Source of the DNA: Roseimicrobium gellanilyticum | GTDB taxonomy: Bacteria; Verrucomicrobiota; Verrucomicrobiia; Verrucomicrobiales; Verrucomicrobiaceae | NCBI RefSeq assembly: GCF_003315205.1 | Contig: NZ_QNRR01000007.1 | Coordinates: 62,001-126,000, forward strand | DNA length: 64,000 nucleotides | Direction: 5' to 3' | Shown here: piece after piece, positions 1 through 64,000 of the stretch | Layout of the letters: the number at the start of each line of letters is the position of its first letter | How positions within the stretch are numbered: the first letter of the stretch is position 1 | The notes under the pieces: model-generated | Told to the model about the DNA's origin: nothing | The model's input: the letters and a program-made list of their open reading frames with translations, nothing else | Databases searched by the model: none | Position numbers and translations under genes: made by a program

Positions 1-569
1 GTGTCGGCGAGTCATACGCTGTTGGACGCTGGTTGGCAAATGGAGATTAGAAGACCGGTTCCCATCACGATAGGCAGCCCATTTCGGTGTCTTCTAAAGA
101 TGCGTTGGCCGCGTAGATACCGAGAACAACATCGATTACTTCTGCGCAGAGCTTCAATCACCCCGCGCTGCTGTGGCGCCTCGGACGTATCTGAGAACCT
201 GTATTCAAGACCTTGGCCAGTCAATGACTGCGGCGAAGTGGACAAGGGAGAGGAAGTTCTGAGCGAGCTTGTCACGACGGGATGCGGTGCAGCCCCATCG
301 TCTTTGGCCCAGCGACTGTGCCAGCTGTGGATGATCGAGTACGGACCGAACCGCTCGGGAAGGTCCTGCATTGCGCAGACGGTAGAACAACGCCTCCAAT
401 GACAAGCCCATGTCCGTGCGAGAGGTCGTCCGCCTTGATTTACATGGGCACCTCCACGGCGAGAGTGTGAAGTCATATGTCGTATCTACGTGCATGTGAG
501 GACCGTGGATCCGTGATCCGGCCAGACCCGAGGGTGGTGTTGCGAAAATCGTCAACGAGGTCAACGGCC
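1..569. other. Region without an intact gene
   Basis: No open frame here has a recognisable full-length product. The stretch lies downstream of the SH3-domain gene that ends at 570. The only recognisable content is a decayed transposase tail on the minus strand (205-411). Frames on the plus strand are rich in Arg, Cys and Trp and look like chance readings. Confidence 0.6.
205..411 (-). pseudogene. IS5-type transposase remnant (C-terminal end)
   Basis: Read on the minus strand, the frame holds LEALFYRLRN and, further on, DKLAQNFLSLVHFAAVIDW before a stop at 205. In IS5/IS427-type DDE transposases these two pieces are nearly adjacent and joined by an FRRIATRY-like segment. Here about 25 unrelated codons separate them, so the gene looks interrupted as well as truncated. 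No catalytic DDE residues or terminal inverted repeats were found nearby. The assignment rests on remembered family patterns and could be wrong. Confidence 0.4.
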
Positions 570-1973
570 CTACTCCAGGTCCACAACCTGAGCGATTCGC
601 TCGGCCTCTTCATCCGAAGCAGCCTGGTCGGGGCGGTAGATGAGGAACGTGCCGTCACTTGTCTGGTCCTCCTGACCGCCGGCACCCGTCGAAACGTGAA
701 AGAGATGGATGCTTGTCCGCCCACTCCAGTTGCTGCGGAATTTAGGTCCAGAGCAATCCATACGACCGTGCCATTGAAAATCGCTCAATCCCCGCGCGAC
801 CCATGAGGAGGTGGAATCGAATTCGAAACCAAAGTGACCCCGCTTGCACTTGGCCACCACAATGGGACCTCTCCCAGGAGGCAGGTCCACAGTCAGCTCA
901 ACGTTGAACGTGCCACGCTTGTTCAACCGGATCAGAATGGGTCCATTGCCCAGGCTGCCCAGGTGGCTGCGACGCTCGGGCCGCCTGACATAAATCTGGT
1001 TGGGACCGCGGGTGCTGACTGTCTCTCCACTGTATACATCGCCCATCTCATTGGAGCGCATGAAGTGCCAGGTGGCATCCGTGAACTGCGGTCGTGCGGC
1101 ATAGCTTTTGAGGGCGGGTTCCCGCGAAGCTGCTGCGGTAAGTATGTCCGCCCAACGCTCGTGGTAGCCCCCGTTCTGTTTCGCGCCGAGAAGATTGCGG
1201 GCCATGACTTGAACAGCCCCTGCCCGGAGGATTGCACGCGCCAGCACGTTCAATGCGGGGTCGGCACCGTCCCGCTGGGATCCGGTGGCACTTTGGATGA
1301 AAGCATCCCTTGCGTCATTCACCGCGGCTCGGCCGGCACTCTCACTAGCACGCGCGATGATTTGCAGTGCACCATCCAGTTGGAGGGCATTACCACAAAA
1401 ATCCGTGATGGATCCTGGCACTTCGTCCACCAACTCCGATTCAAGAAGATCCTTCACCCCAAGCGCCCGGCCCAATGCCCAGTGAGCATCGGTATACACA
1501 TTGTTCCCGATGGAAACCTGGTAAGAACTCGCCAGGAAGTAGGACATGGTGACGGAGTGCAACTCGTAGAGAAATTTTTCAGTGGCGGAAGCATCCGCGG
1601 TGGGCGGCTGGATTCCGGGCGAAAAATGCCCCCCCAGATCCGAGTCGTCTGCTTGAGACGTCCTGGTTTCCGGAGTGGTTGGCGACGCAGCCACCGCCTT
1701 CCCCAGGACGCGTATGCAACTGCTATGCATGTATCCACTCGTCCCGTCCGGCATTCTTACCAGCCACCAGCTCTCCGAGGACGGCTCTACCAGGAAACGG
1801 ACGTCCTCATCAATCCTGCCCAAAATCGGCGTTTTGGTGCTCTTTCCCTGGCGAACATTCGTGTAGCCATCCGCATCGTCAATTACGGCGAGGTGTGTGA
1901 GTTCCGCAAAAGCGTAGTTTGCGGCGGTGAGCATCCAGACCAGTAGAACGATAGGCAAAATTGATTTGATCAT
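570..1973 (-). CDS. Secreted SH3b-domain protein, function unknown
   Basis: This 467-residue protein starts with a signal peptide (about residues 1-23, ending AFA). A bacterial SH3-like domain follows at about 27-95, with the typical DGYTNVRQG start and a late GYMHSSC segment. SH3b domains usually bind peptidoglycan or peptide stems in the envelope. The middle (about 130-290) is helical and the last 130 residues look beta-rich; neither part is recognised. I chose the start at 1973 rather than 2159 because it gives a clean signal peptide and avoids overlapping the lipoprotein gene upstream. It is the last gene of the long minus-strand series. Confidence 0.7.
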   Translation of the reverse strand: MIKSILPIVLLVWMLTAANYAFAELTHLAVIDDADGYTNVRQGKSTKTPILGRIDEDVRFLVEPSSESWWLVRMPDGTSGYMHSSCIRVLGKAVAASPTTPETRTSQADDSDLGGHFSPGIQPPTADASATEKFLYELHSVTMSYFLASSYQVSIGNNVYTDAHWALGRALGVKDLLESELVDEVPGSITDFCGNALQLDGALQIIARASESAGRAAVNDARDAFIQSATGSQRDGADPALNVLARAILRAGAVQVMARNLLGAKQNGGYHERWADILTAAASREPALKSYAARPQFTDATWHFMRSNEMGDVYSGETVSTRGPNQIYVRRPERRSHLGSLGNGPILIRLNKRGTFNVELTVDLPPGRGPIVVAKCKRGHFGFEFDSTSSWVARGLSDFQWHGRMDCSGPKFRSNWSGRTSIHLFHVSTGAGGQEDQTSDGTFLIYRPDQAASDEEAERIAQVVDLE

Positions 1974-2119
1974 GATATATGGAAAACTAAAGATTCTGAA
2001 TTGGCCAATGGTTTCTCTGCGCAAACGTGTTACGGAGGATTGCAAGGCAGCACCGTCAAGGATGCGGAGATCCAGACCACACATCGAAGGTGACAAGTCC
2101 CACGGCCGCTTGTTATTGA

Positions 2120-2512
2120 TTACCATGGGGCCGGATCGTTCCAATGCTGCTTCTGCCATTCGTGCCGCTTCTCAACCGCGCGCAAGTACTTGATCGCTTC
2201 CTGATCGCCCAGGGCGGCGCGCTTGCGTGCAATGGCGATGTCCATATCCTCAGCTTCGAAGAGCACGTCCGCCCACCACGGTGTTCTGTTATTGCCTGCG
2301 TTGTAGGGACCGGTAGGCAGGGGCTTCTGCCCCGGCTTTTGATAGGAATTCTGATACGGCTGTTGCTGGTACGACCGTTGATATGACTTTTGATAAGGCT
2401 GCTGATACGCGGTGCGATGCTGACCGCCGAAATATCCGGACTCGATGGGGGTAAGGGCCTCACAGGAACTGAGAAGCGCGCACAGGGGAATAAGGAGCAC
2501 GGTGTGTTTCAT
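2120..2512 (-). CDS. Small lipoprotein with Gln/Tyr-rich repeats
   Basis: The 130-residue product has a lipoprotein signal ending LLSSC, so Cys17 would be lipidated. Residues 37-65 consist of imperfect QPYQKSYQ-like repeats rich in Gln, Tyr and Lys, probably unstructured. A short helical C-terminal part (about 80-130) is rich in Ala, Glu, Lys and Trp. The start at 2512 is preceded by a CATCATCCCACC leader without a Shine-Dalgarno sequence, as for several neighbours. No family is recognised. It lies between the zinc-finger membrane protein and the SH3 protein on the same strand, which suggests an envelope role. Confidence 0.65.
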   Translation of the reverse strand: MKHTVLLIPLCALLSSCEALTPIESGYFGGQHRTAYQQPYQKSYQRSYQQQPYQNSYQKPGQKPLPTGPYNAGNNRTPWWADVLFEAEDMDIAIARKRAALGDQEAIKYLRAVEKRHEWQKQHWNDPAPW

Positions 2513-2596
2513 GGTGGGATGATGAGGATGATGGGATGGATGTGGATGAGGTGATGGAAAGCGGGTGCTTTGAGAGTATTCCTGCCAGACGGCGAA

Positions 2597-2941
2597 TCAG
2601 GTGACGAGGAGCACGACGCCCCAGGATGTGCCGGCGGCGATGGCTGCGAAGAAGATCACGCTGGAGAGACAGCCCTTGCGGATCGTGTGGTAGCCATCGC
2701 CATCACACACATGGCATTTGCGCAGCACACCCTTGCCTTCACAACGGTGGCAGTACTCCCCGCCATATGTGTATCCGGGTTCCCTGCCGCTGCCGTTGCA
2801 ATAGTAGCAAGTGCCGCTACCGCTGCCGTTGCAGTTCTTGCAGAGCTCGCATCCTTCCGGGATGACGAACTTCTTGCGTCCAACCCTGTCGAAAAGCCAC
2901 AGGATGAACAGGACCCCGACAATCATTGCGATCTGTTCCAT
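2597..2941 (-). CDS. Small membrane protein with DnaJ-type zinc-finger repeats
   Basis: The 114-residue protein has a hydrophobic segment at each end (about 3-18 and 92-113). Between them are four CxxCxGxG motifs: CKNCNGSG, CYYCNGSG, CHRCEGKG and CHVCDGDG. This is the pattern of the DnaJ cysteine-rich domain, which binds two zinc ions, but there is no J domain, so it is not a normal co-chaperone. The module may bind unfolded protein or act in thiol chemistry close to the membrane; that is inference. It is transcribed with the surrounding envelope genes. Confidence 0.65.
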   Translation of the reverse strand: MEQIAMIVGVLFILWLFDRVGRKKFVIPEGCELCKNCNGSGSGTCYYCNGSGREPGYTYGGEYCHRCEGKGVLRKCHVCDGDGYHTIRKGCLSSVIFFAAIAAGTSWGVVLLVT

Positions 2942-3032
2942 GGTCTTGTGAGTGGGAATAGCGATCTACGTCTCCGGCGCACCCCGGGCTTTGAGCGAGT
3001 GCAGTGGGAGTTGAGCAGCAGCCCAGGCCGGA

Positions 3033-3551
3033 CTAGCGCAGGGGATACTTTTCATTTGCCTCCATGACGCCCGCGTGAATGGAATTGTGGTCCTGTCTGT
3101 ACTCGTCATGCGCGTTGCGAATGATGGTGAGTTTCTCGTGGGCGTTGTTCGCCTGGAGAAGCGAGTGGTAGATCTCGCCCACCACGCCCGCCCGTCTTCC
3201 AATGCCGGCTGTCAGCGTCTCTTCATCCACGAAGCCCACGGTGCCGCGAAGGTAGACACCCGCTGAGCTCCCTGCAGGGGCAACGGTCAGAACTGCCGCG
3301 ACGGCGGTTACATTTCCACTCGATACCGTGTTGAACTTCAGAAGAAAACGGCACTGGTCGGTGGTGGTGCTCAAGGAATAGCGACCGCTCGAGTTGATCA
3401 ACACGGCGATGCCCTTGGCCATCAGCCGCGTCACAGCGTCGCTATCGGGAGCCATCTGGATTTCGACAGGGATGTCTGCGGCGGCGGACGAGCTGGGCTG
3501 GATGAAGAATGCAATGGCGGCGAGACAGAGCGAGGTGAGTAGATGTTTCAT
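3033..3551 (-). CDS. Secreted protein of unknown function
   Basis: With the start at 3551 the product has 172 residues and a good signal peptide (about 1-24, ending SAAA). An upstream in-frame extension to 3674 is proline- and arginine-rich and was rejected as non-coding. The mature part holds a predicted mixed alpha/beta domain that includes QCRFLLKFNT and GVYLRGTVGFVDEET, and ends in a hydrophilic helix. No catalytic motif or known family is visible. It sits downstream of the ECF sigma factor and a small FHA protein on the same strand. Confidence 0.6.
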   Translation of the reverse strand: MKHLLTSLCLAAIAFFIQPSSSAAADIPVEIQMAPDSDAVTRLMAKGIAVLINSSGRYSLSTTTDQCRFLLKFNTVSSGNVTAVAAVLTVAPAGSSAGVYLRGTVGFVDEETLTAGIGRRAGVVGEIYHSLLQANNAHEKLTIIRNAHDEYRQDHNSIHAGVMEANEKYPLR

Positions 3552-3730
3552 AAGCGGATTCTGACGTCTTTGGTTGTTCGATGGAGGTGGCGGACGTGGT
3601 GGCGTGACGTTTCTCTGGAGAGGCTTTCGGTGAATCTGCGCGCGATTGGGCCATCCATGGCGGGCAGGATCCATGGCGCATCAGGGTGACTTCTTTCCCG
3701 GGACCGAACCCGTTCAGCGATTCACCAAGC

Positions 3731-4213
3731 TCAGGACTTCTGATGAAGAAACACCATGAAGGTGAAGCCTCCTGCATGGATGAAGTCGCCGTGGTGGATG
3801 AAGCACTGCTTGATCCTGGCGGGACTTTCGTTGACGCGCGTGCCGTTGCTGGAATCGAGATCTGTCAGGACATATTTCTGACCGTGCTGGGAGATGCTGA
3901 AATGGCAGCTGCTGAGTTTTTTCTGGCTGTCTTCCACCTGCCAGTCGGCCCTGCGGCTGCGTCCTACCGTCAGGGATTTCTTGATTGGTGTGAAGCCGGC
4001 GGGGCCGAGGCCGCCGCCCTGTATGGAAGCCACAAGGGGCCCGGCCTTGCCAGCCGGCAATGCCTCTGAGACCTTGCTGATGACCAGCATCCTCTGGAGG
4101 AAGGCTTGATTGTTTGCGGGAAGGGAGAAGACTTCCGCGGTCGTATTGGAGAGCATGGTCTCAATGGTCTCATCAGATGGCAGGAACGCCTTTTGGGGAA
4201 GAGAGTCTTTCAT
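3731..4213 (-). CDS. FHA-domain protein
   Basis: This 160-residue cytoplasmic protein has an FHA domain in its second half. The hallmarks are a GR at 84-85, the SSCHF segment with His104, and LDSSNGTRVN around residues 118-128. FHA domains bind phosphothreonine peptides, so the protein is a likely reader of the marks made by the kinases encoded upstream. The first 75 residues are not recognised. The gene follows the sigma factor by 26 bases; a start at 4237 is also possible, but 4213 follows a CACCCCATC leader like its neighbours. Confidence 0.75.
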   Translation of the reverse strand: MKDSLPQKAFLPSDETIETMLSNTTAEVFSLPANNQAFLQRMLVISKVSEALPAGKAGPLVASIQGGGLGPAGFTPIKKSLTVGRSRRADWQVEDSQKKLSSCHFSISQHGQKYVLTDLDSSNGTRVNESPARIKQCFIHHGDFIHAGGFTFMVFLHQKS

Positions 4214-4239
4214 GATGGGGTGGGGTGGAGCATGCATTT

Positions 4240-5079
4240 CTAGCTGTCCCGGGGATCGCGACCGGCACGCAGGTCTGCAAAAATTTCGGCGAGTTTGTCT
4301 TTGATGAACTTGACTTCCTTGTCCACGTGGTTGCTCGACATCTTGTAGTGCGTCATGATGGCTGGCTTGGTGAGGCATCCGGCTCCATCTCGTGGGAGCC
4401 TGGCCAGGGCCTTTATTTCCATCATGTGTTCCGCAGGCAGGGGGGAGGAAGACGATGCCAGGGTGGTTTCGAAGACCTGCGGCAGTTTCAAGGCGAGGAA
4501 CAAGGCGAGCTTGCGCGGATGACTCCTCTTCGTGCACTGGGGCAGCAGACGGATGGCCTGCTCGAAGAGCGCCATGGTGTAGTTCCGCTCGGATTCTTCG
4601 TCCACGATGGTATCGGGCGAGGCATCGTCATCCTTGATTTGCTCAATCAGGTCACGGCCACCGTCCGCCGAGTCATTCGAAAGGTCCGAGAACAGCACCT
4701 CCCGCTCGCGCTGCGCATTGTAGCGGTGCTTCCAGATGGCCCGCTTGGTCACCACGAACAACCATTGCCGGAACCCACCGTGCTTCTTGCCCTTGGTACC
4801 ATCGAGTCCGTCAGGATTGGCGATGAAAACGCGATTCTCGCGATCATAGGTAAAGGTCTTGGACATGCGGTTGACCGCCAGCATCACCTCCTGGAGGACG
4901 TCCCTTGACGTGGCCTCACTGAGTCCCCACATACGGGACATGCTGAGGATCACACCCTCGTACATCTCATAAAAGCGCAGCCAGGCTTTGTCGTCCGTAT
5001 TGGTGCGAAGGCGTGAAAGCAGCGTGGGACGAGTGCGGATCTCATCGTTCATCTGCAGTTTCTTGCTAGGTTTGTGCAT
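4240..5079 (-). CDS. ECF-type RNA polymerase sigma factor
   Basis: The 279-residue product opens with TRPTLLSRLR followed by AWLRFYEMYEG, which is typical of the long ECF sigma factors of Planctomycetes and Verrucomicrobia. Region 2 covers about 25-120 and includes SRDVLQEVMLAVNRM and FRQWLFVVTKRAIWKH. Region 4 is less clear; the C-terminal part ends in a helical HVDKEVKFIKDKLAEIF segment. No anti-sigma gene with a membrane helix is adjacent, and the kinases and FHA proteins next door could regulate it instead. The start is uncertain; 5052 is the next in-frame ATG. Confidence 0.85.
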   Translation of the reverse strand: MHKPSKKLQMNDEIRTRPTLLSRLRTNTDDKAWLRFYEMYEGVILSMSRMWGLSEATSRDVLQEVMLAVNRMSKTFTYDRENRVFIANPDGLDGTKGKKHGGFRQWLFVVTKRAIWKHRYNAQREREVLFSDLSNDSADGGRDLIEQIKDDDASPDTIVDEESERNYTMALFEQAIRLLPQCTKRSHPRKLALFLALKLPQVFETTLASSSSPLPAEHMMEIKALARLPRDGAGCLTKPAIMTHYKMSSNHVDKEVKFIKDKLAEIFADLRAGRDPRDS

Positions 5080-5119
5080 GGGGCTGCGGTTCGGTTCGTC
5101 TTGAGCTATCGGGTTACAG

Positions 5120-5152
5120 GCTCCGCCCACCGTGGGAGGGTGTGGGCGGAGC
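5120..5152 (-). terminator. Strong hairpin after the Ppx/GppA-like gene
   Basis: An 11-bp perfect stem (GCTCCGCCCAC at 5120-5130 and GTGGGCGGAGC at 5142-5152) encloses an 11-base loop. It lies 15 bases past the stop of the 5167-6282 gene and upstream of the sigma-factor start. No T-run follows on the minus strand, so it may be a factor-dependent terminator, a processing site or an mRNA stabiliser. It is the best candidate boundary between the kinase cluster and the sigma-factor group. Confidence 0.45.
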
Positions 5153-5166
5153 GAGGGGCGACTTTC

Positions 5167-6282
5167 TTAATACCTGGCGGCAATCTTTTCCTTCACATAT
5201 CCCTGGGGCCAGGCGTAGAGCGCGCGGCGGGAGAAGAAGATGCCGTCCTTGCGTTCAGCATGCATGTTGTCTGTGAAGAGTTTCAGGAGGATGGCGCCCG
5301 CCGTGAGTTCATCCTGGTTGAAGATGCCGATGACACGGTCCAGTTCCTCGTTGGCGGCTTTGAGATCGCCCTTGAGCTTCGACCTGTCAGGCTTGAGCAA
5401 TGCCGCAGGGTTGGTGGTGGCGAGCTCGTAGAACCGGTTGATGTCTGCTGCCGAGAGGGGAACCCAGTCGCTCGTCTTTTTGCCGGCGGGATCTTCGGGA
5501 TCCTTGGAGCCGATGCGTTCCGGGTGGAGCAGGGTGGTCATCACGTACGGCAGGCCGCCTGCCAGATAGAGCCGGGAGCAGTTTTGCATGCCGGGCTTGT
5601 TGCGGATCTGGCCCTGCAGCGGTGCCAGAAGCTCTTCGCCAGCCAGCTTCATCGCTACCGCCTTGAAGTCTTCACCGTTTTGCTTGAGCTTGGTCACCTC
5701 CTTGGAGAAGGTGCCGGTGCCCATTTGCAGCGCGTACGTCTCGAAGGTCGCGGGAGGCTCATCGAGATAGGCGCCCTTCGAGTTGCCGCTCCCGATGTCA
5801 AGCACGACCACTTCATTCTTGCCATAACGGTGGGGTGGCACGATGCCCTGGAAGACATAGCGGGACTCGGTGGGCGCATCGATGCTCTGCAACTCGATAC
5901 CCTTCACCTGCTTGCCTTCCAGCTTGGCTTTCACTTCCGCGGGAATCCCGCTGCTCATCACCACATAGATCTGATTTTCGGGCATGTGATATTTCCCGAT
6001 CATGGAGCTTTTGATGTTCAGCACTTCCTGGGCGACCTGGGGTGCGGTGTCTCCATCATAGGGATTCTTGTTCTTCGGCTTGAATTCCTCAATGGTGAAA
6101 GGCGGCAGGAGGAGCTTGTTGGCGTCCAATCCCTTGTCTTCCACCACGATGGCCTTGATGCCCTTGGAGCCAAGCTCGATGACGCCGAAGCATTTCTCAG
6201 GTGGGGGAAGGGTCTGCGCCTGCGCGGCCTGGGTAAGAATGGCCAGGCAGAATACGCCGGCCGTGATGCACGTTGATTTCAT
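5167..6282 (-). CDS. Secreted Ppx/GppA-like actin-fold protein
   Basis: The 371-residue protein has a signal peptide (about 1-22, ending AQA), which is unusual for this family. The mature part shows the first phosphate loop as VIELGSKGIKAIV (around 34-46) and the second as VVLDIGSGNSKGAYLD, the pattern of Ppx/GppA phosphatases in the actin/hexokinase/Hsp70 superfamily. In known members the first loop starts with Asp; here it is Glu. A cytosolic nucleotide or polyphosphate substrate is unlikely outside the inner membrane, so the role is open. It is the last gene of the kinase cluster. The start at 6282 follows a CACCTCCACC leader. Confidence 0.7.
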   Translation of the reverse strand: MKSTCITAGVFCLAILTQAAQAQTLPPPEKCFGVIELGSKGIKAIVVEDKGLDANKLLLPPFTIEEFKPKNKNPYDGDTAPQVAQEVLNIKSSMIGKYHMPENQIYVVMSSGIPAEVKAKLEGKQVKGIELQSIDAPTESRYVFQGIVPPHRYGKNEVVVLDIGSGNSKGAYLDEPPATFETYALQMGTGTFSKEVTKLKQNGEDFKAVAMKLAGEELLAPLQGQIRNKPGMQNCSRLYLAGGLPYVMTTLLHPERIGSKDPEDPAGKKTSDWVPLSAADINRFYELATTNPAALLKPDRSKLKGDLKAANEELDRVIGIFNQDELTAGAILLKLFTDNMHAERKDGIFFSRRALYAWPQGYVKEKIAARY

Positions 6283-6361
6283 GGTGGAGGTGATGATGTG
6301 GTTTCTTGTTTTTGTGTTCAATCCTGGTTGTCTGGATGAAAATGAGGACCTGCTTTTCTCG

Positions 6362-8872
6362 TCACGGTTCCAAGACAATCCGGAACCCAGTTTCGGCTGC
6401 CTCAGAGGCAGCAAAGGTTTGCCTCCAGGCTGAGGTGAAATACATGAGCTTGTTTCGTTCGATGTCGGCCTTGGCCTCAGGTGTTGTTGCCTGACTGGAA
6501 TCCCACGGGCGGGTCATAAACGAACCTCCCCGCATCAGGATGCTGTCCGCACCCGAGTTCTGGTCGGTGCACATTTCCAGCACATTGCCGCCGAGGTCGT
6601 AGAAGCCAAAGGGGTTGGCGCGATACTTCCCCACATCACAAACCTTGTGTGAGGCATAGTTTCCCAAGGATTCCAGCGCCTCTCCGGTTGTCTCTCCCCA
6701 GGGGAATACCTTGCGGTATCGCTCGTTATCCTTCTTATCTTTCCACGGCATGGCCGCGGGCTCTTTGAGATCCGCCATGCTGCTCCATTCCTGGTCCGTG
6801 GGGAGGTGGTAGTTGCGCCCTTCCAGTGCACTTAGTTTGAGGCAAAAGTTTTTGGCGAGCCTGGGTTCTGCTACGGTGACAGGTTCCTCGGGAGAACCTG
6901 AGATTTTGTAATCGGGAATGATCTGTCCGTAGTCCGACTTCCGAGTCTCGTAGATGCACCCCAGCATCGTCCGCACCGTCACCACACTGCCATCAGGCGC
7001 GAGGTCGACCACGGTGAAGGGCACAAACTTCATGCCCAAAGAATTGATAAAGGGATTCTCGAAGCTCCACGGGCCAGAACTGTCCCTGGGTTTTGGTTTG
7101 GGCACGTCCTGTCCCACGCCCATGAGGCCGAGATCAAAAATCTTCCTGTCGCCCGGTGCATTGCTGGAGATGTGCAGCGAGGCCTCCCGTGGACCAGCTT
7201 CAGCGGGCATGAAGCGGATGCTCAGTGTCCCGGTGGAGCCCGGGGCAATGCTGCGGCTCGTTCCATTGGAGCGGACGAAGTATTCCTTCGCAGCGGGCCC
7301 ATCCAGGTCGGTATAGGACAGCACCTGCAGCTCCGCCTGGCCCGTGTTTCGGATGGTCAGGTCCAGGATGGACTCGGTTCCGACCGTGATGTTGCCAAAC
7401 TTGAGGATGCTTCCTCCATCCGCCAGCATCGTGCCCACAGGTTGCTCCAGGGAGATGTCCGGTGTTTTGATGGGAGGCTCGGGTACGGCACGCGGCGGCG
7501 CTCCGATGCCGCTCACGATGATGTCAAAGGGACGGTCACGGTCGGAGGAGTTGCTCGCCAGGTGCAGCGTCGCGGTCCGGATTCCTGCTTCGCGGGGCGT
7601 AAAGCTCACGATGAAATTCGTGTCCTCCTGGGGAGGCAGGGGAGCGCTGCTGAGGCGGGACACGGAGAACTCATCTGCACCATCGTGCGCGAGTGCCAGG
7701 CCTTCGAGTTCAGCTTGGCCCACGTTCTTGACCACTACCGTTCTTGTCGAGGTCATGCCGATGGCGGACTCCCCGAAGTCGACCGCGCCTTTGCCATGTT
7801 TCAGGGTGCGGCCCAGGGGATACTCGACTGCCATCACCGGCCCGCGGCTGGCCTGTTCGGATGACTGGGGTGTCTGGGTGAACCAAAGGAGTGAGCTTCC
7901 GCCGAGGACGGCGCATGAGGCAAAGGCGGCGCCGATCTTACCCCAGGGTGTCGTCGATGGCGTGGGTGGCAGGGGCGGCCGGACATACAGGGCCTTTTCC
8001 CAGGCGGCACAAGTCTGCCACCTGTCCTGGGCACGGCGCTGCAGTGCTTTGTCAATCGCGGCCAGAAAGACCGTGCTGTATTCGCGGAGATCGGGATGGT
8101 GCGCCAGTTTTACCAGGGGATCATTCTCGTGCCGGTCCGTCGCCCACGGAGGGTCTGTGCGCATGAAAATCCGGTAGAGCACGGCTCCCAGGGCATAGAG
8201 ATCCGTCCATGGGCCTTGTCTACCGTTGGTCTGATACTGCTCGATGGGGCCATAGCCCGCCGTGACTATGGCGCTGATATTGGAGGTCTTCAGCCCGGTC
8301 ATCATGCGGGCGTTGCCGAAGTCGATCAGGACCGGCAACTTGGACTTCCTGTCCATGCGGATGTTCTCAGGCTTCAAGTCCCGGTGCATCACGCCCCCTT
8401 CATGCACGAGGGCGAGCGCTGATAGCAGTGTCAGCGTGAAGGTGCGCAGGAAGTCTTCGCTGGGCCGGGCATGCTTGTTGAGCCAGGCCTCCAGGTTGTC
8501 CCCATCAATGTACGCCATCACCAGGTAGGCCGTGCCATTGTCCTCAAAGAAGTCGTACACTGGAACGATGGACGGGTGCTGCAGGCTGGCCAGGGTCTTC
8601 GCCTCGTTCAGGAAGGAGCGTCTCGCCCACTCCAACGACTCTTCGTTCTTCGGGCCGCCCCTGGCCACAATCCTCACCCCGTCCCGGGCTCGCGCGGCGA
8701 AATCAAACGGCAGCATTTCCTTGATGGCAACGTGACGCTCGAGTTGATGATCGTAGGCCAGGTAAGTAAGGCCAAAGTTTCCATGACCCAGGAGTTCCTG
8801 GAGCTCGTAATTCCGTTCGCCAAGTGTCAGGCGGTATCCTTTTGGCAGAGCATAGATGTGTTCGGAGGCCAT
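6362..8872 (-). CDS. Transmembrane Ser/Thr kinase with ASH and FGE-like domains
   Basis: The 836-residue protein begins with a Ser/Thr kinase domain (about 20-295): glycine loop GHGNFG, Lys51 in VAIKE, HRDLKPEN at 163-170 and DFG at 184-186, so it should be active. A transmembrane helix lies at about 312-330. Two beta-sandwich domains of the ASH/choice-of-anchor D type follow (about 350-460 and 475-590; each has an FGxxxxG start and a KNVGQAEL or RNTGQAEL strand). The C-terminal part (about 600-836) is FGE-sulfatase-like, with LPTDQEW, GFYDLGGNVLEM, RGGSF and TGFRIV. The catalytic cysteines of true FGE are absent after RGGSF, so this part is probably a ligand- or cell-wall-sensing module. Confidence 0.88.
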   Translation of the reverse strand: MASEHIYALPKGYRLTLGERNYELQELLGHGNFGLTYLAYDHQLERHVAIKEMLPFDFAARARDGVRIVARGGPKNEESLEWARRSFLNEAKTLASLQHPSIVPVYDFFEDNGTAYLVMAYIDGDNLEAWLNKHARPSEDFLRTFTLTLLSALALVHEGGVMHRDLKPENIRMDRKSKLPVLIDFGNARMMTGLKTSNISAIVTAGYGPIEQYQTNGRQGPWTDLYALGAVLYRIFMRTDPPWATDRHENDPLVKLAHHPDLREYSTVFLAAIDKALQRRAQDRWQTCAAWEKALYVRPPLPPTPSTTPWGKIGAAFASCAVLGGSSLLWFTQTPQSSEQASRGPVMAVEYPLGRTLKHGKGAVDFGESAIGMTSTRTVVVKNVGQAELEGLALAHDGADEFSVSRLSSAPLPPQEDTNFIVSFTPREAGIRTATLHLASNSSDRDRPFDIIVSGIGAPPRAVPEPPIKTPDISLEQPVGTMLADGGSILKFGNITVGTESILDLTIRNTGQAELQVLSYTDLDGPAAKEYFVRSNGTSRSIAPGSTGTLSIRFMPAEAGPREASLHISSNAPGDRKIFDLGLMGVGQDVPKPKPRDSSGPWSFENPFINSLGMKFVPFTVVDLAPDGSVVTVRTMLGCIYETRKSDYGQIIPDYKISGSPEEPVTVAEPRLAKNFCLKLSALEGRNYHLPTDQEWSSMADLKEPAAMPWKDKKDNERYRKVFPWGETTGEALESLGNYASHKVCDVGKYRANPFGFYDLGGNVLEMCTDQNSGADSILMRGGSFMTRPWDSSQATTPEAKADIERNKLMYFTSAWRQTFAASEAAETGFRIVLEP

Positions 8873-9050
8873 GGGAGCAGGGACAGCGGGTCAGAAACGG
8901 AGGAGGTGCATCTTCAAAGGTCTACTGCGCGTCCGGGTTCCATACTGACAGTTGAGTGATCATTTTTTTGTTTGAACGAGATGGTGATGGAATGGAGGAA
9001 ATGGGCGGGACATCGCTTTCGCCGGTGAGTCCTTGCCGCTTCGGCGCCGC

Positions 9051-11294
9051 TCAGGAATGTGGCGTGGACGGCATCGAGCCTTCTGCTTCGAATACTTCAG
9101 GCGGGGCGCCTGCGGTCACCTCCCCGGAGGAAAAGTTCAACACGCCGGCATTCTTCGTTTCGATCTCCTTCGGGGCTGGGTTCCCGTCCTTGGTGACAGG
9201 CGGCGTGGGGACTGGGTTTCGCGCCTCCTCTTTCTTTTCCTCTTCCTTCTTCGGCGGCGAAGGTGACGGCGAAGGCTTCGGTTCCTTTGCTTTGGCCTTC
9301 TCCTTTTCCTCGGTCGACTTGTCTCCCTCCTTCTTAGGCGCAGTAGGAGGCGTACCTTTGGGAGCTTCCCTTGCAGAAGGCGGATTGGGTTTTGGACTTG
9401 GATTCGAAGGAGGAGTCGGCGGTGTCCCCGCCGTTGGGGACGCAGGCGTCGTTGGCGAAGTAGAAGACGAAGGGGGCGCGGGAGGAGGCTCGGTCTTGGG
9501 TTTGTCTGTACTGTCGGCGAGCTCGTTCGGAGGCGTTGAGGCCGAGTTCTCCGCCGACTTCACGTACACGAGGCGGAATCCCAGGTGGTGCTTCTTCTCA
9601 TCATGCCGGATGACGGACCACTTCTCGCGCATGTTCATGTCCTGGTACATGGTGGCGAGTGCGGCCAGATTATGCAGTGTTTCCTCGTCCCCTGGGGCAG
9701 TATCGAAGTGGGAGCCCAGCATCGCGAAGTCTTTGAACTCCTGCGGTGACGGCTGATTGCGATTGGGCGAGAGCCCCACCATTTCTGCGACATTGCCCAC
9801 ATAGTCCGACACCGCGAAGGGCTGATCCATGGTGCGATCGATCTGGTCACCGGGCTGGATTTTGCCCGAGCCCACGTTCCCAAAATCCTCCGGCCTCTTC
9901 TTCTCCATGCCCCAGGGATAGGTCCATTGCAGATCGGGACCCCGTCCGGACGCAATCCATTCCATGGCCTCGGGCAGGCGATAGTGCCACTTCTCTCCCG
10001 CTCCCCGTTCGGCGATGGCCGCCTGGTCCTTCTGCGTGAGAAGCCGTGCAAACTCCTGCGCCTCGTCGGGGGTGATGTCCGTGATCGGCTGAAGCTCCTC
10101 TCCGTCCTTGATGGTCCGCGGTTTGGGCGAGATCGCATTCCAATCCTCGCGTGTGACCTCGTACTTGGTCATGTAGAGGGTGGTCCCATCCTGCCGCTTC
10201 ACCGGGTGGAAGCGCATGCCCCTGAAGTTCACAAAGCCGACGTCGAGGGGTTTGCCGAGGTTCACGTCCCGGACCGCGTTCAGGTCTCCGACGACCGCCT
10301 TCTCGGGTTCCTGCTTGCGTTCCGGGGTTTCGTGTTCCTGCGGAGCCGGGGTGGGCGGTGGTTGTTGCACCACCACGGGGTCCGGGCGTGTCAGCAGGTA
10401 GGCTGCCACCGCAGCGAGCAGCAGTCCCGTCACCACGAGCAGCGCTGCGGCCACGGCCCGCTTCGGGAGCCGTGCGCTTGCTCCGGGTGAGGTATCTTTT
10501 GGCACCACGGCCGCCACCGTGAGATTGTCACCTTCGGGACCATTGGCTTCCGCAGCACGCGCGACGGCTTTTTTCAGGCGCGCTTCCAGGCCCCGGCTGT
10601 CTCCGGCGAGCATGTCCAGCATGACGCGTGGCGGGGTCCGCTCCCAGAAACCATCTGTGCACAGCACGAAGGCATCCGTGGGCGTGACTTCATCCGTCCC
10701 GTAAGTCGGCTCGCGATATTCCTTCGTGCCCAGGGACTGCAGCAGCCGCCCCTGGTCTGGATGCTCACCCATCTGCTCCTCGGACACTTCGCCTTGCTCG
10801 AAGAGAATCTGCACAACGGAATGATCTCGTGTGCGGGCTATCTGCTTGCCATTGCGGAAGCGATACAGCCGTGAGTCGCCCGAGTGAACCCAATGCGCTT
10901 CCGTGGGAGTCAGGTAGAGCGCCACAATGGTCGAAGCCGGCGCGCGCTTGTCACCCATACCTGCCAGGTCGGTGATCCTGCCGTGCGCCGCAGCGCTCAT
11001 CTTCAAGAGGTCGATCTTCGGCTCCGTGAGCACCCCATTGCGATTTCTCCAGAGTTCCTCCGCCGTCCGCACCACAATCGCGGAGGCCTCGTCACCATTG
11101 CGGCAGCCTCCCACGCCATCACAGACGACGATGAGCAGGGTGGACTCCGCGGGATTGGTGAAGAGCCAGCACGCATCCTGCTGCTCGCTGCGTCCACCTA
11201 TCTGTGGCTGGAGCGCAATTGCGCTCCATGGAGGTACGACGGCTCGGTGCGTGCCGGGCTTCTTGGCGGAGGGAGGTGGCGAGGTCTTTGGCAT
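9051..11294 (-). CDS. Transmembrane PP2C phosphatase with FGE-like domain
   Basis: Residues 24-265 form a PP2C/PPM phosphatase with the metal ligands visible in EQQDA (Asp40), VCDGVGG (Asp59), CTDGFWE and EGDNLTV. A transmembrane helix at about 279-302 leads to an FGE-sulfatase-like domain (about 352-610) with MTKYEVTREDW, YRLPEAMEWIA, DYVGNVAEM and LGFRLVYV, again without catalytic cysteines. The last 135 residues are rich in Pro, Lys and Glu and probably unstructured. The domain plan mirrors the kinase encoded next, with kinase replaced by phosphatase. It starts only 4 bases after the stop of the upstream kinase gene, so the two are likely co-translated. Confidence 0.88.
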   Translation of the reverse strand: MPKTSPPPSAKKPGTHRAVVPPWSAIALQPQIGGRSEQQDACWLFTNPAESTLLIVVCDGVGGCRNGDEASAIVVRTAEELWRNRNGVLTEPKIDLLKMSAAAHGRITDLAGMGDKRAPASTIVALYLTPTEAHWVHSGDSRLYRFRNGKQIARTRDHSVVQILFEQGEVSEEQMGEHPDQGRLLQSLGTKEYREPTYGTDEVTPTDAFVLCTDGFWERTPPRVMLDMLAGDSRGLEARLKKAVARAAEANGPEGDNLTVAAVVPKDTSPGASARLPKRAVAAALLVVTGLLLAAVAAYLLTRPDPVVVQQPPPTPAPQEHETPERKQEPEKAVVGDLNAVRDVNLGKPLDVGFVNFRGMRFHPVKRQDGTTLYMTKYEVTREDWNAISPKPRTIKDGEELQPITDITPDEAQEFARLLTQKDQAAIAERGAGEKWHYRLPEAMEWIASGRGPDLQWTYPWGMEKKRPEDFGNVGSGKIQPGDQIDRTMDQPFAVSDYVGNVAEMVGLSPNRNQPSPQEFKDFAMLGSHFDTAPGDEETLHNLAALATMYQDMNMREKWSVIRHDEKKHHLGFRLVYVKSAENSASTPPNELADSTDKPKTEPPPAPPSSSTSPTTPASPTAGTPPTPPSNPSPKPNPPSAREAPKGTPPTAPKKEGDKSTEEKEKAKAKEPKPSPSPSPPKKEEEKKEEARNPVPTPPVTKDGNPAPKEIETKNAGVLNFSSGEVTAGAPPEVFEAEGSMPSTPHS

Positions 11295-11298
11295 GGCT

Positions 11299-13287
11299 TC
11301 AATTTTTTACGACGATCACGATGACGGGCTCGTCCAGATCGGGGAAAACTTCGACGACAGGAGTACTGGCAAGCACGGCTTCCGCTGTTTCTTTGCCACC
11401 AGGGACCAGGATGATCTTGTCATCCGGCAGTTCAGAAACTTTCTTGCGGTTGGCTGCGTTCTGGAACAACCCGAACGCCATGTCCTCCGGATCGCGTGGT
11501 CCCTGGAGCTCAAAGTTCTCCCGGTCCTTCCGGATGATTTCCCTGACGGCAGCCAGCGGAGTGATGCCACGTGCCATCTGTTCTCTCGCAGTGGCACAGT
11601 CTGCCTCGGACAACCGGCAGCGATAACCGGCAGCGCGCGCGGTGACGATGCGCCGTGAGATAGAGGGGCTGCCGTGGCTGGCCTTCTCAATGCGCACCTC
11701 CCGCACCACCAGCCCAATGCGGCGGACACTGCTGCCAATCAATTGCCGCTCGTACGTGAAGATCTGGCGCATCTCCGCGGTATCAGTGGCAGGGTGATAG
11801 TTTACACAGGTGGAGCCGAGGTGGGTGAATCCTCCCACATCCGCCGCATACCGGGCTTCATCACGCGCCTCTTCTGCCATGAAGGCAGTGCGACTCATCT
11901 CCCGCAGATCCGCTGTTTCACCGGTGTCATTCACCGTCACGGACTCCGCATAGTTCTCTGCTTTGACACGCTGTTCGATCTCTTCCTTGAGGAATCGATC
12001 CATCTTCGCGGGAATCTCCTTGGGTGGCGGCATCGCAGCGCTGGCCACCGCATCGGTGGGAGGAGGTGTGGTGGGCTGCGCGCGGGTGGCAACCACCTGC
12101 GATTTCACTCTCTCATTCTCATTCTCGCTGGCGGCTGGCGGCTCACTGCCAGGCACCTTCTCCTGCGGATGGGGCTCCGGTGGTGTTACTGCCCCGGCCT
12201 TCGCGGTGGAAATGGGCGCCATGGCGATCTGGTGCAGCCCTGCGTCGGAAATCTTTCCGGTGACTTGCTCTTGGTGCTCGGGCTCTGCTGACATGCGGGC
12301 CGCGATCCACGCGCTCGTGAAAGCCAGCACCAGGCAGATGAAAATCGCCAGCACCCAGTTTGCGGTGTCCCCAGTCCTGCTCTTCACGTCCTTGGTGCGC
12401 ACAGATCCCTTGCGCAACAGCATCTTCCGCCATTGCGCGATGGACTTGGGCCGGCGATCCGCCTTCAAGGCCATCGCGGCATCAATCCCCTTGAGCAGGG
12501 CAGGGGAGTACCGCCCGCGGTAGGCGACGGCCAGCGGCATGTATTTGTCCTTCACGTTGCGCTCGCATGCGGGCTGGGGATCCTTCATGGTGATGGCTCT
12601 CACCAGCGTGGCTGCCGTGGCGTAGATGTCCGAGGCGGGCGTGAGTGGCTCCGTGGACGTGTACTGCTCAGGGGGGGAGTAGCCGTCCGCATGAAAAATG
12701 AAGGTGGACTTGCCATTGCGCTCGCCGTCAGGACGCGCAGCGCCGAAGTCCAGCAGGATGACCTCATTGCGCCGAGTGAGGTAGATGTTGTTCGGCTTGA
12801 CGTCGCGGTGCAGCAGGCGCGCCGCATGCACTGCCTCCAGCCCATCGAGCACTTGTGTCAGCACGGGCAGGAGATCCGCTTCGGAAGGGCGCCTGGGAAG
12901 TTTGCGCAGGTACTGGCTGAACGTCTGCCCATCCACATAGTTCATCACGATATACGAGGTGTTATTCTCCTCGAAGGAGGCCTGCACTGTCACGATGTTG
13001 GGATGCCGGAAGAGGGCCAGATGCTTCGCCTCATCCGTGAACTTGCGCAGCAGTCCCTTCCACTCCGCGACCAGCGAGGGCTCCATCGAAATGGGATATA
13101 CCGCGTGCCCCCGCCGGGTGACGGATTCGGTTCGGAACAGTTCTTTGATCGCCACCTTGTGGCCGAGCTTCGTGTCCGTCGCCAGGTAGGTGAAGGCGAA
13201 TCCGCCCTTGCCGAGACAGCGCTCGATGCGGAAGCGCCGCACCATGGTGCCAGCAGGCAGGGCGAAGTGGTGAGTCTGCAGGACCAT
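11299..13287 (-). CDS. Transmembrane Ser/Thr protein kinase
   Basis: The 662-residue protein carries a Ser/Thr kinase domain (about 18-290) with glycine loop GKGGFA, Lys48 in VAIKE, HRDVKPNN at 160-167 and DFG at 180-182. The segment GYSPPEQY follows the activation loop, as in the two other kinases here. A transmembrane helix spans about 311-330. The outer part has a low-complexity linker (about 335-430) and an unrecognised domain with VVREVRIEK, AAGYRCRLSEADCATAREQ and a hydrophobic end IIVVK-like tail (VIVIVVKN). The stop lies 9 bases from the start side of the neighbouring kinase gene, consistent with one operon. Confidence 0.87.
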   Translation of the reverse strand: MVLQTHHFALPAGTMVRRFRIERCLGKGGFAFTYLATDTKLGHKVAIKELFRTESVTRRGHAVYPISMEPSLVAEWKGLLRKFTDEAKHLALFRHPNIVTVQASFEENNTSYIVMNYVDGQTFSQYLRKLPRRPSEADLLPVLTQVLDGLEAVHAARLLHRDVKPNNIYLTRRNEVILLDFGAARPDGERNGKSTFIFHADGYSPPEQYTSTEPLTPASDIYATAATLVRAITMKDPQPACERNVKDKYMPLAVAYRGRYSPALLKGIDAAMALKADRRPKSIAQWRKMLLRKGSVRTKDVKSRTGDTANWVLAIFICLVLAFTSAWIAARMSAEPEHQEQVTGKISDAGLHQIAMAPISTAKAGAVTPPEPHPQEKVPGSEPPAASENENERVKSQVVATRAQPTTPPPTDAVASAAMPPPKEIPAKMDRFLKEEIEQRVKAENYAESVTVNDTGETADLREMSRTAFMAEEARDEARYAADVGGFTHLGSTCVNYHPATDTAEMRQIFTYERQLIGSSVRRIGLVVREVRIEKASHGSPSISRRIVTARAAGYRCRLSEADCATAREQMARGITPLAAVREIIRKDRENFELQGPRDPEDMAFGLFQNAANRKKVSELPDDKIILVPGGKETAEAVLASTPVVEVFPDLDEPVIVIVVKN

Positions 13288-13296
13288 GGCGGACAG

Positions 13297-14502
13297 TTAG
13301 TGAACGAGCAGGGAAAGGAGGAGGAAGATCACCCCCCAGAGCAGCACCACCATGCCCAGGGCCGCCAGCACCCACTTCACCGGGGAGCGCCGCACGGGTT
13401 CCCCATTCCAGTTCGTATCCAGAATCTCGGAGACCTCATGCACCGGTGGATGAACCTCTGGCACCCGCACGGGGGGAGGAGGTGGTGGTGGTGATTGCGT
13501 TGGCCGGGTAAAAGGCGGGAGGGGTGGAGGACCGACGGTTGGCGGAATCTTCGTGGGTGGCAGTGTACCAGTGGCAGTGCCATTGCCAGATGTGGTGGCG
13601 GGAGCCGGTGGTAGAAATTCACGCCAGGCGGCAACCGTCTGCGGGCGGAGCTTGGCTTGGACAATGAGCGCCGTATCGATCGCCTTGCGGAATTTTTCCG
13701 AATAGGCACCCAACTCCCGCCGCTGTGCGAGCGGCCGATACTGGTCCCCATTCTCGCCAAGTCTCTCGATGGACTCGGGAGGTGGCGTGCCGGTGATGGC
13801 GCGATACAGAGAGGCGCCCACGGCATAGATATCGGTGTACGGTCCCTGCTTGTCGCTGCTGCCGTACTGCTCGAAAGGAGCGTAGCCACGCGTGAGAACG
13901 GCGTCCATCTGGCGGCTGCGATTGGCAATCAATTGACGTGCCGCGCCAAAGTCGATGAGAAGAGGCTGGCTGCTTCCGGCCAGGACGAGGATGTTCTCCG
14001 GCTTGATGTCCCGGTGCAGGTAGCCCACCCCGTGCACGGTTTCCAGGCCATCGAGCAACGGGTGGAGGAGCGACAGCAATTCACTCTCGCCCGGAGGAGC
14101 GCCGGGCCCGCGATCCTCCAGGTATTTTTCGAAGGTGATCCCGTGTGCAAAGGGCATGACGTAGTAGCTGGTTCCGTTGCGGTCGAACAGATCGAGAATT
14201 TTCACCACGTTTGGATGATTCAAGCGGCTCAGGATGGTGGCTTCCCGCAGGAAGTCCTGCTGGCAGTGCTTGAACCCGCGCATCAAGCTGGTGGAGAGCG
14301 GCACGATTTCCTGTGTGGGCGTGGAGCGGGTGGCGAAATCTCCTGGCAGCAACTCCTTGATCACGCACGGAAGATTGAACCGGTGCGAATGCGCCTGGTA
14401 CGTCACCCCGAAGTTGCCGACTCCCAGCGTCCGGTGGATCTGATAATGATCCAGCCGGAAGCCGATGGGCAGGGCCAAGGGAAATTCTTCGTGGGCGCTC
14501 AT
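13297..14502 (-). CDS. Tail-anchored Ser/Thr protein kinase
   Basis: With the start at 14502 this is a 401-residue kinase. The catalytic domain (about 18-300) has glycine loop GVGNFG, Lys49 in CVIKE, HRDIKPEN at 163-170 and DFG at 184-186. A proline-rich linker (about 310-370) is followed by one hydrophobic helix at the very C-terminus (about 380-400), so the kinase is held on the cytoplasmic face with almost nothing outside. The N-terminus (ALPIGFRL) matches the start of the kinase at 8872 (ALPKGYRL), which supports the shorter start. It lies between the protease-FHA gene and the other kinase. Confidence 0.87.
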   Translation of the reverse strand: MSAHEEFPLALPIGFRLDHYQIHRTLGVGNFGVTYQAHSHRFNLPCVIKELLPGDFATRSTPTQEIVPLSTSLMRGFKHCQQDFLREATILSRLNHPNVVKILDLFDRNGTSYYVMPFAHGITFEKYLEDRGPGAPPGESELLSLLHPLLDGLETVHGVGYLHRDIKPENILVLAGSSQPLLIDFGAARQLIANRSRQMDAVLTRGYAPFEQYGSSDKQGPYTDIYAVGASLYRAITGTPPPESIERLGENGDQYRPLAQRRELGAYSEKFRKAIDTALIVQAKLRPQTVAAWREFLPPAPATTSGNGTATGTLPPTKIPPTVGPPPLPPFTRPTQSPPPPPPPVRVPEVHPPVHEVSEILDTNWNGEPVRRSPVKWVLAALGMVVLLWGVIFLLLSLLVH

Positions 14503-14540
14503 GATGGAACCGTGGGAGAGCAGGAACAAAAGGGGACCGT

Positions 14541-15986
14541 CTAGAAGCGCCGGCGGAGCAAGGCGGTGACCTGGCCGAAGTCCATCCGGTCACCTTCCTT
14601 GAGCGCCTGGTCCCTGAAGGGGGCGGAGAGACGGATGTTGTTTACCTTCGTCCCATTGGAAGAATTCCGGTCCGCGACGAAGAGTGAGCCGCTCTTGAGC
14701 TCGAAATGCAGATGCTGGCGGGAAATACTGTCGTGCTTCACCGTCACTCCACTGAAGTCCGCGTTGCGACCCAGGATCACACGACCGCGTCCCTTGATGA
14801 AGTCCTCATCCGTGAGGCTGACCCGTTGGCGAAAGCCACCCTCGCCCGTGATTTCAAGCTCCCATACCACTCCTGATGAGGGATTCGAAAGTGCCGTGGC
14901 ATCCCCGTTTGTGCCCCCTGGCTTCTGATGATTTCCAGGCCGGCCCTGCCCGTTGTTCATGAACTCCTCCATCTTTTGCCTGAAGATGGATGTGGGCATG
15001 CTCATCGTGGCGGGACGACGCTTCGTCAGCAGCGTCAACCCCAGGCCGGCCGCCACGAGCAGTGCGGCAGATGCCAGGGCGATCAGGGCTTTCTGAAGCA
15101 TCGTGAGCTGGCCCGGATTCACGATGTTCACCTGACCGAATGGAACGTCGTGCTCGGAAAGGAACGCCGCGAGTTCCTTGGACGACATGGCAAACTGGAT
15201 CTGGTGCACAGCCTGCTGCCTGCCCTGGCCTACGACGCCCACCACGTACCCGGCACGGTCCAGCAGCGGACCGCCGCTGTTTCCGGGCGCGATGTCCACA
15301 TTGAATTCCACCGTTTCCACACTGCGGCCTTCGAGATCGGACTCCTGGCCCTTGTTGTCCACTTGCAGCAAGGCCCGGCGGGCGATACGGCGGACTCCGC
15401 CGGGAGGCGCCACGGAAGGTGCCGCAAACTGCGCCAGCGACTGGTTCTCCTCCATGTCCTGCGTGATGTCCACCCCCTTGGTCTTGAGTTCCGGCAGGGT
15501 CACTTTGTTCAACAGGATCTTTCCAAGGCCGATGGGCCGGGTGTCTGCGATGGCAGGAAAGCCCACCGATGAGACAATGGTGTTGCCACTGATGTCAGGA
15601 TTCGGCAGCGCGAGGTTCAAGGTCAGCGGGGAGGCGTTGATGCCCGAGCTCACCACGGCAAGATCCGCCTCCGGCAGCGTTTTCACCGATTTCGCCAGGT
15701 GAAGGCGGATGCGATCCTTGTTCTTGTGCAGGATGAAGATCATGTCCGCCCCTGCGACCACATGATTGTTCGTCACCACGTCACCGCGATCATTGATGAT
15801 GAAGCCAGAGCCCACACGTTCGAACGCAGGTGCGGTCGTCCGAACGCAAAGAAAGCGGACACAGGAGTCTTTGACTCGCTCGGTATCGAGTCCGTTTCCT
15901 TGATTGCAGCCGCTGGAGCCCAGCACTGCTCCGAATACACACAGGCGCACCAGGTGATGTTTTATACAGGCAAAGAAGGAGGTCAT
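14541..15986 (-). CDS. Trypsin-like serine protease with TM helix and FHA domain
   Basis: The 481-residue product has an N-terminal export signal with a possible lipidation Cys27 (SSGC). A trypsin-like S1C domain follows with a full catalytic triad: His75 in TNNHVV, Asp108 in EADLAVV and Ser237 in GNSGGP. There is no clear PDZ domain. A transmembrane helix (about 297-320) connects to a cytoplasmic FHA domain near residues 380-481, with ILGRN, SRQHLHF and DRNSSNGTKVN. The topology places the protease outside and the phosphothreonine reader inside, so phosphorylation could control or localise proteolysis. The gene lies between the VWA gene and a kinase gene. Confidence 0.85.
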   Translation of the reverse strand: MTSFFACIKHHLVRLCVFGAVLGSSGCNQGNGLDTERVKDSCVRFLCVRTTAPAFERVGSGFIINDRGDVVTNNHVVAGADMIFILHKNKDRIRLHLAKSVKTLPEADLAVVSSGINASPLTLNLALPNPDISGNTIVSSVGFPAIADTRPIGLGKILLNKVTLPELKTKGVDITQDMEENQSLAQFAAPSVAPPGGVRRIARRALLQVDNKGQESDLEGRSVETVEFNVDIAPGNSGGPLLDRAGYVVGVVGQGRQQAVHQIQFAMSSKELAAFLSEHDVPFGQVNIVNPGQLTMLQKALIALASAALLVAAGLGLTLLTKRRPATMSMPTSIFRQKMEEFMNNGQGRPGNHQKPGGTNGDATALSNPSSGVVWELEITGEGGFRQRVSLTDEDFIKGRGRVILGRNADFSGVTVKHDSISRQHLHFELKSGSLFVADRNSSNGTKVNNIRLSAPFRDQALKEGDRMDFGQVTALLRRRF

Positions 15987-16000
15987 GAATGTTGTTGGGG

Positions 16001-16822
16001 TCAGAGATTTGGCATGCCGAGAAACTGGCCGCGGTTTTCGCGGGCGAGCTGCATCAGGAAGTCCACGCAATAAGGTTGGGAGTTGTACTCACCGATGGCG
16101 ATGCAGTGGATTTCCTTCCTGCCTGCATTGCGGGATTTGATATCGGTCGTGATCTCACGGCAGACCATCTCACCCACGCGTTGGCCATCACTGGGCGCCC
16201 CATCCGTGATGAGGAAGATTGCTTCCGTGTCATCCATCATCGCCTGTCTCAGGGCGGGCCCCGTTGGCGTCGAGCCGTCTGTGGTTTTCAGGATGCTGGA
16301 TACAAAGCCCTTGGCAGCCTGCCGCTCGCGAGCATCGAGTTCCACCGGGGTGCTGCGCCACTTGGGCAGGTCCACCCGGACTCCGTCGGGTGCGTGAAAA
16401 CCCATCACCTGGAGGCGCTGACCAGGCTTCATGCCTTCAATGATGGTCTCGCACACGCTCATCACCACGGGTCGGTAGTCCTGGGCCTGCGGATTCTGCC
16501 GGATGTTGTGCATACTCCCCGAGAGATCGACCACCAGTGTGATGGACTTCGCATGCGTGACGATGCCAAAGAGCGCGAGCATGGAGCTCTTCGAGAGTTC
16601 CTTCTTCAATTGCTCGATTTCCTGCTTGGCTTGCTCGGTCTTTCTGGTCTGGTCCGCGAGCTTTGTCTCCACCACACTCGTGTCCGGGATGGGCGCGGAC
16701 TCCAGACGACCGAAGTATGGGATGAGGATGATCGAGATGACCATGAAGGCTCCCATGGCGGAGCAGAACAGGTCGATGGCCGCCAGGCTGAAGATGGTGA
16801 ATTCGCGTCTCGGTCGGCGCAT
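16001..16822 (-). CDS. VWA-domain protein with ExbD-like N-terminal membrane helix
   Basis: The 273-residue protein starts with a basic stretch and one membrane helix (about 12-37) that contains Asp17 in LAAIDLFCSAMGAF. This resembles the proton-path helix of ExbD/TolR/MotB and the FLDVICCGFGA helix of VWA proteins often paired with MotA/TolQ/ExbB proteins. A coiled coil (about 48-80) leads to a VWA domain with an intact metal site: DLSGS at 99-103, a Thr in STPTGPA and ITDGAPSD. VWA domains bind partner proteins through a bound metal ion. The ExbB-like gene three genes upstream is the likely partner. Confidence 0.82.
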   Translation of the reverse strand: MRRPRREFTIFSLAAIDLFCSAMGAFMVISIILIPYFGRLESAPIPDTSVVETKLADQTRKTEQAKQEIEQLKKELSKSSMLALFGIVTHAKSITLVVDLSGSMHNIRQNPQAQDYRPVVMSVCETIIEGMKPGQRLQVMGFHAPDGVRVDLPKWRSTPVELDARERQAAKGFVSSILKTTDGSTPTGPALRQAMMDDTEAIFLITDGAPSDGQRVGEMVCREITTDIKSRNAGRKEIHCIAIGEYNSQPYCVDFLMQLARENRGQFLGMPNL

Positions 16823-16846
16823 GGGGACAAAGGGGCTGGAGGTTTA

Positions 16847-17584
16847 TCAGGGCGTGCTGGTGGCAGGGACACACTTCATCACCGTGACGGTCAGGTTGTC
16901 CTGGCCGTCCTTGCGTTCCGACTCCACGGCCTGCATGAGCTTCTCGGCGAGCTCGCCTGCCGCCAGGCCCGAATAGATTTCGAGCTTGGATCCAATCTGC
17001 GACAGCGGGATGGTATTCATGCCATCGCTGCAGCAGACGATGATGTCGCCTTCCATCAGCTGCACGACGTCTTCAGGAGCATCAATGCGGAAAATGCGTC
17101 CACCGGTGAGCGCCGAGGTGAGCACGGCGGAATCCGTGGATCCTTCGTCCACCGGGCTCACGGTGTGTTCTTCATTCAGCCGCAGCATCACCCCAGCCCG
17201 GTACAGGTACAGAGGTGAATCTCCCACGCTGACCCAGCGCAGCCGCTTGCCGTGGAGAAAGATGCCCACAAACGTGGTGCCCATCTCATCAGGCGCACCA
17301 CCCCGGCGGGCATTCTCCGCCGCGATATCGCTGTTCGCCAGGTGGAGCGCATCGAGCATGGCCTGGCGCATGTCCTGCCGGCGCACATCGAGCCGCTGTA
17401 GGAAGCACTCCACCGCCAGGGCACTGGCGACTTCGCCGCGCTCGTGCCCTCCCATGCCATCCGCCAGGGCCAGCAGGAGGGCTCCCTCAGGTCCGGATCC
17501 GAGAACACAGAAGCCATAGCTGTCCTCCTGGTTCTCCCGTACCCCGCGGACTTGCCTGCCGGCAAATGTGAGCTCTGCAATCAT
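16847..17584 (-). CDS. PP2C-type protein phosphatase
   Basis: The 245-residue protein is a single PP2C/PPM domain with all expected metal-binding motifs: RENQED (Asp21), ADGMGGH (Asp42), CCSDGMN and DGQDNLTV. It would be a soluble cytoplasmic phosphatase that removes phosphate from Ser and Thr. Its start codon overlaps the stop of the upstream FHA gene (TGATG at 17586-17582), so the two are probably translationally coupled. It is followed after 24 bases by the VWA gene. The size is normal for stand-alone PP2C enzymes of Stp/PrpC type. Confidence 0.9.
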   Translation of the reverse strand: MIAELTFAGRQVRGVRENQEDSYGFCVLGSGPEGALLLALADGMGGHERGEVASALAVECFLQRLDVRRQDMRQAMLDALHLANSDIAAENARRGGAPDEMGTTFVGIFLHGKRLRWVSVGDSPLYLYRAGVMLRLNEEHTVSPVDEGSTDSAVLTSALTGGRIFRIDAPEDVVQLMEGDIIVCCSDGMNTIPLSQIGSKLEIYSGLAAGELAEKLMQAVESERKDGQDNLTVTVMKCVPATSTP

Positions 17585-18162
17585 CACGCCTTTGCCTCTC
17601 CGCTGGTTCCCGTTGCTTCCGGTTCGTTCCAATCAAAGTCCGCACCGCAAAACGGGACGAAGCGCAATAGGGTGGCGCCAATCTTGATCAGGTCGCCATT
17701 CTTCAGCACCACGGCGGAATCGATGGCTTCGCCATTCACGCGTGTGGGATTGAGGCCCTCATCATTGGCCACCTTGAACTTGCGGGCTTCAGAATCGTAG
17801 AGGATCTTGGCGTGTTTATCACCAGTGATGCTGGTGTCCCCGAAGTTCAGCACAATCCGGTTTGTCAGATCGCGCCCTATGCTGCTCCAGCCGTAGCCCA
17901 CCTGCACCGATGTCCCTTTGCCAGGGCCCTGAACAATCACGAGCCATCCAGCCACCGCGTTGCGCGTATTGTCGAGGGAAGGAATGCCGAGGATCATTGT
18001 CCCGGGTTTCTTGGGCTGTGCCGGTGCAGGTGCTGGCGCCTGGTCCTGTTGGCCGTAGAGTATCGTGCCATCGGTGGAACTGCCCTCCATCTCGGATGGG
18101 GATCCCCAGGCAAGCTCACTACGGCTCACGATCTTGGTCTTCTTGTAGTCGGTATCGCTCAT
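17584..18162 (-). CDS. FHA-domain protein
   Basis: The 192-residue protein has a hydrophilic N-terminus of about 70 residues rich in Ser, Gln, Pro and Ala, with several Thr in KKTK and TDGT that could be kinase targets. The FHA domain follows (about 75-175), with SSIGRD, TGDKHAKI and the late NPTRVNGEA loop. The Thr-rich tail before an FHA domain recalls GarA/Fha-type switch proteins that are phosphorylated near the N-terminus and then bind their own FHA domain; this is inference. The gene is coupled to the downstream PP2C phosphatase by a TGATG overlap. Confidence 0.85.
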   Translation of the reverse strand: MSDTDYKKTKIVSRSELAWGSPSEMEGSSTDGTILYGQQDQAPAPAPAQPKKPGTMILGIPSLDNTRNAVAGWLVIVQGPGKGTSVQVGYGWSSIGRDLTNRIVLNFGDTSITGDKHAKILYDSEARKFKVANDEGLNPTRVNGEAIDSAVVLKNGDLIKIGATLLRFVPFCGADFDWNEPEATGTSGEAKA

Positions 18163-18202
18163 GATGTGGTACGGTTGTGTTGAAATAGAAGAATGAGGAG
18201 GG

Positions 18203-18976
18203 TCACTGGGGCTGGTTGCCGGAGTGCAGACGGTTGATGAGATGGTCCAGGCAGTACTGGCCGGAACGGTTCACAATCTCCTCCTCACGCCCCTGGATGA
18301 TGTGCATCGCAAACAGGAGGACGGCGGTCATCATCAGCGCGAGGAAGGTGCCGTCATACGCCACGGCCAGGGCCTTGGTGACGTTCATCAAGAGACTGGG
18401 ATCGGTAGTGGCGGAGTGGCCCGTGACGTCGAGCGCATCGCCAATGCCCTTCACGGTGCCAATGAATCCAAGACTTGGAATCAGCCACATGAGATACCGG
18501 AGCATGTTGTAGCCGAGGTCCACCTCATGCATGAACAGGTCGAGGTTTGTATTGAGCAGGCTCTGCGCCTGATCGGTTGATCGGGACGACTGGAACATCA
18601 GGATGATGCGCTGGATCAACCGGGGCAGGAAGTATCCCTGGGAGGCTGGCCGGCTGATCCGGGCATAGACCGGCTCGAGATTCTTCGGCGTGAGCATCGC
18701 CGCATGTGCGTCCTCTGAAAGGTAGCGCAGCTTGAGCTGCCGGCCCTCACGCGAGCTCACAATGAACCGGTACAGGATTTCCCCCAACCCCAGGAAGAAC
18801 ACCACCCACAGTACATGCTGCACGGTGAATGGATAAGCATCGACACCCCGGTTCTGTAGCAGACGAGCGGCATACCCACCGGGGTCCAGGGTGAAATGCA
18901 GGATGACGATCAGCAGCAGTGCTGCAACCAGCATGCTGGCGGTGATTGTCAGATGGATGACCGTTCCGGATTTCAT
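18203..18976 (-). CDS. MotA/TolQ/ExbB-type proton channel family protein
   Basis: The 257-residue protein has four predicted membrane helices (about 11-30, 53-72, 158-178 and 200-226) with a cytoplasmic region between the second and third. The third helix reads IPSLGFIGTVKGIGDAL, a match to the GLLGTVxG motif of MotA/TolQ/ExbB proteins, and the fourth contains the small-residue and Thr pattern GTFLALMMTA. Such proteins form pentameric channels with a one-helix partner that carries a proton-binding Asp. No separate ExbD gene is present; the VWA protein at 16001-16822 has a suitable helix. The start follows a CAACATCACC leader. Confidence 0.85.
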   Translation of the reverse strand: MKSGTVIHLTITASMLVAALLLIVILHFTLDPGGYAARLLQNRGVDAYPFTVQHVLWVVFFLGLGEILYRFIVSSREGRQLKLRYLSEDAHAAMLTPKNLEPVYARISRPASQGYFLPRLIQRIILMFQSSRSTDQAQSLLNTNLDLFMHEVDLGYNMLRYLMWLIPSLGFIGTVKGIGDALDVTGHSATTDPSLLMNVTKALAVAYDGTFLALMMTAVLLFAMHIIQGREEEIVNRSGQYCLDHLINRLHSGNQPQ

Positions 18977-19019
18977 GGTGATGTTGCTCTATCAATTCTG
19001 GGTTCCGCGCGTTCAGTGC

Positions 19020-19388
19020 TCAGCGGTATTCGATTTGTCCGGTTTCTGGATTTCTGTAGGGCTGGAGGCTGGTCCTGGCCGGGACGGGCGACTGGATGCG
19101 CGCAGCAGGGGGAGTGCGACGCGGCAGCATCTTGAGCAGGTCCTTCATTTGCACGACGTTCATGCCGAAGCGCACCGCGTCCTCCTTCCGCACAACCTCC
19201 TGCTTGATCCGCTCCCAGTTGCCCTGACGCCGGATGAAGGTGCCGTTGGAACTGCCGCAGTCCACGAGGTAGAAATTTCTCCCGTCTGAACTCACCGTCA
19301 GTTCCGCGTGACACTTGCTCACGCTCTGCTCCGGATCCTCAAGGAGGATGTCGGCATCCTTTCTGCCGATGGTGAATACTTCGATCAT
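19020..19388 (-). CDS. Small FHA-domain protein
   Basis: The 122-residue protein is an almost bare FHA domain: FTIGRKD at the start, VSKCHAEL and DCGSSNGTF. After the domain comes a basic, proline-rich tail of about 30 residues ending in PETGQIEYR. The start codon overlaps the stop of the upstream VWA-TM-FHA gene by four bases (ATGA at 19388-19385), a sign of translational coupling. It would be a soluble phosphothreonine reader or adaptor for the membrane proteins of the cluster. The closest neighbour downstream is the ExbB-like gene. Confidence 0.85.
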   Translation of the reverse strand: MIEVFTIGRKDADILLEDPEQSVSKCHAELTVSSDGRNFYLVDCGSSNGTFIRRQGNWERIKQEVVRKEDAVRFGMNVVQMKDLLKMLPRRTPPAARIQSPVPARTSLQPYRNPETGQIEYR

Positions 19389-21040
19389 ACTCTGGAATCC
19401 TGGCTGGAGTTGTTGAGCACGAGCATAAGGCGGACTTTCCCCAGCTGAATCTTGTCACCGTCCTTGAGCACGCAGTGCTCCACGGCCTTTCCATTCACAC
19501 GCGTCTGGTTGGCGGATCTCAGGTCCGTGATTTCCAGGCTGCGGTCGCTGCGCCGGTGAATATTGGCGTGATGGACGGAGACGCTGTCATCCAGGAAGCG
19601 CAGGGTGCTGTCTGAACTGCGACCAATGGTGAAGTTCCCCTTCGTAATCTCATGACGCCTCACAGGAGAGGGAGTCGCCGAATCATCGAACTCTTCCAGC
19701 CATCCAATCACGAGCTGGGTTTTGCTTTCATGATCGAACCCACCACCCGAGATGATATCGCGACCCTCGTCAGTCACCGTTGGACCCGTAGTGACACGGC
19801 CGCCATCGGTGGGATCTACGATGGTAATCTCCTCTTCTTCGCGCGGCCGGGTAAGCTTGAAGATCAGGAAACTCAGCAATCCCATCACCAGCACTCCACC
19901 GCCTACCAGTGCGGGCAGGAACCAGGGTTGGTCGGTGAGCCCTTTGACGGGAGTGGCATCGGGAATCGGCGGAGGCACTGGTTTACCCTCATCGTGATCA
20001 TTCTCGTGAACCGATGGATCTTTCTTCTCGGCAGGATCCTCCTTGGGCGGTGCGGGAGGCACAGGCAATTGGGGCACCTCGATCTCCTTTTCCACGGCGA
20101 TCTTTCCTCCGGAGTTGAGCTCAAGATTGATCACCATCGGCTGCTTCCCGGAGGGAGCATTCTTCAGATCCACCGTGACCACTGCCGCCGACTTGAGCCT
20201 TCCGTGAAGTTCCTGAATCGTGCGTGGAGTCGCATTGGTGGGCACGCCCTTGATGGAAAGGACCGTTTCAATGAACCCACCGCCTGTCTCCTTCGCCACG
20301 CGGCGCAGTTCCTGCCAGTCTGACATGCCGGCCTCCGTTTTGCTGAAGCCAATGGCAAACACCACGATCCCTTCCTTCCTGGCTGCTGCGATGAGGGCAT
20401 CCGCAGAGCTCTTTTGCTTGTCCGTATCCGTGGATTTTCCGGATGAGAGAATGTAGAGCACCTTTCTCTCGCCACCCTGCTGAAGCTTGAACTGGTCAAT
20501 CGCCTCCAGCGCGCACCGGTAGATTTCGGAGGTGGCCTCGGGCTTGTCGTTGGCCACACCCTCCAGGATCTTCGACCTGCCATCCTTCGTCGGCAGCGCA
20601 AAGGCAAGATTCTTGTGCTGGCTGCCGATGGTGCCGATGCCGACCTGGAAGAGCGTTTGCGCTTTGTCATCGGCAAGCAGGGCATCCGTCATCTCCTGCA
20701 CGGCGGCCGTTTCTTCCTTCACATAGGACACTCCCTTTTGCTCGCTGACATCCAGGAGGAAGTAGATCAAGGTCTTTCCCTCATTCGCCGGGCTCAGGGT
20801 CACGGGTGCCTCCTTGCCTCCGACCGTCGCCTGGGCACCCGGTGCCTTCTTGAAGTCATCAATGTTGGTCAGGCGGACCGTGAGCTTCGCCTCCGCTGTT
20901 TGCGGCGGGCCGCTGGAAGGCGTCGTCACGATCTCGACCACGTCCCGATTGATCAGGAAATCGGCCCCGTGGACTGGGCTCGCCACGAGAGCCGCGCCCA
21001 GGAAAGTCGCGAGTAAACGGCTGATGTGCGTAATTTTCAT
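19385..21040 (-). CDS. Exported VWA-TM-FHA protein
   Basis: This 551-residue protein has a signal peptide (about 1-26) and an extracytoplasmic VWA-like domain (about 88-290). Its metal site begins DVSEQ (97-101), so the usual second serine is replaced by Gln, and metal binding may be weak or lost. A Pro/Glu-rich linker (about 325-365) precedes a transmembrane helix (about 373-395). The cytoplasmic part ends in an FHA domain (about 455-545) with TIGRSSD, SVHHANI and LRSANQTRVNGKA. It is the first gene of the core cluster, and its upstream region (21041-21249) is the likely promoter site. Confidence 0.85.
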   Translation of the reverse strand: MKITHISRLLATFLGAALVASPVHGADFLINRDVVEIVTTPSSGPPQTAEAKLTVRLTNIDDFKKAPGAQATVGGKEAPVTLSPANEGKTLIYFLLDVSEQKGVSYVKEETAAVQEMTDALLADDKAQTLFQVGIGTIGSQHKNLAFALPTKDGRSKILEGVANDKPEATSEIYRCALEAIDQFKLQQGGERKVLYILSSGKSTDTDKQKSSADALIAAARKEGIVVFAIGFSKTEAGMSDWQELRRVAKETGGGFIETVLSIKGVPTNATPRTIQELHGRLKSAAVVTVDLKNAPSGKQPMVINLELNSGGKIAVEKEIEVPQLPVPPAPPKEDPAEKKDPSVHENDHDEGKPVPPPIPDATPVKGLTDQPWFLPALVGGGVLVMGLLSFLIFKLTRPREEEEITIVDPTDGGRVTTGPTVTDEGRDIISGGGFDHESKTQLVIGWLEEFDDSATPSPVRRHEITKGNFTIGRSSDSTLRFLDDSVSVHHANIHRRSDRSLEITDLRSANQTRVNGKAVEHCVLKDGDKIQLGKVRLMLVLNNSSQDSRV

Positions 21041-21249
21041 ACTTTCAAATGCGCTGAGAATTCGTGGTACGTATGGAGCGGAAAGTTTGAACTGCTCCTA
21101 TTGGGACAAGTGTTAGCAAGAACAAAGAAAAATGTTTTTTTCTAAGTAATAATGCTTAACGTGTGAACATTCTGCCACACAACGGTTGGGGACAATGCCG
21201 TCGGCGGGTCGATGTTCCGGGACCGGCGCAGGAAGGAAGGCGGGTGGAA
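21041..21249 (-). promoter_or_regulatory. AT-rich probable promoter region of the kinase cluster
   Basis: This 209-base gap precedes the first core gene. The part at 21110-21165 is much richer in A and T than its surroundings and includes long A and T runs. Promoter-like TTG hexamers can be found on the minus strand but none has a convincing partner at the right spacing, so no exact promoter is proposed. Confidence 0.3.
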
Positions 21250-21870
21250 TCAGTAACGCCCGCCAAACCGGCCGACGAGGCGGCGCAAGTGGTTGGTCGG
21301 AGCCACTCCGAGCATGCGATCCAACTGAAACTCCATCTCGCTGAGAGCCCGGGCCTCTTCCAGGAGTGGGCGCATGACACTCGCTGCAGCAGCCTCACCG
21401 TTGCTCTGCGAGTAGGCTTCATTCGCCAGGCCTCCAATCAATTCTCCCAAGGCGCCGCCGAAGGCGCGGGTCAGCCGATCGTTTTTGTCCGCCATGCTTT
21501 TGCCAATTTCTCCACCAACCCATTCGGTGGGCCTTTTCAATACCTTCCCCTGGCGGTAAGCCTCATCGTAGGCTGCGGACGCACGAGCGCGGTACGCGGG
21601 GTACGCCGCCAGCCAGCGCTTCACCGCCCTGACGTGGGCCGCAATGCGCGGATCTGCCCCGGAAAGGGAAATGTTATCCAGTTGCGTACTGAGCTTGTTC
21701 ACCACGTAGATGGAGTCGTTGGTACTGTAGGAAAAGGGGCTGGAATACAGATACTGCTTCCAGATCGCCTGGGAGGCATCTGCAGCACTGGCGTCCGTCG
21801 TGACGCTCCCAAAGAGAAGCGTCACGAGCCAGACACAGCAGGCGAGGGGAGATGAGAGAAAGGAGTTCAT
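21250..21870 (-). CDS. Secreted protein of unknown function
   Basis: The 206-residue product has a signal peptide (about 1-29, ending SAA) and a mainly helical mature part. A Gly-rich amphipathic stretch with FGGALGELIGGLANEAY (about 136-153) recalls glycine-zipper segments. The C-terminus is basic and ends RLVGRFGGRY. No enzyme motif is visible and the family is not recognised. It lies 44 bases downstream of a glycine-zipper lipoprotein gene and 209 bases upstream of the kinase cluster on the same strand, so it may belong to the envelope rather than to signalling. Confidence 0.6.
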   Translation of the reverse strand: MNSFLSSPLACCVWLVTLLFGSVTTDASAADASQAIWKQYLYSSPFSYSTNDSIYVVNKLSTQLDNISLSGADPRIAAHVRAVKRWLAAYPAYRARASAAYDEAYRQGKVLKRPTEWVGGEIGKSMADKNDRLTRAFGGALGELIGGLANEAYSQSNGEAAAASVMRPLLEEARALSEMEFQLDRMLGVAPTNHLRRLVGRFGGRY

Positions 21871-21914
21871 GAGGGTAGTGGGGTGGGATGATTTCCGTGG
21901 AGCTACCTGTCCTT

Positions 21915-22241
21915 CTAGTGATTGCGCGCATCGGCCACGCTGCGCTCGTCTGCGTCGTCGTCACGATTCGCGACATCACGAAACACGTTTCCGATGCCAG
22001 CGCCCAAAGCGCCCCCGAGCAGTGCGCCCTCCGCTCCCCGACCGCTCTGATGGCCGATGACTCCGCCAGCCAGCGCGCCAATGGCGCCAGCAGCCAGTGT
22101 GCCCATGCCATTGTGGCGGGCTTCGTTCACCTGAAATGGGGTGCAGGAAACAAGCCCGCTCGGAAGGATGACCGAGACCAGGGCAAGGGAGGCGAGCGTT
22201 CTGGCGGTGCGCAGCTTAAGAAGAGCAAATGGATTGTTCAT
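21915..22241 (-). CDS. Glycine-zipper lipoprotein
   Basis: The 108-residue protein has a lipoprotein signal ending LVSC (Cys33). The mature part holds a glycine zipper with repeated GxxxG spacing (GTLAAGAIGALAGGVIGHQS, then GALLGGALGAGIGN), typical of small outer-membrane lipoproteins of the SlyB/17-kDa antigen type. The short tail is acidic, with a DDDADE run. The protein is paralogous to the product of 61162-61551: both have an MNNP start, a NEAR tetrapeptide and an IGHQS-xxG-xEGAL core. The start follows a CCCACATC leader. Confidence 0.75.
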   Translation of the reverse strand: MNNPFALLKLRTARTLASLALVSVILPSGLVSCTPFQVNEARHNGMGTLAAGAIGALAGGVIGHQSGRGAEGALLGGALGAGIGNVFRDVANRDDDADERSVADARNH

Positions 22242-22610
22242 GATGTGGGAATGGGTTTCGTGTTGATGACTACACGGGGTACCTGCCCGCCCAACCCGCC
22301 TGCTGACAGTTCGCGAACAAAAATCTTAATTTTTCTTCTATGCCTCCCCGGCACTCCCCAATCAGGATTGGGCGCCATGGGTGCGGAAAGAGTAGCGGTG
22401 GGCCGCGACGGCGCGTGGCGTGCGAGGGGGGAATGTGATAGTCGCGGCGTCTCGCGTCCAGAGTGGCTGGCCGCATGGGGCTCGGTGTTGGGGGGCGGGA
22501 GAGAGCTGCGCCGTGTGTCGCGGGTGTGCGGCGAGTGACGGCCCTGTGGCCTGAGCCCTTGGAACGACGCACGAGGAGGTGCGAAGAGGGAAGGGGCGGG
22601 ATTTGGGTGG

Positions 22611-22722
22611 GTGTAACTTGCTGCAACGTCGAGAAAGTGCGGTGCGTGGAGGCCGGGATAGCTTTGGTGTGGCACGGCCTGGCGAAGCGCACACTTTTCT
22701 GAGCGTTGTAGCAGGTTTACCG
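22611..22722. repeat. Long imperfect inverted repeat (possible structured RNA or MITE)
   Basis: The left arm (about 22611-22642, with CTTGCTGCAACG and GAGAAAGTGC) is imperfectly complementary to the right arm (about 22687-22722, with GCACACTTTTCTGAGCG and TTGTAGCAGG). Arms of roughly 30 bases enclose a 44-base loop. No gene uses this stretch. It could be a small RNA, a miniature mobile element or a long hairpin between transcription units. Confidence 0.4.
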
Positions 22723-22907
22723 ATGGGCGGGCGCGGAGCTGGCGAGGTTGCGAGACGGGCTGTAGCGTGCGGACCGGGTTGGGTGGTGCCGGCGTGTGGC
22801 GCGAGCGGATGATGCCGACAGGCCCCAGGGGCTTTTGGATGGCGATATGATACATCAGTGCCAACGCAGAAGAAGGAAGCCACCCACAGGTTTGAGACTA
22901 AGCTCCG

Positions 22908-23130
22908 ATGAGCACCACGTGTTGGGCGTGGGTCGAGGTCATCGCGGGTTCACTCATTACTGCGAGGCAACGCCAGGCCATCGTCACCAATCTCCTGGAG
23001 CACACGACCAGAGAGTCCCTCATCAAGCCCAGAAGGGCTCGGACCTGTCAGCGCGGCGTGCGCAAACCTCAGGACCCCTGGCCGCGTATCCACGAGCGAT
23101 CCTTCCTCAAAGGTCACTTCGCGTTTAAGC
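22908..23130 (+). pseudogene. Possible IS4-type transposase C-terminal remnant
   Basis: A plus-strand frame contains RQAIVTNLLEH and then RRARTCQRGVRKPQDPWPRI. The Arg/Lys-rich CPRxVKR-like segment recalls the last part of IS4-type transposases, where it follows a helical region. Nothing upstream in this frame resembles the DDE core and no terminal repeats were seen. The frame runs on to 23276 over the end of the convergent gene, so only the upstream part is considered. Assignment is weak. Confidence 0.25.
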
Positions 23131-23196
23131 TCATGCCACGGCTAAAAATTATCGCGTTTTCCTTCATGGCATTGGGCTTCAGCCAACAAGAACGGG

Positions 23197-24426
23197 TCAC
23201 TCTCCGGATGTCGCATTCTTGTGCCGAAAGGCCACGATGCGGAGTTTCCCGGATTCGACCTCGTAGAGGCGGCTGAGGTCGCTGAGATGCATGAGCATGA
23301 AGGGCTGCATCAAGCTGGAGCCATTCTTGGTGTAGACGAGATCGTCCGCCACGTAGTTGCAGGAGTGCCGTGCGTACTCGTCAGGAGTGACAAACATCAA
23401 TACATCACCAAAGCGATACGGCGGATTTACACGGTCGAAGTTTTCAAGGATGGCAGTGGTGGCAAGGCGCTCGTCCAGGTAGTGCTGCTCAGCGGAAGCG
23501 TTGAAGAAATTCAACGTCGCCCAATGACAGTCAGGAAGACGGCCCATCATCGCGAGATCGGAGCCGGGATAGGAATAGAGAAACTTGCGTGAGAGCGGGG
23601 GGAGCAGATGCAGCAGATCCAGGTGATTGATACCCTGGGTGTTTGTCACTGCCATCAGCAGGGGTTCCAGCTCCTTGCGTCGTAACCCCAGTCCCATGGA
23701 CCAGTAGTTCAGGACCGTGGGAATGTCTGTGGTGGAGTCGACTTCAAGTCTGGCAAAGACTGTCTGGATACGGGTCAGCTTTCGGGCCACGAGGCGCGCC
23801 TCGGACTCCGAGCGGGAAAGCCGCATGAGTACGGGCGCATCCGAGAATGCCAGCGTGCCTCCGCGATTGTAGGCGTAGTGGCGCAATGCCTCAACGATGT
23901 GATCTGGCAAACCGGTGCCTTCAGCCCACTTTGCCACCGTTGGTGTGAGAAAGAAGATGGGATATTGGTGAAATTCGTTGCCGGGATGTTTCCCCAGCAT
24001 GCTGTAAACGGCGGAGCGCGACTCAGATGTCATTTCCTCGAGATCCTTTTCCGAGGGGAAAAGATACGCGACTTCATCCGTGAGCGTCATGCGCGCGGGA
24101 TCGAGGAGGGACTTGATGAATCTCTCGTTCAGCCCTGCACCCGCCAGGAACTGTGGTAGTTCACCAAGCATCTTGCGTGGCACGCTCCATCGCGACACGG
24201 GACTGGGAAGCTTGAATTGGTTGGTAAGGTTTTCCGGCGCCTCGAGGAAGAATTTATAGCACTGAAGACGGCCCCACGGGCCGGACTTGGTATGATAAGG
24301 TGCCTGCACGCTCAAAGGCTCAGTGGTCTCCGCCACTGCTGCGGTGCCCCCTGGAAACATCAAGCACAGAAGATACAGCAGGGCGCGAGTGGGAGAGGTG
24401 AAGCAAGCAACGCGCGGAAAGACCAT
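23197..24426 (-). CDS. Secreted protein with NlpC/P60-like catalytic pattern
   Basis: The 409-residue product has an N-terminal signal (about 1-32) and an unrecognised helical region (about 50-280). The C-terminal part shows the order DCHWATLNFF (Cys300), FGDVLMF, ARHSCNYVADD (His354) and VYTKNG (Asn368). A helix-borne Cys, a GD-hydrophobic strand, a His strand and a polar third residue are the pattern of NlpC/P60 papain-like enzymes, which cleave peptidoglycan stem peptides. The match is from pattern, not overall similarity, so the enzyme role is inference. The gene is divergent from the giant surface-protein gene, with 239 bases between them. Confidence 0.6.
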   Translation of the reverse strand: MVFPRVACFTSPTRALLYLLCLMFPGGTAAVAETTEPLSVQAPYHTKSGPWGRLQCYKFFLEAPENLTNQFKLPSPVSRWSVPRKMLGELPQFLAGAGLNERFIKSLLDPARMTLTDEVAYLFPSEKDLEEMTSESRSAVYSMLGKHPGNEFHQYPIFFLTPTVAKWAEGTGLPDHIVEALRHYAYNRGGTLAFSDAPVLMRLSRSESEARLVARKLTRIQTVFARLEVDSTTDIPTVLNYWSMGLGLRRKELEPLLMAVTNTQGINHLDLLHLLPPLSRKFLYSYPGSDLAMMGRLPDCHWATLNFFNASAEQHYLDERLATTAILENFDRVNPPYRFGDVLMFVTPDEYARHSCNYVADDLVYTKNGSSLMQPFMLMHLSDLSRLYEVESGKLRIVAFRHKNATSGE

Positions 24427-24665
24427 GCCGTCACTCTACAATGTTCGCGTGATGCTTATGGCATAAAAATGATCATTAGGATCACGCTAAAGAAAAACTC
24501 TAGATTGTTTCGGCGCCTTTGCTGAAGGCGCGATCGCAGCCGTCCCGCATGTGGAGCAATCCACAAAATGATGGGCCATGAAAGTAGATTCGAAAATAAT
24601 GACCGCACTTAGCTGATGGGCGGCTCATCAGCCTTTGTAGACAAGCCTCACATGATATTTCCGCT
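24427..24665. promoter_or_regulatory. Divergent control region with two hairpins before the giant gene
   Basis: The 239-base region separates two divergent genes. It holds a hairpin at 24513-24531 (GCGCCTT/AAGGCGC, 5-base loop) and one at 24612-24632 (GCTGATG/CATCAGC, 7-base loop). The second ends 33 bases before the start codon of the 13-kb gene and would lie in its leader. They may be operators or leader structures; no known riboswitch was recognised. Confidence 0.4.
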
Positions 24666-27600
24666 ATGATTACTGGATACATACAGTTGCTCAAGGATGC
24701 CTCACTAAGAGCTGCGAGGAGGGTGATAAAGAAGAGCGGGTATGTATTTGTCATGGGAATTCTCGTCGGGACGTCACGGGCGCAAACCACAGGGACGTAC
24801 ACGGACACCAATGGCGGTAATTGGTCGGATACCGCCAGCTGGTCTGGTGGTGTGGTGCCCAACGGCATTGACGACATCGCAAACCTCCTGAACGTGATTG
24901 CCGCCAACAGCACAGTCACTCTCAATGTGCCTGTGACTCTCGGAACGTTGAACTTTGGGGATACGTCCCAAAGCTACACCATTGCAGGAAGCGGATCCAA
25001 TGTGCTGACCTTTGATGTCTCGACAGGTGCGGCACAGTTGAACTTCGGCTCCGGAGGTAATACCACGGCAAATAACATCATCTCTGCCGGCATCGTTCTG
25101 AACGATCAATTGGATATCGTGCTGAATGACACCGGGAGCCGCCAGGCGCTGACGCTCTCTGGAATCATCAGCACAGGTGTGGGCGGTCCTGCTGCGGGTG
25201 CCGTTGCCTTGAATGTTACCAATCCCACGGAGGTCCCCACGGGTTCCAGCACACGCTGGAATGAGCTCATCATGACGGGAGCGAACACCTTCACGGGCCA
25301 AGTCGTGATCAACTCTGGAAGTGTCCGCTATGAAACAAGCAACAGGGCCGCTGGTGCTTCCGGAGTGGGAAATGAGACCATTGTGCTGGGATCGGGAAGG
25401 CTCGATCTCCGCGGGCTCAACTTCAAACAGAGCGCAAGCGTCGCTGAGATCTTCAGGCTGAATGGTCATGGCCTGTACAATGCCGGAGCGCTCGTGAACA
25501 GCACTGGCGTCGCTGCCATCAACCAGCTTATTCTCGACGGGAACTCCACAATCAACTCTGAAAGCCGTATCGATATGAGGCAGGTGGAGGGCGGCGGAGC
25601 GCTGGCCACGCTGGACATGGGTGGCTTCACCCTGAACAAATTCGGCGAGCAGGACTTTGCCCTGGTCGATACCATCATTCTCAATCCAGGAATCATCAAC
25701 GTTTACGAAGGGGAACTGAGGTTCGAGTCGAGCAGTCCGGCGTCCGCGAATCCGACCATGGCGAGTGGTCTCACGATCAACATCGCCTACAATCCTAATC
25801 GATTCGATGGTGTGGACCCAGCGAATGGAACACGGACGAGCGGAGACCCCTACGCGGTGACGAACATTAGCGATACCACAGGGAACGCTTTGTTTGAGGC
25901 GCGCATTGAGTTCTACAATCAAAACGTCACCCACACTGGGCTCAACATCAATTTGAACCGCGGCTCCATTGATCGGAGCGGTGTTACTACGACCGGTACC
26001 TCCTTCAACACTATCCTTGATGCTACGAGCACCATCACACTTGTAGGTGGCACCGTGCGCGACAATTTCTTCAACATCGCCGGAGGCAGCTCCGCCTACA
26101 ACTCGGCCATCAGCGCCTATGATGATCCTGGAGCGTTGATCATTGAAGGGGAGATCGTGGGAGATTCCAGCACCGGAATCACGAAGCGGGGAAATCGAGA
26201 GCTGCGCCTGACCAATGCCAATGAAAATTTCACGGGCACTTTCCTGATCAAACAAAACCCAGGTCGCTATCTTCCAACCGGGTTCCAGACTGGTGGTGGT
26301 CAGGTTGAGAAGCAGTGGGCATCTGTGGCGTTGAGTGGTGCTTCGGGTGGGCTGACAAAGGCGTCCAAGGTCGAGATTACCCGTTCAGCAACCCTCTGGC
26401 TGGACAACACAGCTGCCAACAGCAATGACCGTCTCAATGATCTGGGTATCATGGATCTCAAGAACGGGTACCTGCTGCTATCTACAAATGCCAGCGTGAC
26501 CAATACCGAGAACTTCGGGAATGTGCACTCCTCGGTGGGAACCAACAAACTGTTCATTGATACGCGGGCAGGCGGTCGCGCTGACATTTCGCTGGAGAGC
26601 CTGAACATTTCAGAAGGTTCGGTGCTGAAGATCGCCCATGTGAACTCCACCGCAACTTGGGGGACGGCAGCTGGCACAGATCGCATTGCTTTGAACGATC
26701 TCGGCTCCATCACTCTGGTCGGGAATGCCTCGGGTAGCATGGACAGGGCGATTGTGCTCGGTGCCTTTGGTTCCATTTCACCAGGTGCCGGCGGCGCCAC
26801 GGTGACACGTCCCCTGGCAGCCTTGGAGAATGCCCAGGCGCGGTCCAATGTCATGGCCCGTCTTCTGACGGTGGAGAACGTCGGCGGGGTGGACTACCTG
26901 CGACCACTGCTCAACTCCGAGTATGACACGAGCACTGCCGATCCGTCGGCAAATGCGAACTGGATGATAACCGGATCCTTGGGGACATTTGGCAACAAGA
27001 ACAATGCCATCAACATTTCCACCAGTCGTGCCATCAACTCGATCACCGTCGGTGATACCTCCAATGACAACAGCAACGGTGAGTATGTGCGCATCAAGGA
27101 TGGGGAGACTCTGACAATCAACTCCGGGATCATCAACTTCGCCAACTACGGATTCGGAAATGCGGTGAATACGGAGGCCTCCGTCCGGGGTGGAATGATC
27201 AGCATGAATGGTCGCATGGCCATCATCAACAGTGGCAGCTTCTGGGAGGATCTGGACCGCAATGAAGCGAACTACTACAACTACCTTTCCGGGAACAGCG
27301 CCTACATGCGCTCGACCATCATCAATGCGAATGGTTTGCTGAAGACGGGGCGGAACAATCTCTATCTGGATACCTGGAATCAGTTTATCGCGGGAAGCAA
27401 GGCCTACGTGACGGATGAAGCCAGCTTGGTGGTGCGTCATAGCGGTGCCCTTGGAGGCATTTCTGAGGTGGTTATCACGGGGCAGGGCAACTTCCTCCTT
27501 CAAGGTGGTGTAAACATCACAGGAACAGACATCCGGGTCACGCCTCTGGATACCGACCGGGTGATCCTGCGCTCTGAGTCCCACCACAACACTTGGGGTG

Positions 27601-30600
27601 GAAACATTATCCTGGATACTGTTGATTCCTCGGGGTCGAAGGAGAATCAACGGCATCGGCTCACCGCCTTGGCCAATGCCACGCTCACGGTCTACGGGGA
27701 CATCTATGTGGACCCCACGGCCAGCGCCAATGCCACCGCGAGCGATCTCTGGGATGATTCATTCATCCTTGCACATGATAGTACTGCCAGCGGCATTGTG
27801 AACTTGCGGGGTAGAGTGATGGATCTTCCCACCGGACCTCTGGGTATGCCCGTCAATGTCCGTGGTGACACGGCCACGACGATTGACCGGAATCACGCGC
27901 TGCGCTTCCAGATTTCCGGTGCTGATGACGCCAACCTCAATGTCTTCCAGCAGTGGAATGCCACGGGACGCATCGATATCCGGCAGGGCTATTTTCGGGT
28001 GCTCTACGATCCCACGACTTCCCCAGATGGGACTGGCTTCCTGAGCGATACCGCCCGCAGCCGCATACTGGCCAATGACTACCTCACCCGCCTTGTGCTG
28101 GGAGGTGATGGCTCTACCGCGCAGACGTACCACTCCCACCTGATGCTCACGCGGGATGGTCAGGTCATCAACCATCCCTATTTGTACTCGCACAATGACA
28201 ACCGAAATGGAACACAGACCATTGGTGGCGAGAACCGGAGTGGAACGGTATATCTCGGAAGTTCGGACAATAGCGTGAACTTCGGTCTTCAGTTTGTGAA
28301 CCAGGGAGGAGATCGGGACGTTCGCTTCCTTCAGGTGCGTGGTGGAACCATGGTTTTCAACGGCCGCTTGGACGATGAAGGCACCAGCGTGAACTCGAGC
28401 ATTTCCGTGGTTGGACCAGGCACGGTGAGATTCAATGGAAACGCCATTGGGACATCGGACGTGGAACGCTGGAATTTCATCGGTGGCAGCACGATTTGGG
28501 GGAATCACTTGGGGAACAACCGCTTTGCTCTCTCCTCCGCCGTGTCGACCTTTGGTGGTGGTACTCTCACCCTTGAGGCGCAGGCTTCTGCATTCTCCCA
28601 GTCGCTGTCCGGAAACATCTATCTGCTTGCCGGTTCGGGGGGGATTGAAGCGCAGAACAACACCACACTGACGCTGGGATCCGGCACGGCAGTGCTTACG
28701 CGTCGCTCCGGTTCCACGCTGGCCTTCACTGAATCTGGCAATGGAGTGATCAATTTCACGTCCGCCTCAGGCACCCCCTCTTCGGATGGGGATCGCTTCG
28801 ACAGTTGGGCGGTATACGGCTCCGCGCTCAATAATATCACAGACTGGGCGGCCCGTAGCGGCACAAGCGGAGTACAAGCTTTTGCCGGATATGCGAATGA
28901 TACCTTTACCTCAGGTAGTCACACAAATGTCACGACTAATGCGGTCTTGGGTGGCAGTACCTCTACGGCATCCATTCGTTTTGGCTCTTCAGCATCCATC
29001 GATCTCGGAGGAGCAGGCAACACGCTGACCGTGGAGAATGGCGGCATCCTCATTCCAACCTCGGTCTCCGGATCTGTGAACATCGGCAACGGGAATCTCA
29101 CCAGCGCCTGGGCATCGGGCAACCATGATCTGGTCGTGCACAACTACGGCACCGGGACCACCACCATCTCGGCTGCCATTGTGGACAACGGGACGGACAA
29201 GGTGAATCTCGTGCATAGTGGAACCGGTACCACAGTGCTGGAGGCTGACAACACGTTCACCGGGGACATGCACATCAACGGCGGGGTGGTGAGCATTTCC
29301 TCTGAGGACCAGTTGGGCAATGTCAGCGGCACAATCGAACGCCTTATTCTCATGAACGGAGGCGGGAGTCACAGCAACAATGTTTCTGGTGGTACGCTCA
29401 TTTTCAACACGTCCAATGCACCTGGCGCTGCGGCGACGGGGACGTTCAACACCAATGGAACAGGAAACGTGTCATCCGTTACTCTGACGGGCGGAGGCTC
29501 GGGATACACGAGCGGAGTATGGGTACAGTCGGAAACTGGGGCCTCGGGTGAAACCTACGCGGGCATCTGGGCCATCATGAATTCTGGTAACATCCATCTG
29601 AACGGTGGAACGCTCCAGATCACCAACGACATCAGTCTGAACGGGGCAAGAACAATTTTCCTGGGCGCAAATGGCGGCACCTTGGATGTGCAGGCTGGCA
29701 GGACGCTCACCATCAATGGCCTGATCACGAGTGAAGCCAGCCATGTGAATTCCGGCAACGGCTATGCCAATGCAGACCACGTTGGAGGAGCTACGCAGCG
29801 CTACACGGACCGGAATCCCGACATGGGGGACCTCATCATCGATGGAGGCGGTCGTGTCATCATTACAGGCAATCCTGATGGAGGCGGGGCGCGTTCTTAC
29901 CTTGCTCCAGTGATCGGCGGTATTACCTGGATCAACGAAGGCATTTTGCGGCTGAGCATGCCGAGCTCTTCCGCCGCGGAGTGGTTGGGATCGAATCGGT
30001 CCTTTGCCGACAGTACCATCATTGGCGCCGATGGCACGCTCGAACTCGCAGGCGGCAATGGAGGCGATATCTACGAATGGTTCACCTTCGAAGGCAAAGG
30101 CTACCTGGGAGGAGGAACTATCCGGACTCTGGGCACGGCGCAGACTTATGACTTCACCGGACAACTTTTCATCGACAGTGACATCTACATCAACAACAAG
30201 AACGGATCGAACATTTACTTTGGTGAATCCACAGGCGCCTTCTACGGCCAGGGGGACATCATTCGAGGTGGTGCCAGTGGGGAGTTTCGCATCTACACGA
30301 ATGCGCCTGAGTGGACGGGTCAGCTGATTCTCGGTGGCGGTACAAACCGCATCTATGGAAATGGGAAGATCGGTGGTGCAACAGGGCTCACTCTCTCTCG
30401 CAATGCGTATCTGGGACTTGGAAACGGGGGCACTAGTGAAAATCAGTTCGACGATCGCCTGCCGGACAATCTCGCCATCGACTCCAATGGTTGGACGCGC
30501 CTGCGCATGGAGGCGACCGGGGGCGTCTACAGTGGTGTGGAACGGCTTGGCAGATACACCGCTCGGTGGGGGACCGCGGGTATCGAAGTGGATCTCGGTG

Positions 30601-33600
30601 CGGATATTGTGGCCGGAGCGGCCAGGCTTCCCGGAGACTATGCAGGCTTCCGATTCTCCGAGTTGGTCCGAGATAAAGGCGCAGTGTTCCAGTTCCGCAA
30701 CACGGACGGCGGTACCAGCATTGCTGGCGGGGACTTCACCTCACAGAGTGGTGGTAATCAGGCATTGTTCATGGTGGACACATTGCCGGAGATGTTTGGC
30801 TCAGGGGATGGCACCAATGGCGACACGAAGATCATTGCTGGATTCTTCGGTGGTACACGGGCGGAGTGGTTCAGTGACACGACGGATCAGCGGATGAGCG
30901 ACACTTATGCGGCGCGGCACATGATGACTGCGGAGCAGGGGATAGATCCGACCACCGGAGAGACGGTCTACTACCTCCGTCCCTTGTCTGATGCTGAAGG
31001 TTCCACGGATTATCACAAGATTGGCAGCGCATCCACAGTCGTCAATGGATCGAGCCTCAGCGTGCTGAGGGATTGTGATGTAACCGCCGCGCAGAATCTC
31101 CGACTCACGGGTATTCAGACGGATGGCATTGGCGTGAATGAACTGACGGGACGCCGTGATCAGATTGTGACACTGGGTGAGGATATCACCATCAACTCCT
31201 TCTCCATTGGCCTCAACGTCTACGGTAATGGCGTGAACGGCAGCGGCGAGACAATGTCTCTGATGCTTCGCCGTGGCACCACGGTGACTGTGAATTCCGG
31301 CGTGCTGGCCTTTAACGGTCTCGGTGTGCAAAACCGCAACGGCGCTGGCCTGGATACCGGTGCAAACCTTGACATGCGAGGGTATGTTCATGGAGGGACC
31401 TTCGACTTCAACGGACAGCAGGCGATTCTGTTCAACATGAATCGCTGGGTCCATTACAACACGAGTGACGATCCCAATGCGTATCGCTCCGAAGACGGAG
31501 ATAATACCCATGTTCGTATCAATACCTCCATTACCAACACGGGTGGCAATGGTCTCATCAAAGCGGGAGGCGGATCCATCTTTCTCGAAGGAGCCAACAC
31601 CTACACAGGTGATACGACCATCGTAGAAGGCACGCTTTACGTAAGAAACAATCGGGCGCTGGGCCTGAGCGAACGGGTCAATGTGGTGGGAGATGGCCAG
31701 TTCGTCCTTGGCTACGGCACCTACGTTGATGGTGTCGACCTCTATGTCGGACCTCTCAACGGCAACAAGCTGGTGCTCTGGTCGGAGCAGGATGGCGGCT
31801 ACTGGGGAGGCGATGTGATCCTCGACAACATTGATGCTTCCGGAAACGCCGGTGGATTCCAGCGCAACTTCACCGCGAGGATCGGGAACGCCAGTTCCGC
31901 AATCTTCACACTGGGTGGAGATATCTACGGAGGTGGGCTGGATGCCAATGCCTATGGGGTCGCAGGAGCGGAAGGCGGTGTTGCACGCATCTTCAGCACG
32001 CTCACCAGTGCCGCGGGTATGTTGGACATCCGTGGTCGGGTGCGTGACACAGCGACCGGTGCGGTGGGCGCTCCTGTTACCACTGCCAACCAGAATGACC
32101 TGCTTCGCATGGAAGTGGTGGCCAGCACCAATGAGAACACAGTACAGCTCTGGCAGTCGTACGATGCTGCCGGGCGCATCTCGCTCCTGAGAGGCTCCCT
32201 GCGCTATGCAGGAAGTGGAAACTTCTACACTGCTGCAGCTGCCGCCGCCGTCAATCCGAACAACTTCATGTCAGGATTCCACATGGGTGGCCGAAGTGTC
32301 ATTGACAGCAATGGTGGATCTGGAACCGGAGACGCCACCTCCAACAGCAATCTGGGCTTCTTCCTCGCGAATGGGGGAACGACGTTCAATCTCTCTTCCT
32401 GGACGGTCGGCGGAGATCCCTATGATCCGGAAAACCTCAATGGGAATGACAACTGGGGCAGGGGAAATAACATTGGTAACTCCACGCTGGGTGGTGAGAA
32501 TCGGAGTGGTGAGGTCATCTTTGGCACGGGCACCGGTACCGTGACCTTCACACCGTATCGCACGGCTGGCTCCAACCGCGATCTGCGCTTGTATGCAACC
32601 AAGGGTGGCGAGGTAACCATGCGAGTGAACTTCATCGATGGTGGAAATGCTGTGAATACAGTGAATACCTCGCTCACCAAGGTGGGCTCGGGCCGGGTGA
32701 ATCTGCAAGGCTCCTCAGCTGGCGGGAGCACCGTGGAGGGACTGAATGTGCTGGGTGGTGTGGTGGTCATGGAGGGCTATGGCTCCAATCTGAATCGGCG
32801 TGTGGGTAATGGCGCGCGCCTCCTCATGGGCGGTGGTATCCTGGTCATGGACGGCAGCGAAGCCTCATTCACCGAAAACTTTGGCAGTTTGACTTTGAAT
32901 CAAGGTGGCAACGGCATTGCGGCCCTTGGCAACGGACTTGGTGCCTTTGGCACCATCAGCATTGGAGGAACTGGCATCACGCGCAACGCGGGAGGGACGC
33001 TGCATCTCCAATCGATCGCTGGTGGCCTGGTTCGGTTCTCGGATGCAGCCATGGCCTCGCGGGCACGTCTGGGCTCTTTTGCCACGTTCGGTTCAGGCGT
33101 GGCGACCTCCACGATTGCCACGGATTGGGCTGCGACAGATGCCGCCGGGAACGTCATCGCCTTCACTGGCTATGCTACGGACACCTTCGGTGCGGGACAG
33201 CACACGGATATCACCAGTGCCGGTCTCGCGGGTGGGATCACAGATTCAGTCCGCTTCAATAGCGCGGCAGGAACCATTGCTACTGGCAATCTGGTCCTTA
33301 ATGACGGCGGTATTCTGATCACCAGCAATCACACCGGTGGCACCGCCATGGCTGCTGGAGTCGGGATCACGACCAGTGGTACTGCGGTAGACCTGCTCGT
33401 GCACAACTATGCATCCTCCGCCGTGACCATCGCAGGTGATATCTCCGGTGGCCAGAATGTGGTGTTCACAGGCAGTGGCGAGACTGTTCTCTCCGGCACG
33501 AATACCTACACCGGAACTACGCACCTGAACGGCGCTGCCATTGTTTCTGTGGATGGTATAGAGCGCTTTGGCGCTACCTCGGGTTTTGTGATGAATGGGG

Positions 33601-36600
33601 GTACGCTTCGATACACGGGCACCGCACCCAGCTCGGTGCTCACTGCTGGAGTTGTCCTTGGCGGCAACGATGGCAACATCGATGTCACCGATGTTGGCGG
33701 TGTGTTTGTCTCCAAGGCGGTTTTCAGTTCCGATGCCAATGTGATTTCCACCTATGGCACGAACCCCAACAGCGGAGGGCTGTTCATCACTGGTGCCGGT
33801 ACTTTCCAGATGGGTAACCGGGCGACCGAGACGACTGTTGCCGATGTCGCTGGCGTGATGAACACGTACACAGGTGTGACCGTGATCGGTGATGGTGTCC
33901 AGGCGACACGTGTGGACGTGCAGGGCATGACAAATGACTCCGGCAACAACGTCTATATTACCCCGTTTGGCACCACGGAGGGATGGGCAGATGGCACCAT
34001 TGTCCGGAATAACGCAACACTTGAGCTGTCTCCAAAACGTGGCGACGTCAACCACGACAGTCAGATTCGCCTCCGTGAGTGGCTCCAGTTTGGCGAATCT
34101 GCGGCGGACAACGTTACACTGCGAATGACCACGCAACGGGAAGTCGCGATGGATGGCATGGTTCATGTCGTCGGCAACCTTCTGATCGAGGTGGGTAACG
34201 GAGGATATGCCGATGCGAATGGTACCGGCAACGGTACCCTTACTTTCGGTGCCAATGAGGGCGGACTCTATGGTGATGGGAACATCATCATCAATGGCGA
34301 CGGCACGGTCTCATTCCGCAGCAGTATACCTAACTTCACTGGGAGCATTGACATTCAGGATGGCAATCTCAATGTCTATGGCAATGGACTCCCCTTTGGT
34401 TCAGGCACCTCACCGATTATGATGGGGCTCAATGGTGAAACGGGCCAGGTTCGGCTTCTACATTTGGCAGAGAATGGGTCCAACAGTCCCACCACTGCCT
34501 TTGACAGCGGTGCCACGGACTACACGATCGCGCGTGACATCATCGTACGAAACACGTCCCAAGATGTGCGCATCGGTGGTGGATACTATGCGCTGAACGG
34601 CACCGTTCGCTTCACCGGCAAGATCCAACTCGGAGATGGCGGCCCTGGTTCCACACCCACTGTGCGCCTCTACTATGAAGACACGGAAGGGCTTGATCAA
34701 GCCATCTACGGTGTACAGCAGCAGACCATTCTGGAGTTCTCGGGCGGATTCAGTGGGGCAGGAAATTTGCTGATCGATGTGAACGAAGGTGGGAGTGCCA
34801 ACGATACCATTCACGATATCTATGGAATCTTCCACTTCACGGCAGACAATAGTGCCTGGACTGGCATGCTGGATATTGGAGCCGATACGGGCACATCAAG
34901 CAATCCACCGGCCGTGGACACGGACGATACCAACGTAGTCCGCTTGGGGCATGTGAACGCACTCAATGACAACCTAGTGCGATTCAGAAACTCGGGAATC
35001 CTACAGATGGCCGGCCTGAGCAAGATCTTCACTCAAAATTTCCTATTCATCGGAGGGGCAGGCTTTCATACTAGCTCTCGAATTGAAAACGCTGGCCCGG
35101 TAGATGCCTGGGTGACGTTTCACTCATTGCAAACTGGCCTGCAGTATCAGGACATTGGAGTGGGCTTGGCTGATGGAACTTACTGGACGGATCTTGGAAA
35201 CGTGACCGGAAAGCTTGGGGTCATCAAGACTGGCTCGGGTAATACAGTGCTGGGGGCTTCCACCGGCGGTGGAAATGCTCCTGGCTCATTCAGCAGTTAC
35301 TCCGGGGATACAAGAATCCTGGAGGGGATTCTCTATGCCGGATCCAACAATGCCTTTTCGCCGAACTCAAGGTTTGTAGTGAGCGACAATGCGGAACTCA
35401 GTCTCTATTGGGATGATGCCAGCGCCGGGTTTGACAATATGATCGGTTCGTTGGTCGGAGCGATTCTCGCTCGAGTGGACATTCAGAACTCAACTTTCCG
35501 TGTGGGTGGAGACGGCACACATGATGCGGACTTCGCCGGTGTCATTTCTGGTGCGGGGAACCTGTACAAGGTAGGTGCTGGGACACAGAGGCTCTCCGGA
35601 ACGAATACGTTTTCGGGTAACGTGGCGGTGAGCCAAGGAACGCTTGTTGGTGGTGGCAACAACGCTTTTGGTGATGATTCGAACATCATCTATCTCGGTG
35701 GATTCCCCAATGATGGGAACAACCCTCTCGACGCCCGAGTGGAACTGCTGCTGGATGGTGCTGCAAGCGCAGTGAATCAGACCATTGTAATGAACGCGTT
35801 TGACGGGAATGACGAGGGCATTGTGGTCATCGGCACAAGAGCGACAAGTGGCACCTACGGGCTCACCAGTTCTGCGACGGTCGAAATGGCGCAGAATCTG
35901 TTCGCGGAGAGCGCCGGGACCTCGACCTTCCGGTTTGGTGGTGCCATCAGCGACTCTGGTTCGGAGAGGTCCATCATCAAGGTGGGATCTGGGACTGTTG
36001 AATTGGCCGAAGGGAATGTCTACGGCCCGGCGGGAGTTGCCGGAGCTGCCATCAATGGCGGGACTGTGATCCGTCATGGCACCCTCACCATCTCCAATGA
36101 GTTTGCTTTGGCCAGTACGGTGGTGGAGATGGGCGACACTCATCGTGCGCTGAGCCAGAATGCCTACTTGGCCACAACAAAGTCACTCATCTCGCCTGGC
36201 GCGGGGAGCTTTGATGCCTCAAGCAACGGCGCCGGTGGTGCTGGCACAGGTGCCTTTCTCAACGTGAAGGCTGAGGTCGACGGCGTTGCCATCACATCGG
36301 CGGACGTTGGCAAATGGATTCTGGTGAAGGATGAAGGGCTCGACCCCGAGCGCAATGGCGTGTACCGGATCGTGAGCGTGGACCCCACCTGCGGACAGAT
36401 GAATCTCGTCCGTGCGAGCGAGTTCGATGACAGCACTGAGATGTTGTACGGGACCAGTGTCGGAGTGACTTCGGGCACTTATGCAGGCCTCAGGTACTTC
36501 ATGGGTTCCAAGGATATCACCTCTGTGAATGCGGATAACACGGATCCTGTTCATTGGATGGCGGAGACTGGGAACCCGGACATCGCATTGCTTGCCACCC

Positions 36601-37724
36601 AGTCAGGCATGCTAATTTCCAATGCGTTTGATATCAATGATACGAACGGCAGTGGAACTACGACGATCGGTGGGACATTCACCACGGGTACCACCACCTT
36701 CGAAGGAAGCGTCACCCTGCAGCATCATTCGGTGCCGGGTGTGGACAATCTTCGGGAGATTGTGCTGACATCGGCGTCCAACGATGATGACGGGACAGGA
36801 GCTCGTGGCACCATCTTCTCAGGCGTTATCTCAGAGGCGGACGCAGGGGATACTCTGTCCGTCCGAGTGACTGGTCCAGGCACGGTCACGATGTCCAATG
36901 ACAATACCTACAAGGGCAAGACCACGGTTGCCTCGGGCACATTGGCTCTTGAGGGGGCGGGTTCCATCAGCCAGACATCCTGGCTTGAGGTGGCCCAAGG
37001 TGCGAAATTTGATATGGCAGCGGTAAGTGGCGGAGACTATACCCTGGATACCGTAGTCAGCGGCAGTGGAACCATTGTCACGGGTTCCGGAAAGTTCACG
37101 GTCGGAACAAATGGCGGCGTTGGTGTCTTGCGTCCTGGCATGTCGAGCAATCCATCTGATGTTGGCACGGCTGGCAATCTCGTGGGGACACTTACGGTGA
37201 CCGGCAACCTGGAACTCGCTGGCTCAGCCACGGGAACCGAGCGTCTCGTGCTGCAACTTGGTACCACCAACGGGGCTGACTACAATGATGCTGCCAATTT
37301 TGGTGGGCATCTCGCGGCAGGTACGTTCAGCACCTACCTTCAGAGTCAGGCGGATACCTATGACACGTTTACAGGCGGGAATCATGATCGCGTGGTCATC
37401 ACCGGTTCGCTGGAACTGCACGCGGGTGGTCAGATCGTCGTGAGTAATAGTGATGGCTCCGCCTATTCGCCGATGTTTGGGGATGTCTTCAACCTTCTGG
37501 ATTGGGCTGAGGGGATGCTGGTGCCGAACGACTTCGATTCTGGATCCACAAATACATTCGGTGGTTTGAATGGGGACTTGGATCTGCCGACTCTCAGTGG
37601 GGGCCTCTTCTACGACACGAGCCTCTTTGCAAGTCATGGCATTTTTGTCGTGGTCCCCGAGCCGGGTCGTGTCCTGCTCCTTATGCTGGGACTGATTTGC
37701 CTGATTGGCCGCCGTCGGCGCTAG
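24666..37724 (+). CDS. Giant beta-helix repeat protein with PEP-CTERM tail
   Basis: One uninterrupted frame of 4352 residues. An N-terminal export signal (about 1-40, ending SRAQ) is followed by GGNWSDTASWSGG, the usual opening of proteins with autotransporter-associated beta-strand repeats. Repeat cores of the form NTxTGxTxxxxGxL recur near nucleotides 25279, 26218, 29248, 31592, 33499, 35291, 35600 and 36899. The rest is Gly/Asn/Thr/Ser-rich and should form long beta-helices. The C-terminus has VPEPG (Pro4331 starts the PEP), a hydrophobic helix and a final RRRR, the PEP-CTERM signal that exosortase recognises. There is no autotransporter beta-barrel, so export must use other machinery. The protein should sit on the cell surface or in the extracellular matrix. 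It holds two long internal repeats (26895-30363 and 30972-34389). The Verru_Chthon cassette follows 54 bases downstream. Confidence 0.9.
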   Translation: MITGYIQLLKDASLRAARRVIKKSGYVFVMGILVGTSRAQTTGTYTDTNGGNWSDTASWSGGVVPNGIDDIANLLNVIAANSTVTLNVPVTLGTLNFGDTSQSYTIAGSGSNVLTFDVSTGAAQLNFGSGGNTTANNIISAGIVLNDQLDIVLNDTGSRQALTLSGIISTGVGGPAAGAVALNVTNPTEVPTGSSTRWNELIMTGANTFTGQVVINSGSVRYETSNRAAGASGVGNETIVLGSGRLDLRGLNFKQSASVAEIFRLNGHGLYNAGALVNSTGVAAINQLILDGNSTINSESRIDMRQVEGGGALATLDMGGFTLNKFGEQDFALVDTIILNPGIINVYEGELRFESSSPASANPTMASGLTINIAYNPNRFDGVDPANGTRTSGDPYAVTNISDTTGNALFEARIEFYNQNVTHTGLNINLNRGSIDRSGVTTTGTSFNTILDATSTITLVGGTVRDNFFNIAGGSSAYNSAISAYDDPGALIIEGEIVGDSSTGITKRGNRELRLTNANENFTGTFLIKQNPGRYLPTGFQTGGGQVEKQWASVALSGASGGLTKASKVEITRSATLWLDNTAANSNDRLNDLGIMDLKNGYLLLSTNASVTNTENFGNVHSSVGTNKLFIDTRAGGRADISLESLNISEGSVLKIAHVNSTATWGTAAGTDRIALNDLGSITLVGNASGSMDRAIVLGAFGSISPGAGGATVTRPLAALENAQARSNVMARLLTVENVGGVDYLRPLLNSEYDTSTADPSANANWMITGSLGTFGNKNNAINISTSRAINSITVGDTSNDNSNGEYVRIKDGETLTINSGIINFANYGFGNAVNTEASVRGGMISMNGRMAIINSGSFWEDLDRNEANYYNYLSGNSAYMRSTIINANGLLKTGRNNLYLDTWNQFIAGSKAYVTDEASLVVRHSGALGGISEVVITGQGNFLLQGGVNITGTDIRVTPLDTDRVILRSESHHNTWGGNIILDTVDSSGSKENQRHRLTALANATLTVYGDIYVDPTASANATASDLWDDSFILAHDSTASGIVNLRGRVMDLPTGPLGMPVNVRGDTATTIDRNHALRFQISGADDANLNVFQQWNATGRIDIRQGYFRVLYDPTTSPDGTGFLSDTARSRILANDYLTRLVLGGDGSTAQTYHSHLMLTRDGQVINHPYLYSHNDNRNGTQTIGGENRSGTVYLGSSDNSVNFGLQFVNQGGDRDVRFLQVRGGTMVFNGRLDDEGTSVNSSISVVGPGTVRFNGNAIGTSDVERWNFIGGSTIWGNHLGNNRFALSSAVSTFGGGTLTLEAQASAFSQSLSGNIYLLAGSGGIEAQNNTTLTLGSGTAVLTRRSGSTLAFTESGNGVINFTSASGTPSSDGDRFDSWAVYGSALNNITDWAARSGTSGVQAFAGYANDTFTSGSHTNVTTNAVLGGSTSTASIRFGSSASIDLGGAGNTLTVENGGILIPTSVSGSVNIGNGNLTSAWASGNHDLVVHNYGTGTTTISAAIVDNGTDKVNLVHSGTGTTVLEADNTFTGDMHINGGVVSISSEDQLGNVSGTIERLILMNGGGSHSNNVSGGTLIFNTSNAPGAAATGTFNTNGTGNVSSVTLTGGGSGYTSGVWVQSETGASGETYAGIWAIMNSGNIHLNGGTLQITNDISLNGARTIFLGANGGTLDVQAGRTLTINGLITSEASHVNSGNGYANADHVGGATQRYTDRNPDMGDLIIDGGGRVIITGNPDGGGARSYLAPVIGGITWINEGILRLSMPSSSAAEWLGSNRSFADSTIIGADGTLELAGGNGGDIYEWFTFEGKGYLGGGTIRTLGTAQTYDFTGQLFIDSDIYINNKNGSNIYFGESTGAFYGQGDIIRGGASGEFRIYTNAPEWTGQLILGGGTNRIYGNGKIGGATGLTLSRNAYLGLGNGGTSENQFDDRLPDNLAIDSNGWTRLRMEATGGVYSGVERLGRYTARWGTAGIEVDLGADIVAGAARLPGDYAGFRFSELVRDKGAVFQFRNTDGGTSIAGGDFTSQSGGNQALFMVDTLPEMFGSGDGTNGDTKIIAGFFGGTRAEWFSDTTDQRMSDTYAARHMMTAEQGIDPTTGETVYYLRPLSDAEGSTDYHKIGSASTVVNGSSLSVLRDCDVTAAQNLRLTGIQTDGIGVNELTGRRDQIVTLGEDITINSFSIGLNVYGNGVNGSGETMSLMLRRGTTVTVNSGVLAFNGLGVQNRNGAGLDTGANLDMRGYVHGGTFDFNGQQAILFNMNRWVHYNTSDDPNAYRSEDGDNTHVRINTSITNTGGNGLIKAGGGSIFLEGANTYTGDTTIVEGTLYVRNNRALGLSERVNVVGDGQFVLGYGTYVDGVDLYVGPLNGNKLVLWSEQDGGYWGGDVILDNIDASGNAGGFQRNFTARIGNASSAIFTLGGDIYGGGLDANAYGVAGAEGGVARIFSTLTSAAGMLDIRGRVRDTATGAVGAPVTTANQNDLLRMEVVASTNENTVQLWQSYDAAGRISLLRGSLRYAGSGNFYTAAAAAAVNPNNFMSGFHMGGRSVIDSNGGSGTGDATSNSNLGFFLANGGTTFNLSSWTVGGDPYDPENLNGNDNWGRGNNIGNSTLGGENRSGEVIFGTGTGTVTFTPYRTAGSNRDLRLYATKGGEVTMRVNFIDGGNAVNTVNTSLTKVGSGRVNLQGSSAGGSTVEGLNVLGGVVVMEGYGSNLNRRVGNGARLLMGGGILVMDGSEASFTENFGSLTLNQGGNGIAALGNGLGAFGTISIGGTGITRNAGGTLHLQSIAGGLVRFSDAAMASRARLGSFATFGSGVATSTIATDWAATDAAGNVIAFTGYATDTFGAGQHTDITSAGLAGGITDSVRFNSAAGTIATGNLVLNDGGILITSNHTGGTAMAAGVGITTSGTAVDLLVHNYASSAVTIAGDISGGQNVVFTGSGETVLSGTNTYTGTTHLNGAAIVSVDGIERFGATSGFVMNGGTLRYTGTAPSSVLTAGVVLGGNDGNIDVTDVGGVFVSKAVFSSDANVISTYGTNPNSGGLFITGAGTFQMGNRATETTVADVAGVMNTYTGVTVIGDGVQATRVDVQGMTNDSGNNVYITPFGTTEGWADGTIVRNNATLELSPKRGDVNHDSQIRLREWLQFGESAADNVTLRMTTQREVAMDGMVHVVGNLLIEVGNGGYADANGTGNGTLTFGANEGGLYGDGNIIINGDGTVSFRSSIPNFTGSIDIQDGNLNVYGNGLPFGSGTSPIMMGLNGETGQVRLLHLAENGSNSPTTAFDSGATDYTIARDIIVRNTSQDVRIGGGYYALNGTVRFTGKIQLGDGGPGSTPTVRLYYEDTEGLDQAIYGVQQQTILEFSGGFSGAGNLLIDVNEGGSANDTIHDIYGIFHFTADNSAWTGMLDIGADTGTSSNPPAVDTDDTNVVRLGHVNALNDNLVRFRNSGILQMAGLSKIFTQNFLFIGGAGFHTSSRIENAGPVDAWVTFHSLQTGLQYQDIGVGLADGTYWTDLGNVTGKLGVIKTGSGNTVLGASTGGGNAPGSFSSYSGDTRILEGILYAGSNNAFSPNSRFVVSDNAELSLYWDDASAGFDNMIGSLVGAILARVDIQNSTFRVGGDGTHDADFAGVISGAGNLYKVGAGTQRLSGTNTFSGNVAVSQGTLVGGGNNAFGDDSNIIYLGGFPNDGNNPLDARVELLLDGAASAVNQTIVMNAFDGNDEGIVVIGTRATSGTYGLTSSATVEMAQNLFAESAGTSTFRFGGAISDSGSERSIIKVGSGTVELAEGNVYGPAGVAGAAINGGTVIRHGTLTISNEFALASTVVEMGDTHRALSQNAYLATTKSLISPGAGSFDASSNGAGGAGTGAFLNVKAEVDGVAITSADVGKWILVKDEGLDPERNGVYRIVSVDPTCGQMNLVRASEFDDSTEMLYGTSVGVTSGTYAGLRYFMGSKDITSVNADNTDPVHWMAETGNPDIALLATQSGMLISNAFDINDTNGSGTTTIGGTFTTGTTTFEGSVTLQHHSVPGVDNLREIVLTSASNDDDGTGARGTIFSGVISEADAGDTLSVRVTGPGTVTMSNDNTYKGKTTVASGTLALEGAGSISQTSWLEVAQGAKFDMAAVSGGDYTLDTVVSGSGTIVTGSGKFTVGTNGGVGVLRPGMSSNPSDVGTAGNLVGTLTVTGNLELAGSATGTERLVLQLGTTNGADYNDAANFGGHLAAGTFSTYLQSQADTYDTFTGGNHDRVVITGSLELHAGGQIVVSNSDGSAYSPMFGDVFNLLDWAEGMLVPNDFDSGSTNTFGGLNGDLDLPTLSGGLFYDTSLFASHGIFVVVPEPGRVLLLMLGLICLIGRRRR
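26895..30363 (+). repeat. Internal superrepeat of the giant protein, copy 1
   Basis: This stretch starts at a YLRPL motif and ends at a YGNG motif. In order it contains a TINSG beta-strand, a GGENRSG block (about 28225), an LVVHNYG block (about 29131), a beta-strand repeat core (about 29248) and an IRGG-xxxEFR segment. The same order occurs in copy 2. Similarity is at protein level and diverged, so the duplication is old. Confidence 0.6.
30972..34389 (+). repeat. Internal superrepeat of the giant protein, copy 2
   Basis: Like copy 1 it opens with YLRPL and closes with YGNG, and has TVNSG, a GGENRSG block (about 32490), LLVHNYA (about 33397) and a beta-strand repeat core (about 33499). Corresponding motifs lie 4.1-4.3 kb apart, and the two copies have nearly equal length (3.47 and 3.42 kb). 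About 600 bases separate them. Confidence 0.6.
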
Positions 37725-37778
37725 GCAGACGCAGCTGTGCACTGTGCGGACAATTCTCAACGATAACACCATCGCATC

Positions 37779-40700
37779 ATGAAACCAGTTGTAACGTCCA
37801 AGCTGGCCGGACGCACTCGCAAGGGCCTCGCCTTAGTCACCGTCGTCAGCGTGCTCATGCTGGCTACCATCCTGCTGCTGGCGCTATTTTCCACGACTCA
37901 GACGGAACTGGAGTCCACGGTGGCATATTCAGATGGGGTGATGGCGAGAACGCATGCCGACTCAGCGGTGAATATCGTCATTAATCAGATTCAAACCGTG
38001 GCCCAACAGGATGAAAAGGTGCCCGGACTTGAAATCTGGACGTCGCAACCCGGCATGGTGCGGCAGTACCGTGAGAATGGTGTGCTGTTACGTGGGAATA
38101 AGTTGTATTCAGACTCAAAGATGATCGCCTCCACAGAAAGGGAGATCATCGAGGACGTGCCTGCGGGCAACTGGAAAGACTTTCCAGAAAGGTATGTGGA
38201 TATGAATGAGCCGGCGGTAAGACCGGGTGAGATTCCCGGGCAGGAGCGCGTCATCTTTCCCATCATTGATCCACGAGCATTCTCTCCCGACAAGGATCGG
38301 TCGGTGGAAGGCTTCTCCTACAGCAACCACGTCAACGGCACCTCAGGGGCTGCCCTGCAGGGAGTAGTGCTGCCCAGTGGCGGAGCGAATACCGAGGCCC
38401 GTCTCCCCATGCCAGTGGAGTGGCTCTATGTGTTGAAAGACGGATCGTTGGGTTTCTTGGACGACCAGAACATGTTCATCGGAGCTTCTGGACAAAAGGC
38501 AACGGTGGCAAATCCCATCGTGGGGCGCATCGCTTTCTGGACGGATGACGAGTCTGCGAAGATCAACATCAACACGGCAGGAGAGGGGACCAATTGGGAT
38601 ACGCCTCGTCTCTACCATGAGCGGGACGGACAGTGGGCAAGGTACCAGCCCATGATGTATGAGTACCAAAGATATCCCGGCCATCCCTCCACGGTATGCA
38701 TGAGCACGGTCCTATTTCCAGGACAGGACATGAATCCGCTTGTTTCTGAGACTGCGGCTTTTAACAAGGCCCTCGATTTCAAAGAAAAGATCTACGAGCT
38801 GATGCCGAAGATACTGCCGGGTGGATCCAAGGCTGGTTCCGTACTTGTGCCGGTGTCGCGGGAGTTTTCTCCGACAGACTTCAAGAATGTCCAGCAAGCG
38901 CTTGGCGAGAGACTTTTCGCCAGTGTGGATGAGTTCCTTTTGCAGTCCAAGATAGACGGGACTGGCGAGCGTCCGGAGATTGATTTGGGAGACTCCGGAC
39001 TTTGGGCGGGAATGAACCGGGCAGATGTGATTGAGCGACTTCGCTTCTTCCTGACGACCCGTAGCCGTTCGTCAGAAATCAACCCGTTCGGCCTCCCGAA
39101 GATCGCCATGTGGCCGCTGCACAGGAACAAAGGCAATGATTATCGATCTGTATTCGACCAGACAATCGCCTACTGCTCCACCATTGGGGGCAGGGACTAT
39201 TTCTTTACCCGCGAGAATTGCGCCAGCCAATCGGAGTTGAGCACCATCGGCCGGAACATGCAGTTGTTCAATGGGCTGATGGCGCAGATGAAAAAGTCCA
39301 TTCCAGGCTTTGGCACGAGCGCGTCGGCAACTTACGAAAACAAATACGGCGACAATCTTCAGCAGATTCTCATCGAGATCTTTGATTACATCCGTACGAC
39401 GAACTTGTACGACGATACCATCGCCGAGAAGACCGTTGGAGAAAACCCACCGATCACCGGACTTCCTTCGGCTCGACTGAATGCCTATCTGACAACTGGG
39501 GGCATGAAGGCAAAGACCTTTACCCCCATGCGGAATGCCACAGGCTCAAGCTTTCCTGGTCATGGTCAGGTAATGCCGACGGTGCTGCCCAAGGCAAAAG
39601 ACGAGGTGTACCGTGGCATGGGTCGCTTCCTCACCATAAGTGAAGCGGGCTTGCTCTTTGTCTGCAATGCGGAGGGGACAGACACGGCCGGCGGCAAATC
39701 TGCCCTCAAGATCACTCCAAAAGTGCCGCCGGGGGATACCAACTACACACCGCCGACCTGGCGCGGCGGTGTCTGGGGGCCGTACAACAACTGGTACTCC
39801 AATTTCCCACCATTGAGCCCTGCTCAAATGCAGGCCAAGACTTTTTACAAGACACGCTACCCAACGGGGCACGAACTTGAAGGATTCGCCGGGGATAATC
39901 CCATGCACCCGGGTTACAATCCGATGAACTGGAATTGGTGCCTTGAAAAGGACACGCCGCTGCCCAAGGACACGAAGCGGGTACAGGCGACCTTCTTGCT
40001 GGAATGGTTTTGCCCCGCAACGGGCTGGACACTCATCAATCCAGATCTGGCAATCGAGGTGGATGCGAGCCAGCTCACCATCGGGGGTAAGAAGATGTTT
40101 CCGGTCAATGGGGGCAAGACCTTGATCCGCCCCTACCAACACATGAGCAATGCCTGGGGAATCTATCAGCGCGGAGGCACCATATCGTATCGCGCGTTCT
40201 TGCAGGGACGGAAGCTGCCTGCAGTGGCTGCGGGCGTGAATGGGAACACCAATGGCAGCCTCGTGGAAGACACCAATTACCAGCAGTACAAGACCCAGTC
40301 GGGTATCCTGAAGGATTGCATCCAATACAATCTGGTAAGCGACTTCCTCGACATTCCCAACTCCGCGACGGAGGGAATCGACTTTGGCGGTGGGAAAGTC
40401 ATCGTAAAAATCCTGACCAACGAGGAGGCTCCCAAGACACTCCAGACCTTCACCTTCAACTTCCCCGGCAGGAAATTTCCATCGCCCACTCTTGCCACCA
40501 GAAGTGAGGACACCAGCTGGGGAAAAAACTCGGACGGTTCGTGGTGGGTGAGGCAGCCGGTACCCGCTCCCTACTGGTGGGCTCTCCATGCGGATGGCGC
40601 TCTTGGTCGCGACAAGACAACTGGAAAGATCACGGCTGAGGCCGCTGCAGACAAAACCCGCATGGGCGGGCGGTTCCGCTTTATTGGAAGCGAAATTGGC

Positions 40701-42254
40701 AGCTATGGCGATCTTCCTGGTACAGGGACCTACAACCGGGGGAACCTGGTCATTCCGGATGACACACTTCAATCTCTGGTGCTCCGGCATGGGGACCCGC
40801 GTCTGACGATGGGGCAGTTTATGGTTCCCGAGTCGGAGTTTCAGGAGCACCGCTACTATGGCCAGAAGACGCTCGCACACAATATTGTGCTGGCACACTG
40901 GAGCGACGGTCCTGGGTTGGATCGCGGTGAGGATAAGAAGGGGTGGCGGCTGGTGAAGGATGCCAACTATCATTCAAGCTTCCTGCCAGACCATCCGTAC
41001 TCGTCAGCGACTGGTGTGGGCCTCCAAAAATATGCCGACTTTGATCGTGGTATCACCAATCAGACGGATGGTGCCTATATCAACAAGCCTGATGAGGGCA
41101 ATACCTACAGCAAGCTGAATGTTGATACGGGAGAGCAACTCGTTCCCTATTTCACAGACCCGTGGGTGGCATGGATGGGTGGGTCGACGTATTTTTCACC
41201 GAATCGTCAGGTGGCGTCTCCCGGAATGTTCGGCTCGCTGCCCACAGGAGTGCATGATTCCGGAGCTTCTCCAGCGGGGAGAAGACGCGAGGCGTGGCGG
41301 ACATTATTTTTTCGCCCACAGACTTGGAGCCAGAAGCAGGGGCAGCAGGCACACATCGGCGCACCACGAACGCTCAAGGGATATGGCCCAAGTTCCGGGA
41401 TGCCAAACCAGGGTGTGGACCCTCCAGACTACCTGTTCATGGATTTCTTCTGGATGCCTGTGGTGGAGCCTTATGCCATCAGCGAACCAGGGGCTACGAG
41501 CGGAAAGCTGAACATTAACTACCAGATCGCGCCCTTCCGCCACATCACTCGATCGACGGGTCTGCAGGCGGCATTTAAGAGCGAGATGCTCACAGCGGTA
41601 GCGCATGGCGATGCAAACATCTATCTTCGCAGACCGGGTGGAGCTCCTTCAAATGGGGGGCAAGCTTGGTTCTGGGACGAAACCAGCAGCTCCTCCAAGG
41701 GTAGAAAGTACTGGCACAGGCAGATTGATTCGGATGCTACGCTCAAGATTTTCCAGGAGCGTTTCAACTCCGGATTTGCATTCATCTCACCAGCCCAGAT
41801 ATGTGAAATGTATCTGCTGCCAAAGCGCGTGAGCGAGTATGACACCCTCGCTCCGGAGAAGTGGCCTGAAAAAATCTCGGATCTTCTGAAGCCCACCGGA
41901 AACGGAAGCATCCTCAAGTTTTGGGAGGACCACGCCATCACCGCAGAGAACCTGAAGGAGCGTCCCTACACAAATCTCTATCCGCGGCTGACCACGCGCT
42001 CGAACACATACCAGGTGCACGTTCGCGCGCAAACCGTTCGCAAGGCGCGCTCCGTGGGTCCGGAGAAGGTGGACGTGACTAAGGACAGCATCACCTCAGA
42101 GTATCGCGGCTCAGTGGTTCTTGAGCGCTATCTGGACCTGACGGATCCGCGGCTGAAGACAGTTGACTTTGCTGCCGGCGCTCCGGGAACGAAGCCTTCG
42201 CTGGAGGCTTATCACCGCGTTCGAGTGCTGAACCAGAAGCGTTTCGACCCGTGA
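37779..42254 (+). CDS. Verru_Chthon cassette protein A (GspK-like)
   Basis: The 1491-residue protein has a basic leader and the hydrophobic start KGLALVTVVSVLMLATILLL, resembling the prepilin-like N-terminus of PilX/GspK proteins, where cleavage follows the Gly. A segment with DESAKININTA (about residues 257-267) recalls GspK sequence near its helical domain. The size, order and context match protein A of the four-gene Verru_Chthon cassette, known from Verrucomicrobium and Chthoniobacter, whose function is unknown. GspK caps the pseudopilus tip in type II secretion, so a tip or adaptor role in a pilus-like machine is plausible. It lies 54 bases downstream of the giant gene and 31 bases before protein B. 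Confidence 0.85.
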   Translation: MKPVVTSKLAGRTRKGLALVTVVSVLMLATILLLALFSTTQTELESTVAYSDGVMARTHADSAVNIVINQIQTVAQQDEKVPGLEIWTSQPGMVRQYRENGVLLRGNKLYSDSKMIASTEREIIEDVPAGNWKDFPERYVDMNEPAVRPGEIPGQERVIFPIIDPRAFSPDKDRSVEGFSYSNHVNGTSGAALQGVVLPSGGANTEARLPMPVEWLYVLKDGSLGFLDDQNMFIGASGQKATVANPIVGRIAFWTDDESAKININTAGEGTNWDTPRLYHERDGQWARYQPMMYEYQRYPGHPSTVCMSTVLFPGQDMNPLVSETAAFNKALDFKEKIYELMPKILPGGSKAGSVLVPVSREFSPTDFKNVQQALGERLFASVDEFLLQSKIDGTGERPEIDLGDSGLWAGMNRADVIERLRFFLTTRSRSSEINPFGLPKIAMWPLHRNKGNDYRSVFDQTIAYCSTIGGRDYFFTRENCASQSELSTIGRNMQLFNGLMAQMKKSIPGFGTSASATYENKYGDNLQQILIEIFDYIRTTNLYDDTIAEKTVGENPPITGLPSARLNAYLTTGGMKAKTFTPMRNATGSSFPGHGQVMPTVLPKAKDEVYRGMGRFLTISEAGLLFVCNAEGTDTAGGKSALKITPKVPPGDTNYTPPTWRGGVWGPYNNWYSNFPPLSPAQMQAKTFYKTRYPTGHELEGFAGDNPMHPGYNPMNWNWCLEKDTPLPKDTKRVQATFLLEWFCPATGWTLINPDLAIEVDASQLTIGGKKMFPVNGGKTLIRPYQHMSNAWGIYQRGGTISYRAFLQGRKLPAVAAGVNGNTNGSLVEDTNYQQYKTQSGILKDCIQYNLVSDFLDIPNSATEGIDFGGGKVIVKILTNEEAPKTLQTFTFNFPGRKFPSPTLATRSEDTSWGKNSDGSWWVRQPVPAPYWWALHADGALGRDKTTGKITAEAAADKTRMGGRFRFIGSEIGSYGDLPGTGTYNRGNLVIPDDTLQSLVLRHGDPRLTMGQFMVPESEFQEHRYYGQKTLAHNIVLAHWSDGPGLDRGEDKKGWRLVKDANYHSSFLPDHPYSSATGVGLQKYADFDRGITNQTDGAYINKPDEGNTYSKLNVDTGEQLVPYFTDPWVAWMGGSTYFSPNRQVASPGMFGSLPTGVHDSGASPAGRRREAWRTLFFRPQTWSQKQGQQAHIGAPRTLKGYGPSSGMPNQGVDPPDYLFMDFFWMPVVEPYAISEPGATSGKLNINYQIAPFRHITRSTGLQAAFKSEMLTAVAHGDANIYLRRPGGAPSNGGQAWFWDETSSSSKGRKYWHRQIDSDATLKIFQERFNSGFAFISPAQICEMYLLPKRVSEYDTLAPEKWPEKISDLLKPTGNGSILKFWEDHAITAENLKERPYTNLYPRLTTRSNTYQVHVRAQTVRKARSVGPEKVDVTKDSITSEYRGSVVLERYLDLTDPRLKTVDFAAGAPGTKPSLEAYHRVRVLNQKRFDP

Positions 42255-42285
42255 TCATCACAAACTCACAACGAACACACTCGCG

Positions 42286-42834
42286 ATGAAACTGAAACGT
42301 TCCCCATTCATTGTCCAGCCCGGTCAGCAGGGGTTTTCCTTGATTGAGGTGTCCTTGGCCGTCGCCATTGCCGCGGTGGGATTCATCACATTGTTGGGGC
42401 TCCTTCCCCAGGGGCTGGATATGGCACGACGATCCGCGAACCTCGCCTCGGAGGCCCGCATTGTGCAAAAACTCTCGGGTGAGTTGCAGTCCGCGTCATG
42501 GGAGGAACTGCAATGGAAGGGATATGGGAAGAAGCGATACTTCAACGATCAGGCCATGGAAATTTCCGAGGCGGAGCTCTCGAATCCAGCTGTTTCGTTT
42601 TCGTTGTCGTATGTTGCATGTGTCTATCTTCCGGATCAGGGATTGGACCTTATGCTGCCTGCCGGAAGAGGTGCGAAAACGGCTGCGGCCACCTCTGCGC
42701 AGAACAATGCCCGGCGGCTTGGGATTGCGATAGTGCCGACGACCAATGCTGGCTATCACTTCGGTGGAGGAATGGCTCAGCGTCACGTCATTCATCCGGT
42801 CATCATCGCCAGGATGAATGCTGAAGCCCGGTAG
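42286..42834 (+). CDS. Verru_Chthon cassette protein B (GspI-like pseudopilin)
   Basis: The 182-residue product has a type IV prepilin signal, QQGFSLIEVSLAVAIAAVGF, with the Gly-Phe cleavage point and the Glu at position +5 that prepilins need for assembly. The short Gly/Leu-rich continuation TLLGLLPQGLD is typical of cassette protein B and of the GspI/PilV group. The rest is a small globular head with no recognised motif. It follows protein A directly and precedes protein C by 50 bases. A prepilin peptidase is required for maturation; none is encoded in this window. Confidence 0.88.
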   Translation: MKLKRSPFIVQPGQQGFSLIEVSLAVAIAAVGFITLLGLLPQGLDMARRSANLASEARIVQKLSGELQSASWEELQWKGYGKKRYFNDQAMEISEAELSNPAVSFSLSYVACVYLPDQGLDLMLPAGRGAKTAAATSAQNNARRLGIAIVPTTNAGYHFGGGMAQRHVIHPVIIARMNAEAR

Positions 42835-42884
42835 TCCTCGAAATCGGCATCTGCCCGGACCTACGTAAATCGTCAATCGCAGTC

Positions 42885-43976
42885 ATGACTCACTCACGCA
42901 AACACGCCCTGGAGCGACAGCGTTTTGCCCCTTCCACGGCATTCACGCTGGTCGAGCTTCTCATATCCATGGTGGTGCTCTCCATGATCCTGATCATCGC
43001 CACATCGGTGATGAATGAGACACAAAAGACCTGGCTGCAGACGACGGCCAGATCCGAGCAGTTCAGGGATGCCAGGCTGGCGTTTGAACAGATCACACAG
43101 AACTTGAGGCAAGCAACGCTGAATACCTACATGACGTACCAGTACAACGATGGAGATACACCCACCGTGCCTGAAAACAAGACCCAGGCACCGCTGAAGT
43201 ACCTCAGGCACTCGGAGCTTCAGTTTGTCACGGGCAGAGCTGCCACTGTGTTGGGTGTCGGGGCCAATCCTGAGATTCCCGGGCACTGTGTCTTTTTTCA
43301 GGGAGCTGTTGGCGTGACGCAACGCGACGGCTACGAGAGCCTGGATAGATTATTGTGCAGCCGGGGATACTTTATCATCTACGGAGATGATGCCGCATAC
43401 CGTCCTGCACATGTCACCACCGCTAGGACCCGCTTCCGCCTCATGGAATATCGGCCACCCGCCGAGCGGAACGAAGTTTACTCGGTCACACCGGGAGTAT
43501 GGTTCCAGGATGCGGAAAAGGAAGTCGTCGGAATGGATGAGACAGCGACACGGGCAGCATACACACGGCCTGTGACGGAGAATATCATTGCTCTTATCAT
43601 TTCTCCGAGAGTGTCTGATGCAGAAGCCAAGGAGAGCGGAAGGCTGCCCAATTGGATGGCCCCTGACTACGCTTATGATTCAGTTAAGGTTAGAGGGGAA
43701 TCGACCAATAATCTCCAAGGCACACAGCATCTCCTGCCTCCCCTGGTTAGGGTCACGCTTGTTGCCCTGGACGAGACATCGGCAAGACACCTCGAGGAAC
43801 GCTCGGGAACCAATGTTCCTGATCTGCTCCCTCCCAACACGTTCACCAGTGCGGCAAACTATGAGCAGGACATGCTGGCGCTGGAATCCAGACTTCAAGT
43901 CCAAAAGCTGAACTATCGTGTCTTCACAACCACCATTGGACTGAGAAACTCCAAGTGGGCCATGTACGGCCATTAA
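42885..43976 (+). CDS. Verru_Chthon cassette protein C (GspJ-like pseudopilin)
   Basis: The 363-residue product carries the prepilin signal AFTLVELLISMVVLSMILII after a 20-residue basic leader. It is longer than protein B and D, as expected for protein C, and resembles GspJ in size order and N-terminus. The head domain has an ENIIALIISPRV strand and a YEQDMLALESRL helix near its end. In type II secretion GspI, GspJ and GspK form the tip complex, which supports a shared complex with A and B. The stop at 43976 lies only 2 bases before the start of protein D, so C and D are probably co-translated. Confidence 0.88.
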   Translation: MTHSRKHALERQRFAPSTAFTLVELLISMVVLSMILIIATSVMNETQKTWLQTTARSEQFRDARLAFEQITQNLRQATLNTYMTYQYNDGDTPTVPENKTQAPLKYLRHSELQFVTGRAATVLGVGANPEIPGHCVFFQGAVGVTQRDGYESLDRLLCSRGYFIIYGDDAAYRPAHVTTARTRFRLMEYRPPAERNEVYSVTPGVWFQDAEKEVVGMDETATRAAYTRPVTENIIALIISPRVSDAEAKESGRLPNWMAPDYAYDSVKVRGESTNNLQGTQHLLPPLVRVTLVALDETSARHLEERSGTNVPDLLPPNTFTSAANYEQDMLALESRLQVQKLNYRVFTTTIGLRNSKWAMYGH

Positions 43977-43978
43977 GC

Positions 43979-44638
43979 ATGAAAATACCGGTCAAGTCCC
44001 CGCTGCTTCCCTCTATTGCAAGCCTGACACGACGGGCATTCACGCTGATCGAAATGATCACGGTGATCACCGTTGTGGCCGCGCTGATGGTGATAGCCAC
44101 TCCCTACCTCATGGAAACCATCCAGGCAAACAGGCTTACCTCCGCGGGTGAGGGACTGATGTTTCGCATAGCCCGGCTACAGCAGATTGTGGCTACTACT
44201 GGCAAGCCGGGGGAGATCCGGTTCTTCAAGTTTGAGAATGAGGATGCGGAGGGGTTTCAAGCCTACCAACTTTTTGCGCACAATGAGTCCACAGGGCAGC
44301 TCACAGCGGTGGAGAATCCTGTGTATTTGAGAGGGGACAATCTCGTATTCCTGGAGGGTCAGCTTTCACCCCTGCTCGATCAGGCTGCCCACGGAGCAGC
44401 CAGTGGCTCATGGCCACGCCCAGCCGCGGATGAGCCTTTCAAGTCCATGGCAGCGCAATATCTCCGCATCGCGTTCTATCCGGATGGTTCCACAAGTCTG
44501 GTTGTACCCTTGCGTTCATCCTACCTTACTCTCGCCGCAGAGGCTGGTACGAGCAGGGGCATGACAGCTCCACCTCCCAACTACTACACGATCCAGATTG
44601 ATCCTGTGACTGGTCGTGCAAAGTCATATCGGCCGTGA
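43979..44638 (+). CDS. Verru_Chthon cassette protein D (GspH-like pseudopilin)
   Basis: With the start at 43979 the product has 219 residues. The prepilin signal AFTLIEMITVITVVAALMVI follows a leader of about 19 residues and has the conserved Glu at +5. The helix continues into a small head domain with KPGEIRFFKF and RIAFYPDGSTSLVVPL, a beta-strand pattern seen in GspH/FimT-type proteins. It closes the A-B-C-D cassette. Two hairpins past its stop codon (44679-44741) probably end transcription from both sides, because the next gene is convergent. Confidence 0.88.
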   Translation: MKIPVKSPLLPSIASLTRRAFTLIEMITVITVVAALMVIATPYLMETIQANRLTSAGEGLMFRIARLQQIVATTGKPGEIRFFKFENEDAEGFQAYQLFAHNESTGQLTAVENPVYLRGDNLVFLEGQLSPLLDQAAHGAASGSWPRPAADEPFKSMAAQYLRIAFYPDGSTSLVVPLRSSYLTLAAEAGTSRGMTAPPPNYYTIQIDPVTGRAKSYRP

Positions 44639-44678
44639 GAGTTGCCGGGTGGAGGGGGCGTTGGCAAAGCGACTGCAC

Positions 44679-44741
44679 ATCACCTCAATGCATGAGGTGA
44701 TTGCCTCACATCCCCGGCGCTGCATGTTTCATTTCATGCAG
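44679..44741. terminator. Two hairpins between convergent genes
   Basis: The first hairpin is a perfect 9-bp stem (ATCACCTCA at 44679-44687 and TGAGGTGAT at 44693-44701) with a 5-base loop. The second is a 7-bp stem (CTGCATG at 44720-44726 and CATGCAG at 44735-44741) with an 8-base loop and overlaps the stop codon of the convergent histidine kinase gene. Neither has a clear T-run. Position favours a two-way termination zone. Confidence 0.5.
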
Positions 44742-45849
44742 TCCTGAATCTCGGGACACGGCAACGCACAGACGTGCCTCCTTGGGGGAGGGGGGCCACA
44801 CTGAATTCAGCATTCATGGACCGTGCCCTGTACTCCATGGTGCGCAATCCCATGCCATTGCCTCGGGTCGTCGCGTTTTGAATGCCTCGTCCATTGTCCA
44901 CGACTGACAGTTCCAAAGCTTGGTCGTCGCCATCCAGGGTGATGCTGATGGTGTTTGCACCGCTGTGGCGAAGGGCGTTGCCGAGGGCCTCCTGTGCAAT
45001 GCGGTACAGATGCAGCGCCTTCTGGGGATCGTGTTCATTGACGTCTCCACCGCTTTGAAAGCGTACCTTCGCTGTATACATACAGGCTGACGTCCCACAC
45101 AGATCCTGCAAGGCTGCTGCGAGGCCGGCTTCGTTGTTCATCACCGGAGAGATGCCGCGTGCCAGATCCCGGGTCTTGGTCACAGCATCTTTCAGGAGGG
45201 ATTCAATGTTCCGCAGTTCCGTGTGTTGTGGAATCCCTTTCGTTTCGAGGTCATGCCTCACGATCCCCAGTGCGCATTTGATGCCTGCAAGGTACTGGCA
45301 GATGCCGTCGTGGAGATCGCGGCCAATGCGCTGCTGCTCTTCTTCGCTGATGCGGACGATCTGGCGCTCAAGTTCGCTGGCGCGTTCGAGCGCCCGCAGA
45401 CGGCCTCGTTCCGCATTGCGTTTCACGCGGAGCGCTCTTCCTCCCACTGCTACAAAGAGGAAGTAGGTCATTCTGCTCAGACTCGCCCACAGGTATCCCC
45501 ATCCTGTGGCGTAGGGGTGCTGATCCTCATTGGCGAGCCACCACACGCCAGAGCTGGCCAGAGCGAACAGAATCGCGCTGAAAAGATTTCCGTACCAGAC
45601 AACAAGGAGAATTGGTACTGCATAGAATACGAAGAGGCTCAGCTCCCAGCCGGTGGACCAGTCAAGCCAGCCTACAAATAGCATCAGCAGGATCGCGATC
45701 AGTGACAGCCATGGATTTGTCAGCCATGTTGCTGGGTTCCTGTCGTGTGCCTCAGTGTTTCTGTATATGCCCGCTTGCGGTAGCATCTGGCTGTTCGTGG
45801 AGCAGATGTCGACAGGACATGGGCGGAGCTGGTTGCTGGAGGCCTGCAT
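44734..45849 (-). CDS. NarL-family sensor histidine kinase
   Basis: The 371-residue protein has three to four membrane helices between about 44 and 137 with short loops, then a coiled linker. The HisKA_3 dimerisation segment contains RIGRDLHDG with the phosphorylated His180, and the ATPase domain has EALGNALRHSG (N box), VDNGRGI (G1) and GNGMGLRTM (G2). The protein therefore should autophosphorylate and pass phosphate to the response regulator encoded 23 bases upstream. The small outer loops suggest a membrane-borne or intramembrane signal. It is convergent with the Verru_Chthon cassette. Confidence 0.9.
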   Translation of the reverse strand: MQASSNQLRPCPVDICSTNSQMLPQAGIYRNTEAHDRNPATWLTNPWLSLIAILLMLFVGWLDWSTGWELSLFVFYAVPILLVVWYGNLFSAILFALASSGVWWLANEDQHPYATGWGYLWASLSRMTYFLFVAVGGRALRVKRNAERGRLRALERASELERQIVRISEEEQQRIGRDLHDGICQYLAGIKCALGIVRHDLETKGIPQHTELRNIESLLKDAVTKTRDLARGISPVMNNEAGLAAALQDLCGTSACMYTAKVRFQSGGDVNEHDPQKALHLYRIAQEALGNALRHSGANTISITLDGDDQALELSVVDNGRGIQNATTRGNGMGLRTMEYRARSMNAEFSVAPLPQGGTSVRCRVPRFRTA

Positions 45850-45872
45850 GCGCGAGATGCAAAGTGGTTTGC

Positions 45873-46580
45873 CTAGGTCTTTACCTGAGCGACTGCGCTC
45901 AGACGTTTTGATTCACCCCAACGGATGGCATAGCGGGTTACAGCCGCTCCATCCTCCAGCTTCAGTTTGGCCCGGATGTTTGCCCGATGCACATCCACAG
46001 TCTTGGGACTGATGTTCATGGCATCCGCGATTTGCAAGGAACTCCGTCCTTCTCCCATCAATTGGAAGACTTCAAACTCCCTATCGGTGAGGGTGTCGAG
46101 GCCGTCGCTGTTTCTTGGTGCCGTCCCTGAAGTGAATGCCTCGAGAATGGTATCCGCAACTTCCTCGCTCAGCCACAATTTGCCGGTGACCACCTTGCGC
46201 AATGCACGTTCGAAGGACTCGTAGTCGGCGCTCTTCATGAGGTAGCCCTTGGCTCCTGCTCGAATGGCCCGTTGTGCATAGAGGGTTTCCTCGTGCATGG
46301 AGAGCACAAGGATCGGCACCTTCGGGTACAATGCATGGACATCCTTGATCAATTCGAGCCCGCTCCGTCCAGGAAGGGTGATGTCTACAAGCATCACATC
46401 GGGGACCTGCTGCTCCAGCTGTTTCAGAGCTTCTCCGGCATCGGACGCCGTCCACACGCAGTGGAAGTTCGGAAGGCTGTCTATGAACTGCCTCATGCCT
46501 TCACGGAGGAAGGTATGGTCATCGACTACCGCCACTTGGTGCGATGCAGTCGCCGCTTTCAATTCTTTGGTTTCAATCAT
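45873..46580 (-). CDS. NarL/LuxR-type response regulator
   Basis: With the start at 46580 the protein has 235 residues. The receiver domain shows the acidic pair Asp20-Asp21, the phosphoacceptor Asp66 in LVDITLPG, and Lys in KGYLMKS. The C-terminal LuxR-type helix-turn-helix reads LTDREFEVFQLMGEG, then IADAMNISPKTVDVHRANI. It is the partner of the histidine kinase encoded directly downstream. A GTG start at 46625 is possible and would add 15 residues. Targets are unknown; the neighbouring cassette is a candidate only by proximity. Confidence 0.9.
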   Translation of the reverse strand: MIETKELKAATASHQVAVVDDHTFLREGMRQFIDSLPNFHCVWTASDAGEALKQLEQQVPDVMLVDITLPGRSGLELIKDVHALYPKVPILVLSMHEETLYAQRAIRAGAKGYLMKSADYESFERALRKVVTGKLWLSEEVADTILEAFTSGTAPRNSDGLDTLTDREFEVFQLMGEGRSSLQIADAMNISPKTVDVHRANIRAKLKLEDGAAVTRYAIRWGESKRLSAVAQVKT

Positions 46581-46931
46581 ACGAGATGGAGCTTGTGCCG
46601 GCAGCAACTGGACCTGCGTGTGCACACTTTTATTTTTTACCTCTTCGATTAGTTTAAAGGGGAACGGAGACCCCGTAAGCGGGGGAGATCTTCAACGCGG
46701 AGCAAGAGGCTTGCACAAGCGCGCCTAAAGATAGTGCTCAGGTGCTGCTTATGTGTGAGAGGTCCCTGCGGCGATGGTCCCAACGAATGTGCTCGTCTTT
46801 ATCTATTCAGAATCAGACCCTTGAGTGACAGGCATACGGCCTGCCAACGGTGATGCATCGTGGATGCGGCAATGCAACAGGGAGTGTCAAAAAAGGAGTG
46901 CCAACCTTTATCAGGAAAGTCTTTCCACTAT
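46581..46931. other. Gap of about 350 bases between two minus-strand genes
   Basis: No credible gene was seen. The part near 46625-46665 is AT-rich and lies upstream of the response regulator, so it is the likely promoter region. A short CCCCG/CGGGG hairpin lies at 46671-46684. The stretch at 46760-46930 is the downstream region of the 46932-47489 gene and shows no clear terminator. Confidence 0.5.
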
Positions 46932-47489
46932 TCAGGCCGGTGTTCTCCACACCCGTTCCGGCCAATCACTTCCTAATATTTGGGCAATCGCTTCCTTCAG
47001 TTTCTTCTTTCGCCCTGCAACCGTTTGTTTAAAGCCGTCCGGTACGGCGTCTCCGCTGAGGGCGACGGTACCCTTCTTCCTCCACAGTAGTTTCTGGTGG
47101 TCTTTTCCTTGGCGGATGGCTTCGGCAAGTTCTACAGCCAGAGCGGCGGGACTCCACCGTTTTGCCATGGAGTGGATTTGCCTGTGAGTCCTTCGGACTT
47201 GATTGGCGGTGCCTTGTTCAACGTTTACTTCCCAGTGCTGCATCTCGGCTCTTGTGGAGCCCAGGGTTGTTCCTCCATGCCGCTCGATCTGAAAGGAGAG
47301 CACGGGTGGATTCCACTGGACCTTTTCGATGCGATGCAGCTTTTCCGCGTGCATACCGCCTGCTGAGGAACCGCTGAGTCGAGGCCAGGCTTCTCTCAGC
47401 AGGAGCACCAACGTGTGCTCATCTTGGACGGAGCCCGCGGCAATGGAGCGCAGATAGTTCGCGAGTGTTGTGACGGCGTAGTGCATCAT
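46932..47489 (-). CDS. Conserved-looking protein of unknown function
   Basis: The 185-residue product is soluble, without signal peptide or membrane helix. It has a helical first part, a beta-rich centre containing VQWNPPVLSFQIERHGG and MQHWEVNVE, and a basic C-terminal part with GRKKKLKEAIAQIL. No family is recognised. The gene starts 48 bases after the stop of the ABC permease on the same strand, so it may be the last gene of that operon, where an ATPase would normally be expected; it has no Walker motifs and cannot replace one. Confidence 0.55.
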   Translation of the reverse strand: MMHYAVTTLANYLRSIAAGSVQDEHTLVLLLREAWPRLSGSSAGGMHAEKLHRIEKVQWNPPVLSFQIERHGGTTLGSTRAEMQHWEVNVEQGTANQVRRTHRQIHSMAKRWSPAALAVELAEAIRQGKDHQKLLWRKKGTVALSGDAVPDGFKQTVAGRKKKLKEAIAQILGSDWPERVWRTPA

Positions 47490-47537
47490 CGTGTTTCATC
47501 TCACGTATGTGTGGGTGGCATGGGCGGGCGGGACGCG

Positions 47538-49232
47538 CTACGCCCGGAAGAGAGTTCCGAGTTTTCTGCCGAGGAGAAGCCCTGCGCCTAGAAGCGTGAT
47601 GCCCAGAAATACCATGGCCCACACACCAAGAGCGGAGGCGAGATAGGGACCATTCCCCAGTGAAGCCACGAGTGCATAGATGGCTTTGGTAATGGGATAG
47701 TGGATCGACTGCTGGGCGAGGATCATGGAGTCGGATACTTCCAGCATGGCGAAGGCAAATGCGAGAAGACCGCCCGCAATCAGGTTGGGCATGATGAGTG
47801 GAAGGGTGACTCGCGCCAGCGCACGCAGCGGAGGAGCGCCAAGATTTTGTGCCGCATATTCGAGTTCAGGGCTGATCTGTTGAAAGCCGGCACTGGCACT
47901 GCGCACCACATAGGGGAGCCGGCGCACGGCATAGGCGATGACCAGCAGTAACAACGGATTCTCTCCCAGCATGAGCCAGTGAAGAGGTTTGCCTTCACGA
48001 GACATCGCCAGGAAACCAAAGGCCAGCACGAGCCCTGGCACCGCGAGGGGGAGCATCGCCGCTGCGTCGAGGAGATGACGTCCCCAAATGCGGGTGCGCA
48101 CGGTTACATATGCAATGCCGATGCCCAGTACGAGATCGAGGATGACGGCTAGTGAGGCGTACTTCAGGCTGTTCGAGACAGAGGGCAGGGTGAGTTCATG
48201 CCCAAGCGCTTCGCCGAAGTGTTTTAGCGTCAGTCCTTCTGGCAGCACGGTCCCATACCAGTCCGTGGATACGGAAAGCAGGAGCACACCCAGATGCGGA
48301 ATGACGGAAATCGCAATGCACAGCGCAAACAACAAGCTGCAGGCCATGGCCAGGCCCATGGGGAGACGTTTCATCACCCTGCCGGTGGTGGCTCTCCCTC
48401 CTCCCATGACGCTGCCCCGCTCAAAGACCAGCTTGCTCAGGAGGTACAGCACGACGGTGAAGAGCAGCATGATCACCACCAGCGCGTAGGGCAGGGGATT
48501 GTCGCTCAGGTCTTTGATTTCATCGAAGATCTGCACGCTGGTCACCCGACGGAAGTCAAAAACCAGGGGAACACCGAGTTCGGTGAAGGCCCAGATGAAC
48601 ACAATGGTGCCGCCCGCGAAGATGCCGGGCATGATGAGTGGCAGCGTGATGCGCCAGAAGCGCATTTGCGGTGGGCAGCCGAGATTGGCAGCCGCTTCCT
48701 CCAGGGCCGGATCCAGATTCGAGAGAGCGGCTACGATATTCAGATAGAGTATGGGAAAGAGGTGCAGGACATTCATGATGATGATGCCCGTCATCTGTCC
48801 CTGGCCCAGCCAGTCCGCAGGGTGTTGTGCATCCATGAAACCCGCTTTAATCAGCAGGCTGTTCAATGCCCCTGCCTGGCCGAGCATCGCACGCACGCCA
48901 ATCGCACCCACGAAGGGAGGAAGGATCATTGGCAGAAGGACGAGTGCGTTCAGCACGGTCCGTCCGGGAAACTCAAACTTCGAATAAACCAAGGCCAGCG
49001 GCAACGAGATCAGCAGGCAGCCAGCCGTGCTGCCCACGGCCATGATCAGGGAATTTACCAGTCCCTCGCGATAGATGGGGCTGGCAAAGATGTTCCAGAC
49101 ATATTGCAGGGTGAAGGTGTTCTTGTCGGAAATGAATGCCGCCTTCACCGTCTCCCAGAGCGGCAGCACAAAGAAGAACGCGAAAAATGCGATCACGCTG
49201 AAGAAGATGGCGAGGGCGACAGAGCGGGACAT
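47538..49232 (-). CDS. Iron-type ABC transporter permease (FbpB/AfuB-like)
   Basis: The 564-residue membrane protein consists of two fused permease halves with about twelve helices. Each half carries the cytoplasmic loop that contacts the ATPase: LEEAAANLGCPPQMRFWRIT in the first and EYAAQNLGAPPLRALARVTL in the second, both of the EAA-G type. Fused permeases of this length are typical of the ferric-iron FbpB/AfuB/SfuB group. The upstream gene (33 bases away) encodes the matching binding protein. Substrate could be another metal or a small anion, so iron is an inference. Confidence 0.87.
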   Translation of the reverse strand: MSRSVALAIFFSVIAFFAFFFVLPLWETVKAAFISDKNTFTLQYVWNIFASPIYREGLVNSLIMAVGSTAGCLLISLPLALVYSKFEFPGRTVLNALVLLPMILPPFVGAIGVRAMLGQAGALNSLLIKAGFMDAQHPADWLGQGQMTGIIIMNVLHLFPILYLNIVAALSNLDPALEEAAANLGCPPQMRFWRITLPLIMPGIFAGGTIVFIWAFTELGVPLVFDFRRVTSVQIFDEIKDLSDNPLPYALVVIMLLFTVVLYLLSKLVFERGSVMGGGRATTGRVMKRLPMGLAMACSLLFALCIAISVIPHLGVLLLSVSTDWYGTVLPEGLTLKHFGEALGHELTLPSVSNSLKYASLAVILDLVLGIGIAYVTVRTRIWGRHLLDAAAMLPLAVPGLVLAFGFLAMSREGKPLHWLMLGENPLLLLVIAYAVRRLPYVVRSASAGFQQISPELEYAAQNLGAPPLRALARVTLPLIMPNLIAGGLLAFAFAMLEVSDSMILAQQSIHYPITKAIYALVASLGNGPYLASALGVWAMVFLGITLLGAGLLLGRKLGTLFRA

Positions 49233-49264
49233 TCGGGCGTGTGGAGAGGTGCTGGCTTGTTTTT

Positions 49265-51061
49265 CTACTGACCGCCCCCGGCCAGATCCTCGGCTCGTTT
49301 GTACTGGGACCGAAAGTGCATCGAGAGCTCCCGTGCTTTGCGCATTTCCTGCGTCTTGTTCTTTTTGGCAAGCATGGCCGCGAGCTCCATGGCGGCGTCA
49401 TAGTTCACCAGACTCACATCGCTGAAGATTTCGGTGGAACGTTCTGGCAGATGCGCACCGGCGATTGAGCCCCAAGCCTGGCGAAGTTCATCGTGGTTCT
49501 CCACACACATGGTTTTCACGAGGAAACGCAGGACATTGAATAGAGGACCGGTGCGCTCGGGATGGTACGTGAAAGCTTTTGCATCTTCATAGGGATTGGC
49601 CTGGGCATCGGTCATCCGGCTACGATTAGCCTCGGTATAGAAGTCCTTTCGAGCCGGCAGTCGCCGCAAAGCGTAGCGCTGCGGGCCGCCCGGCGTCCCA
49701 GGAGCGTAGTTCCAGAGGCGCTGGCCTTCGTCGCTCATGACGAATTCCATGAAGGCGGTGGCCGCCTCCGGTTCTTCCGCACCGCGCAGCATGCCAATGG
49801 GATCCACGCTGATGCCCGTGCCACCCACCGGAATGACAAATCCCACCCGCGCGGTGCCGTCAGCCTTGCGCACCATTTCTTCAAAGGAATAGCCATAGAA
49901 GTCGATGCACATGCCCGCAGCGGCGTCGCCCTGGGAGACTTCCAGGGGGATTTTGGTGGCATTATCCGTGAAGTAGCGCGCATTCGCCGAAATGCGCTGG
50001 ATGAGCTGCAATCCACGTGTCCAGCCGATGCGGATTCCGGCATTGACCATGTCCTTCTCTTTTCTCAGCTCTCCCGGCTTCTGCCGTATCTCGTCGATCG
50101 CAATCTGCATCTGCTGCTGCACGAGTTGATCAAACGCCTTCGTCACAGTCCCGCTCTTGTTGGGATCTGCGAGCGCGATCTGGCCGCGATATTTTGGGTC
50201 TGCGAGGTCAGCCCATTGGGCAGGTTCTTTCTCGATACCCAGGCGCTTCAGCACATCGCGATTGTAGACCATGCCCATGCTGGAGAGACAGGCACCCACC
50301 CAGCGGTGTTCTTTGTCATAGAATGCTTCACCACTGACATTTTGAGGCAGGGCATCTGGAGTGAACCACTCTGGGTGCTTGGAGAAGAGGGCGTCGAGCC
50401 CCTGCTTCCTGGAAGCGTCGCTGCTCACGAGAAAGCCTGCCTTGGCCTGTGACTCGAAGTCAAATGTGCCACCGCCAAAGAAGAGGTCGACGCCCACACC
50501 GACAGTGGATTCCAGAAAGGCACGGCGTGCCTCTTGCTCGATATCGTTCTCCGCGGTCGTTGGCGCGGAGAGATCCACTTTGCTGTTTCCAAATGCTCCT
50601 GCCACACGCTGGGACCACTCCTTGGTCAGGATGCGTGTCCAGTAGTACTCAAAGGCCCCGGCGAAGTCTGACCTGAGCATCAGAGTGATTTCACCGGTGC
50701 CGGCCACACGCCAGTCCACATAGAGGGTCTCACCGGTGCGCTCCTTCCACTTTCTGGCAAAGGCCTGGCCGAACTCCTGGCGAATCTTTTCGTGATGCGG
50801 TGTGATGATCACCAGCCGCCGATCATAGTGCGAGGGTGCGGACGCCTCCGAGGGCTTCAGCAGGAAGGGGGCTGCAATCGTGAGGAGCAGGGCCGCCACT
50901 ACCACGAGTTCCCTCCACCAATGCCGCAGAAAGACGGATTTCCGCAGAGCCTGCCCGGCGCGGGTGCTCCAGGCACGCGCCTTCTCCAAAATGGTCACGA
51001 CCTGATCCAAACCGCCCGGCATGCAGGCCCTCATCAAACCGGAAAGATGCTGCTCCCGCAA
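49265..51061 (-). CDS. Membrane-anchored ABC solute-binding protein
   Basis: The 598-residue protein has a cytoplasmic start of about 48 residues and one membrane helix (about 50-68), not a cleaved signal peptide. The outer part begins LVIITPHHEKIRQEF, typical of the iron-binding AfuA/FutA group, and contains GMVYNRDVLKRLGI, LADPNKSGTV and GFVIPVGGTGISVDPIGML. It is longer than the usual 330-350 residues because of the anchor and a C-terminal helical extension of about 100 residues. The start is uncertain; Met10 and Met14 are alternatives. The gene is the first of the transporter operon and is divergent from the propeller-protein gene at 51215. Confidence 0.82.
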   Translation of the reverse strand: MREQHLSGLMRACMPGGLDQVVTILEKARAWSTRAGQALRKSVFLRHWWRELVVVAALLLTIAAPFLLKPSEASAPSHYDRRLVIITPHHEKIRQEFGQAFARKWKERTGETLYVDWRVAGTGEITLMLRSDFAGAFEYYWTRILTKEWSQRVAGAFGNSKVDLSAPTTAENDIEQEARRAFLESTVGVGVDLFFGGGTFDFESQAKAGFLVSSDASRKQGLDALFSKHPEWFTPDALPQNVSGEAFYDKEHRWVGACLSSMGMVYNRDVLKRLGIEKEPAQWADLADPKYRGQIALADPNKSGTVTKAFDQLVQQQMQIAIDEIRQKPGELRKEKDMVNAGIRIGWTRGLQLIQRISANARYFTDNATKIPLEVSQGDAAAGMCIDFYGYSFEEMVRKADGTARVGFVIPVGGTGISVDPIGMLRGAEEPEAATAFMEFVMSDEGQRLWNYAPGTPGGPQRYALRRLPARKDFYTEANRSRMTDAQANPYEDAKAFTYHPERTGPLFNVLRFLVKTMCVENHDELRQAWGSIAGAHLPERSTEIFSDVSLVNYDAAMELAAMLAKKNKTQEMRKARELSMHFRSQYKRAEDLAGGGQ

Positions 51062-51214
51062 GCCAGCATGTGCCCTGCGGGACGAAAATGCGTCCGAAAC
51101 CTAAGTGCGAAGACGGGCCTGTCCGGAATTTCGTAGTGGAAAAGACGTCCCGGATGTCCGTAGAGTTCATCTCCACCAAGCCACACCACCCTGCTCCCAG
51201 AGGTTCTCGATGCC

Positions 51215-52489
51215 ATGAAGCTCGCCTTTCTCTCCACCTTCGCACTCGCAGCATCCACCGCGTCCTGCCTTTTCCCTGTAACTGTCCACGCGGAGGACTG
51301 GCCGGAATTCCGGGGACCAGACAAGCAGGGGCATTCCACGGCCACGGGCCTTCCTACCGAGTGGTCGGAGCGCAAGAATGTGACGTGGAAAGCCGAGCTG
51401 CCGGGGCGCGCCTGGTCCTCTCCGGTGGTGGTAGGTGACGTGATCTACATGACCAATGCCGTTGGCCAGAAGGATTCAACCGATCCCCACGACACCTATT
51501 CACTCCGGGTCCTGGCTCTCAATGCTGCCGATGGAAAGGTTCTGTGGGATACGGAGATCTTCAAGGTGGACTCCCCCCACGCGTTGGGCGTGCATGGGAA
51601 GAACAGCTACGCCAGCCCCACGCCCATCCATAGCGATGGACGCATCTATGCGCACTTTGGCCACTTCGGCACCGCGTGTGTGAATGCCGCCGATGGCAAG
51701 GTGCTGTGGAAGAATGACACCGTGAAGTACAGCCCAGTGCACGGAAATGGCGGGTGCCCGGTGCTGGTGGATGGTCTGCTGGTCTTCAGTTGTGACGCCG
51801 CTCAGGATCCCTTCATTGTGGCGCTGGATGCTTCCAATGGTCGTGAGCGCTGGAGAACCTCACGCAAGGCAAAGGCCAAGAAGACGTTCTCCTTCTCCAC
51901 CCCATTGGTCATTGAGGTGAATGGAGCAAAGCAAATCATCTCCCCAGGCAGCAATGTCTTGAGTGCTCTCGATCCGCAGAGTGGGGCGGTCATCTGGTTC
52001 ATCAACTATGAAGGCTACTCCGTCATCCCACGTCCCGTGTATGGGAATGGCATGATCTATTTCAGTACAGGTTATGATCGCGCTTCCGTGATTGCGGTGC
52101 GTGCCGATGGCAAAGGCGACGTGACTCGCTCGCACATCGCGTGGACTGTGGACCGGGGCGCTCCGCACACGCCTTCCATGCTCCTCATCGGGGAGGAACT
52201 CTACATGGTGGCGGACAATGGCATGGTCACTTGTGTGGACGCCAGGACTGGCAAGGTCCACTACCAGGAGCGTGTGGCCCGCCAGACCTCCGCCTCGCCC
52301 CTTTATGCCGATGGGAAGATCTACATCCAGGATGAGTTGGGCAATGGCTATGTCCTGAAGCCTGGTCGCCGCCTGGACCTCGTTTCCAAGAATGAACTGG
52401 GCGACAAGTCCCTCGCGTCCTACGCGGTGTGGAAAAATAAACTGCTCATCCGTACGCAGTCCGCGCTGTGGTGCATTGGGCAGGGGTAA
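51215..52489 (+). CDS. Secreted PQQ-type beta-propeller protein
   Basis: The 424-residue protein has a signal peptide (about 1-26, ending VHA) and then DWPEFRGPD, the usual first motif of Planctomycete/Verrucomicrobial propeller proteins. Repeats with the form xxALNAADGKVLWD and VNAADGKVLWKND mark the blades, as in PQQ-dependent dehydrogenases and BamB. No PQQ or calcium ligands were identified, so it is probably a non-enzymatic periplasmic scaffold or has lost cofactor binding. A lipoprotein with leucine-rich repeats follows 67 bases downstream on the same strand. Confidence 0.8.
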   Translation: MKLAFLSTFALAASTASCLFPVTVHAEDWPEFRGPDKQGHSTATGLPTEWSERKNVTWKAELPGRAWSSPVVVGDVIYMTNAVGQKDSTDPHDTYSLRVLALNAADGKVLWDTEIFKVDSPHALGVHGKNSYASPTPIHSDGRIYAHFGHFGTACVNAADGKVLWKNDTVKYSPVHGNGGCPVLVDGLLVFSCDAAQDPFIVALDASNGRERWRTSRKAKAKKTFSFSTPLVIEVNGAKQIISPGSNVLSALDPQSGAVIWFINYEGYSVIPRPVYGNGMIYFSTGYDRASVIAVRADGKGDVTRSHIAWTVDRGAPHTPSMLLIGEELYMVADNGMVTCVDARTGKVHYQERVARQTSASPLYADGKIYIQDELGNGYVLKPGRRLDLVSKNELGDKSLASYAVWKNKLLIRTQSALWCIGQG

Positions 52490-52556
52490 AGCGAGGTTTG
52501 CCGCTCGCAGCATTCCTGGCTGCAACATCCGCTTGCGGATCGCGTTCAATGGCCGC

Positions 52557-53498
52557 ATGCCTTCCTTCATGCTTCGCACCTGTTGCTCCCTGGCGCTCAT
52601 TGTAGCCGCTTCTTTCCTCCTTGTTCAGTGTGGCGAGAAGCAATCGGCCCCTGCGGAACAATCAAAGAAGGCCACGGCAGAGGCTCCATCTCCTGTACCT
52701 CCTTCGACGCCTTCTCCCGCAATCCCGGCGGCTACGCCCGAGAAGACCAAGATCTTCTGGACGGAAGAGTTGATGCACAAGGAGGTAAGGTACTACAACC
52801 CGGAGTACGCAGGCGATGGACAGTTCCGGATTGAGAACGGTGAACCTGTTGCCGTCGGGCTGGCCAACGCCAGGGTGACGAACCTGAAAGCGCTCGAAGG
52901 TAGGAAGCTGCTGGCGTTGGATCTCAGTGGCACGGCAGTTTCTGATCTGACACCGCTCAAGGGGATGCCCCTGATGGAGTTGTATCTGGAGCGGTCCAAG
53001 GTGGTAGATCTCTACCCACTGAAAGGCATGCCAATTCAGAAGCTGTACCTCAGCGGCACTGCCGTGCGGGACATCGCACCCCTTGAAGGAATGCCACTGA
53101 CCGATTTCAATGCGGTGGATACCCAGATCGCCGACATCTCACCACTCGCGAAGTCACCCATCGCGATGATGTGGCTCACGAACTGTCCCGTGGAGAGTAT
53201 TGCGCCTCTTCGCACCATTCCCCTGGTCAGCGTCACGTTGAAGGGCACAAAGGTGCGTGACCTCTCTCCGCTTTCCGGCACGAGGCTTCAGCGCCTGCAC
53301 ATCGCGGAAACCCCGGTGGAGGATCTCACTCCGTTGAAGGGCATGTCGCTTACGCGATTGGTCTTCACTCCGGCGAATATCAAACAAGGCATCGATGTAG
53401 CCAAGGCTCTGCACGTGCAGCAGATTGGCACCCGGTTTGAAGAGGATGGCAACGACTTGCTGCCACCCGCTGAGTTCTGGGCAAGGCAGGGGAAGTAG
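52557..53498 (+). CDS. Leucine-rich-repeat lipoprotein
   Basis: With the start at 52557 the product has 313 residues. The N-terminus is a lipoprotein-like signal ending LLVQC (Cys25); Gln before the Cys is unusual. A Pro/Ala/Ser-rich linker follows (about 30-62). From about 110 to 270 the protein has repeats of about 22 residues such as LLALDLSGTAVSDLTPLKGM and IQKLYLSGTAVRDIAPLEGM, the internalin-like type of leucine-rich repeat. It probably binds another protein at the envelope. The longer frame from 52392 was rejected because it overlaps the propeller gene. Confidence 0.78.
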   Translation: MPSFMLRTCCSLALIVAASFLLVQCGEKQSAPAEQSKKATAEAPSPVPPSTPSPAIPAATPEKTKIFWTEELMHKEVRYYNPEYAGDGQFRIENGEPVAVGLANARVTNLKALEGRKLLALDLSGTAVSDLTPLKGMPLMELYLERSKVVDLYPLKGMPIQKLYLSGTAVRDIAPLEGMPLTDFNAVDTQIADISPLAKSPIAMMWLTNCPVESIAPLRTIPLVSVTLKGTKVRDLSPLSGTRLQRLHIAETPVEDLTPLKGMSLTRLVFTPANIKQGIDVAKALHVQQIGTRFEEDGNDLLPPAEFWARQGK

Positions 53499-53513
53499 CC
53501 CCACCATCCCACA

Positions 53514-54854
53514 TCAGATCCATGTCCCCGGAGGAATCACCGTGTTCTTCGGAATCACGATGATGCCGTCACGGATGTAGAACATGCCATCGGGACCATC
53601 GAAGGTCTCGGGCTTGCCACGTGGCGTGATCACCACGCCGTCACCGACGTGGACATTCTTGTCCACGATCGTGCGCTCAATCTTGCAGCCCTTGCCGATG
53701 CCGGGCGGCGGACGGTCTGTGGGGCAATTGGTGGCGCCGGCGTAGTAGTCTGCTCCCATGATCACGCTTTCCTTGATGATGCTGTTCCCCTCCACCACGG
53801 TGCGCACGCCCAGGATGGAGCGCTCGATCGTGGCCTCGGTGAGAATGCAGCCATCGGAGAGCAGCGCATGATGAATGTGGCCGCCGTTGATCTTGGTGGC
53901 AGGCAGGAAACGCGCGTGCGTAAAGATGGGTGCCTGTGAGTCGAAGAAGTTGAAGGCTGGCACCACGGAGCACAGATCCAGATTTGCCTCGAAGAAGCTT
54001 CCGATGGTACCGATGTCCTCCCAGTAGCCCTGGAAGGGATAGCTGTGCACACGGCACTTCTTGATGGCTTCGGGAATGATGTGCTTGCCGAAGTCGGCCA
54101 TGTCATTGTCCAAGGCTTCGATCAGCGTCTGGCGGTTGAAGACATAGATGCCCATGTTCGCCTCGTACCGGGGCTCATTCTCGGGCAGCTTGAGCTCGCG
54201 CAGAATCTCCGCTGGCATCTCCAGGGGCTTGAGGGCTTCGGGAGTTTTGGGTTTCTCTACAAAGTTCAGAATGCGTCCTGCGGCATTCGTTTGCATCAGG
54301 CCGAAGCTGCTCGCGCGCTTTCCATCCACAGGAATGGTGGCGATGGTGATTTCCGCGCCGCTCTGGATGTGTTTTGCCAGAAACTTGCGGAAGTCCATGC
54401 GGTAGAGCTGGTCACCGCTGAGGATGAGGAAGTACTCGTACTTGCCCTGAGTGAAGTTCTTCAGATTTTGCCGGACTGCGTCCGCGGTACCTTGGTACCA
54501 CTCCACACCAGATGCGGTTTGTTGCGCAGCAAGGATTTCGACAAACCCATTGCTGAACAGGTCGAACTTGTACGCCCGGCTGATGTGCCGGTTGAGCGAG
54601 GCGCTGTTGAATTGGGTGAGCACATACACCTGGCGCACACCGCTGTTGATGCAGTTGCTGATGGGGATGTCCACCAGCCTGTACTTTCCTGCCAGGGGCA
54701 CGGCAGGCTTGGCGCGGTCCTTCGTCAGGGGGAAAAGACGGGTACCCGCACCCCCCCCCATGATGATTCCCAGCGTGTTGCGTTGCAGAAGTGCTTCGGT
54801 TTCAAAGCGGTTGAAGGCAGGAGGGGCAGCCGGAAACATGGGCGGATTTTTCAT
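53514..54854 (-). CDS. glgC: Glucose-1-phosphate adenylyltransferase
   Basis: The 446-residue enzyme makes ADP-glucose from ATP and glucose 1-phosphate, the first committed step of glycogen synthesis. The nucleotide loop GGGAGTRL lies at 33-40, followed by RAKPAVPLAGKYRLVDIP, WYQGTADAVRQN, the catalytic Asp in SGDQLYRMD, and FVEKP. The C-terminal left-handed beta-helix has SVIMGADYY and the closing VIPKNTVIPPGT. Length is normal for GlgC. I chose 54854 because it leaves a short N-terminal extension before the loop. It is divergent from the cytochrome gene with only 38 bases between them, and convergent with the lipoprotein gene. Confidence 0.95.
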   Translation of the reverse strand: MKNPPMFPAAPPAFNRFETEALLQRNTLGIIMGGGAGTRLFPLTKDRAKPAVPLAGKYRLVDIPISNCINSGVRQVYVLTQFNSASLNRHISRAYKFDLFSNGFVEILAAQQTASGVEWYQGTADAVRQNLKNFTQGKYEYFLILSGDQLYRMDFRKFLAKHIQSGAEITIATIPVDGKRASSFGLMQTNAAGRILNFVEKPKTPEALKPLEMPAEILRELKLPENEPRYEANMGIYVFNRQTLIEALDNDMADFGKHIIPEAIKKCRVHSYPFQGYWEDIGTIGSFFEANLDLCSVVPAFNFFDSQAPIFTHARFLPATKINGGHIHHALLSDGCILTEATIERSILGVRTVVEGNSIIKESVIMGADYYAGATNCPTDRPPPGIGKGCKIERTIVDKNVHVGDGVVITPRGKPETFDGPDGMFYIRDGIIVIPKNTVIPPGTWI

Positions 54855-54892
54855 GAAACAGGGTGATCCATCAAGCGTTTCCTTGTGCCACC

Positions 54893-55921
54893 ATGACCGC
54901 TCACCCAAATTTTTTCAAAGTTCCTGCGATCGCCGCCCTGCTCATGGGCGTTTCTGCGCAGGGAGCTGTAAACTTCAAAACGGAAATCCTGCCCGTCTTG
55001 GAGGCCAAGTGTGTAAAATGTCACAAGGCAGAGCATGAAGAAGGCGGCAAAATCGTAAAACCCAAGGCGGAACTCCGACTGGACGCCGCCTGGGCCATGC
55101 TGAAGGGGGGGGAGAGCAAACGCCCTGCGTTGGTCGCTAAGGACACGGCAAAAAGTTACATGTTTGAGGTGGTGAACCTGCCGAAGGACGATGACATGTT
55201 CATGCCTCCCAAGGGCGACCCGCTGACTGCGGAGGAAATTGCCAAGCTTAAGACATGGATCGAAGAAGGTGCCGATTTTGGCGATTGGGAAGGGAATTTG
55301 GCAGGCAAGCCCGCCGACGCTCCCTCCACCGCGAAGGCCGCGCCGAAGGAGCGTGAGCACGATATTCTGTACAAGAAGCTCAGCGAAGGCCTTCAACCCC
55401 CTTCGAAGGAGGCGCTCAAGAAAGTCCAGGAGGCTGGCGCCCAGGTGACCATCCTGCAGGTGGGCGGGCCACTGGTGCGGGTCGACTTTCTCACTGGAGT
55501 AAGCAAGACGGATGACGCGAAGATCGCGGCAATCCTGCCCATCAAGGACAACATTGCCCACTTGGACCTTGCTCGGACGGTCATCACAGATGCCTCCCTC
55601 AAGACGGTGGCTTCGTTCCCCAGACTCGTCCGCCTCGACCTTCGCAAGACCAAGGTGACGGACAAGGGCGTGCAGCAGCTCGCCGAGTGCAAAAACCTTG
55701 CTTACCTGAACCTCTACGGCACCGAGGTGACGGACGCCGTCATCCCCGCGCTTTCCAGCCTGAAGACCCTCCGTGATGTCTTCATCTGGGAGACCAAGGT
55801 GACTGAGGCGGGGGCTGCCAAGCTTAAAGCTGCCCTGCCCGAGGCCGAGGTGGTCGCCAGCGCCGTCATGCCTGCTCCGCAGCAGGCTCCGGCGGGGGGG
55901 AATCGCCGCCGCGACAAGTAA
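54893..55921 (+). CDS. Planctomycete-type cytochrome c fused to leucine-rich repeats
   Basis: The 342-residue protein has a signal peptide (about 1-24) and a cytochrome c module with the haem site CVKCH (40-44) and the later MPPKGDPLTAEE segment typical of the planctomycete cytochrome C family, where Met may be the second iron ligand. After a linker (about 130-165), residues 215-320 hold leucine-rich repeats, including LVRLDLRKTKVTDKGVQQL and LAYLNLYGTEVTDAVIPAL. The combination suggests a periplasmic electron carrier that docks onto a protein or polysaccharide partner. The start at 54893 follows a GTGCCACC leader. Confidence 0.82.
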   Translation: MTAHPNFFKVPAIAALLMGVSAQGAVNFKTEILPVLEAKCVKCHKAEHEEGGKIVKPKAELRLDAAWAMLKGGESKRPALVAKDTAKSYMFEVVNLPKDDDMFMPPKGDPLTAEEIAKLKTWIEEGADFGDWEGNLAGKPADAPSTAKAAPKEREHDILYKKLSEGLQPPSKEALKKVQEAGAQVTILQVGGPLVRVDFLTGVSKTDDAKIAAILPIKDNIAHLDLARTVITDASLKTVASFPRLVRLDLRKTKVTDKGVQQLAECKNLAYLNLYGTEVTDAVIPALSSLKTLRDVFIWETKVTEAGAAKLKAALPEAEVVASAVMPAPQQAPAGGNRRRDK

Positions 55922-55948
55922 AAGACGCGTATTTTTGAACGATTTGGA

Positions 55949-55979
55949 CCGGCAGCCAGCGCCTCAGGGAGGCTGCCGG
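55949..55979 (+). terminator. GC-rich hairpin after the cytochrome gene
   Basis: A perfect 9-bp stem (CCGGCAGCC at 55949-55957 and GGCTGCCGG at 55971-55979) begins 28 bases after the stop codon. A T-run is lacking, so termination strength is uncertain. The LptF/G-type gene starts 59 bases further on. Confidence 0.4.
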
Positions 55980-56038
55980 GGGGAGCGTACCCCTTGACTC
56001 CACCCCCGATCTGTCGGAGTCTCCATGTCCTCAACCCC

Positions 56039-57769
56039 ATGGATTTCCTCAAGTCTGCCCGCGACTCGCTCATGCGTCTGCTAGGTGTGGTCTGGCGCTG
56101 GTTGCGCCGCTCCCCTTACGCCGGTCCGGGCGCCCTCCTGCTGGCCTTTGTGGTGATGCTGCTTTGCCAGCTTTTCGGCTACCACGAGGCTTTCATGCCA
56201 CCGGAGCCGAACCCGAATGAGCTGCCGAAGAGCTGGGTCGCACCCCCCACGCCCACCTACTTTGTCCTCTACATGCTGGCGTACATGCGCCTGTTCGTGC
56301 TGGTAGGCGGGCTGGCCTACCATGTCTACATCATCCGGGCATGGCCGAATGTGGAGAAGATGATTCGTCCCACCTGGATCGCCTCGATCTACCTCGCCGT
56401 CTGGGCGATCACGAGCCAGGGCTATACTTTCTTTGAATCGGTTTACCTGAATACGACAGGGGAGGTGATCTCCGTCCCGGCCTTCATCATCCAGGTGCTT
56501 CTGCTCTGCGGTTTGCTGCTGTCCCCACCGCTGATGCTCACGTACTACGCGCGCAGCCGCATCATGGAGCGCTACATGATGCGCTCCTTCCTCCAGCCGC
56601 TTTTCTTCTGCCTCATCGCATTCTGCACGCTCTGGGTGGTCATGGACCTTCTGGACAACATGTCCGACTTCCAGGAGAACGGCATCAAGGGAGGGGACAT
56701 CGCGATGTTCTACCTGAAGATGGTGCCCTTCATCTACGTGACGGTAGCCCCCATCTCCCTGATGCTGGCCACGGTGTACGTCCTGGGGCGCATGTCGCGC
56801 ACGAATGAGCTCATCTCCATGCTTGGCACCGGCAAAAGCCTGGGCCAGGTGCTTCGTCCCATTTACGTTGCCGCTTGTTATGCTGCCTTTCTGGGCATGG
56901 CCGCGAACTATCACTGGGCTCCGGTTTCCGCAGGAAACAAGGAGCAGCTCCTTGGGAGCGCGAAGGATCGCATCAACCAGCACTTCCTCGTCATGGGGCT
57001 GGTGTACCGGAATCAGGAGGAGATCGGTCGTAGCTGGTTTGTGGGCACGGTCCCGCGTGATCTGGTGCGGGACAAGATGCGCCGCATTGAGGTCCGTCAG
57101 GAAGGCGCAGACGGCAAGCTGGAGAAGGCCTGGTTTGCCAAGAGCGCGGCGTGGTGGCGTGAAGATGGCATCTGGTCGCTGTACAATGGCGTGGAGGTCA
57201 TCTACAAGGACGGCAAGGTCGACTCCATCCAGAAGTTTGACTTCGATGGCACGGGCTACTCACGCAAGGATTTGACTGGCTTCCGCGAGACACCGTGGGT
57301 GCTGATGAGCGGTTCCCTCTCGCCCAACTATCTTGGCGTGCCGGATCTCATCTCCTACATCCGGGCGAATTCCTCGTACGGGAGCAAGAAGCTGGCGTCC
57401 TTCTGGGCGCATTTGTTCTACCGTTTCGCATTGCCATGGCAGTGCCTTGTGGTGGTCATGTTCTCCGCGCCACTCGCGGTGGTGTTCTCACGGCGCGGCC
57501 TTGTGGGGGGCATTGCCAATGCGGTCCTCCTCTTCTTCGTGCTCATGTTCCTGGACAACCTGTTCCTGAACCTGGGCCGCGGCGCCCGCATTCCGCCATT
57601 CTTCGCCGTATGGTTCCCGCACCTGATCCTCGGCGCGCTCGGCGTCTGGCTTTTCCGCCTGCGCTCGCAGAACAAGGAGTTGCCCCGCATTTCCTTCCGC
57701 TGGCTGCGCGAGCTCGTTCAGTTCGTATGGCAGCCCAGCCGGAATCGCTCCTCGGTGAAGACTGCCTGA
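56039..57769 (+). CDS. LptF/LptG-family permease with N-terminal membrane extension
   Basis: The 576-residue protein contains an LptF/LptG (YjgP/YjgQ) permease from about residue 176 on: LMLTYYARSRIMERYMMRSF opens it, EILISML-like coupling sequence appears as TNELISMLGTGKS, and a periplasmic jellyroll domain (about 320-440) separates the helix groups. Such proteins pull lipopolysaccharide from the inner membrane with LptB. The first 175 residues add four extra helices (about 29-46, 72-97, 113-130 and 147-165) that normal members lack. The start was set at 56039. No second permease or LptB gene is adjacent. Confidence 0.82.
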   Translation: MDFLKSARDSLMRLLGVVWRWLRRSPYAGPGALLLAFVVMLLCQLFGYHEAFMPPEPNPNELPKSWVAPPTPTYFVLYMLAYMRLFVLVGGLAYHVYIIRAWPNVEKMIRPTWIASIYLAVWAITSQGYTFFESVYLNTTGEVISVPAFIIQVLLLCGLLLSPPLMLTYYARSRIMERYMMRSFLQPLFFCLIAFCTLWVVMDLLDNMSDFQENGIKGGDIAMFYLKMVPFIYVTVAPISLMLATVYVLGRMSRTNELISMLGTGKSLGQVLRPIYVAACYAAFLGMAANYHWAPVSAGNKEQLLGSAKDRINQHFLVMGLVYRNQEEIGRSWFVGTVPRDLVRDKMRRIEVRQEGADGKLEKAWFAKSAAWWREDGIWSLYNGVEVIYKDGKVDSIQKFDFDGTGYSRKDLTGFRETPWVLMSGSLSPNYLGVPDLISYIRANSSYGSKKLASFWAHLFYRFALPWQCLVVVMFSAPLAVVFSRRGLVGGIANAVLLFFVLMFLDNLFLNLGRGARIPPFFAVWFPHLILGALGVWLFRLRSQNKELPRISFRWLRELVQFVWQPSRNRSSVKTA

Positions 57770-57827
57770 TCGGCATCATTACTGGCGGCAATATTTCTTT
57801 CGCAACGACTCCGTCTCCCTTCCTCAC

Positions 57828-58739
57828 GTGCAGCAAAATTGGAACATCAAGTCCCGCTCCCACGAATGCTCCCGCTCCGGGCGGCCCTTTGAAGAGGGAG
57901 AAGTGTTTCACACGTCCATCTACTTCGACAACGAGAGCGGCGAATTCGTCCGCCGCGACGTGGCGCTGGACGTCTGGGATGAGGAGTTGAAGGACCGAAC
58001 GCCGCTGGCGTACTGGCGCACCACTTATGTGAAACCGGACTCCGGCAAGCCGAAGGTGGAAATCTCCAGCAAGGAGAGCCCCGAAAGTCTGCTGCGCCGC
58101 CTCATCGATGAGGATCAGGAGCATACGGAGCATGCCCGCTACATCCTTGGACTGATGCTTGAGCGAAAAAAGCAGCTTGTCCCCAAGGAAACGAAGTACA
58201 CCGAGCAGGGCACATTGCTGCTCTACGAACATCGGAAGAGCGGTGAGGTTTTCATCATCCGCGACCCGGAACTGCGCTTGGACGAAATCGAGTCCGTACA
58301 GGAGGAAGTTGCTACGCTGCTGGGCTTTGGCGGCCCCGTGGTCGAAGCCGCCAGGATTGCCGGCGTGACCCTCACTCCAGACGGCAAGATTGAGAAGGGG
58401 GATGCTGCAAAGAGCGCGCCTGAGAAGGCTCCCTCCGAGAAGCTTGAAGCTGAGAAATCTGAGTCTGAGCCTGTACCCGGTGCGCTGGAAGAAGGCGAGA
58501 CCGGCGTGACTGAATCCGAAACCCCCGAATCAGAGCTGGCCGAAACTGGCGCGGTCGAATCCGAGGAGGGCGAGAATGTGAGCGAAGAGCCTGCGTCGGC
58601 CGCAGATGAAGCTGAAGAGCCCGAGGCTGCCGATGAGGAAGTGGAAGCAGTTGAGGCGGAGCCAACGGCACCTGAAGGCGAAAGCGATGCTTCCTCTGAG
58701 GAGCAGACTGGTTCGAGGGAGACTGCGTCTCCGAGCTAG
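57828..58739 (+). CDS. Protein with acidic low-complexity tail
   Basis: The 303-residue product starts at a GTG codon 58 bases after the LptF/G-type gene. The first 185 residues form an ordered domain with WNIKSRSHECSRSGRPFEEG near the start and LIDEDQEHTEHARYILGLML in the middle. From about 205 on it is almost only Glu, Ala, Ser, Pro and Val, strongly acidic and surely disordered. There is no signal peptide. A similar N-terminal arrangement with Cys and GRPF occurs in small conserved proteins of the Planctomycete-Verrucomicrobia group, but I cannot name a function. The stop lies 6 bases from the convergent gene. Confidence 0.7.
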   Translation: MQQNWNIKSRSHECSRSGRPFEEGEVFHTSIYFDNESGEFVRRDVALDVWDEELKDRTPLAYWRTTYVKPDSGKPKVEISSKESPESLLRRLIDEDQEHTEHARYILGLMLERKKQLVPKETKYTEQGTLLLYEHRKSGEVFIIRDPELRLDEIESVQEEVATLLGFGGPVVEAARIAGVTLTPDGKIEKGDAAKSAPEKAPSEKLEAEKSESEPVPGALEEGETGVTESETPESELAETGAVESEEGENVSEEPASAADEAEEPEAADEEVEAVEAEPTAPEGESDASSEEQTGSRETASPS

Positions 58740-58745
58740 AGTCTC

Positions 58746-59864
58746 TTAACCCTCCTCAGCGGAAAAGAACCGGCCCATCGAGGTCTTGGTGGCAAGGTAG
58801 CGCACGCACGGCGTTGCCAGGCCCACCGCCACCAGTCCTACCACCAAGAGCAGGCCCTCCCGCCGGAAGAGACTGCTCAACGGGTGCTCGGCACCCTGCC
58901 AGACCCGGAGATTCCAAGGGCCCCATCCATGGAGGAAGCCGGCGACCACCGCCAGTCCCAAGAGGGCAGGGGGGATGCGCCGGACCAGGAGTAGGGCCAG
59001 AGCTGTGCCGCCCAACATCATCCAGGAATTCCTCGGCAAACCACCCAGCGCCACGGGTAACCACCCTTGCCACGTCAGCCACGCAGCCGCCATGGAGGCG
59101 AGATGAAACACGACCATGACCACCACGGCGCTCCATGAGCGTCCTAGGAGCACGGAGGTCACCGCCACGGCGAACAACGCGTGCGCCAGCAGGGAGTGCG
59201 TCGGGAGTCCCGCCAGGGAGCCCGCGGTGCTGCCATTCTTGGTCCCCTGTGGCGTGGCGTCAGCAACAGACTTCGCGATAGGAGAGGGAGCGCCTTGTCC
59301 TGCAGCGGCCTTCGCCCCCGTTGGGGGCAAGGCAAAGCCTCGACTGGATTCTCCTGGAAAGACAAGCTGCGGCTGCCGCTGCTCTGCGCCGGCCATGGCG
59401 TTCATCAGCAGGGTGGCCACAGCACAGGTTCGGGCCACGGTCATTTTGAAATCACCGGCAATTTCGGGGAGCGGCCCCTTGTGCTCCACCAGCAGGTGTA
59501 CTTCCGCACTGGAGGGAGTGAGGGGGGCCACAGTGGCACTATCCACCGGCTGCGCTTTCCAGATCCCGCGGAAATCGCTCCCGCCGATGCGGAACTGAAG
59601 TTGTGTGTCCACGTACGCAGCGGCCTTTTTCAGCGTCTCCGCCTGCTCTGCCTCGCTCTGCTGGAACCACCACGAGGCCGGAATTGGAGGCATCGCGGTG
59701 GGTTGGTCGGTGAGAAACAGACGCGGATCGAGGTTCACCAGCAACGTCACCTCACGTTCCGGGTTGAACTCTGCTTCAGCCACCATGCTGGGCACGGTAT
59801 GTGCGCTGACCTTTTGCCCTAAAACCAGCAGGGCAAAGCAGAGGACAAAAGCCGCGTAGCGCAT
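58746..59864 (-). CDS. Exported membrane protein of unknown function
   Basis: The 372-residue protein has a signal peptide (about 1-21, ending VSA) and then HTVPSMVAEAEF, a His-led start after cleavage. The outer domain (about 22-170) is beta-rich. After a Pro/Ala linker come about five membrane helices (about 222-240, 245-265, 275-295, 300-320 and 335-355). A periplasmic domain followed by a membrane bundle resembles HupE/UreJ-type metal permeases in plan, but the histidine signatures of that family are not clear. The start at 59864 replaces a longer frame with a Cys-rich, unlikely N-terminus. Confidence 0.6.
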   Translation of the reverse strand: MRYAAFVLCFALLVLGQKVSAHTVPSMVAEAEFNPEREVTLLVNLDPRLFLTDQPTAMPPIPASWWFQQSEAEQAETLKKAAAYVDTQLQFRIGGSDFRGIWKAQPVDSATVAPLTPSSAEVHLLVEHKGPLPEIAGDFKMTVARTCAVATLLMNAMAGAEQRQPQLVFPGESSRGFALPPTGAKAAAGQGAPSPIAKSVADATPQGTKNGSTAGSLAGLPTHSLLAHALFAVAVTSVLLGRSWSAVVVMVVFHLASMAAAWLTWQGWLPVALGGLPRNSWMMLGGTALALLLVRRIPPALLGLAVVAGFLHGWGPWNLRVWQGAEHPLSSLFRREGLLLVVGLVAVGLATPCVRYLATKTSMGRFFSAEEG

Positions 59865-60047
59865 GCTGTTTAAAACGCCAGAATCCACCCCGCCGCAAAC
59901 ACAGAATCTCTTGCAGGAGAACGGCATGAAAAAAGATCCCAATTAATCAACACATCGCGCACGTGCGCTGTCTTTTCTGCACCACGTTTCGCAAAAGCAA
60001 CCTTGACTTTGCCTGTCCGATTCGGTTGAAAAGACACATACAATCAC
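59865..60047. promoter_or_regulatory. Divergent control region with 12-bp palindrome
   Basis: The 183-base region lies between two divergent genes. It contains a perfect palindrome GCGCACGTGCGC at 59957-59968, a plausible operator, and a TTGACT hexamer at 60003-60008 on the plus strand that could be a -35 element for the cyclase gene; no good -10 element accompanies it. Confidence 0.35.
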
Positions 60048-60965
60048 ATGGGAGCCTTTCTCAGATCACTGGCAGGAGAGAACACATTCGAGTTGGACGA
60101 TTTTAATCTCGTCGGTCGTGGCGAAGAGGCTACGATCCGCTTGGGTGACGCGGGGGTGTCCCGGCAACACGCCACCATCCGCCGGGAGGGGGTGCATTAC
60201 TGGCTGGTGGATCTGGGCAGTGCCAACGGCAGCTACGTGAATGATGTGGCGCTCACCACGGCGCGGGTATTGCGCGACGGCGACCGCCTGCAGTTCGGTA
60301 GCGCCATCTACCTCTTCGACCAGAGCGAAAGCACCATCTCCAACCACGACACCACCATGGTGGGCATGAAGACGCAGGTTCTGCGCCGCGCCCCCGTGCC
60401 GGTGAAGACCGCCCAGGCCACACTGCTGGTGGGCGACTTGAAGGGATTCACCCAACTCGGAGCCCAGCTCAGCGCCGAGCAGCTCGCCGATGTGCTGCGC
60501 GAGTGGTACGCCGACTGCAACGCCATCATGAAGCGTAGTGGAGCGATGATCGACAAGTTCATCGGTGACTGCGTCTTTGCCTATTGGCCGGGCATTGAGC
60601 TGGACATCCGCTCCCGTGCCGTCGAGGCCGCTCGCCAGCTGCGCCAGACCGAGCTGGATGCCTCCTCACCCACGCGGAAAATGCTGCGTGAGACACGGAA
60701 TATCGTGCTCGATTGTCGCATCGGCCTGCATTTGGGCGAGGTGGCGTTCGGAGCCATGGGCAAGGGCATCAACACCGCTCTTGGCGACGCCGTGAACCTG
60801 GCTTTCCGCATCGAGGGGCTGACCCGCCAGACGAACAAGGCCGTGCTCGTGAGCGCTGCCTTCCTCAATGGCTGGGAGGCCGGAGCCACGCAGTTTGAGT
60901 CCTGTGGACCCCACGAGGTAAAAGGACACCCGGACAAGGTGGAAGTCTTCTCGCTGAAGGACTAA
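60048..60965 (+). CDS. FHA domain-adenylate cyclase fusion
   Basis: The 305-residue soluble protein begins with an FHA domain (about 18-92): LVGRGEE, SRQHATI and DLGSANGSYVN. A class III nucleotide cyclase follows (about 120-305). The catalytic residues are present: metal ligands Asp130 (GDLKGFT) and Asp174 (FIGD), purine-selecting Lys170 and Asp247, and transition-state residues Asn250 and Arg254 in VNLAFR. The Lys/Asp pair points to cAMP rather than cGMP. An FHA domain suggests control by phosphothreonine proteins, linking it to the kinase cluster in principle. A strong terminator lies 46 bases past the stop. Confidence 0.9.
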   Translation: MGAFLRSLAGENTFELDDFNLVGRGEEATIRLGDAGVSRQHATIRREGVHYWLVDLGSANGSYVNDVALTTARVLRDGDRLQFGSAIYLFDQSESTISNHDTTMVGMKTQVLRRAPVPVKTAQATLLVGDLKGFTQLGAQLSAEQLADVLREWYADCNAIMKRSGAMIDKFIGDCVFAYWPGIELDIRSRAVEAARQLRQTELDASSPTRKMLRETRNIVLDCRIGLHLGEVAFGAMGKGINTALGDAVNLAFRIEGLTRQTNKAVLVSAAFLNGWEAGATQFESCGPHEVKGHPDKVEVFSLKD

Positions 60966-61010
60966 TCGGGCAAAGGGCGCGCTCAAAGGCGCTCCGAGGC
61001 TGGTAAGTGG

Positions 61011-61041
61011 AAAAAAGATCCGAAATTTTCGGATCTTTTTT
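61011..61041. terminator. Rho-independent terminator after the cyclase gene
   Basis: A perfect inverted repeat (15-base arms at 61011-61025 and 61027-61041) folds into a hairpin with GATCCGAA in the stem, preceded by six A and followed by six T. The A-run/T-run symmetry means it can end transcription in both directions. Confidence 0.88.
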
Positions 61042-61161
61042 GTCACGACTTGGGATCGGGTCACATCCAGTGCTGGTCCACCACAGTGGACCGCAGAGCG
61101 GCCGTGCAAGCTGCCATGCTTCACTCGTCACTAGTCCGTCCGTCCACCACCCACTGTGTCC

Positions 61162-61551
61162 ATGAACAATCCTGCTCGCCTTGCGGCAGTCGGCTCCCTG
61201 GCTGCGGCGTCTCTCCTCTCATCTTGTGTTTACCCGTATCCGTATCCGTATGCCGGCCCCAATGAAGCCCGCGGCACGGTGATTGGCGCTGCCACCGGTG
61301 CCATTGCCGGGGGAATCATCGGTCACCAGAGCTGTAATGGACTGGAAGGTGCCCTCATTGGAGGTGCTCTCGGTTCGCTGGCTGGCGCGGTGATTGGGAA
61401 CGCTCAGGATAACTATTACGGCCCGCCACCTCCCGGCTACTACTACGGCCCGCGTCCTGTGGCCCGTGTGTACGGCGGCTACACCTACGGTCCCGGCTGC
61501 TACGACTCCTGCCCGCCTCCCTACTACGGCCGCAGATATCATTGCTGGTAG
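61162..61551 (+). CDS. Glycine-zipper lipoprotein with Tyr/Pro-rich tail
   Basis: The 129-residue protein has a lipoprotein signal ending LLSSC (Cys22) and then YPYPYPYAGP. A glycine zipper (about 40-75) with GAATGAIAGGIIGHQS and GALIGGALGSLAGAVIGN matches small outer-membrane lipoproteins. The tail (about 80-129) is rich in Tyr, Pro and Gly and includes four Cys (two in CYDSC). It is a paralogue of the protein encoded at 21915-22241. The start was set at 61162; a GTG two codons earlier is possible. It is a single gene after a strong terminator. Confidence 0.75.
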   Translation: MNNPARLAAVGSLAAASLLSSCVYPYPYPYAGPNEARGTVIGAATGAIAGGIIGHQSCNGLEGALIGGALGSLAGAVIGNAQDNYYGPPPPGYYYGPRPVARVYGGYTYGPGCYDSCPPPYYGRRYHCW

Positions 61552-61725
61552 TGAGGATGGCGCGCTGGGTGGATTCACGAAATGGGGGAGGGGTGCCCTC
61601 GATCCTTGAGGAATTCCTGCTTTCCCTTGGCGCGGTGACAGCGCTCCCCCCAAGGAACGGGGACACCCTTGTCTCCTCAGTGATGCGTCTCCTGACGAAC
61701 CAACTTTTCTGGCTCCATATGCGGG

Positions 61726-62781
61726 CTACTTTGGTTGCACCAGCCCTTGAAATCCGGACGATTCCCGTGTGCGTCTCACCCCGTCCTCAGTCAGCCAGAC
61801 AAATCGGGCCACGGTACCTTGCGATTTCTCCGCCACACGGAGCCCTTTCTCCACCCCCAGCACGCATAGCGCGGTAGCCAATCCATCACTGGTAGTCGCA
61901 TCCGGTGAGATCACTGTACAGGCGATGCGATCCGTGAGTCCCAGTCCCGTCCTCGGGTCCACAATGTGGGAGTACCGCTTGCCGTCCAGTTCCACAAACT
62001 GATGCAGATCCCCTGAGGTGGAGCAGCCGCAGTTCTTCAGCATGACGTGCGTGAGCTGCTCCTTCTCTTCCGGCGCCTCAAACGTTCGTAGCGCTACGTC
62101 CCAGCCAGCCTTGCCAGGCGGAGCATCTCCGGCGGCGACGTCACCGCTCCCTGCCACGAGTGCTCGAGTGATCCCGTGCTCCTTCAAGACAGCCAGCGCG
62201 GCATCTGCCGCGAAGCCTTTGCCGATGCCTCCAAGATCCAGGAGCAGACCTTCCTTCATCTTGGTCACGGTGCGTTCTTTCTCGTCGAGTTTGACGGCAC
62301 TCCAATCCGTCATGGCGATCGCCCTTTGCGTCTGCTCTGCGGTGGGCAGTTTCTTCTGCCTCCGTGCGCGCCGCCAGTGCTGGATGGCATAGGTGGCCGT
62401 GATATCGAAGGCGCCATCCGTCTGAGCTGAAATCTCAGATGAACGGGCAACGAGAACGAAGAGGTCTTCGCTTACCTTTATCGGCGAGTTCGCCGGCGCT
62501 TTGTTCAACCGGCTGAGTTCACTCTCGGGGAGATAGTCCGACGCACATTGATTGAGCGCCTCAATGCGTTGGAATGCCGCCTCCGCTGCCTTCTCCGCCA
62601 CGGTGGCGTCTTGTGCATAGAGCTCGATGCGAAACACCGAGCCCATCGCTGGCCTTGAGTAGGAATGGCGCTGCAGGTCACCCGCGTGCGCGGCAATGCC
62701 GAACAGCGCAAGGCACGCGAAAATAAAAATGCCGCGTACTATCCCGGCACACCGGGGAGCACGCGGCATCTTCGAAAACAT
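61726..62781 (-). CDS. apbE: FAD:protein FMN transferase (ApbE)
   Basis: The 351-residue enzyme attaches FMN from FAD to a Thr or Ser of target proteins in the periplasm. It has a signal peptide (about 12-33, ending AHA) and family motifs: SRPAMGSVFRIELY, DGAFDIT, LLLDLGGIGKGFAAD, the RYSHIVDPRTG block and the metal-binding SDGLATALCVLG near the end. Length is normal. The upstream gene, with a cytochrome c/FGE product, stops 7 bases before its start, so the two are probably co-translated, which suggests a link to periplasmic redox proteins. The flavinylated target is not evident in this window. Confidence 0.92.
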   Translation of the reverse strand: MFSKMPRAPRCAGIVRGIFIFACLALFGIAAHAGDLQRHSYSRPAMGSVFRIELYAQDATVAEKAAEAAFQRIEALNQCASDYLPESELSRLNKAPANSPIKVSEDLFVLVARSSEISAQTDGAFDITATYAIQHWRRARRQKKLPTAEQTQRAIAMTDWSAVKLDEKERTVTKMKEGLLLDLGGIGKGFAADAALAVLKEHGITRALVAGSGDVAAGDAPPGKAGWDVALRTFEAPEEKEQLTHVMLKNCGCSTSGDLHQFVELDGKRYSHIVDPRTGLGLTDRIACTVISPDATTSDGLATALCVLGVEKGLRVAEKSQGTVARFVWLTEDGVRRTRESSGFQGLVQPK

Positions 62782-62788
62782 GGGAGGA

Positions 62789-64000
62789 CTACTCCTTCTC
62801 CACGCCGTTGTTCCAGTACTTGTACATCTCCTCAGCCGTGGGGATCTCCAGCGGGCGGACGAGGCGGAAGCCGAGGAACTTGGCGTCAGTCAGGTACCAG
62901 ATGCTCTTGGGAAGCTGGGGGTCCTGCTGCTTCCAATCAGCATGAGAGGCGCGACGGAAGGCGGCACGCAGCTTGTCCGGATCATCATCGAAGGAACCTC
63001 CGCGGGCCGTGTGAGGATAGGGCTTGGTGGAGGGCACATAGTAGCCCGTGGCCTTGTCACCCAGAGCCGCGAGGTTCTTGAGGTAGTCCGGCTGATACTG
63101 GTCAAGCGTCCACTCGGCCACGTTGCCCAGGATGTCATGCAGGCCCCAGGGATTGGGTCCCTTCTGGCCGACCTTCGCGTACTGGAAGTTCGGAGCGTTG
63201 TCGTAGTACCACTCGTGGTCCTTCGCCTTGGAGACGTCATCGCCCCAGTAGTAGGCGGTGGTGGTGCCGGCGCGTGCAGCGTACTCCCATTCTTCTTCGG
63301 TGGGCAGGCGGTAAAAGTGACCGGTCTGGGCGCTCAGCCACTGGCAGTATTTGTTCGCCGCGTGCTGGGTCATGGAGATGGCAGGATAGCCGTCCGTGCC
63401 CATGCCGAAGCTCATTTCCGTGTACGGCGTGGTGGGCTGGGAGGTGATCTCCGTGATGGCGTCGTCCGGATTGAACTTCTGCTTCGAGCCATCCTTGTTG
63501 CGGCCCACATCCGTGATCATGAAGGGGAGATACTCGTCCCACGTGACCTCGAACTTGCCCATCCAGAAGGGCTTCACCTTCACCTTCACCTGCGGACCTT
63601 CGTCGTCCTTGCGGTTCGCCTCGCTGGCCGGGCTGCCCATGAGGAACTCACCACCCTTGATGGCCACCATGCTGTAGGGCTTCTCGGTCTTCGGAACCTT
63701 GCTGTCGTAGGCCTTCATCTCCGCCTCGGCCTTTTCCTTCGAGGTCTGCACGATGAAGGCGTGAATCTTCTGCACCAGCGCCAGGTTGTCTGGATTGTTG
63801 GTGGCAGGGCCCTTCTTCTCCTTGGCCTTCAGGGTGATGTTCTCGGGCCAGACGGCGCCTTGCTCAATCCAGGCGCGCAAAAGATCCGTCTGCTCCTTCT
63901 TCAGCGGCCCGCCGCTCTTCTTGGGAGGCATGAGGTCATCGTCGTCAGCGTCGAGGGTCGTGAGACCGTAGAGGCCGGACTTTTCTGCTTCGAAGGGGAT
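62789..64000 (-). CDS. Cytochrome c-type/FGE-sulfatase-like protein (start outside window)
   Basis: The gene runs past the right edge; 403 C-terminal residues are visible. The first part, LDADDDDLMPPKKSGGPLKKEQ and LLRAWIEQGAVWPE, is the end of a planctomycete-type cytochrome c module; the haem CxxCH would lie outside. An FGE-sulfatase-like domain follows, with GGEFLMGSPASEA, FEVTWDEYLPF, YRLPTEEEWEYAARAG, LHDILGNVAEWT, ARGGSFDDDPD and LGFRLVRP. The cysteines of catalytic FGE are missing, so it is probably a binding domain. It is followed by apbE. Confidence 0.85.
   Translation of the reverse strand: MPFEAEKSGLYGLTTLDADDDDLMPPKKSGGPLKKEQTDLLRAWIEQGAVWPENITLKAKEKKGPATNNPDNLALVQKIHAFIVQTSKEKAEAEMKAYDSKVPKTEKPYSMVAIKGGEFLMGSPASEANRKDDEGPQVKVKVKPFWMGKFEVTWDEYLPFMITDVGRNKDGSKQKFNPDDAITEITSQPTTPYTEMSFGMGTDGYPAISMTQHAANKYCQWLSAQTGHFYRLPTEEEWEYAARAGTTTAYYWGDDVSKAKDHEWYYDNAPNFQYAKVGQKGPNPWGLHDILGNVAEWTLDQYQPDYLKNLAALGDKATGYYVPSTKPYPHTARGGSFDDDPDKLRAAFRRASHADWKQQDPQLPKSIWYLTDAKFLGFRLVRPLEIPTAEEMYKYWNNGVEKE

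Follow-up and report, generated by a model that had tools for sequence, protein, structure and literature searches.

A Predicted TolQ-type Motor Encoded within a Ser/Thr Kinase, PP2C and FHA Gene Cluster of Roseimicrobium gellanilyticum

Introduction

To our knowledge, the known 5:2 motors (flagellar, Tol, Ton, Zorya, and gliding) are gated by assembly or by their targets, and none by a dedicated eukaryotic-like kinase circuit. Zorya contains ZorB with an OmpA-like PG-binding domain, plus ZorC/ZorD or ZorE. GarA and OdhI carry an FHA domain with a Thr-bearing N-terminal tail.

Pairs of a TolQ-like protein and a transmembrane (TM) vWA protein have already been predicted to form motors (PMC12204202, Mol Biol Evol 2025), and the accessible text of that paper describes pore Thr residues for the TolQ-like family. 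Its second vWA family resembles the locus reported here: a TolQ-like gene adjoins one or more TM-vWA genes, no TolR/ExbD gene is present, the TM helix carries a conserved Asp, and members come from Pseudomonadota and Verrucomicrobiota. The vWA genes in the paper form predominantly, not always, heterologous pairs; our locus has a single B gene, and tandem TM-VWA pairs occur at many of its relatives. Our locus likewise has a vWA gene encoding an Asp-bearing TM helix beside a tolQ-like gene and no tolR/exbD gene, and it may belong to the same family as the paper's Idiomarina set. Kinase, phosph, protease, and trypsin have zero mentions in that text, and its only FHA match is FhaC. In contrast to this family, the motor described here lies within a kinase/PP2C/FHA/protease set, and its B protein lacks a VWA domain at some loci. 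We found no phospho-module around such a motor in print; the available part of PMC2754498 names such genes only separately and is not relevant to the cluster.

Here we analyze a 64,000-nucleotide stretch of the R. gellanilyticum genome (contig NZ_QNRR01000007.1, positions 62,001 to 126,000; the window), following up an earlier note made from its sequence.

Results

Organization of the Gene Cluster

Twelve ORFs lie on the minus strand between 5167 and 21040, all present at the positions where the earlier note had placed twelve consecutive genes with named domains, a description borne out by ORF calls and Pfam. Within 5167-21040, Pfam identifies three Pkinase (E 5.6e-31 to 4.5e-36), two PP2C_2, and four FHA domains, together with two VWA matches, a MotA_ExbB match that passes the cut-off (2e-8), a Trypsin_2-FHA combination, and Ppx-GppA. 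The Ppx-GppA match (22.4 bits) and the VWA match at 16001-16822 (23.8 bits) are below the Pfam cut-off of 27 bits, yet a fold search with the latter protein returns VWA matches. FGE-sulfatase domains are found on one kinase and one PP2C, and ASH repeats on the same kinase. Likely gene starts are downstream of the ORF starts for one PP2C (17584), the protease-FHA (15986), the kinase STK3 (14502), and the Ppx/GppA-like protein (6282). The cluster genes and their neighbors are listed here with Pfam E values and, where given, identities in the near relative G013.

21250..21870, minus strand: 206-aa protein upstream, no Pfam match, N-terminal hydrophobic segment 5-23 (55%)
19385..21040, minus strand: VWA-TM-FHA protein, 551 aa, hydrophobic segment (TM) 375-393 (VWA 4.3e-12, FHA 3.8e-15; 57-63%)
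19020..19388, minus strand: small soluble FHA protein directly upstream of the motor A gene, C-terminal end ...RNPETGQIEYR (FHA 6e-14)
18203..18976, minus strand: candidate motor A subunit, predicted TolQ/ExbB fold (MotA_ExbB 2e-8; AlphaFold pLDDT 93)
17584..18162, minus strand: FHA protein, N-terminal tail with three T-x-h-h motifs (FHA 1.2e-8)
16847..17584, minus strand: soluble PP2C, 245 aa from ATG 17584, intact metal-site motifs (PP2C_2 4.8e-14; 76%)
16001..16822, minus strand: candidate motor B subunit, TM helix with Asp-17, coiled coil 48-78, VWA with MIDAS residues
14541..15986, minus strand: trypsin-like protease-TM-FHA, 481 aa from ATG 15986, catalytic motifs intact, TM 329-347 in ORF numbering (Trypsin_2 5.6e-14, FHA 3.5e-12)
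13297..14502, minus strand: Ser/Thr kinase, C-terminal TM, HRDIKPEN and DFG (Pkinase 8e-32)
11299..13287, minus strand: Ser/Thr kinase-TM-extracytoplasmic region, HRDVKPNN and DFG, TM 312-330 (Pkinase 5.6e-31)
9051..11294, minus strand: PP2C-TM-FGE-like domain-Pro-rich tail, TM 280-298 (PP2C_2 7e-11, FGE-sulfatase 1.2e-6)
6362..8872, minus strand: Ser/Thr kinase-TM-ASH repeats-FGE-like domain, weak TM 313-331 (Pkinase 4.5e-36, ASH 3.6e-17, FGE-sulfatase 6e-14)
5167..6282, minus strand: Ppx/GppA-like protein, 371 aa from ATG 6282, apparent signal peptide (Ppx-GppA 9.4e-5, below cut-off; 68% over 416 aa)
4240..5079, minus strand: sigma-factor-like protein, weak region-2 match (Sigma70_r2 0.033, below cut-off; 62%, same place)
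3731..4213, minus strand: fifth FHA protein, 160 aa from ATG 4213 (FHA 2.9e-12; 56%, same place)

In the VWA-TM-FHA protein, the VWA domain would be extracytoplasmic and the FHA domain cytoplasmic. Only -4 to +43 nt lie between neighbors among the ten genes of 21040-9051, so a single transcript for the cluster is plausible; the last two genes are set off by gaps of 178 and 79 nt. Terminator-like sites on the minus strand of region 3000-22500 are found at 21836, 6540, 4842, and 3772, and a promoter scan was uninformative (1 site versus 4.1 expected by chance). G013 contains all twelve genes in the same order (about 44-80% identity) and keeps the sigma-like gene and the fifth FHA gene downstream, also in order, so the transcription unit is probably larger than the twelve genes. 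Subsets of the genes recur in phyla other than Verrucomicrobiota, which together with the order in G013 indicates that the grouping is not due to chance. Of 83 sources scanned by profile, two have the Ppx/GppA-like protein, namely the window and L035.

Neighboring kinase, PP2C, and VWA genes could also point to a TerY-type triad or to a type VI threonine-phosphorylation pathway, and linkage of kinase, PP2C, and standalone vWA genes is described for GTPase systems in the available part of an eLife 2020 paper (PMC7159879). We regard this reading as barely credible for a cluster whose VWA proteins are membrane-anchored, one of them by a motor-type helix. The lack of type VI genes remarked on in the earlier note extends, at the level of the sheath gene TssC, to the whole genome (G000, 99.7% complete), in which no member of the TssC/VipB family was found while the E. 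coli control was positive, and type VI secretion was rejected. The lack of Ter genes holds for the cluster, not for the genome: TerD homologues are located on another contig, C4, and a Ter system was rejected on that ground.

A Predicted 5:2-type Motor

The product of 18203-18976 has the predicted fold of a motor A subunit (TolQ/ExbB). Its best match in a VIA comparison with the PDB is TolQ (8vlw_B, Z 15.4, r.m.s.d. 3.0 over 208 residues), relative to which it has an extra N-terminal TM; the same VIA list places a designed nanopore (Z 11.4) above ZorA (Z 11.1), so that only the TolQ/ExbB rows are telling. With Foldseek, the model has one PDB match under E 0.001 (ExbB 5zfp_B, 8.2e-4), and the A-subunit profile matches TolQ at E 0.0056. 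Thr-174 and Thr-210 are invariant in 30 of 30 rows and align with Thr residues of TolQ; we take them to be the counterparts of the TolQ pore Thr.

No ExbD/MotB family is found by Pfam among the cluster proteins, which leaves the protein encoded at 16001-16822 as the sole B-subunit candidate. Its AlphaFold model (pLDDT 86) contains a helix at residues 10-37, and Asp-17, Gly-24, Phe-26, and Pro-35, as well as Asp-99 and Asp-207 of the MIDAS, are invariant in 26 rows. Of the homologues with the N terminus covered by the profile, 101/101 have the TM Asp (98 by pattern, 3 by eye), all of them picked by a profile that itself contains the Asp. The isolated B-TM profile (61 positions) returned no motor protein from the PDB, the best match being CydC (E 0.26); B-subunit status thus rests on topology, the Asp, and co-occurrence, and this search detected no direct homology of the B helix to solved MotB/ExbD. 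The C terminus of the B protein would be periplasmic, with the Asp binding ions. Nine short B proteins scanned at other loci have no VWA in Pfam, so the VWA domain is inessential to the system and replaceable.

The TolQ-fold protein and the TM-VWA protein together predict a 5:2-type motor. A static scaffold, in which the two proteins would provide a platform for kinases, phosphatases, and FHA proteins and ion flow would be irrelevant, is compatible with a B-TM profile that has no detectable relation to solved MotB/ExbD/TolR and with a PDB motor match covering the A subunit alone. Such a platform would have no need of the Asp that every homologue with that region covered has in the TM helix, and the two invariant A-subunit Thr aligned with those of TolQ also argue against it; we consider a scaffold rather unlikely. 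With the motor as the preferred reading, the earlier note's description of the cluster as one "without a known output machine" fails: the second VWA protein resembles a motor B subunit, which makes the motor itself the predicted output. The note's suggestion of a self-contained envelope system with its own proton-driven component has good support at the level of a prediction.

Recurrence of the Gene Set

For comparison we used the best 80 of 163 loci by similarity; the profiles were trained on these loci, and near-copies among them make them non-independent. Among these 80, an FHA gene lies within 1.5 kb of the motor gene at 78 loci and directly upstream of the motor A gene, on the same strand, at 64. 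The relatives in this best 80 of 163 span nine phylum labels, five of which have a single member. Versions are present, for example, in Nitrincola alkalisediminis JCM 19317 (L097), Methylobacterium variabile DSM 16961 (L083), Thiomicrospira microaerophila ASL8-2 (L058), and Rhizobium leguminosarum BT01, which makes tests practical. Two control sets of ExbB-type loci, both from Verrucomicrobiota only (27 loci, and the 28 loci L122-L149, from which L121 of G243 was kept out as a member), have an FHA gene within 1.5 kb in 0/27 and 0/28 cases and B-profile matches in 9/27 and 4/28. Given the 0/28 for L122-L149, the other Verrucomicrobiota ExbB-like matches seem to belong to different motors.

The 7-kb neighborhood was counted for the 44 of 80 loci that have complete flanks. 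FHA is found at 43 of them, STK at 35, FGE at 28, trypsin at 26, and PP2C at 23, and a B protein (TM motif, with or without VWA) at 40. Kinase, protease-FHA, and PP2C recur around the motor, and no regulatory part is universal: PP2C is missing from 21/44, trypsin from 18/44, and STK from 9/44. The protease fold in G243 is reprolysin-like (Pfam just at the cut-off), and the protease-FHA fusion still adjoins the motor. Scattering of the genes in relatives, set beforehand as a refutation, was not seen; relatives with the motor gene have the rest clustered. Within Verrucomicrobiota, conservation is poor and the gene set rare; most of the best 80 of 163 loci are from Pseudomonadota.

The Verrucomicrobiota loci L162 and L165 encode an ExbB-like protein and two TM-VWA-like proteins whose TM motif differs. 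By our reading they also encode an actin/Hsp70-like protein (the L162 copy was scanned, without Pfam support). L162 and L165 are a sister system outside the family. A gene for a CHAT-domain secreted protein is found beside 17 loci; a role for it as a caspase-like effector enzyme was rejected, the presumed catalytic His and Cys positions being unconserved in 14 aligned long copies.

In an ExbB tree, 63 of 83 rows are Pseudomonadota (loci from the best 80 of 163; L035 and profile matches above 1e-20 omitted). All phylum labels together need 9 changes versus a minimum of 8, so the phyla cluster fairly well. The number for Pseudomonadota is 6, which by the tool's own warning is no proof, and the tree was rejected as proof of transfer.

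The system is patchily distributed. The same-genus genome G001 has no close relative of the ExbB-like protein, and one copy is carried by a predicted conjugative megaplasmid of Rhizobium. Together with the combination of a motor and accessory enzymes, this would suit a Zorya-like anti-phage motor that senses envelope damage and relays it inwards. We assign this reading a low probability. PADLOC has no match for the ExbB-like, TM-VWA, small PP2C, FHA192, and VWA-FHA proteins, and its rows for the kinases, PP2C-FGE, and protease-FHA read, among the matches listed, as generic matches to kinase, phosphatase, and protease domains. Nuclease/helicase families are absent from the cluster by Pfam, and the recurrent neighbors that can be named are secreted proteins, a TonB system, and ordinary enzymes. 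Phage records contain no match, and of 12 pattern matches in IMG/VR none was confirmed; on the same evidence phage cargo was rejected.

Thr-bearing Tails of the FHA Proteins

The motif [RK]x3-4TGx[IV] is present in 58 of 68 upstream FHA tails (one per source in which an FHA ORF closely precedes ExbB, L041 left out as from the same genome as L035), with a maximum of 2 in shuffles. The TGx[IV] form is missing in 10/68, with Ser in two, Asn in G013 (the nearest relative), Ala in L037, TGEP in three, and no Thr form in three (L058, L080, L097). As the tail Thr is not universal, a docking motif fits as well as a phosphosite, and we rejected as too strong the view of the Thr as a proven phosphosite. 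The downstream FHA tails (n = 33, again without L041) contain 43 T-x-h-h motifs versus 5.6 in shuffles, counted without L042, L051, and L070, where the ORF is not a small FHA protein; S-x-h-h occurs once and A-x-h-h twice. G-x-h-h is enriched too (23 versus 5.7), probably owing to a DG-K-I-I element.

Discussion

Sequence and comparison show the parts, their recurrence as a set, invariance of the Asp and Thr residues, the predicted A fold, intact catalytic motifs, and the conserved tails. We lean towards the view that these genes specify a trans-envelope machine with a predicted ion-driven 5:2-type motor at its core and that Ser/Thr phosphorylation sets the activity or assembly of this motor. 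Its pentameric stator would consist of the TolQ-fold protein (18203-18976) and its dimeric rotor of the TM-coiled-coil-VWA protein (16001-16822), with the ion-binding Asp-17 in the pore and the VWA domain in the periplasm. Those membrane kinases that have extracytoplasmic ASH/FGE domains would act as envelope sensors, and kinases and PP2C phosphatases would set the phosphorylation state of Thr residues in the tails of the two small motor-adjacent FHA proteins. On the side of the motor that faces the cytoplasm, the FHA proteins would then come together, the FHA ends of VWA-TM-FHA and protease-TM-FHA among them, and would recruit the protease and VWA partners. Periplasmic work, either mechanical or proteolytic, would be the output, with a possible transcriptional branch via the sigma-like protein. 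In this scheme, complex formation, ion flow, rotation, phosphorylation sites, the direction of signaling, and the biological role are what we infer.

More tentatively, the loci might represent a widespread, unrecognized class, a phosphorylation-gated rotary motor with FHA tails docking on the pentamer and tethered proteases, which would turn a kinase signal into periplasmic work. Recurrence of a kinase-phosphatase-FHA set with such a motor across nine phylum labels would mean a control system for the newly predicted VWA motors, and many orphan Ser/Thr kinases of bacteria that carry FGE/ASH domains would gain a target. The TM Asp and the tail Thr are named, testable residues.

Comparison with Known Systems

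Myxococcus Agl-Glt resembles the locus in that its TolQ-like motor has a membrane protein with an FHA domain as a working partner, and a gliding, adhesion, or surface-motility machine of this kind would likewise be made of a TolQ-like motor, an FHA membrane protein, and a VWA adhesin. AglR binds GltG in a two-hybrid assay (PMC3169522, available part), a precedent for binding between these two kinds of protein; the VWA adhesin CglB belongs to Agl-Glt according to a reference title in PMC12204202, whose accessible text proposes a gliding role for the paper's other family of vWA transducers. Agl-Glt, however, has the FHA-TM-TonB transducer GltG and the TolR-like AglQ/AglS, whereas among the cluster proteins Pfam finds no TonB, ExbD, or beta-barrel family, and the FHA proteins are here soluble or tied to VWA and protease domains. 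NCBIfam GltG matches cover the FHA part only and are below the cut-off. Kinases, PP2C, and a trypsin-FHA protease are not known among the Glt parts. A gliding machine seems improbable to us.

The predicted phosphorylation-controlled motor shares with TolQRA, ExbBD-TonB, MotAB, and ZorAB the A-subunit fold (best TolQ), the TM Asp of the partner, and the invariant A-subunit Thr. It differs in the partner's periplasmic domain, which is a VWA domain here and PG-binding OmpA-like or TolR-like there, in the extra N-terminal TM compared with TolQ, and in its phospho-signaling genes. With respect to Zorya, VWA replaces the OmpA-like domain, and there is no Zorya row among the PADLOC matches listed for ten cluster proteins. 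The standalone soluble VWA of the TerY-type triad has no equivalent, as both cluster VWA proteins contain a TM segment. The combination of an FHA domain with a Thr-bearing N-terminal tail is shared with GarA/OdhI/FhaB-type proteins (weak NCBIfam FhaB and OdhI matches, below the cut-off), from which the cluster differs in that the partner gene is a motor gene.

Results

All twelve minus-strand ORFs between 5167 and 21040 lie where the earlier note placed them, and Pfam bears out the domains it named. The catalytic motifs of the kinases, the PP2C phosphatases and the protease are present, the kinase lysine being recognized by eye in two of the three kinases. The ten genes from 21040 to 9051 are spaced by −4 to +43 nt, and the genes for the kinase STK1 and the Ppx/GppA-like protein follow gaps of 178 nt (8873-9050) and 79 nt (6283-6361), respectively. 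The source genome (7.93 Mb, 32 contigs) is 99.7% complete. G013, the nearest relative with the whole set, contains all cluster genes in unchanged order, with an additional kinase ORF and two small ORFs interspersed, and the flanks carry a 206-aa gene upstream and a sigma-like gene and an FHA gene downstream. Because these flanking genes are conserved in G013, the real unit appears to comprise about 14–15 genes (3731-21870). The parts of the cluster discussed here are the following.

19020-19388 (−), upstream FHA protein
18203-18976 (−), protein with MotA_ExbB/TolQ fold, candidate motor A subunit
17584-18162 (−), downstream FHA protein
16001-16822 (−), transmembrane (TM)-coiled-coil-VWA protein, candidate motor B subunit
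6362-8872 (−), kinase STK1
5167-6282 (−), Ppx/GppA-like protein

The Ppx/GppA-like protein has an apparent signal peptide, matches G013 at 68% and has a profile match in only 2 of 83 sources scanned. It would be an exported member of a family whose proteins are normally cytoplasmic. Adjoining the cluster on the plus strand, a 4352-aa ORF (24666-37724) encodes a candidate giant surface protein; it contains PATR repeats, seven in number, and its end resembles PEP-CTERM at a score below cut-off.

The center of the cluster is a predicted motor. The model of the A candidate (pLDDT 93) superimposes on TolQ (8vlw_B, Z 15.4, r.m.s.d. 3.0 over 208 residues) and on ExbB (Z about 14), with one N-terminal TM helix extending beyond the match. 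A Foldseek search returned a single match under E 0.001, ExbB 5zfp_B. The scores with ZorA (Z 11.1) and PomA (Z 10.1) add little, because an unrelated designed nanopore scores no lower (Z 11.4).

Pfam finds no ExbD, TolR or MotB family member among the cluster proteins. The model of the B candidate (pLDDT 86) comprises a short N-terminus, a TM helix (residues 10–37), a coiled coil (residues 48–78) and a VWA domain, the last supported by fold matches. The TM segment is the best conserved stretch of the B family, with a motif of roughly R-E-x-x-I-F-S-x-S-A-L-D-L-F-A-S-A-x-G-A-F-I. Its aspartate is found in 101 of the 101 B homologues with profile coverage at this position (98 by pattern and 3 by eye), and Asp-17, Gly-24, Phe-26, Pro-35, Asp-99 and Asp-207 are invariant in an alignment of 26 rows. 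A profile of the isolated TM segment reached no solved motor subunit, and the protein is therefore predicted to be the B subunit by topology, aspartate and gene company, with no detectable sequence homology. The VWA part could be aligned in 79 B ORFs (window and L041 left out). Nine short B proteins (L042, L048, L060, L069, L083, L097, L118, L161 and L174) have no Pfam VWA match at E 0.1, and the full-length protein of L088, scanned beside them, matches VWA_3 at 7e-6. Two of the nine come from cultured, non-pathogenic hosts, Methylobacterium variabile (L083) and Nitrincola alkalisediminis (L097). The VWA part is thus replaceable, the TM helix with its aspartate being what is retained.

We scanned bacteria and archaea (84,980 species, each represented by one genome) with an ExbB alignment of three rows and kept the best 80 of 163 confirmed relatives. 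The tree rows carry nine phylum labels (from submitters' titles), five of them with one row each; 63 of 83 rows are Pseudomonadota, and many are metagenome bins. In 78 of these best 80 loci, partial contigs counted, FHA is encoded no more than 1.5 kb away from ExbB. The same profiles find FHA in 0/27 control MotA/ExbB loci from relatives of the source genome and in 0/28 from the phylum, controls that are all Verrucomicrobiota and in which divergent FHA domains could escape profiles trained on the family; the B profile matches 9/27 and 4/28 of them. Where the 7-kb flanks are complete (44 loci), the genes present are FHA (43), B protein (40), Ser/Thr kinase (35), FGE-like (28), trypsin (26) and PP2C (23), with FHA, B protein and kinase occurring jointly in 33. 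Since the kept loci are the 80 most similar of 163, the family as a whole probably has these genes no more often than this. Gene order can be recognized from phylum to phylum, either as FHA-ExbB-FHA-PP2C (B protein, trypsin-FHA and kinase nearby) or, in many gammaproteobacteria, as two B genes-FHA-ExbB-trypsin-FHA-kinase-FGE. Judged by this recurring company, the phospho-signaling genes appear to belong to the motor.

The upstream FHA protein ends in a short conserved C-terminal tail of the form R-N/D-P-x-T-G-x-I (...PYRNPETGQIEYR in the window). The motif [RK]-x3/4-T-G-x-[IV] is present in 58 of 68 upstream FHA proteins (shuffles: mean 0.31, maximum 2). Among 142 other FHA ORFs from the same loci, 8 have a C-tail containing the shorter TG-x-[IV]. 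FHA domains are known to prefer threonine with Ile/Val at +3. The ten remaining tails have Ser (two), Asn (G013), Ala (L037), TGEP (three) or no Thr form (three). The N-terminal tail of the downstream FHA protein carries T-x-h-h repeats. The 33 tails hold 43 of them (shuffles: 5.6, maximum 13), and 26 tails have one or more; near-copies among the loci do not count as independent. S-x-h-h and A-x-h-h occur once and twice, and G-x-h-h is also high (23 versus 5.7). In 19 of the 33 cases the tail opens with a MPVYRGPDGKII-like element, which resembles the upstream tail minus its threonine. We infer from these sequences that related tails would serve both of the small FHA proteins for docking, the threonine repeats being putative kinase targets.

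The earlier note proposed a search for co-occurrence in other Verrucomicrobiota; G013 has the full set in order. A strong B motif (E below 1e-15) is confined to the source genome and G243 in a set of 387 Verrucomicrobiota genomes, with weak matches in six more. Among 57 genomes including the source genome, close ExbB relatives are otherwise found only in G013 (70%) and G039 (40%); G001, which belongs to the same genus and consists of one 8-Mb contig, offers no more than a 29% match of another type. G243 (2.5 Mb, same order as the source genome) has a compact set of B protein (TM motif, no VWA match), FHA, ExbB, metalloprotease-FHA, FHA and PP2C. Its protease, fused to FHA, is reprolysin-like (22.6 bits, cut-off 22.4). 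Although the protease fold is different, a protease joined to FHA persists next to the motor, an argument for selection on this coupling. A Rhizobium megaplasmid, typed as conjugative in PLSDB, carries a version in which one strand encodes PP2C, FHA and kinase and the opposite strand then encodes PP2C, FHA, ExbB, B protein, VWA-FHA and kinase, with no trypsin match. That close relatives lack the set and that a plasmid bears a copy points to transfer, which the ExbB tree neither proves nor excludes (Pseudomonadota not one group, 6 changes; all labels 9 changes, least possible 8).

Several further genes were seen at the scanned loci. A sister motor in Verrucomicrobiota (L162:5905-10469 in G268, L165:5025-8998 in G237, also L166) has TM-VWA-like proteins arranged in tandem after an ExbB-like protein, their TM motif differing from the B motif. 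The kinase and FHA profiles match nothing in these stretches. In L162 and L165 the TM motif is FSLSFLDxxCCGFGA, and a protein read from sequence as actin/Hsp70-like sits between the two kinds. Five gammaproteobacterial loci (L057, L061, L084, L090 and L098) have an ordinary ExbB-ExbD-TonB set ∼5–6 kb upstream of the B genes (about positions 95-2081), confirmed for one member per protein cluster by Pfam MotA_ExbB, ExbD and TonB_C. Gammaproteobacterial versions are flanked by an apparently secreted TPR-CHAT protein of ∼1050 aa, encoded on the opposite strand (L100:4387-7593 and another 16 loci). What we take to be its catalytic His and Cys positions are not conserved in 14 aligned copies, and it therefore looks like a pseudo-caspase. 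After the kinase-FGE gene, gammaproteobacterial versions encode a protein of ∼380 aa that is rich in Gln/Glu and apparently secreted (L061:14643-15764 and 15 further loci); the one copy scanned has no Pfam match. In Hyphomicrobiales (L060, L069, L078 and L174), ∼5–6 kb separate the motor B gene from the VWA-FHA gene, with one long ORF (1344–2068 aa) in this gap in the first three.

Discussion

The predicted motor would assemble five A and two B subunits and be driven by ion flow, and its five-fold symmetry would offer five docking sites for FHA tails. Phosphorylation may regulate it, ASH/FGE domains may act as sensors, and the system may recruit the protease and have a sigma branch. The data do not discriminate among the candidate roles of envelope maintenance, surface motility and defence.

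The motor core has already been predicted: in the accessible text of PMC12204202, tolQ-like genes are adjoined by TM-vWA genes, mostly heterologous pairs in Proteobacteria and Verrucomicrobia, without tolR and with a conserved TM aspartate, and the function of the first vWA family is stated as unknown. The terms kinase, phosph, protease and trypsin are absent from that text, its only FHA match being FhaC, and a term search of the PMC12505986 text returned neither VWA nor FHA. In a search that covered only a minority of subscription papers and no bioRxiv preprints, we found no paper linking FHA, PP2C and kinase genes with this motor. For an FHA membrane protein binding a TolQ-like motor protein there is a precedent in Myxococcus, where the text available of PMC3169522 describes this interaction for AglR-GltG by two-hybrid.
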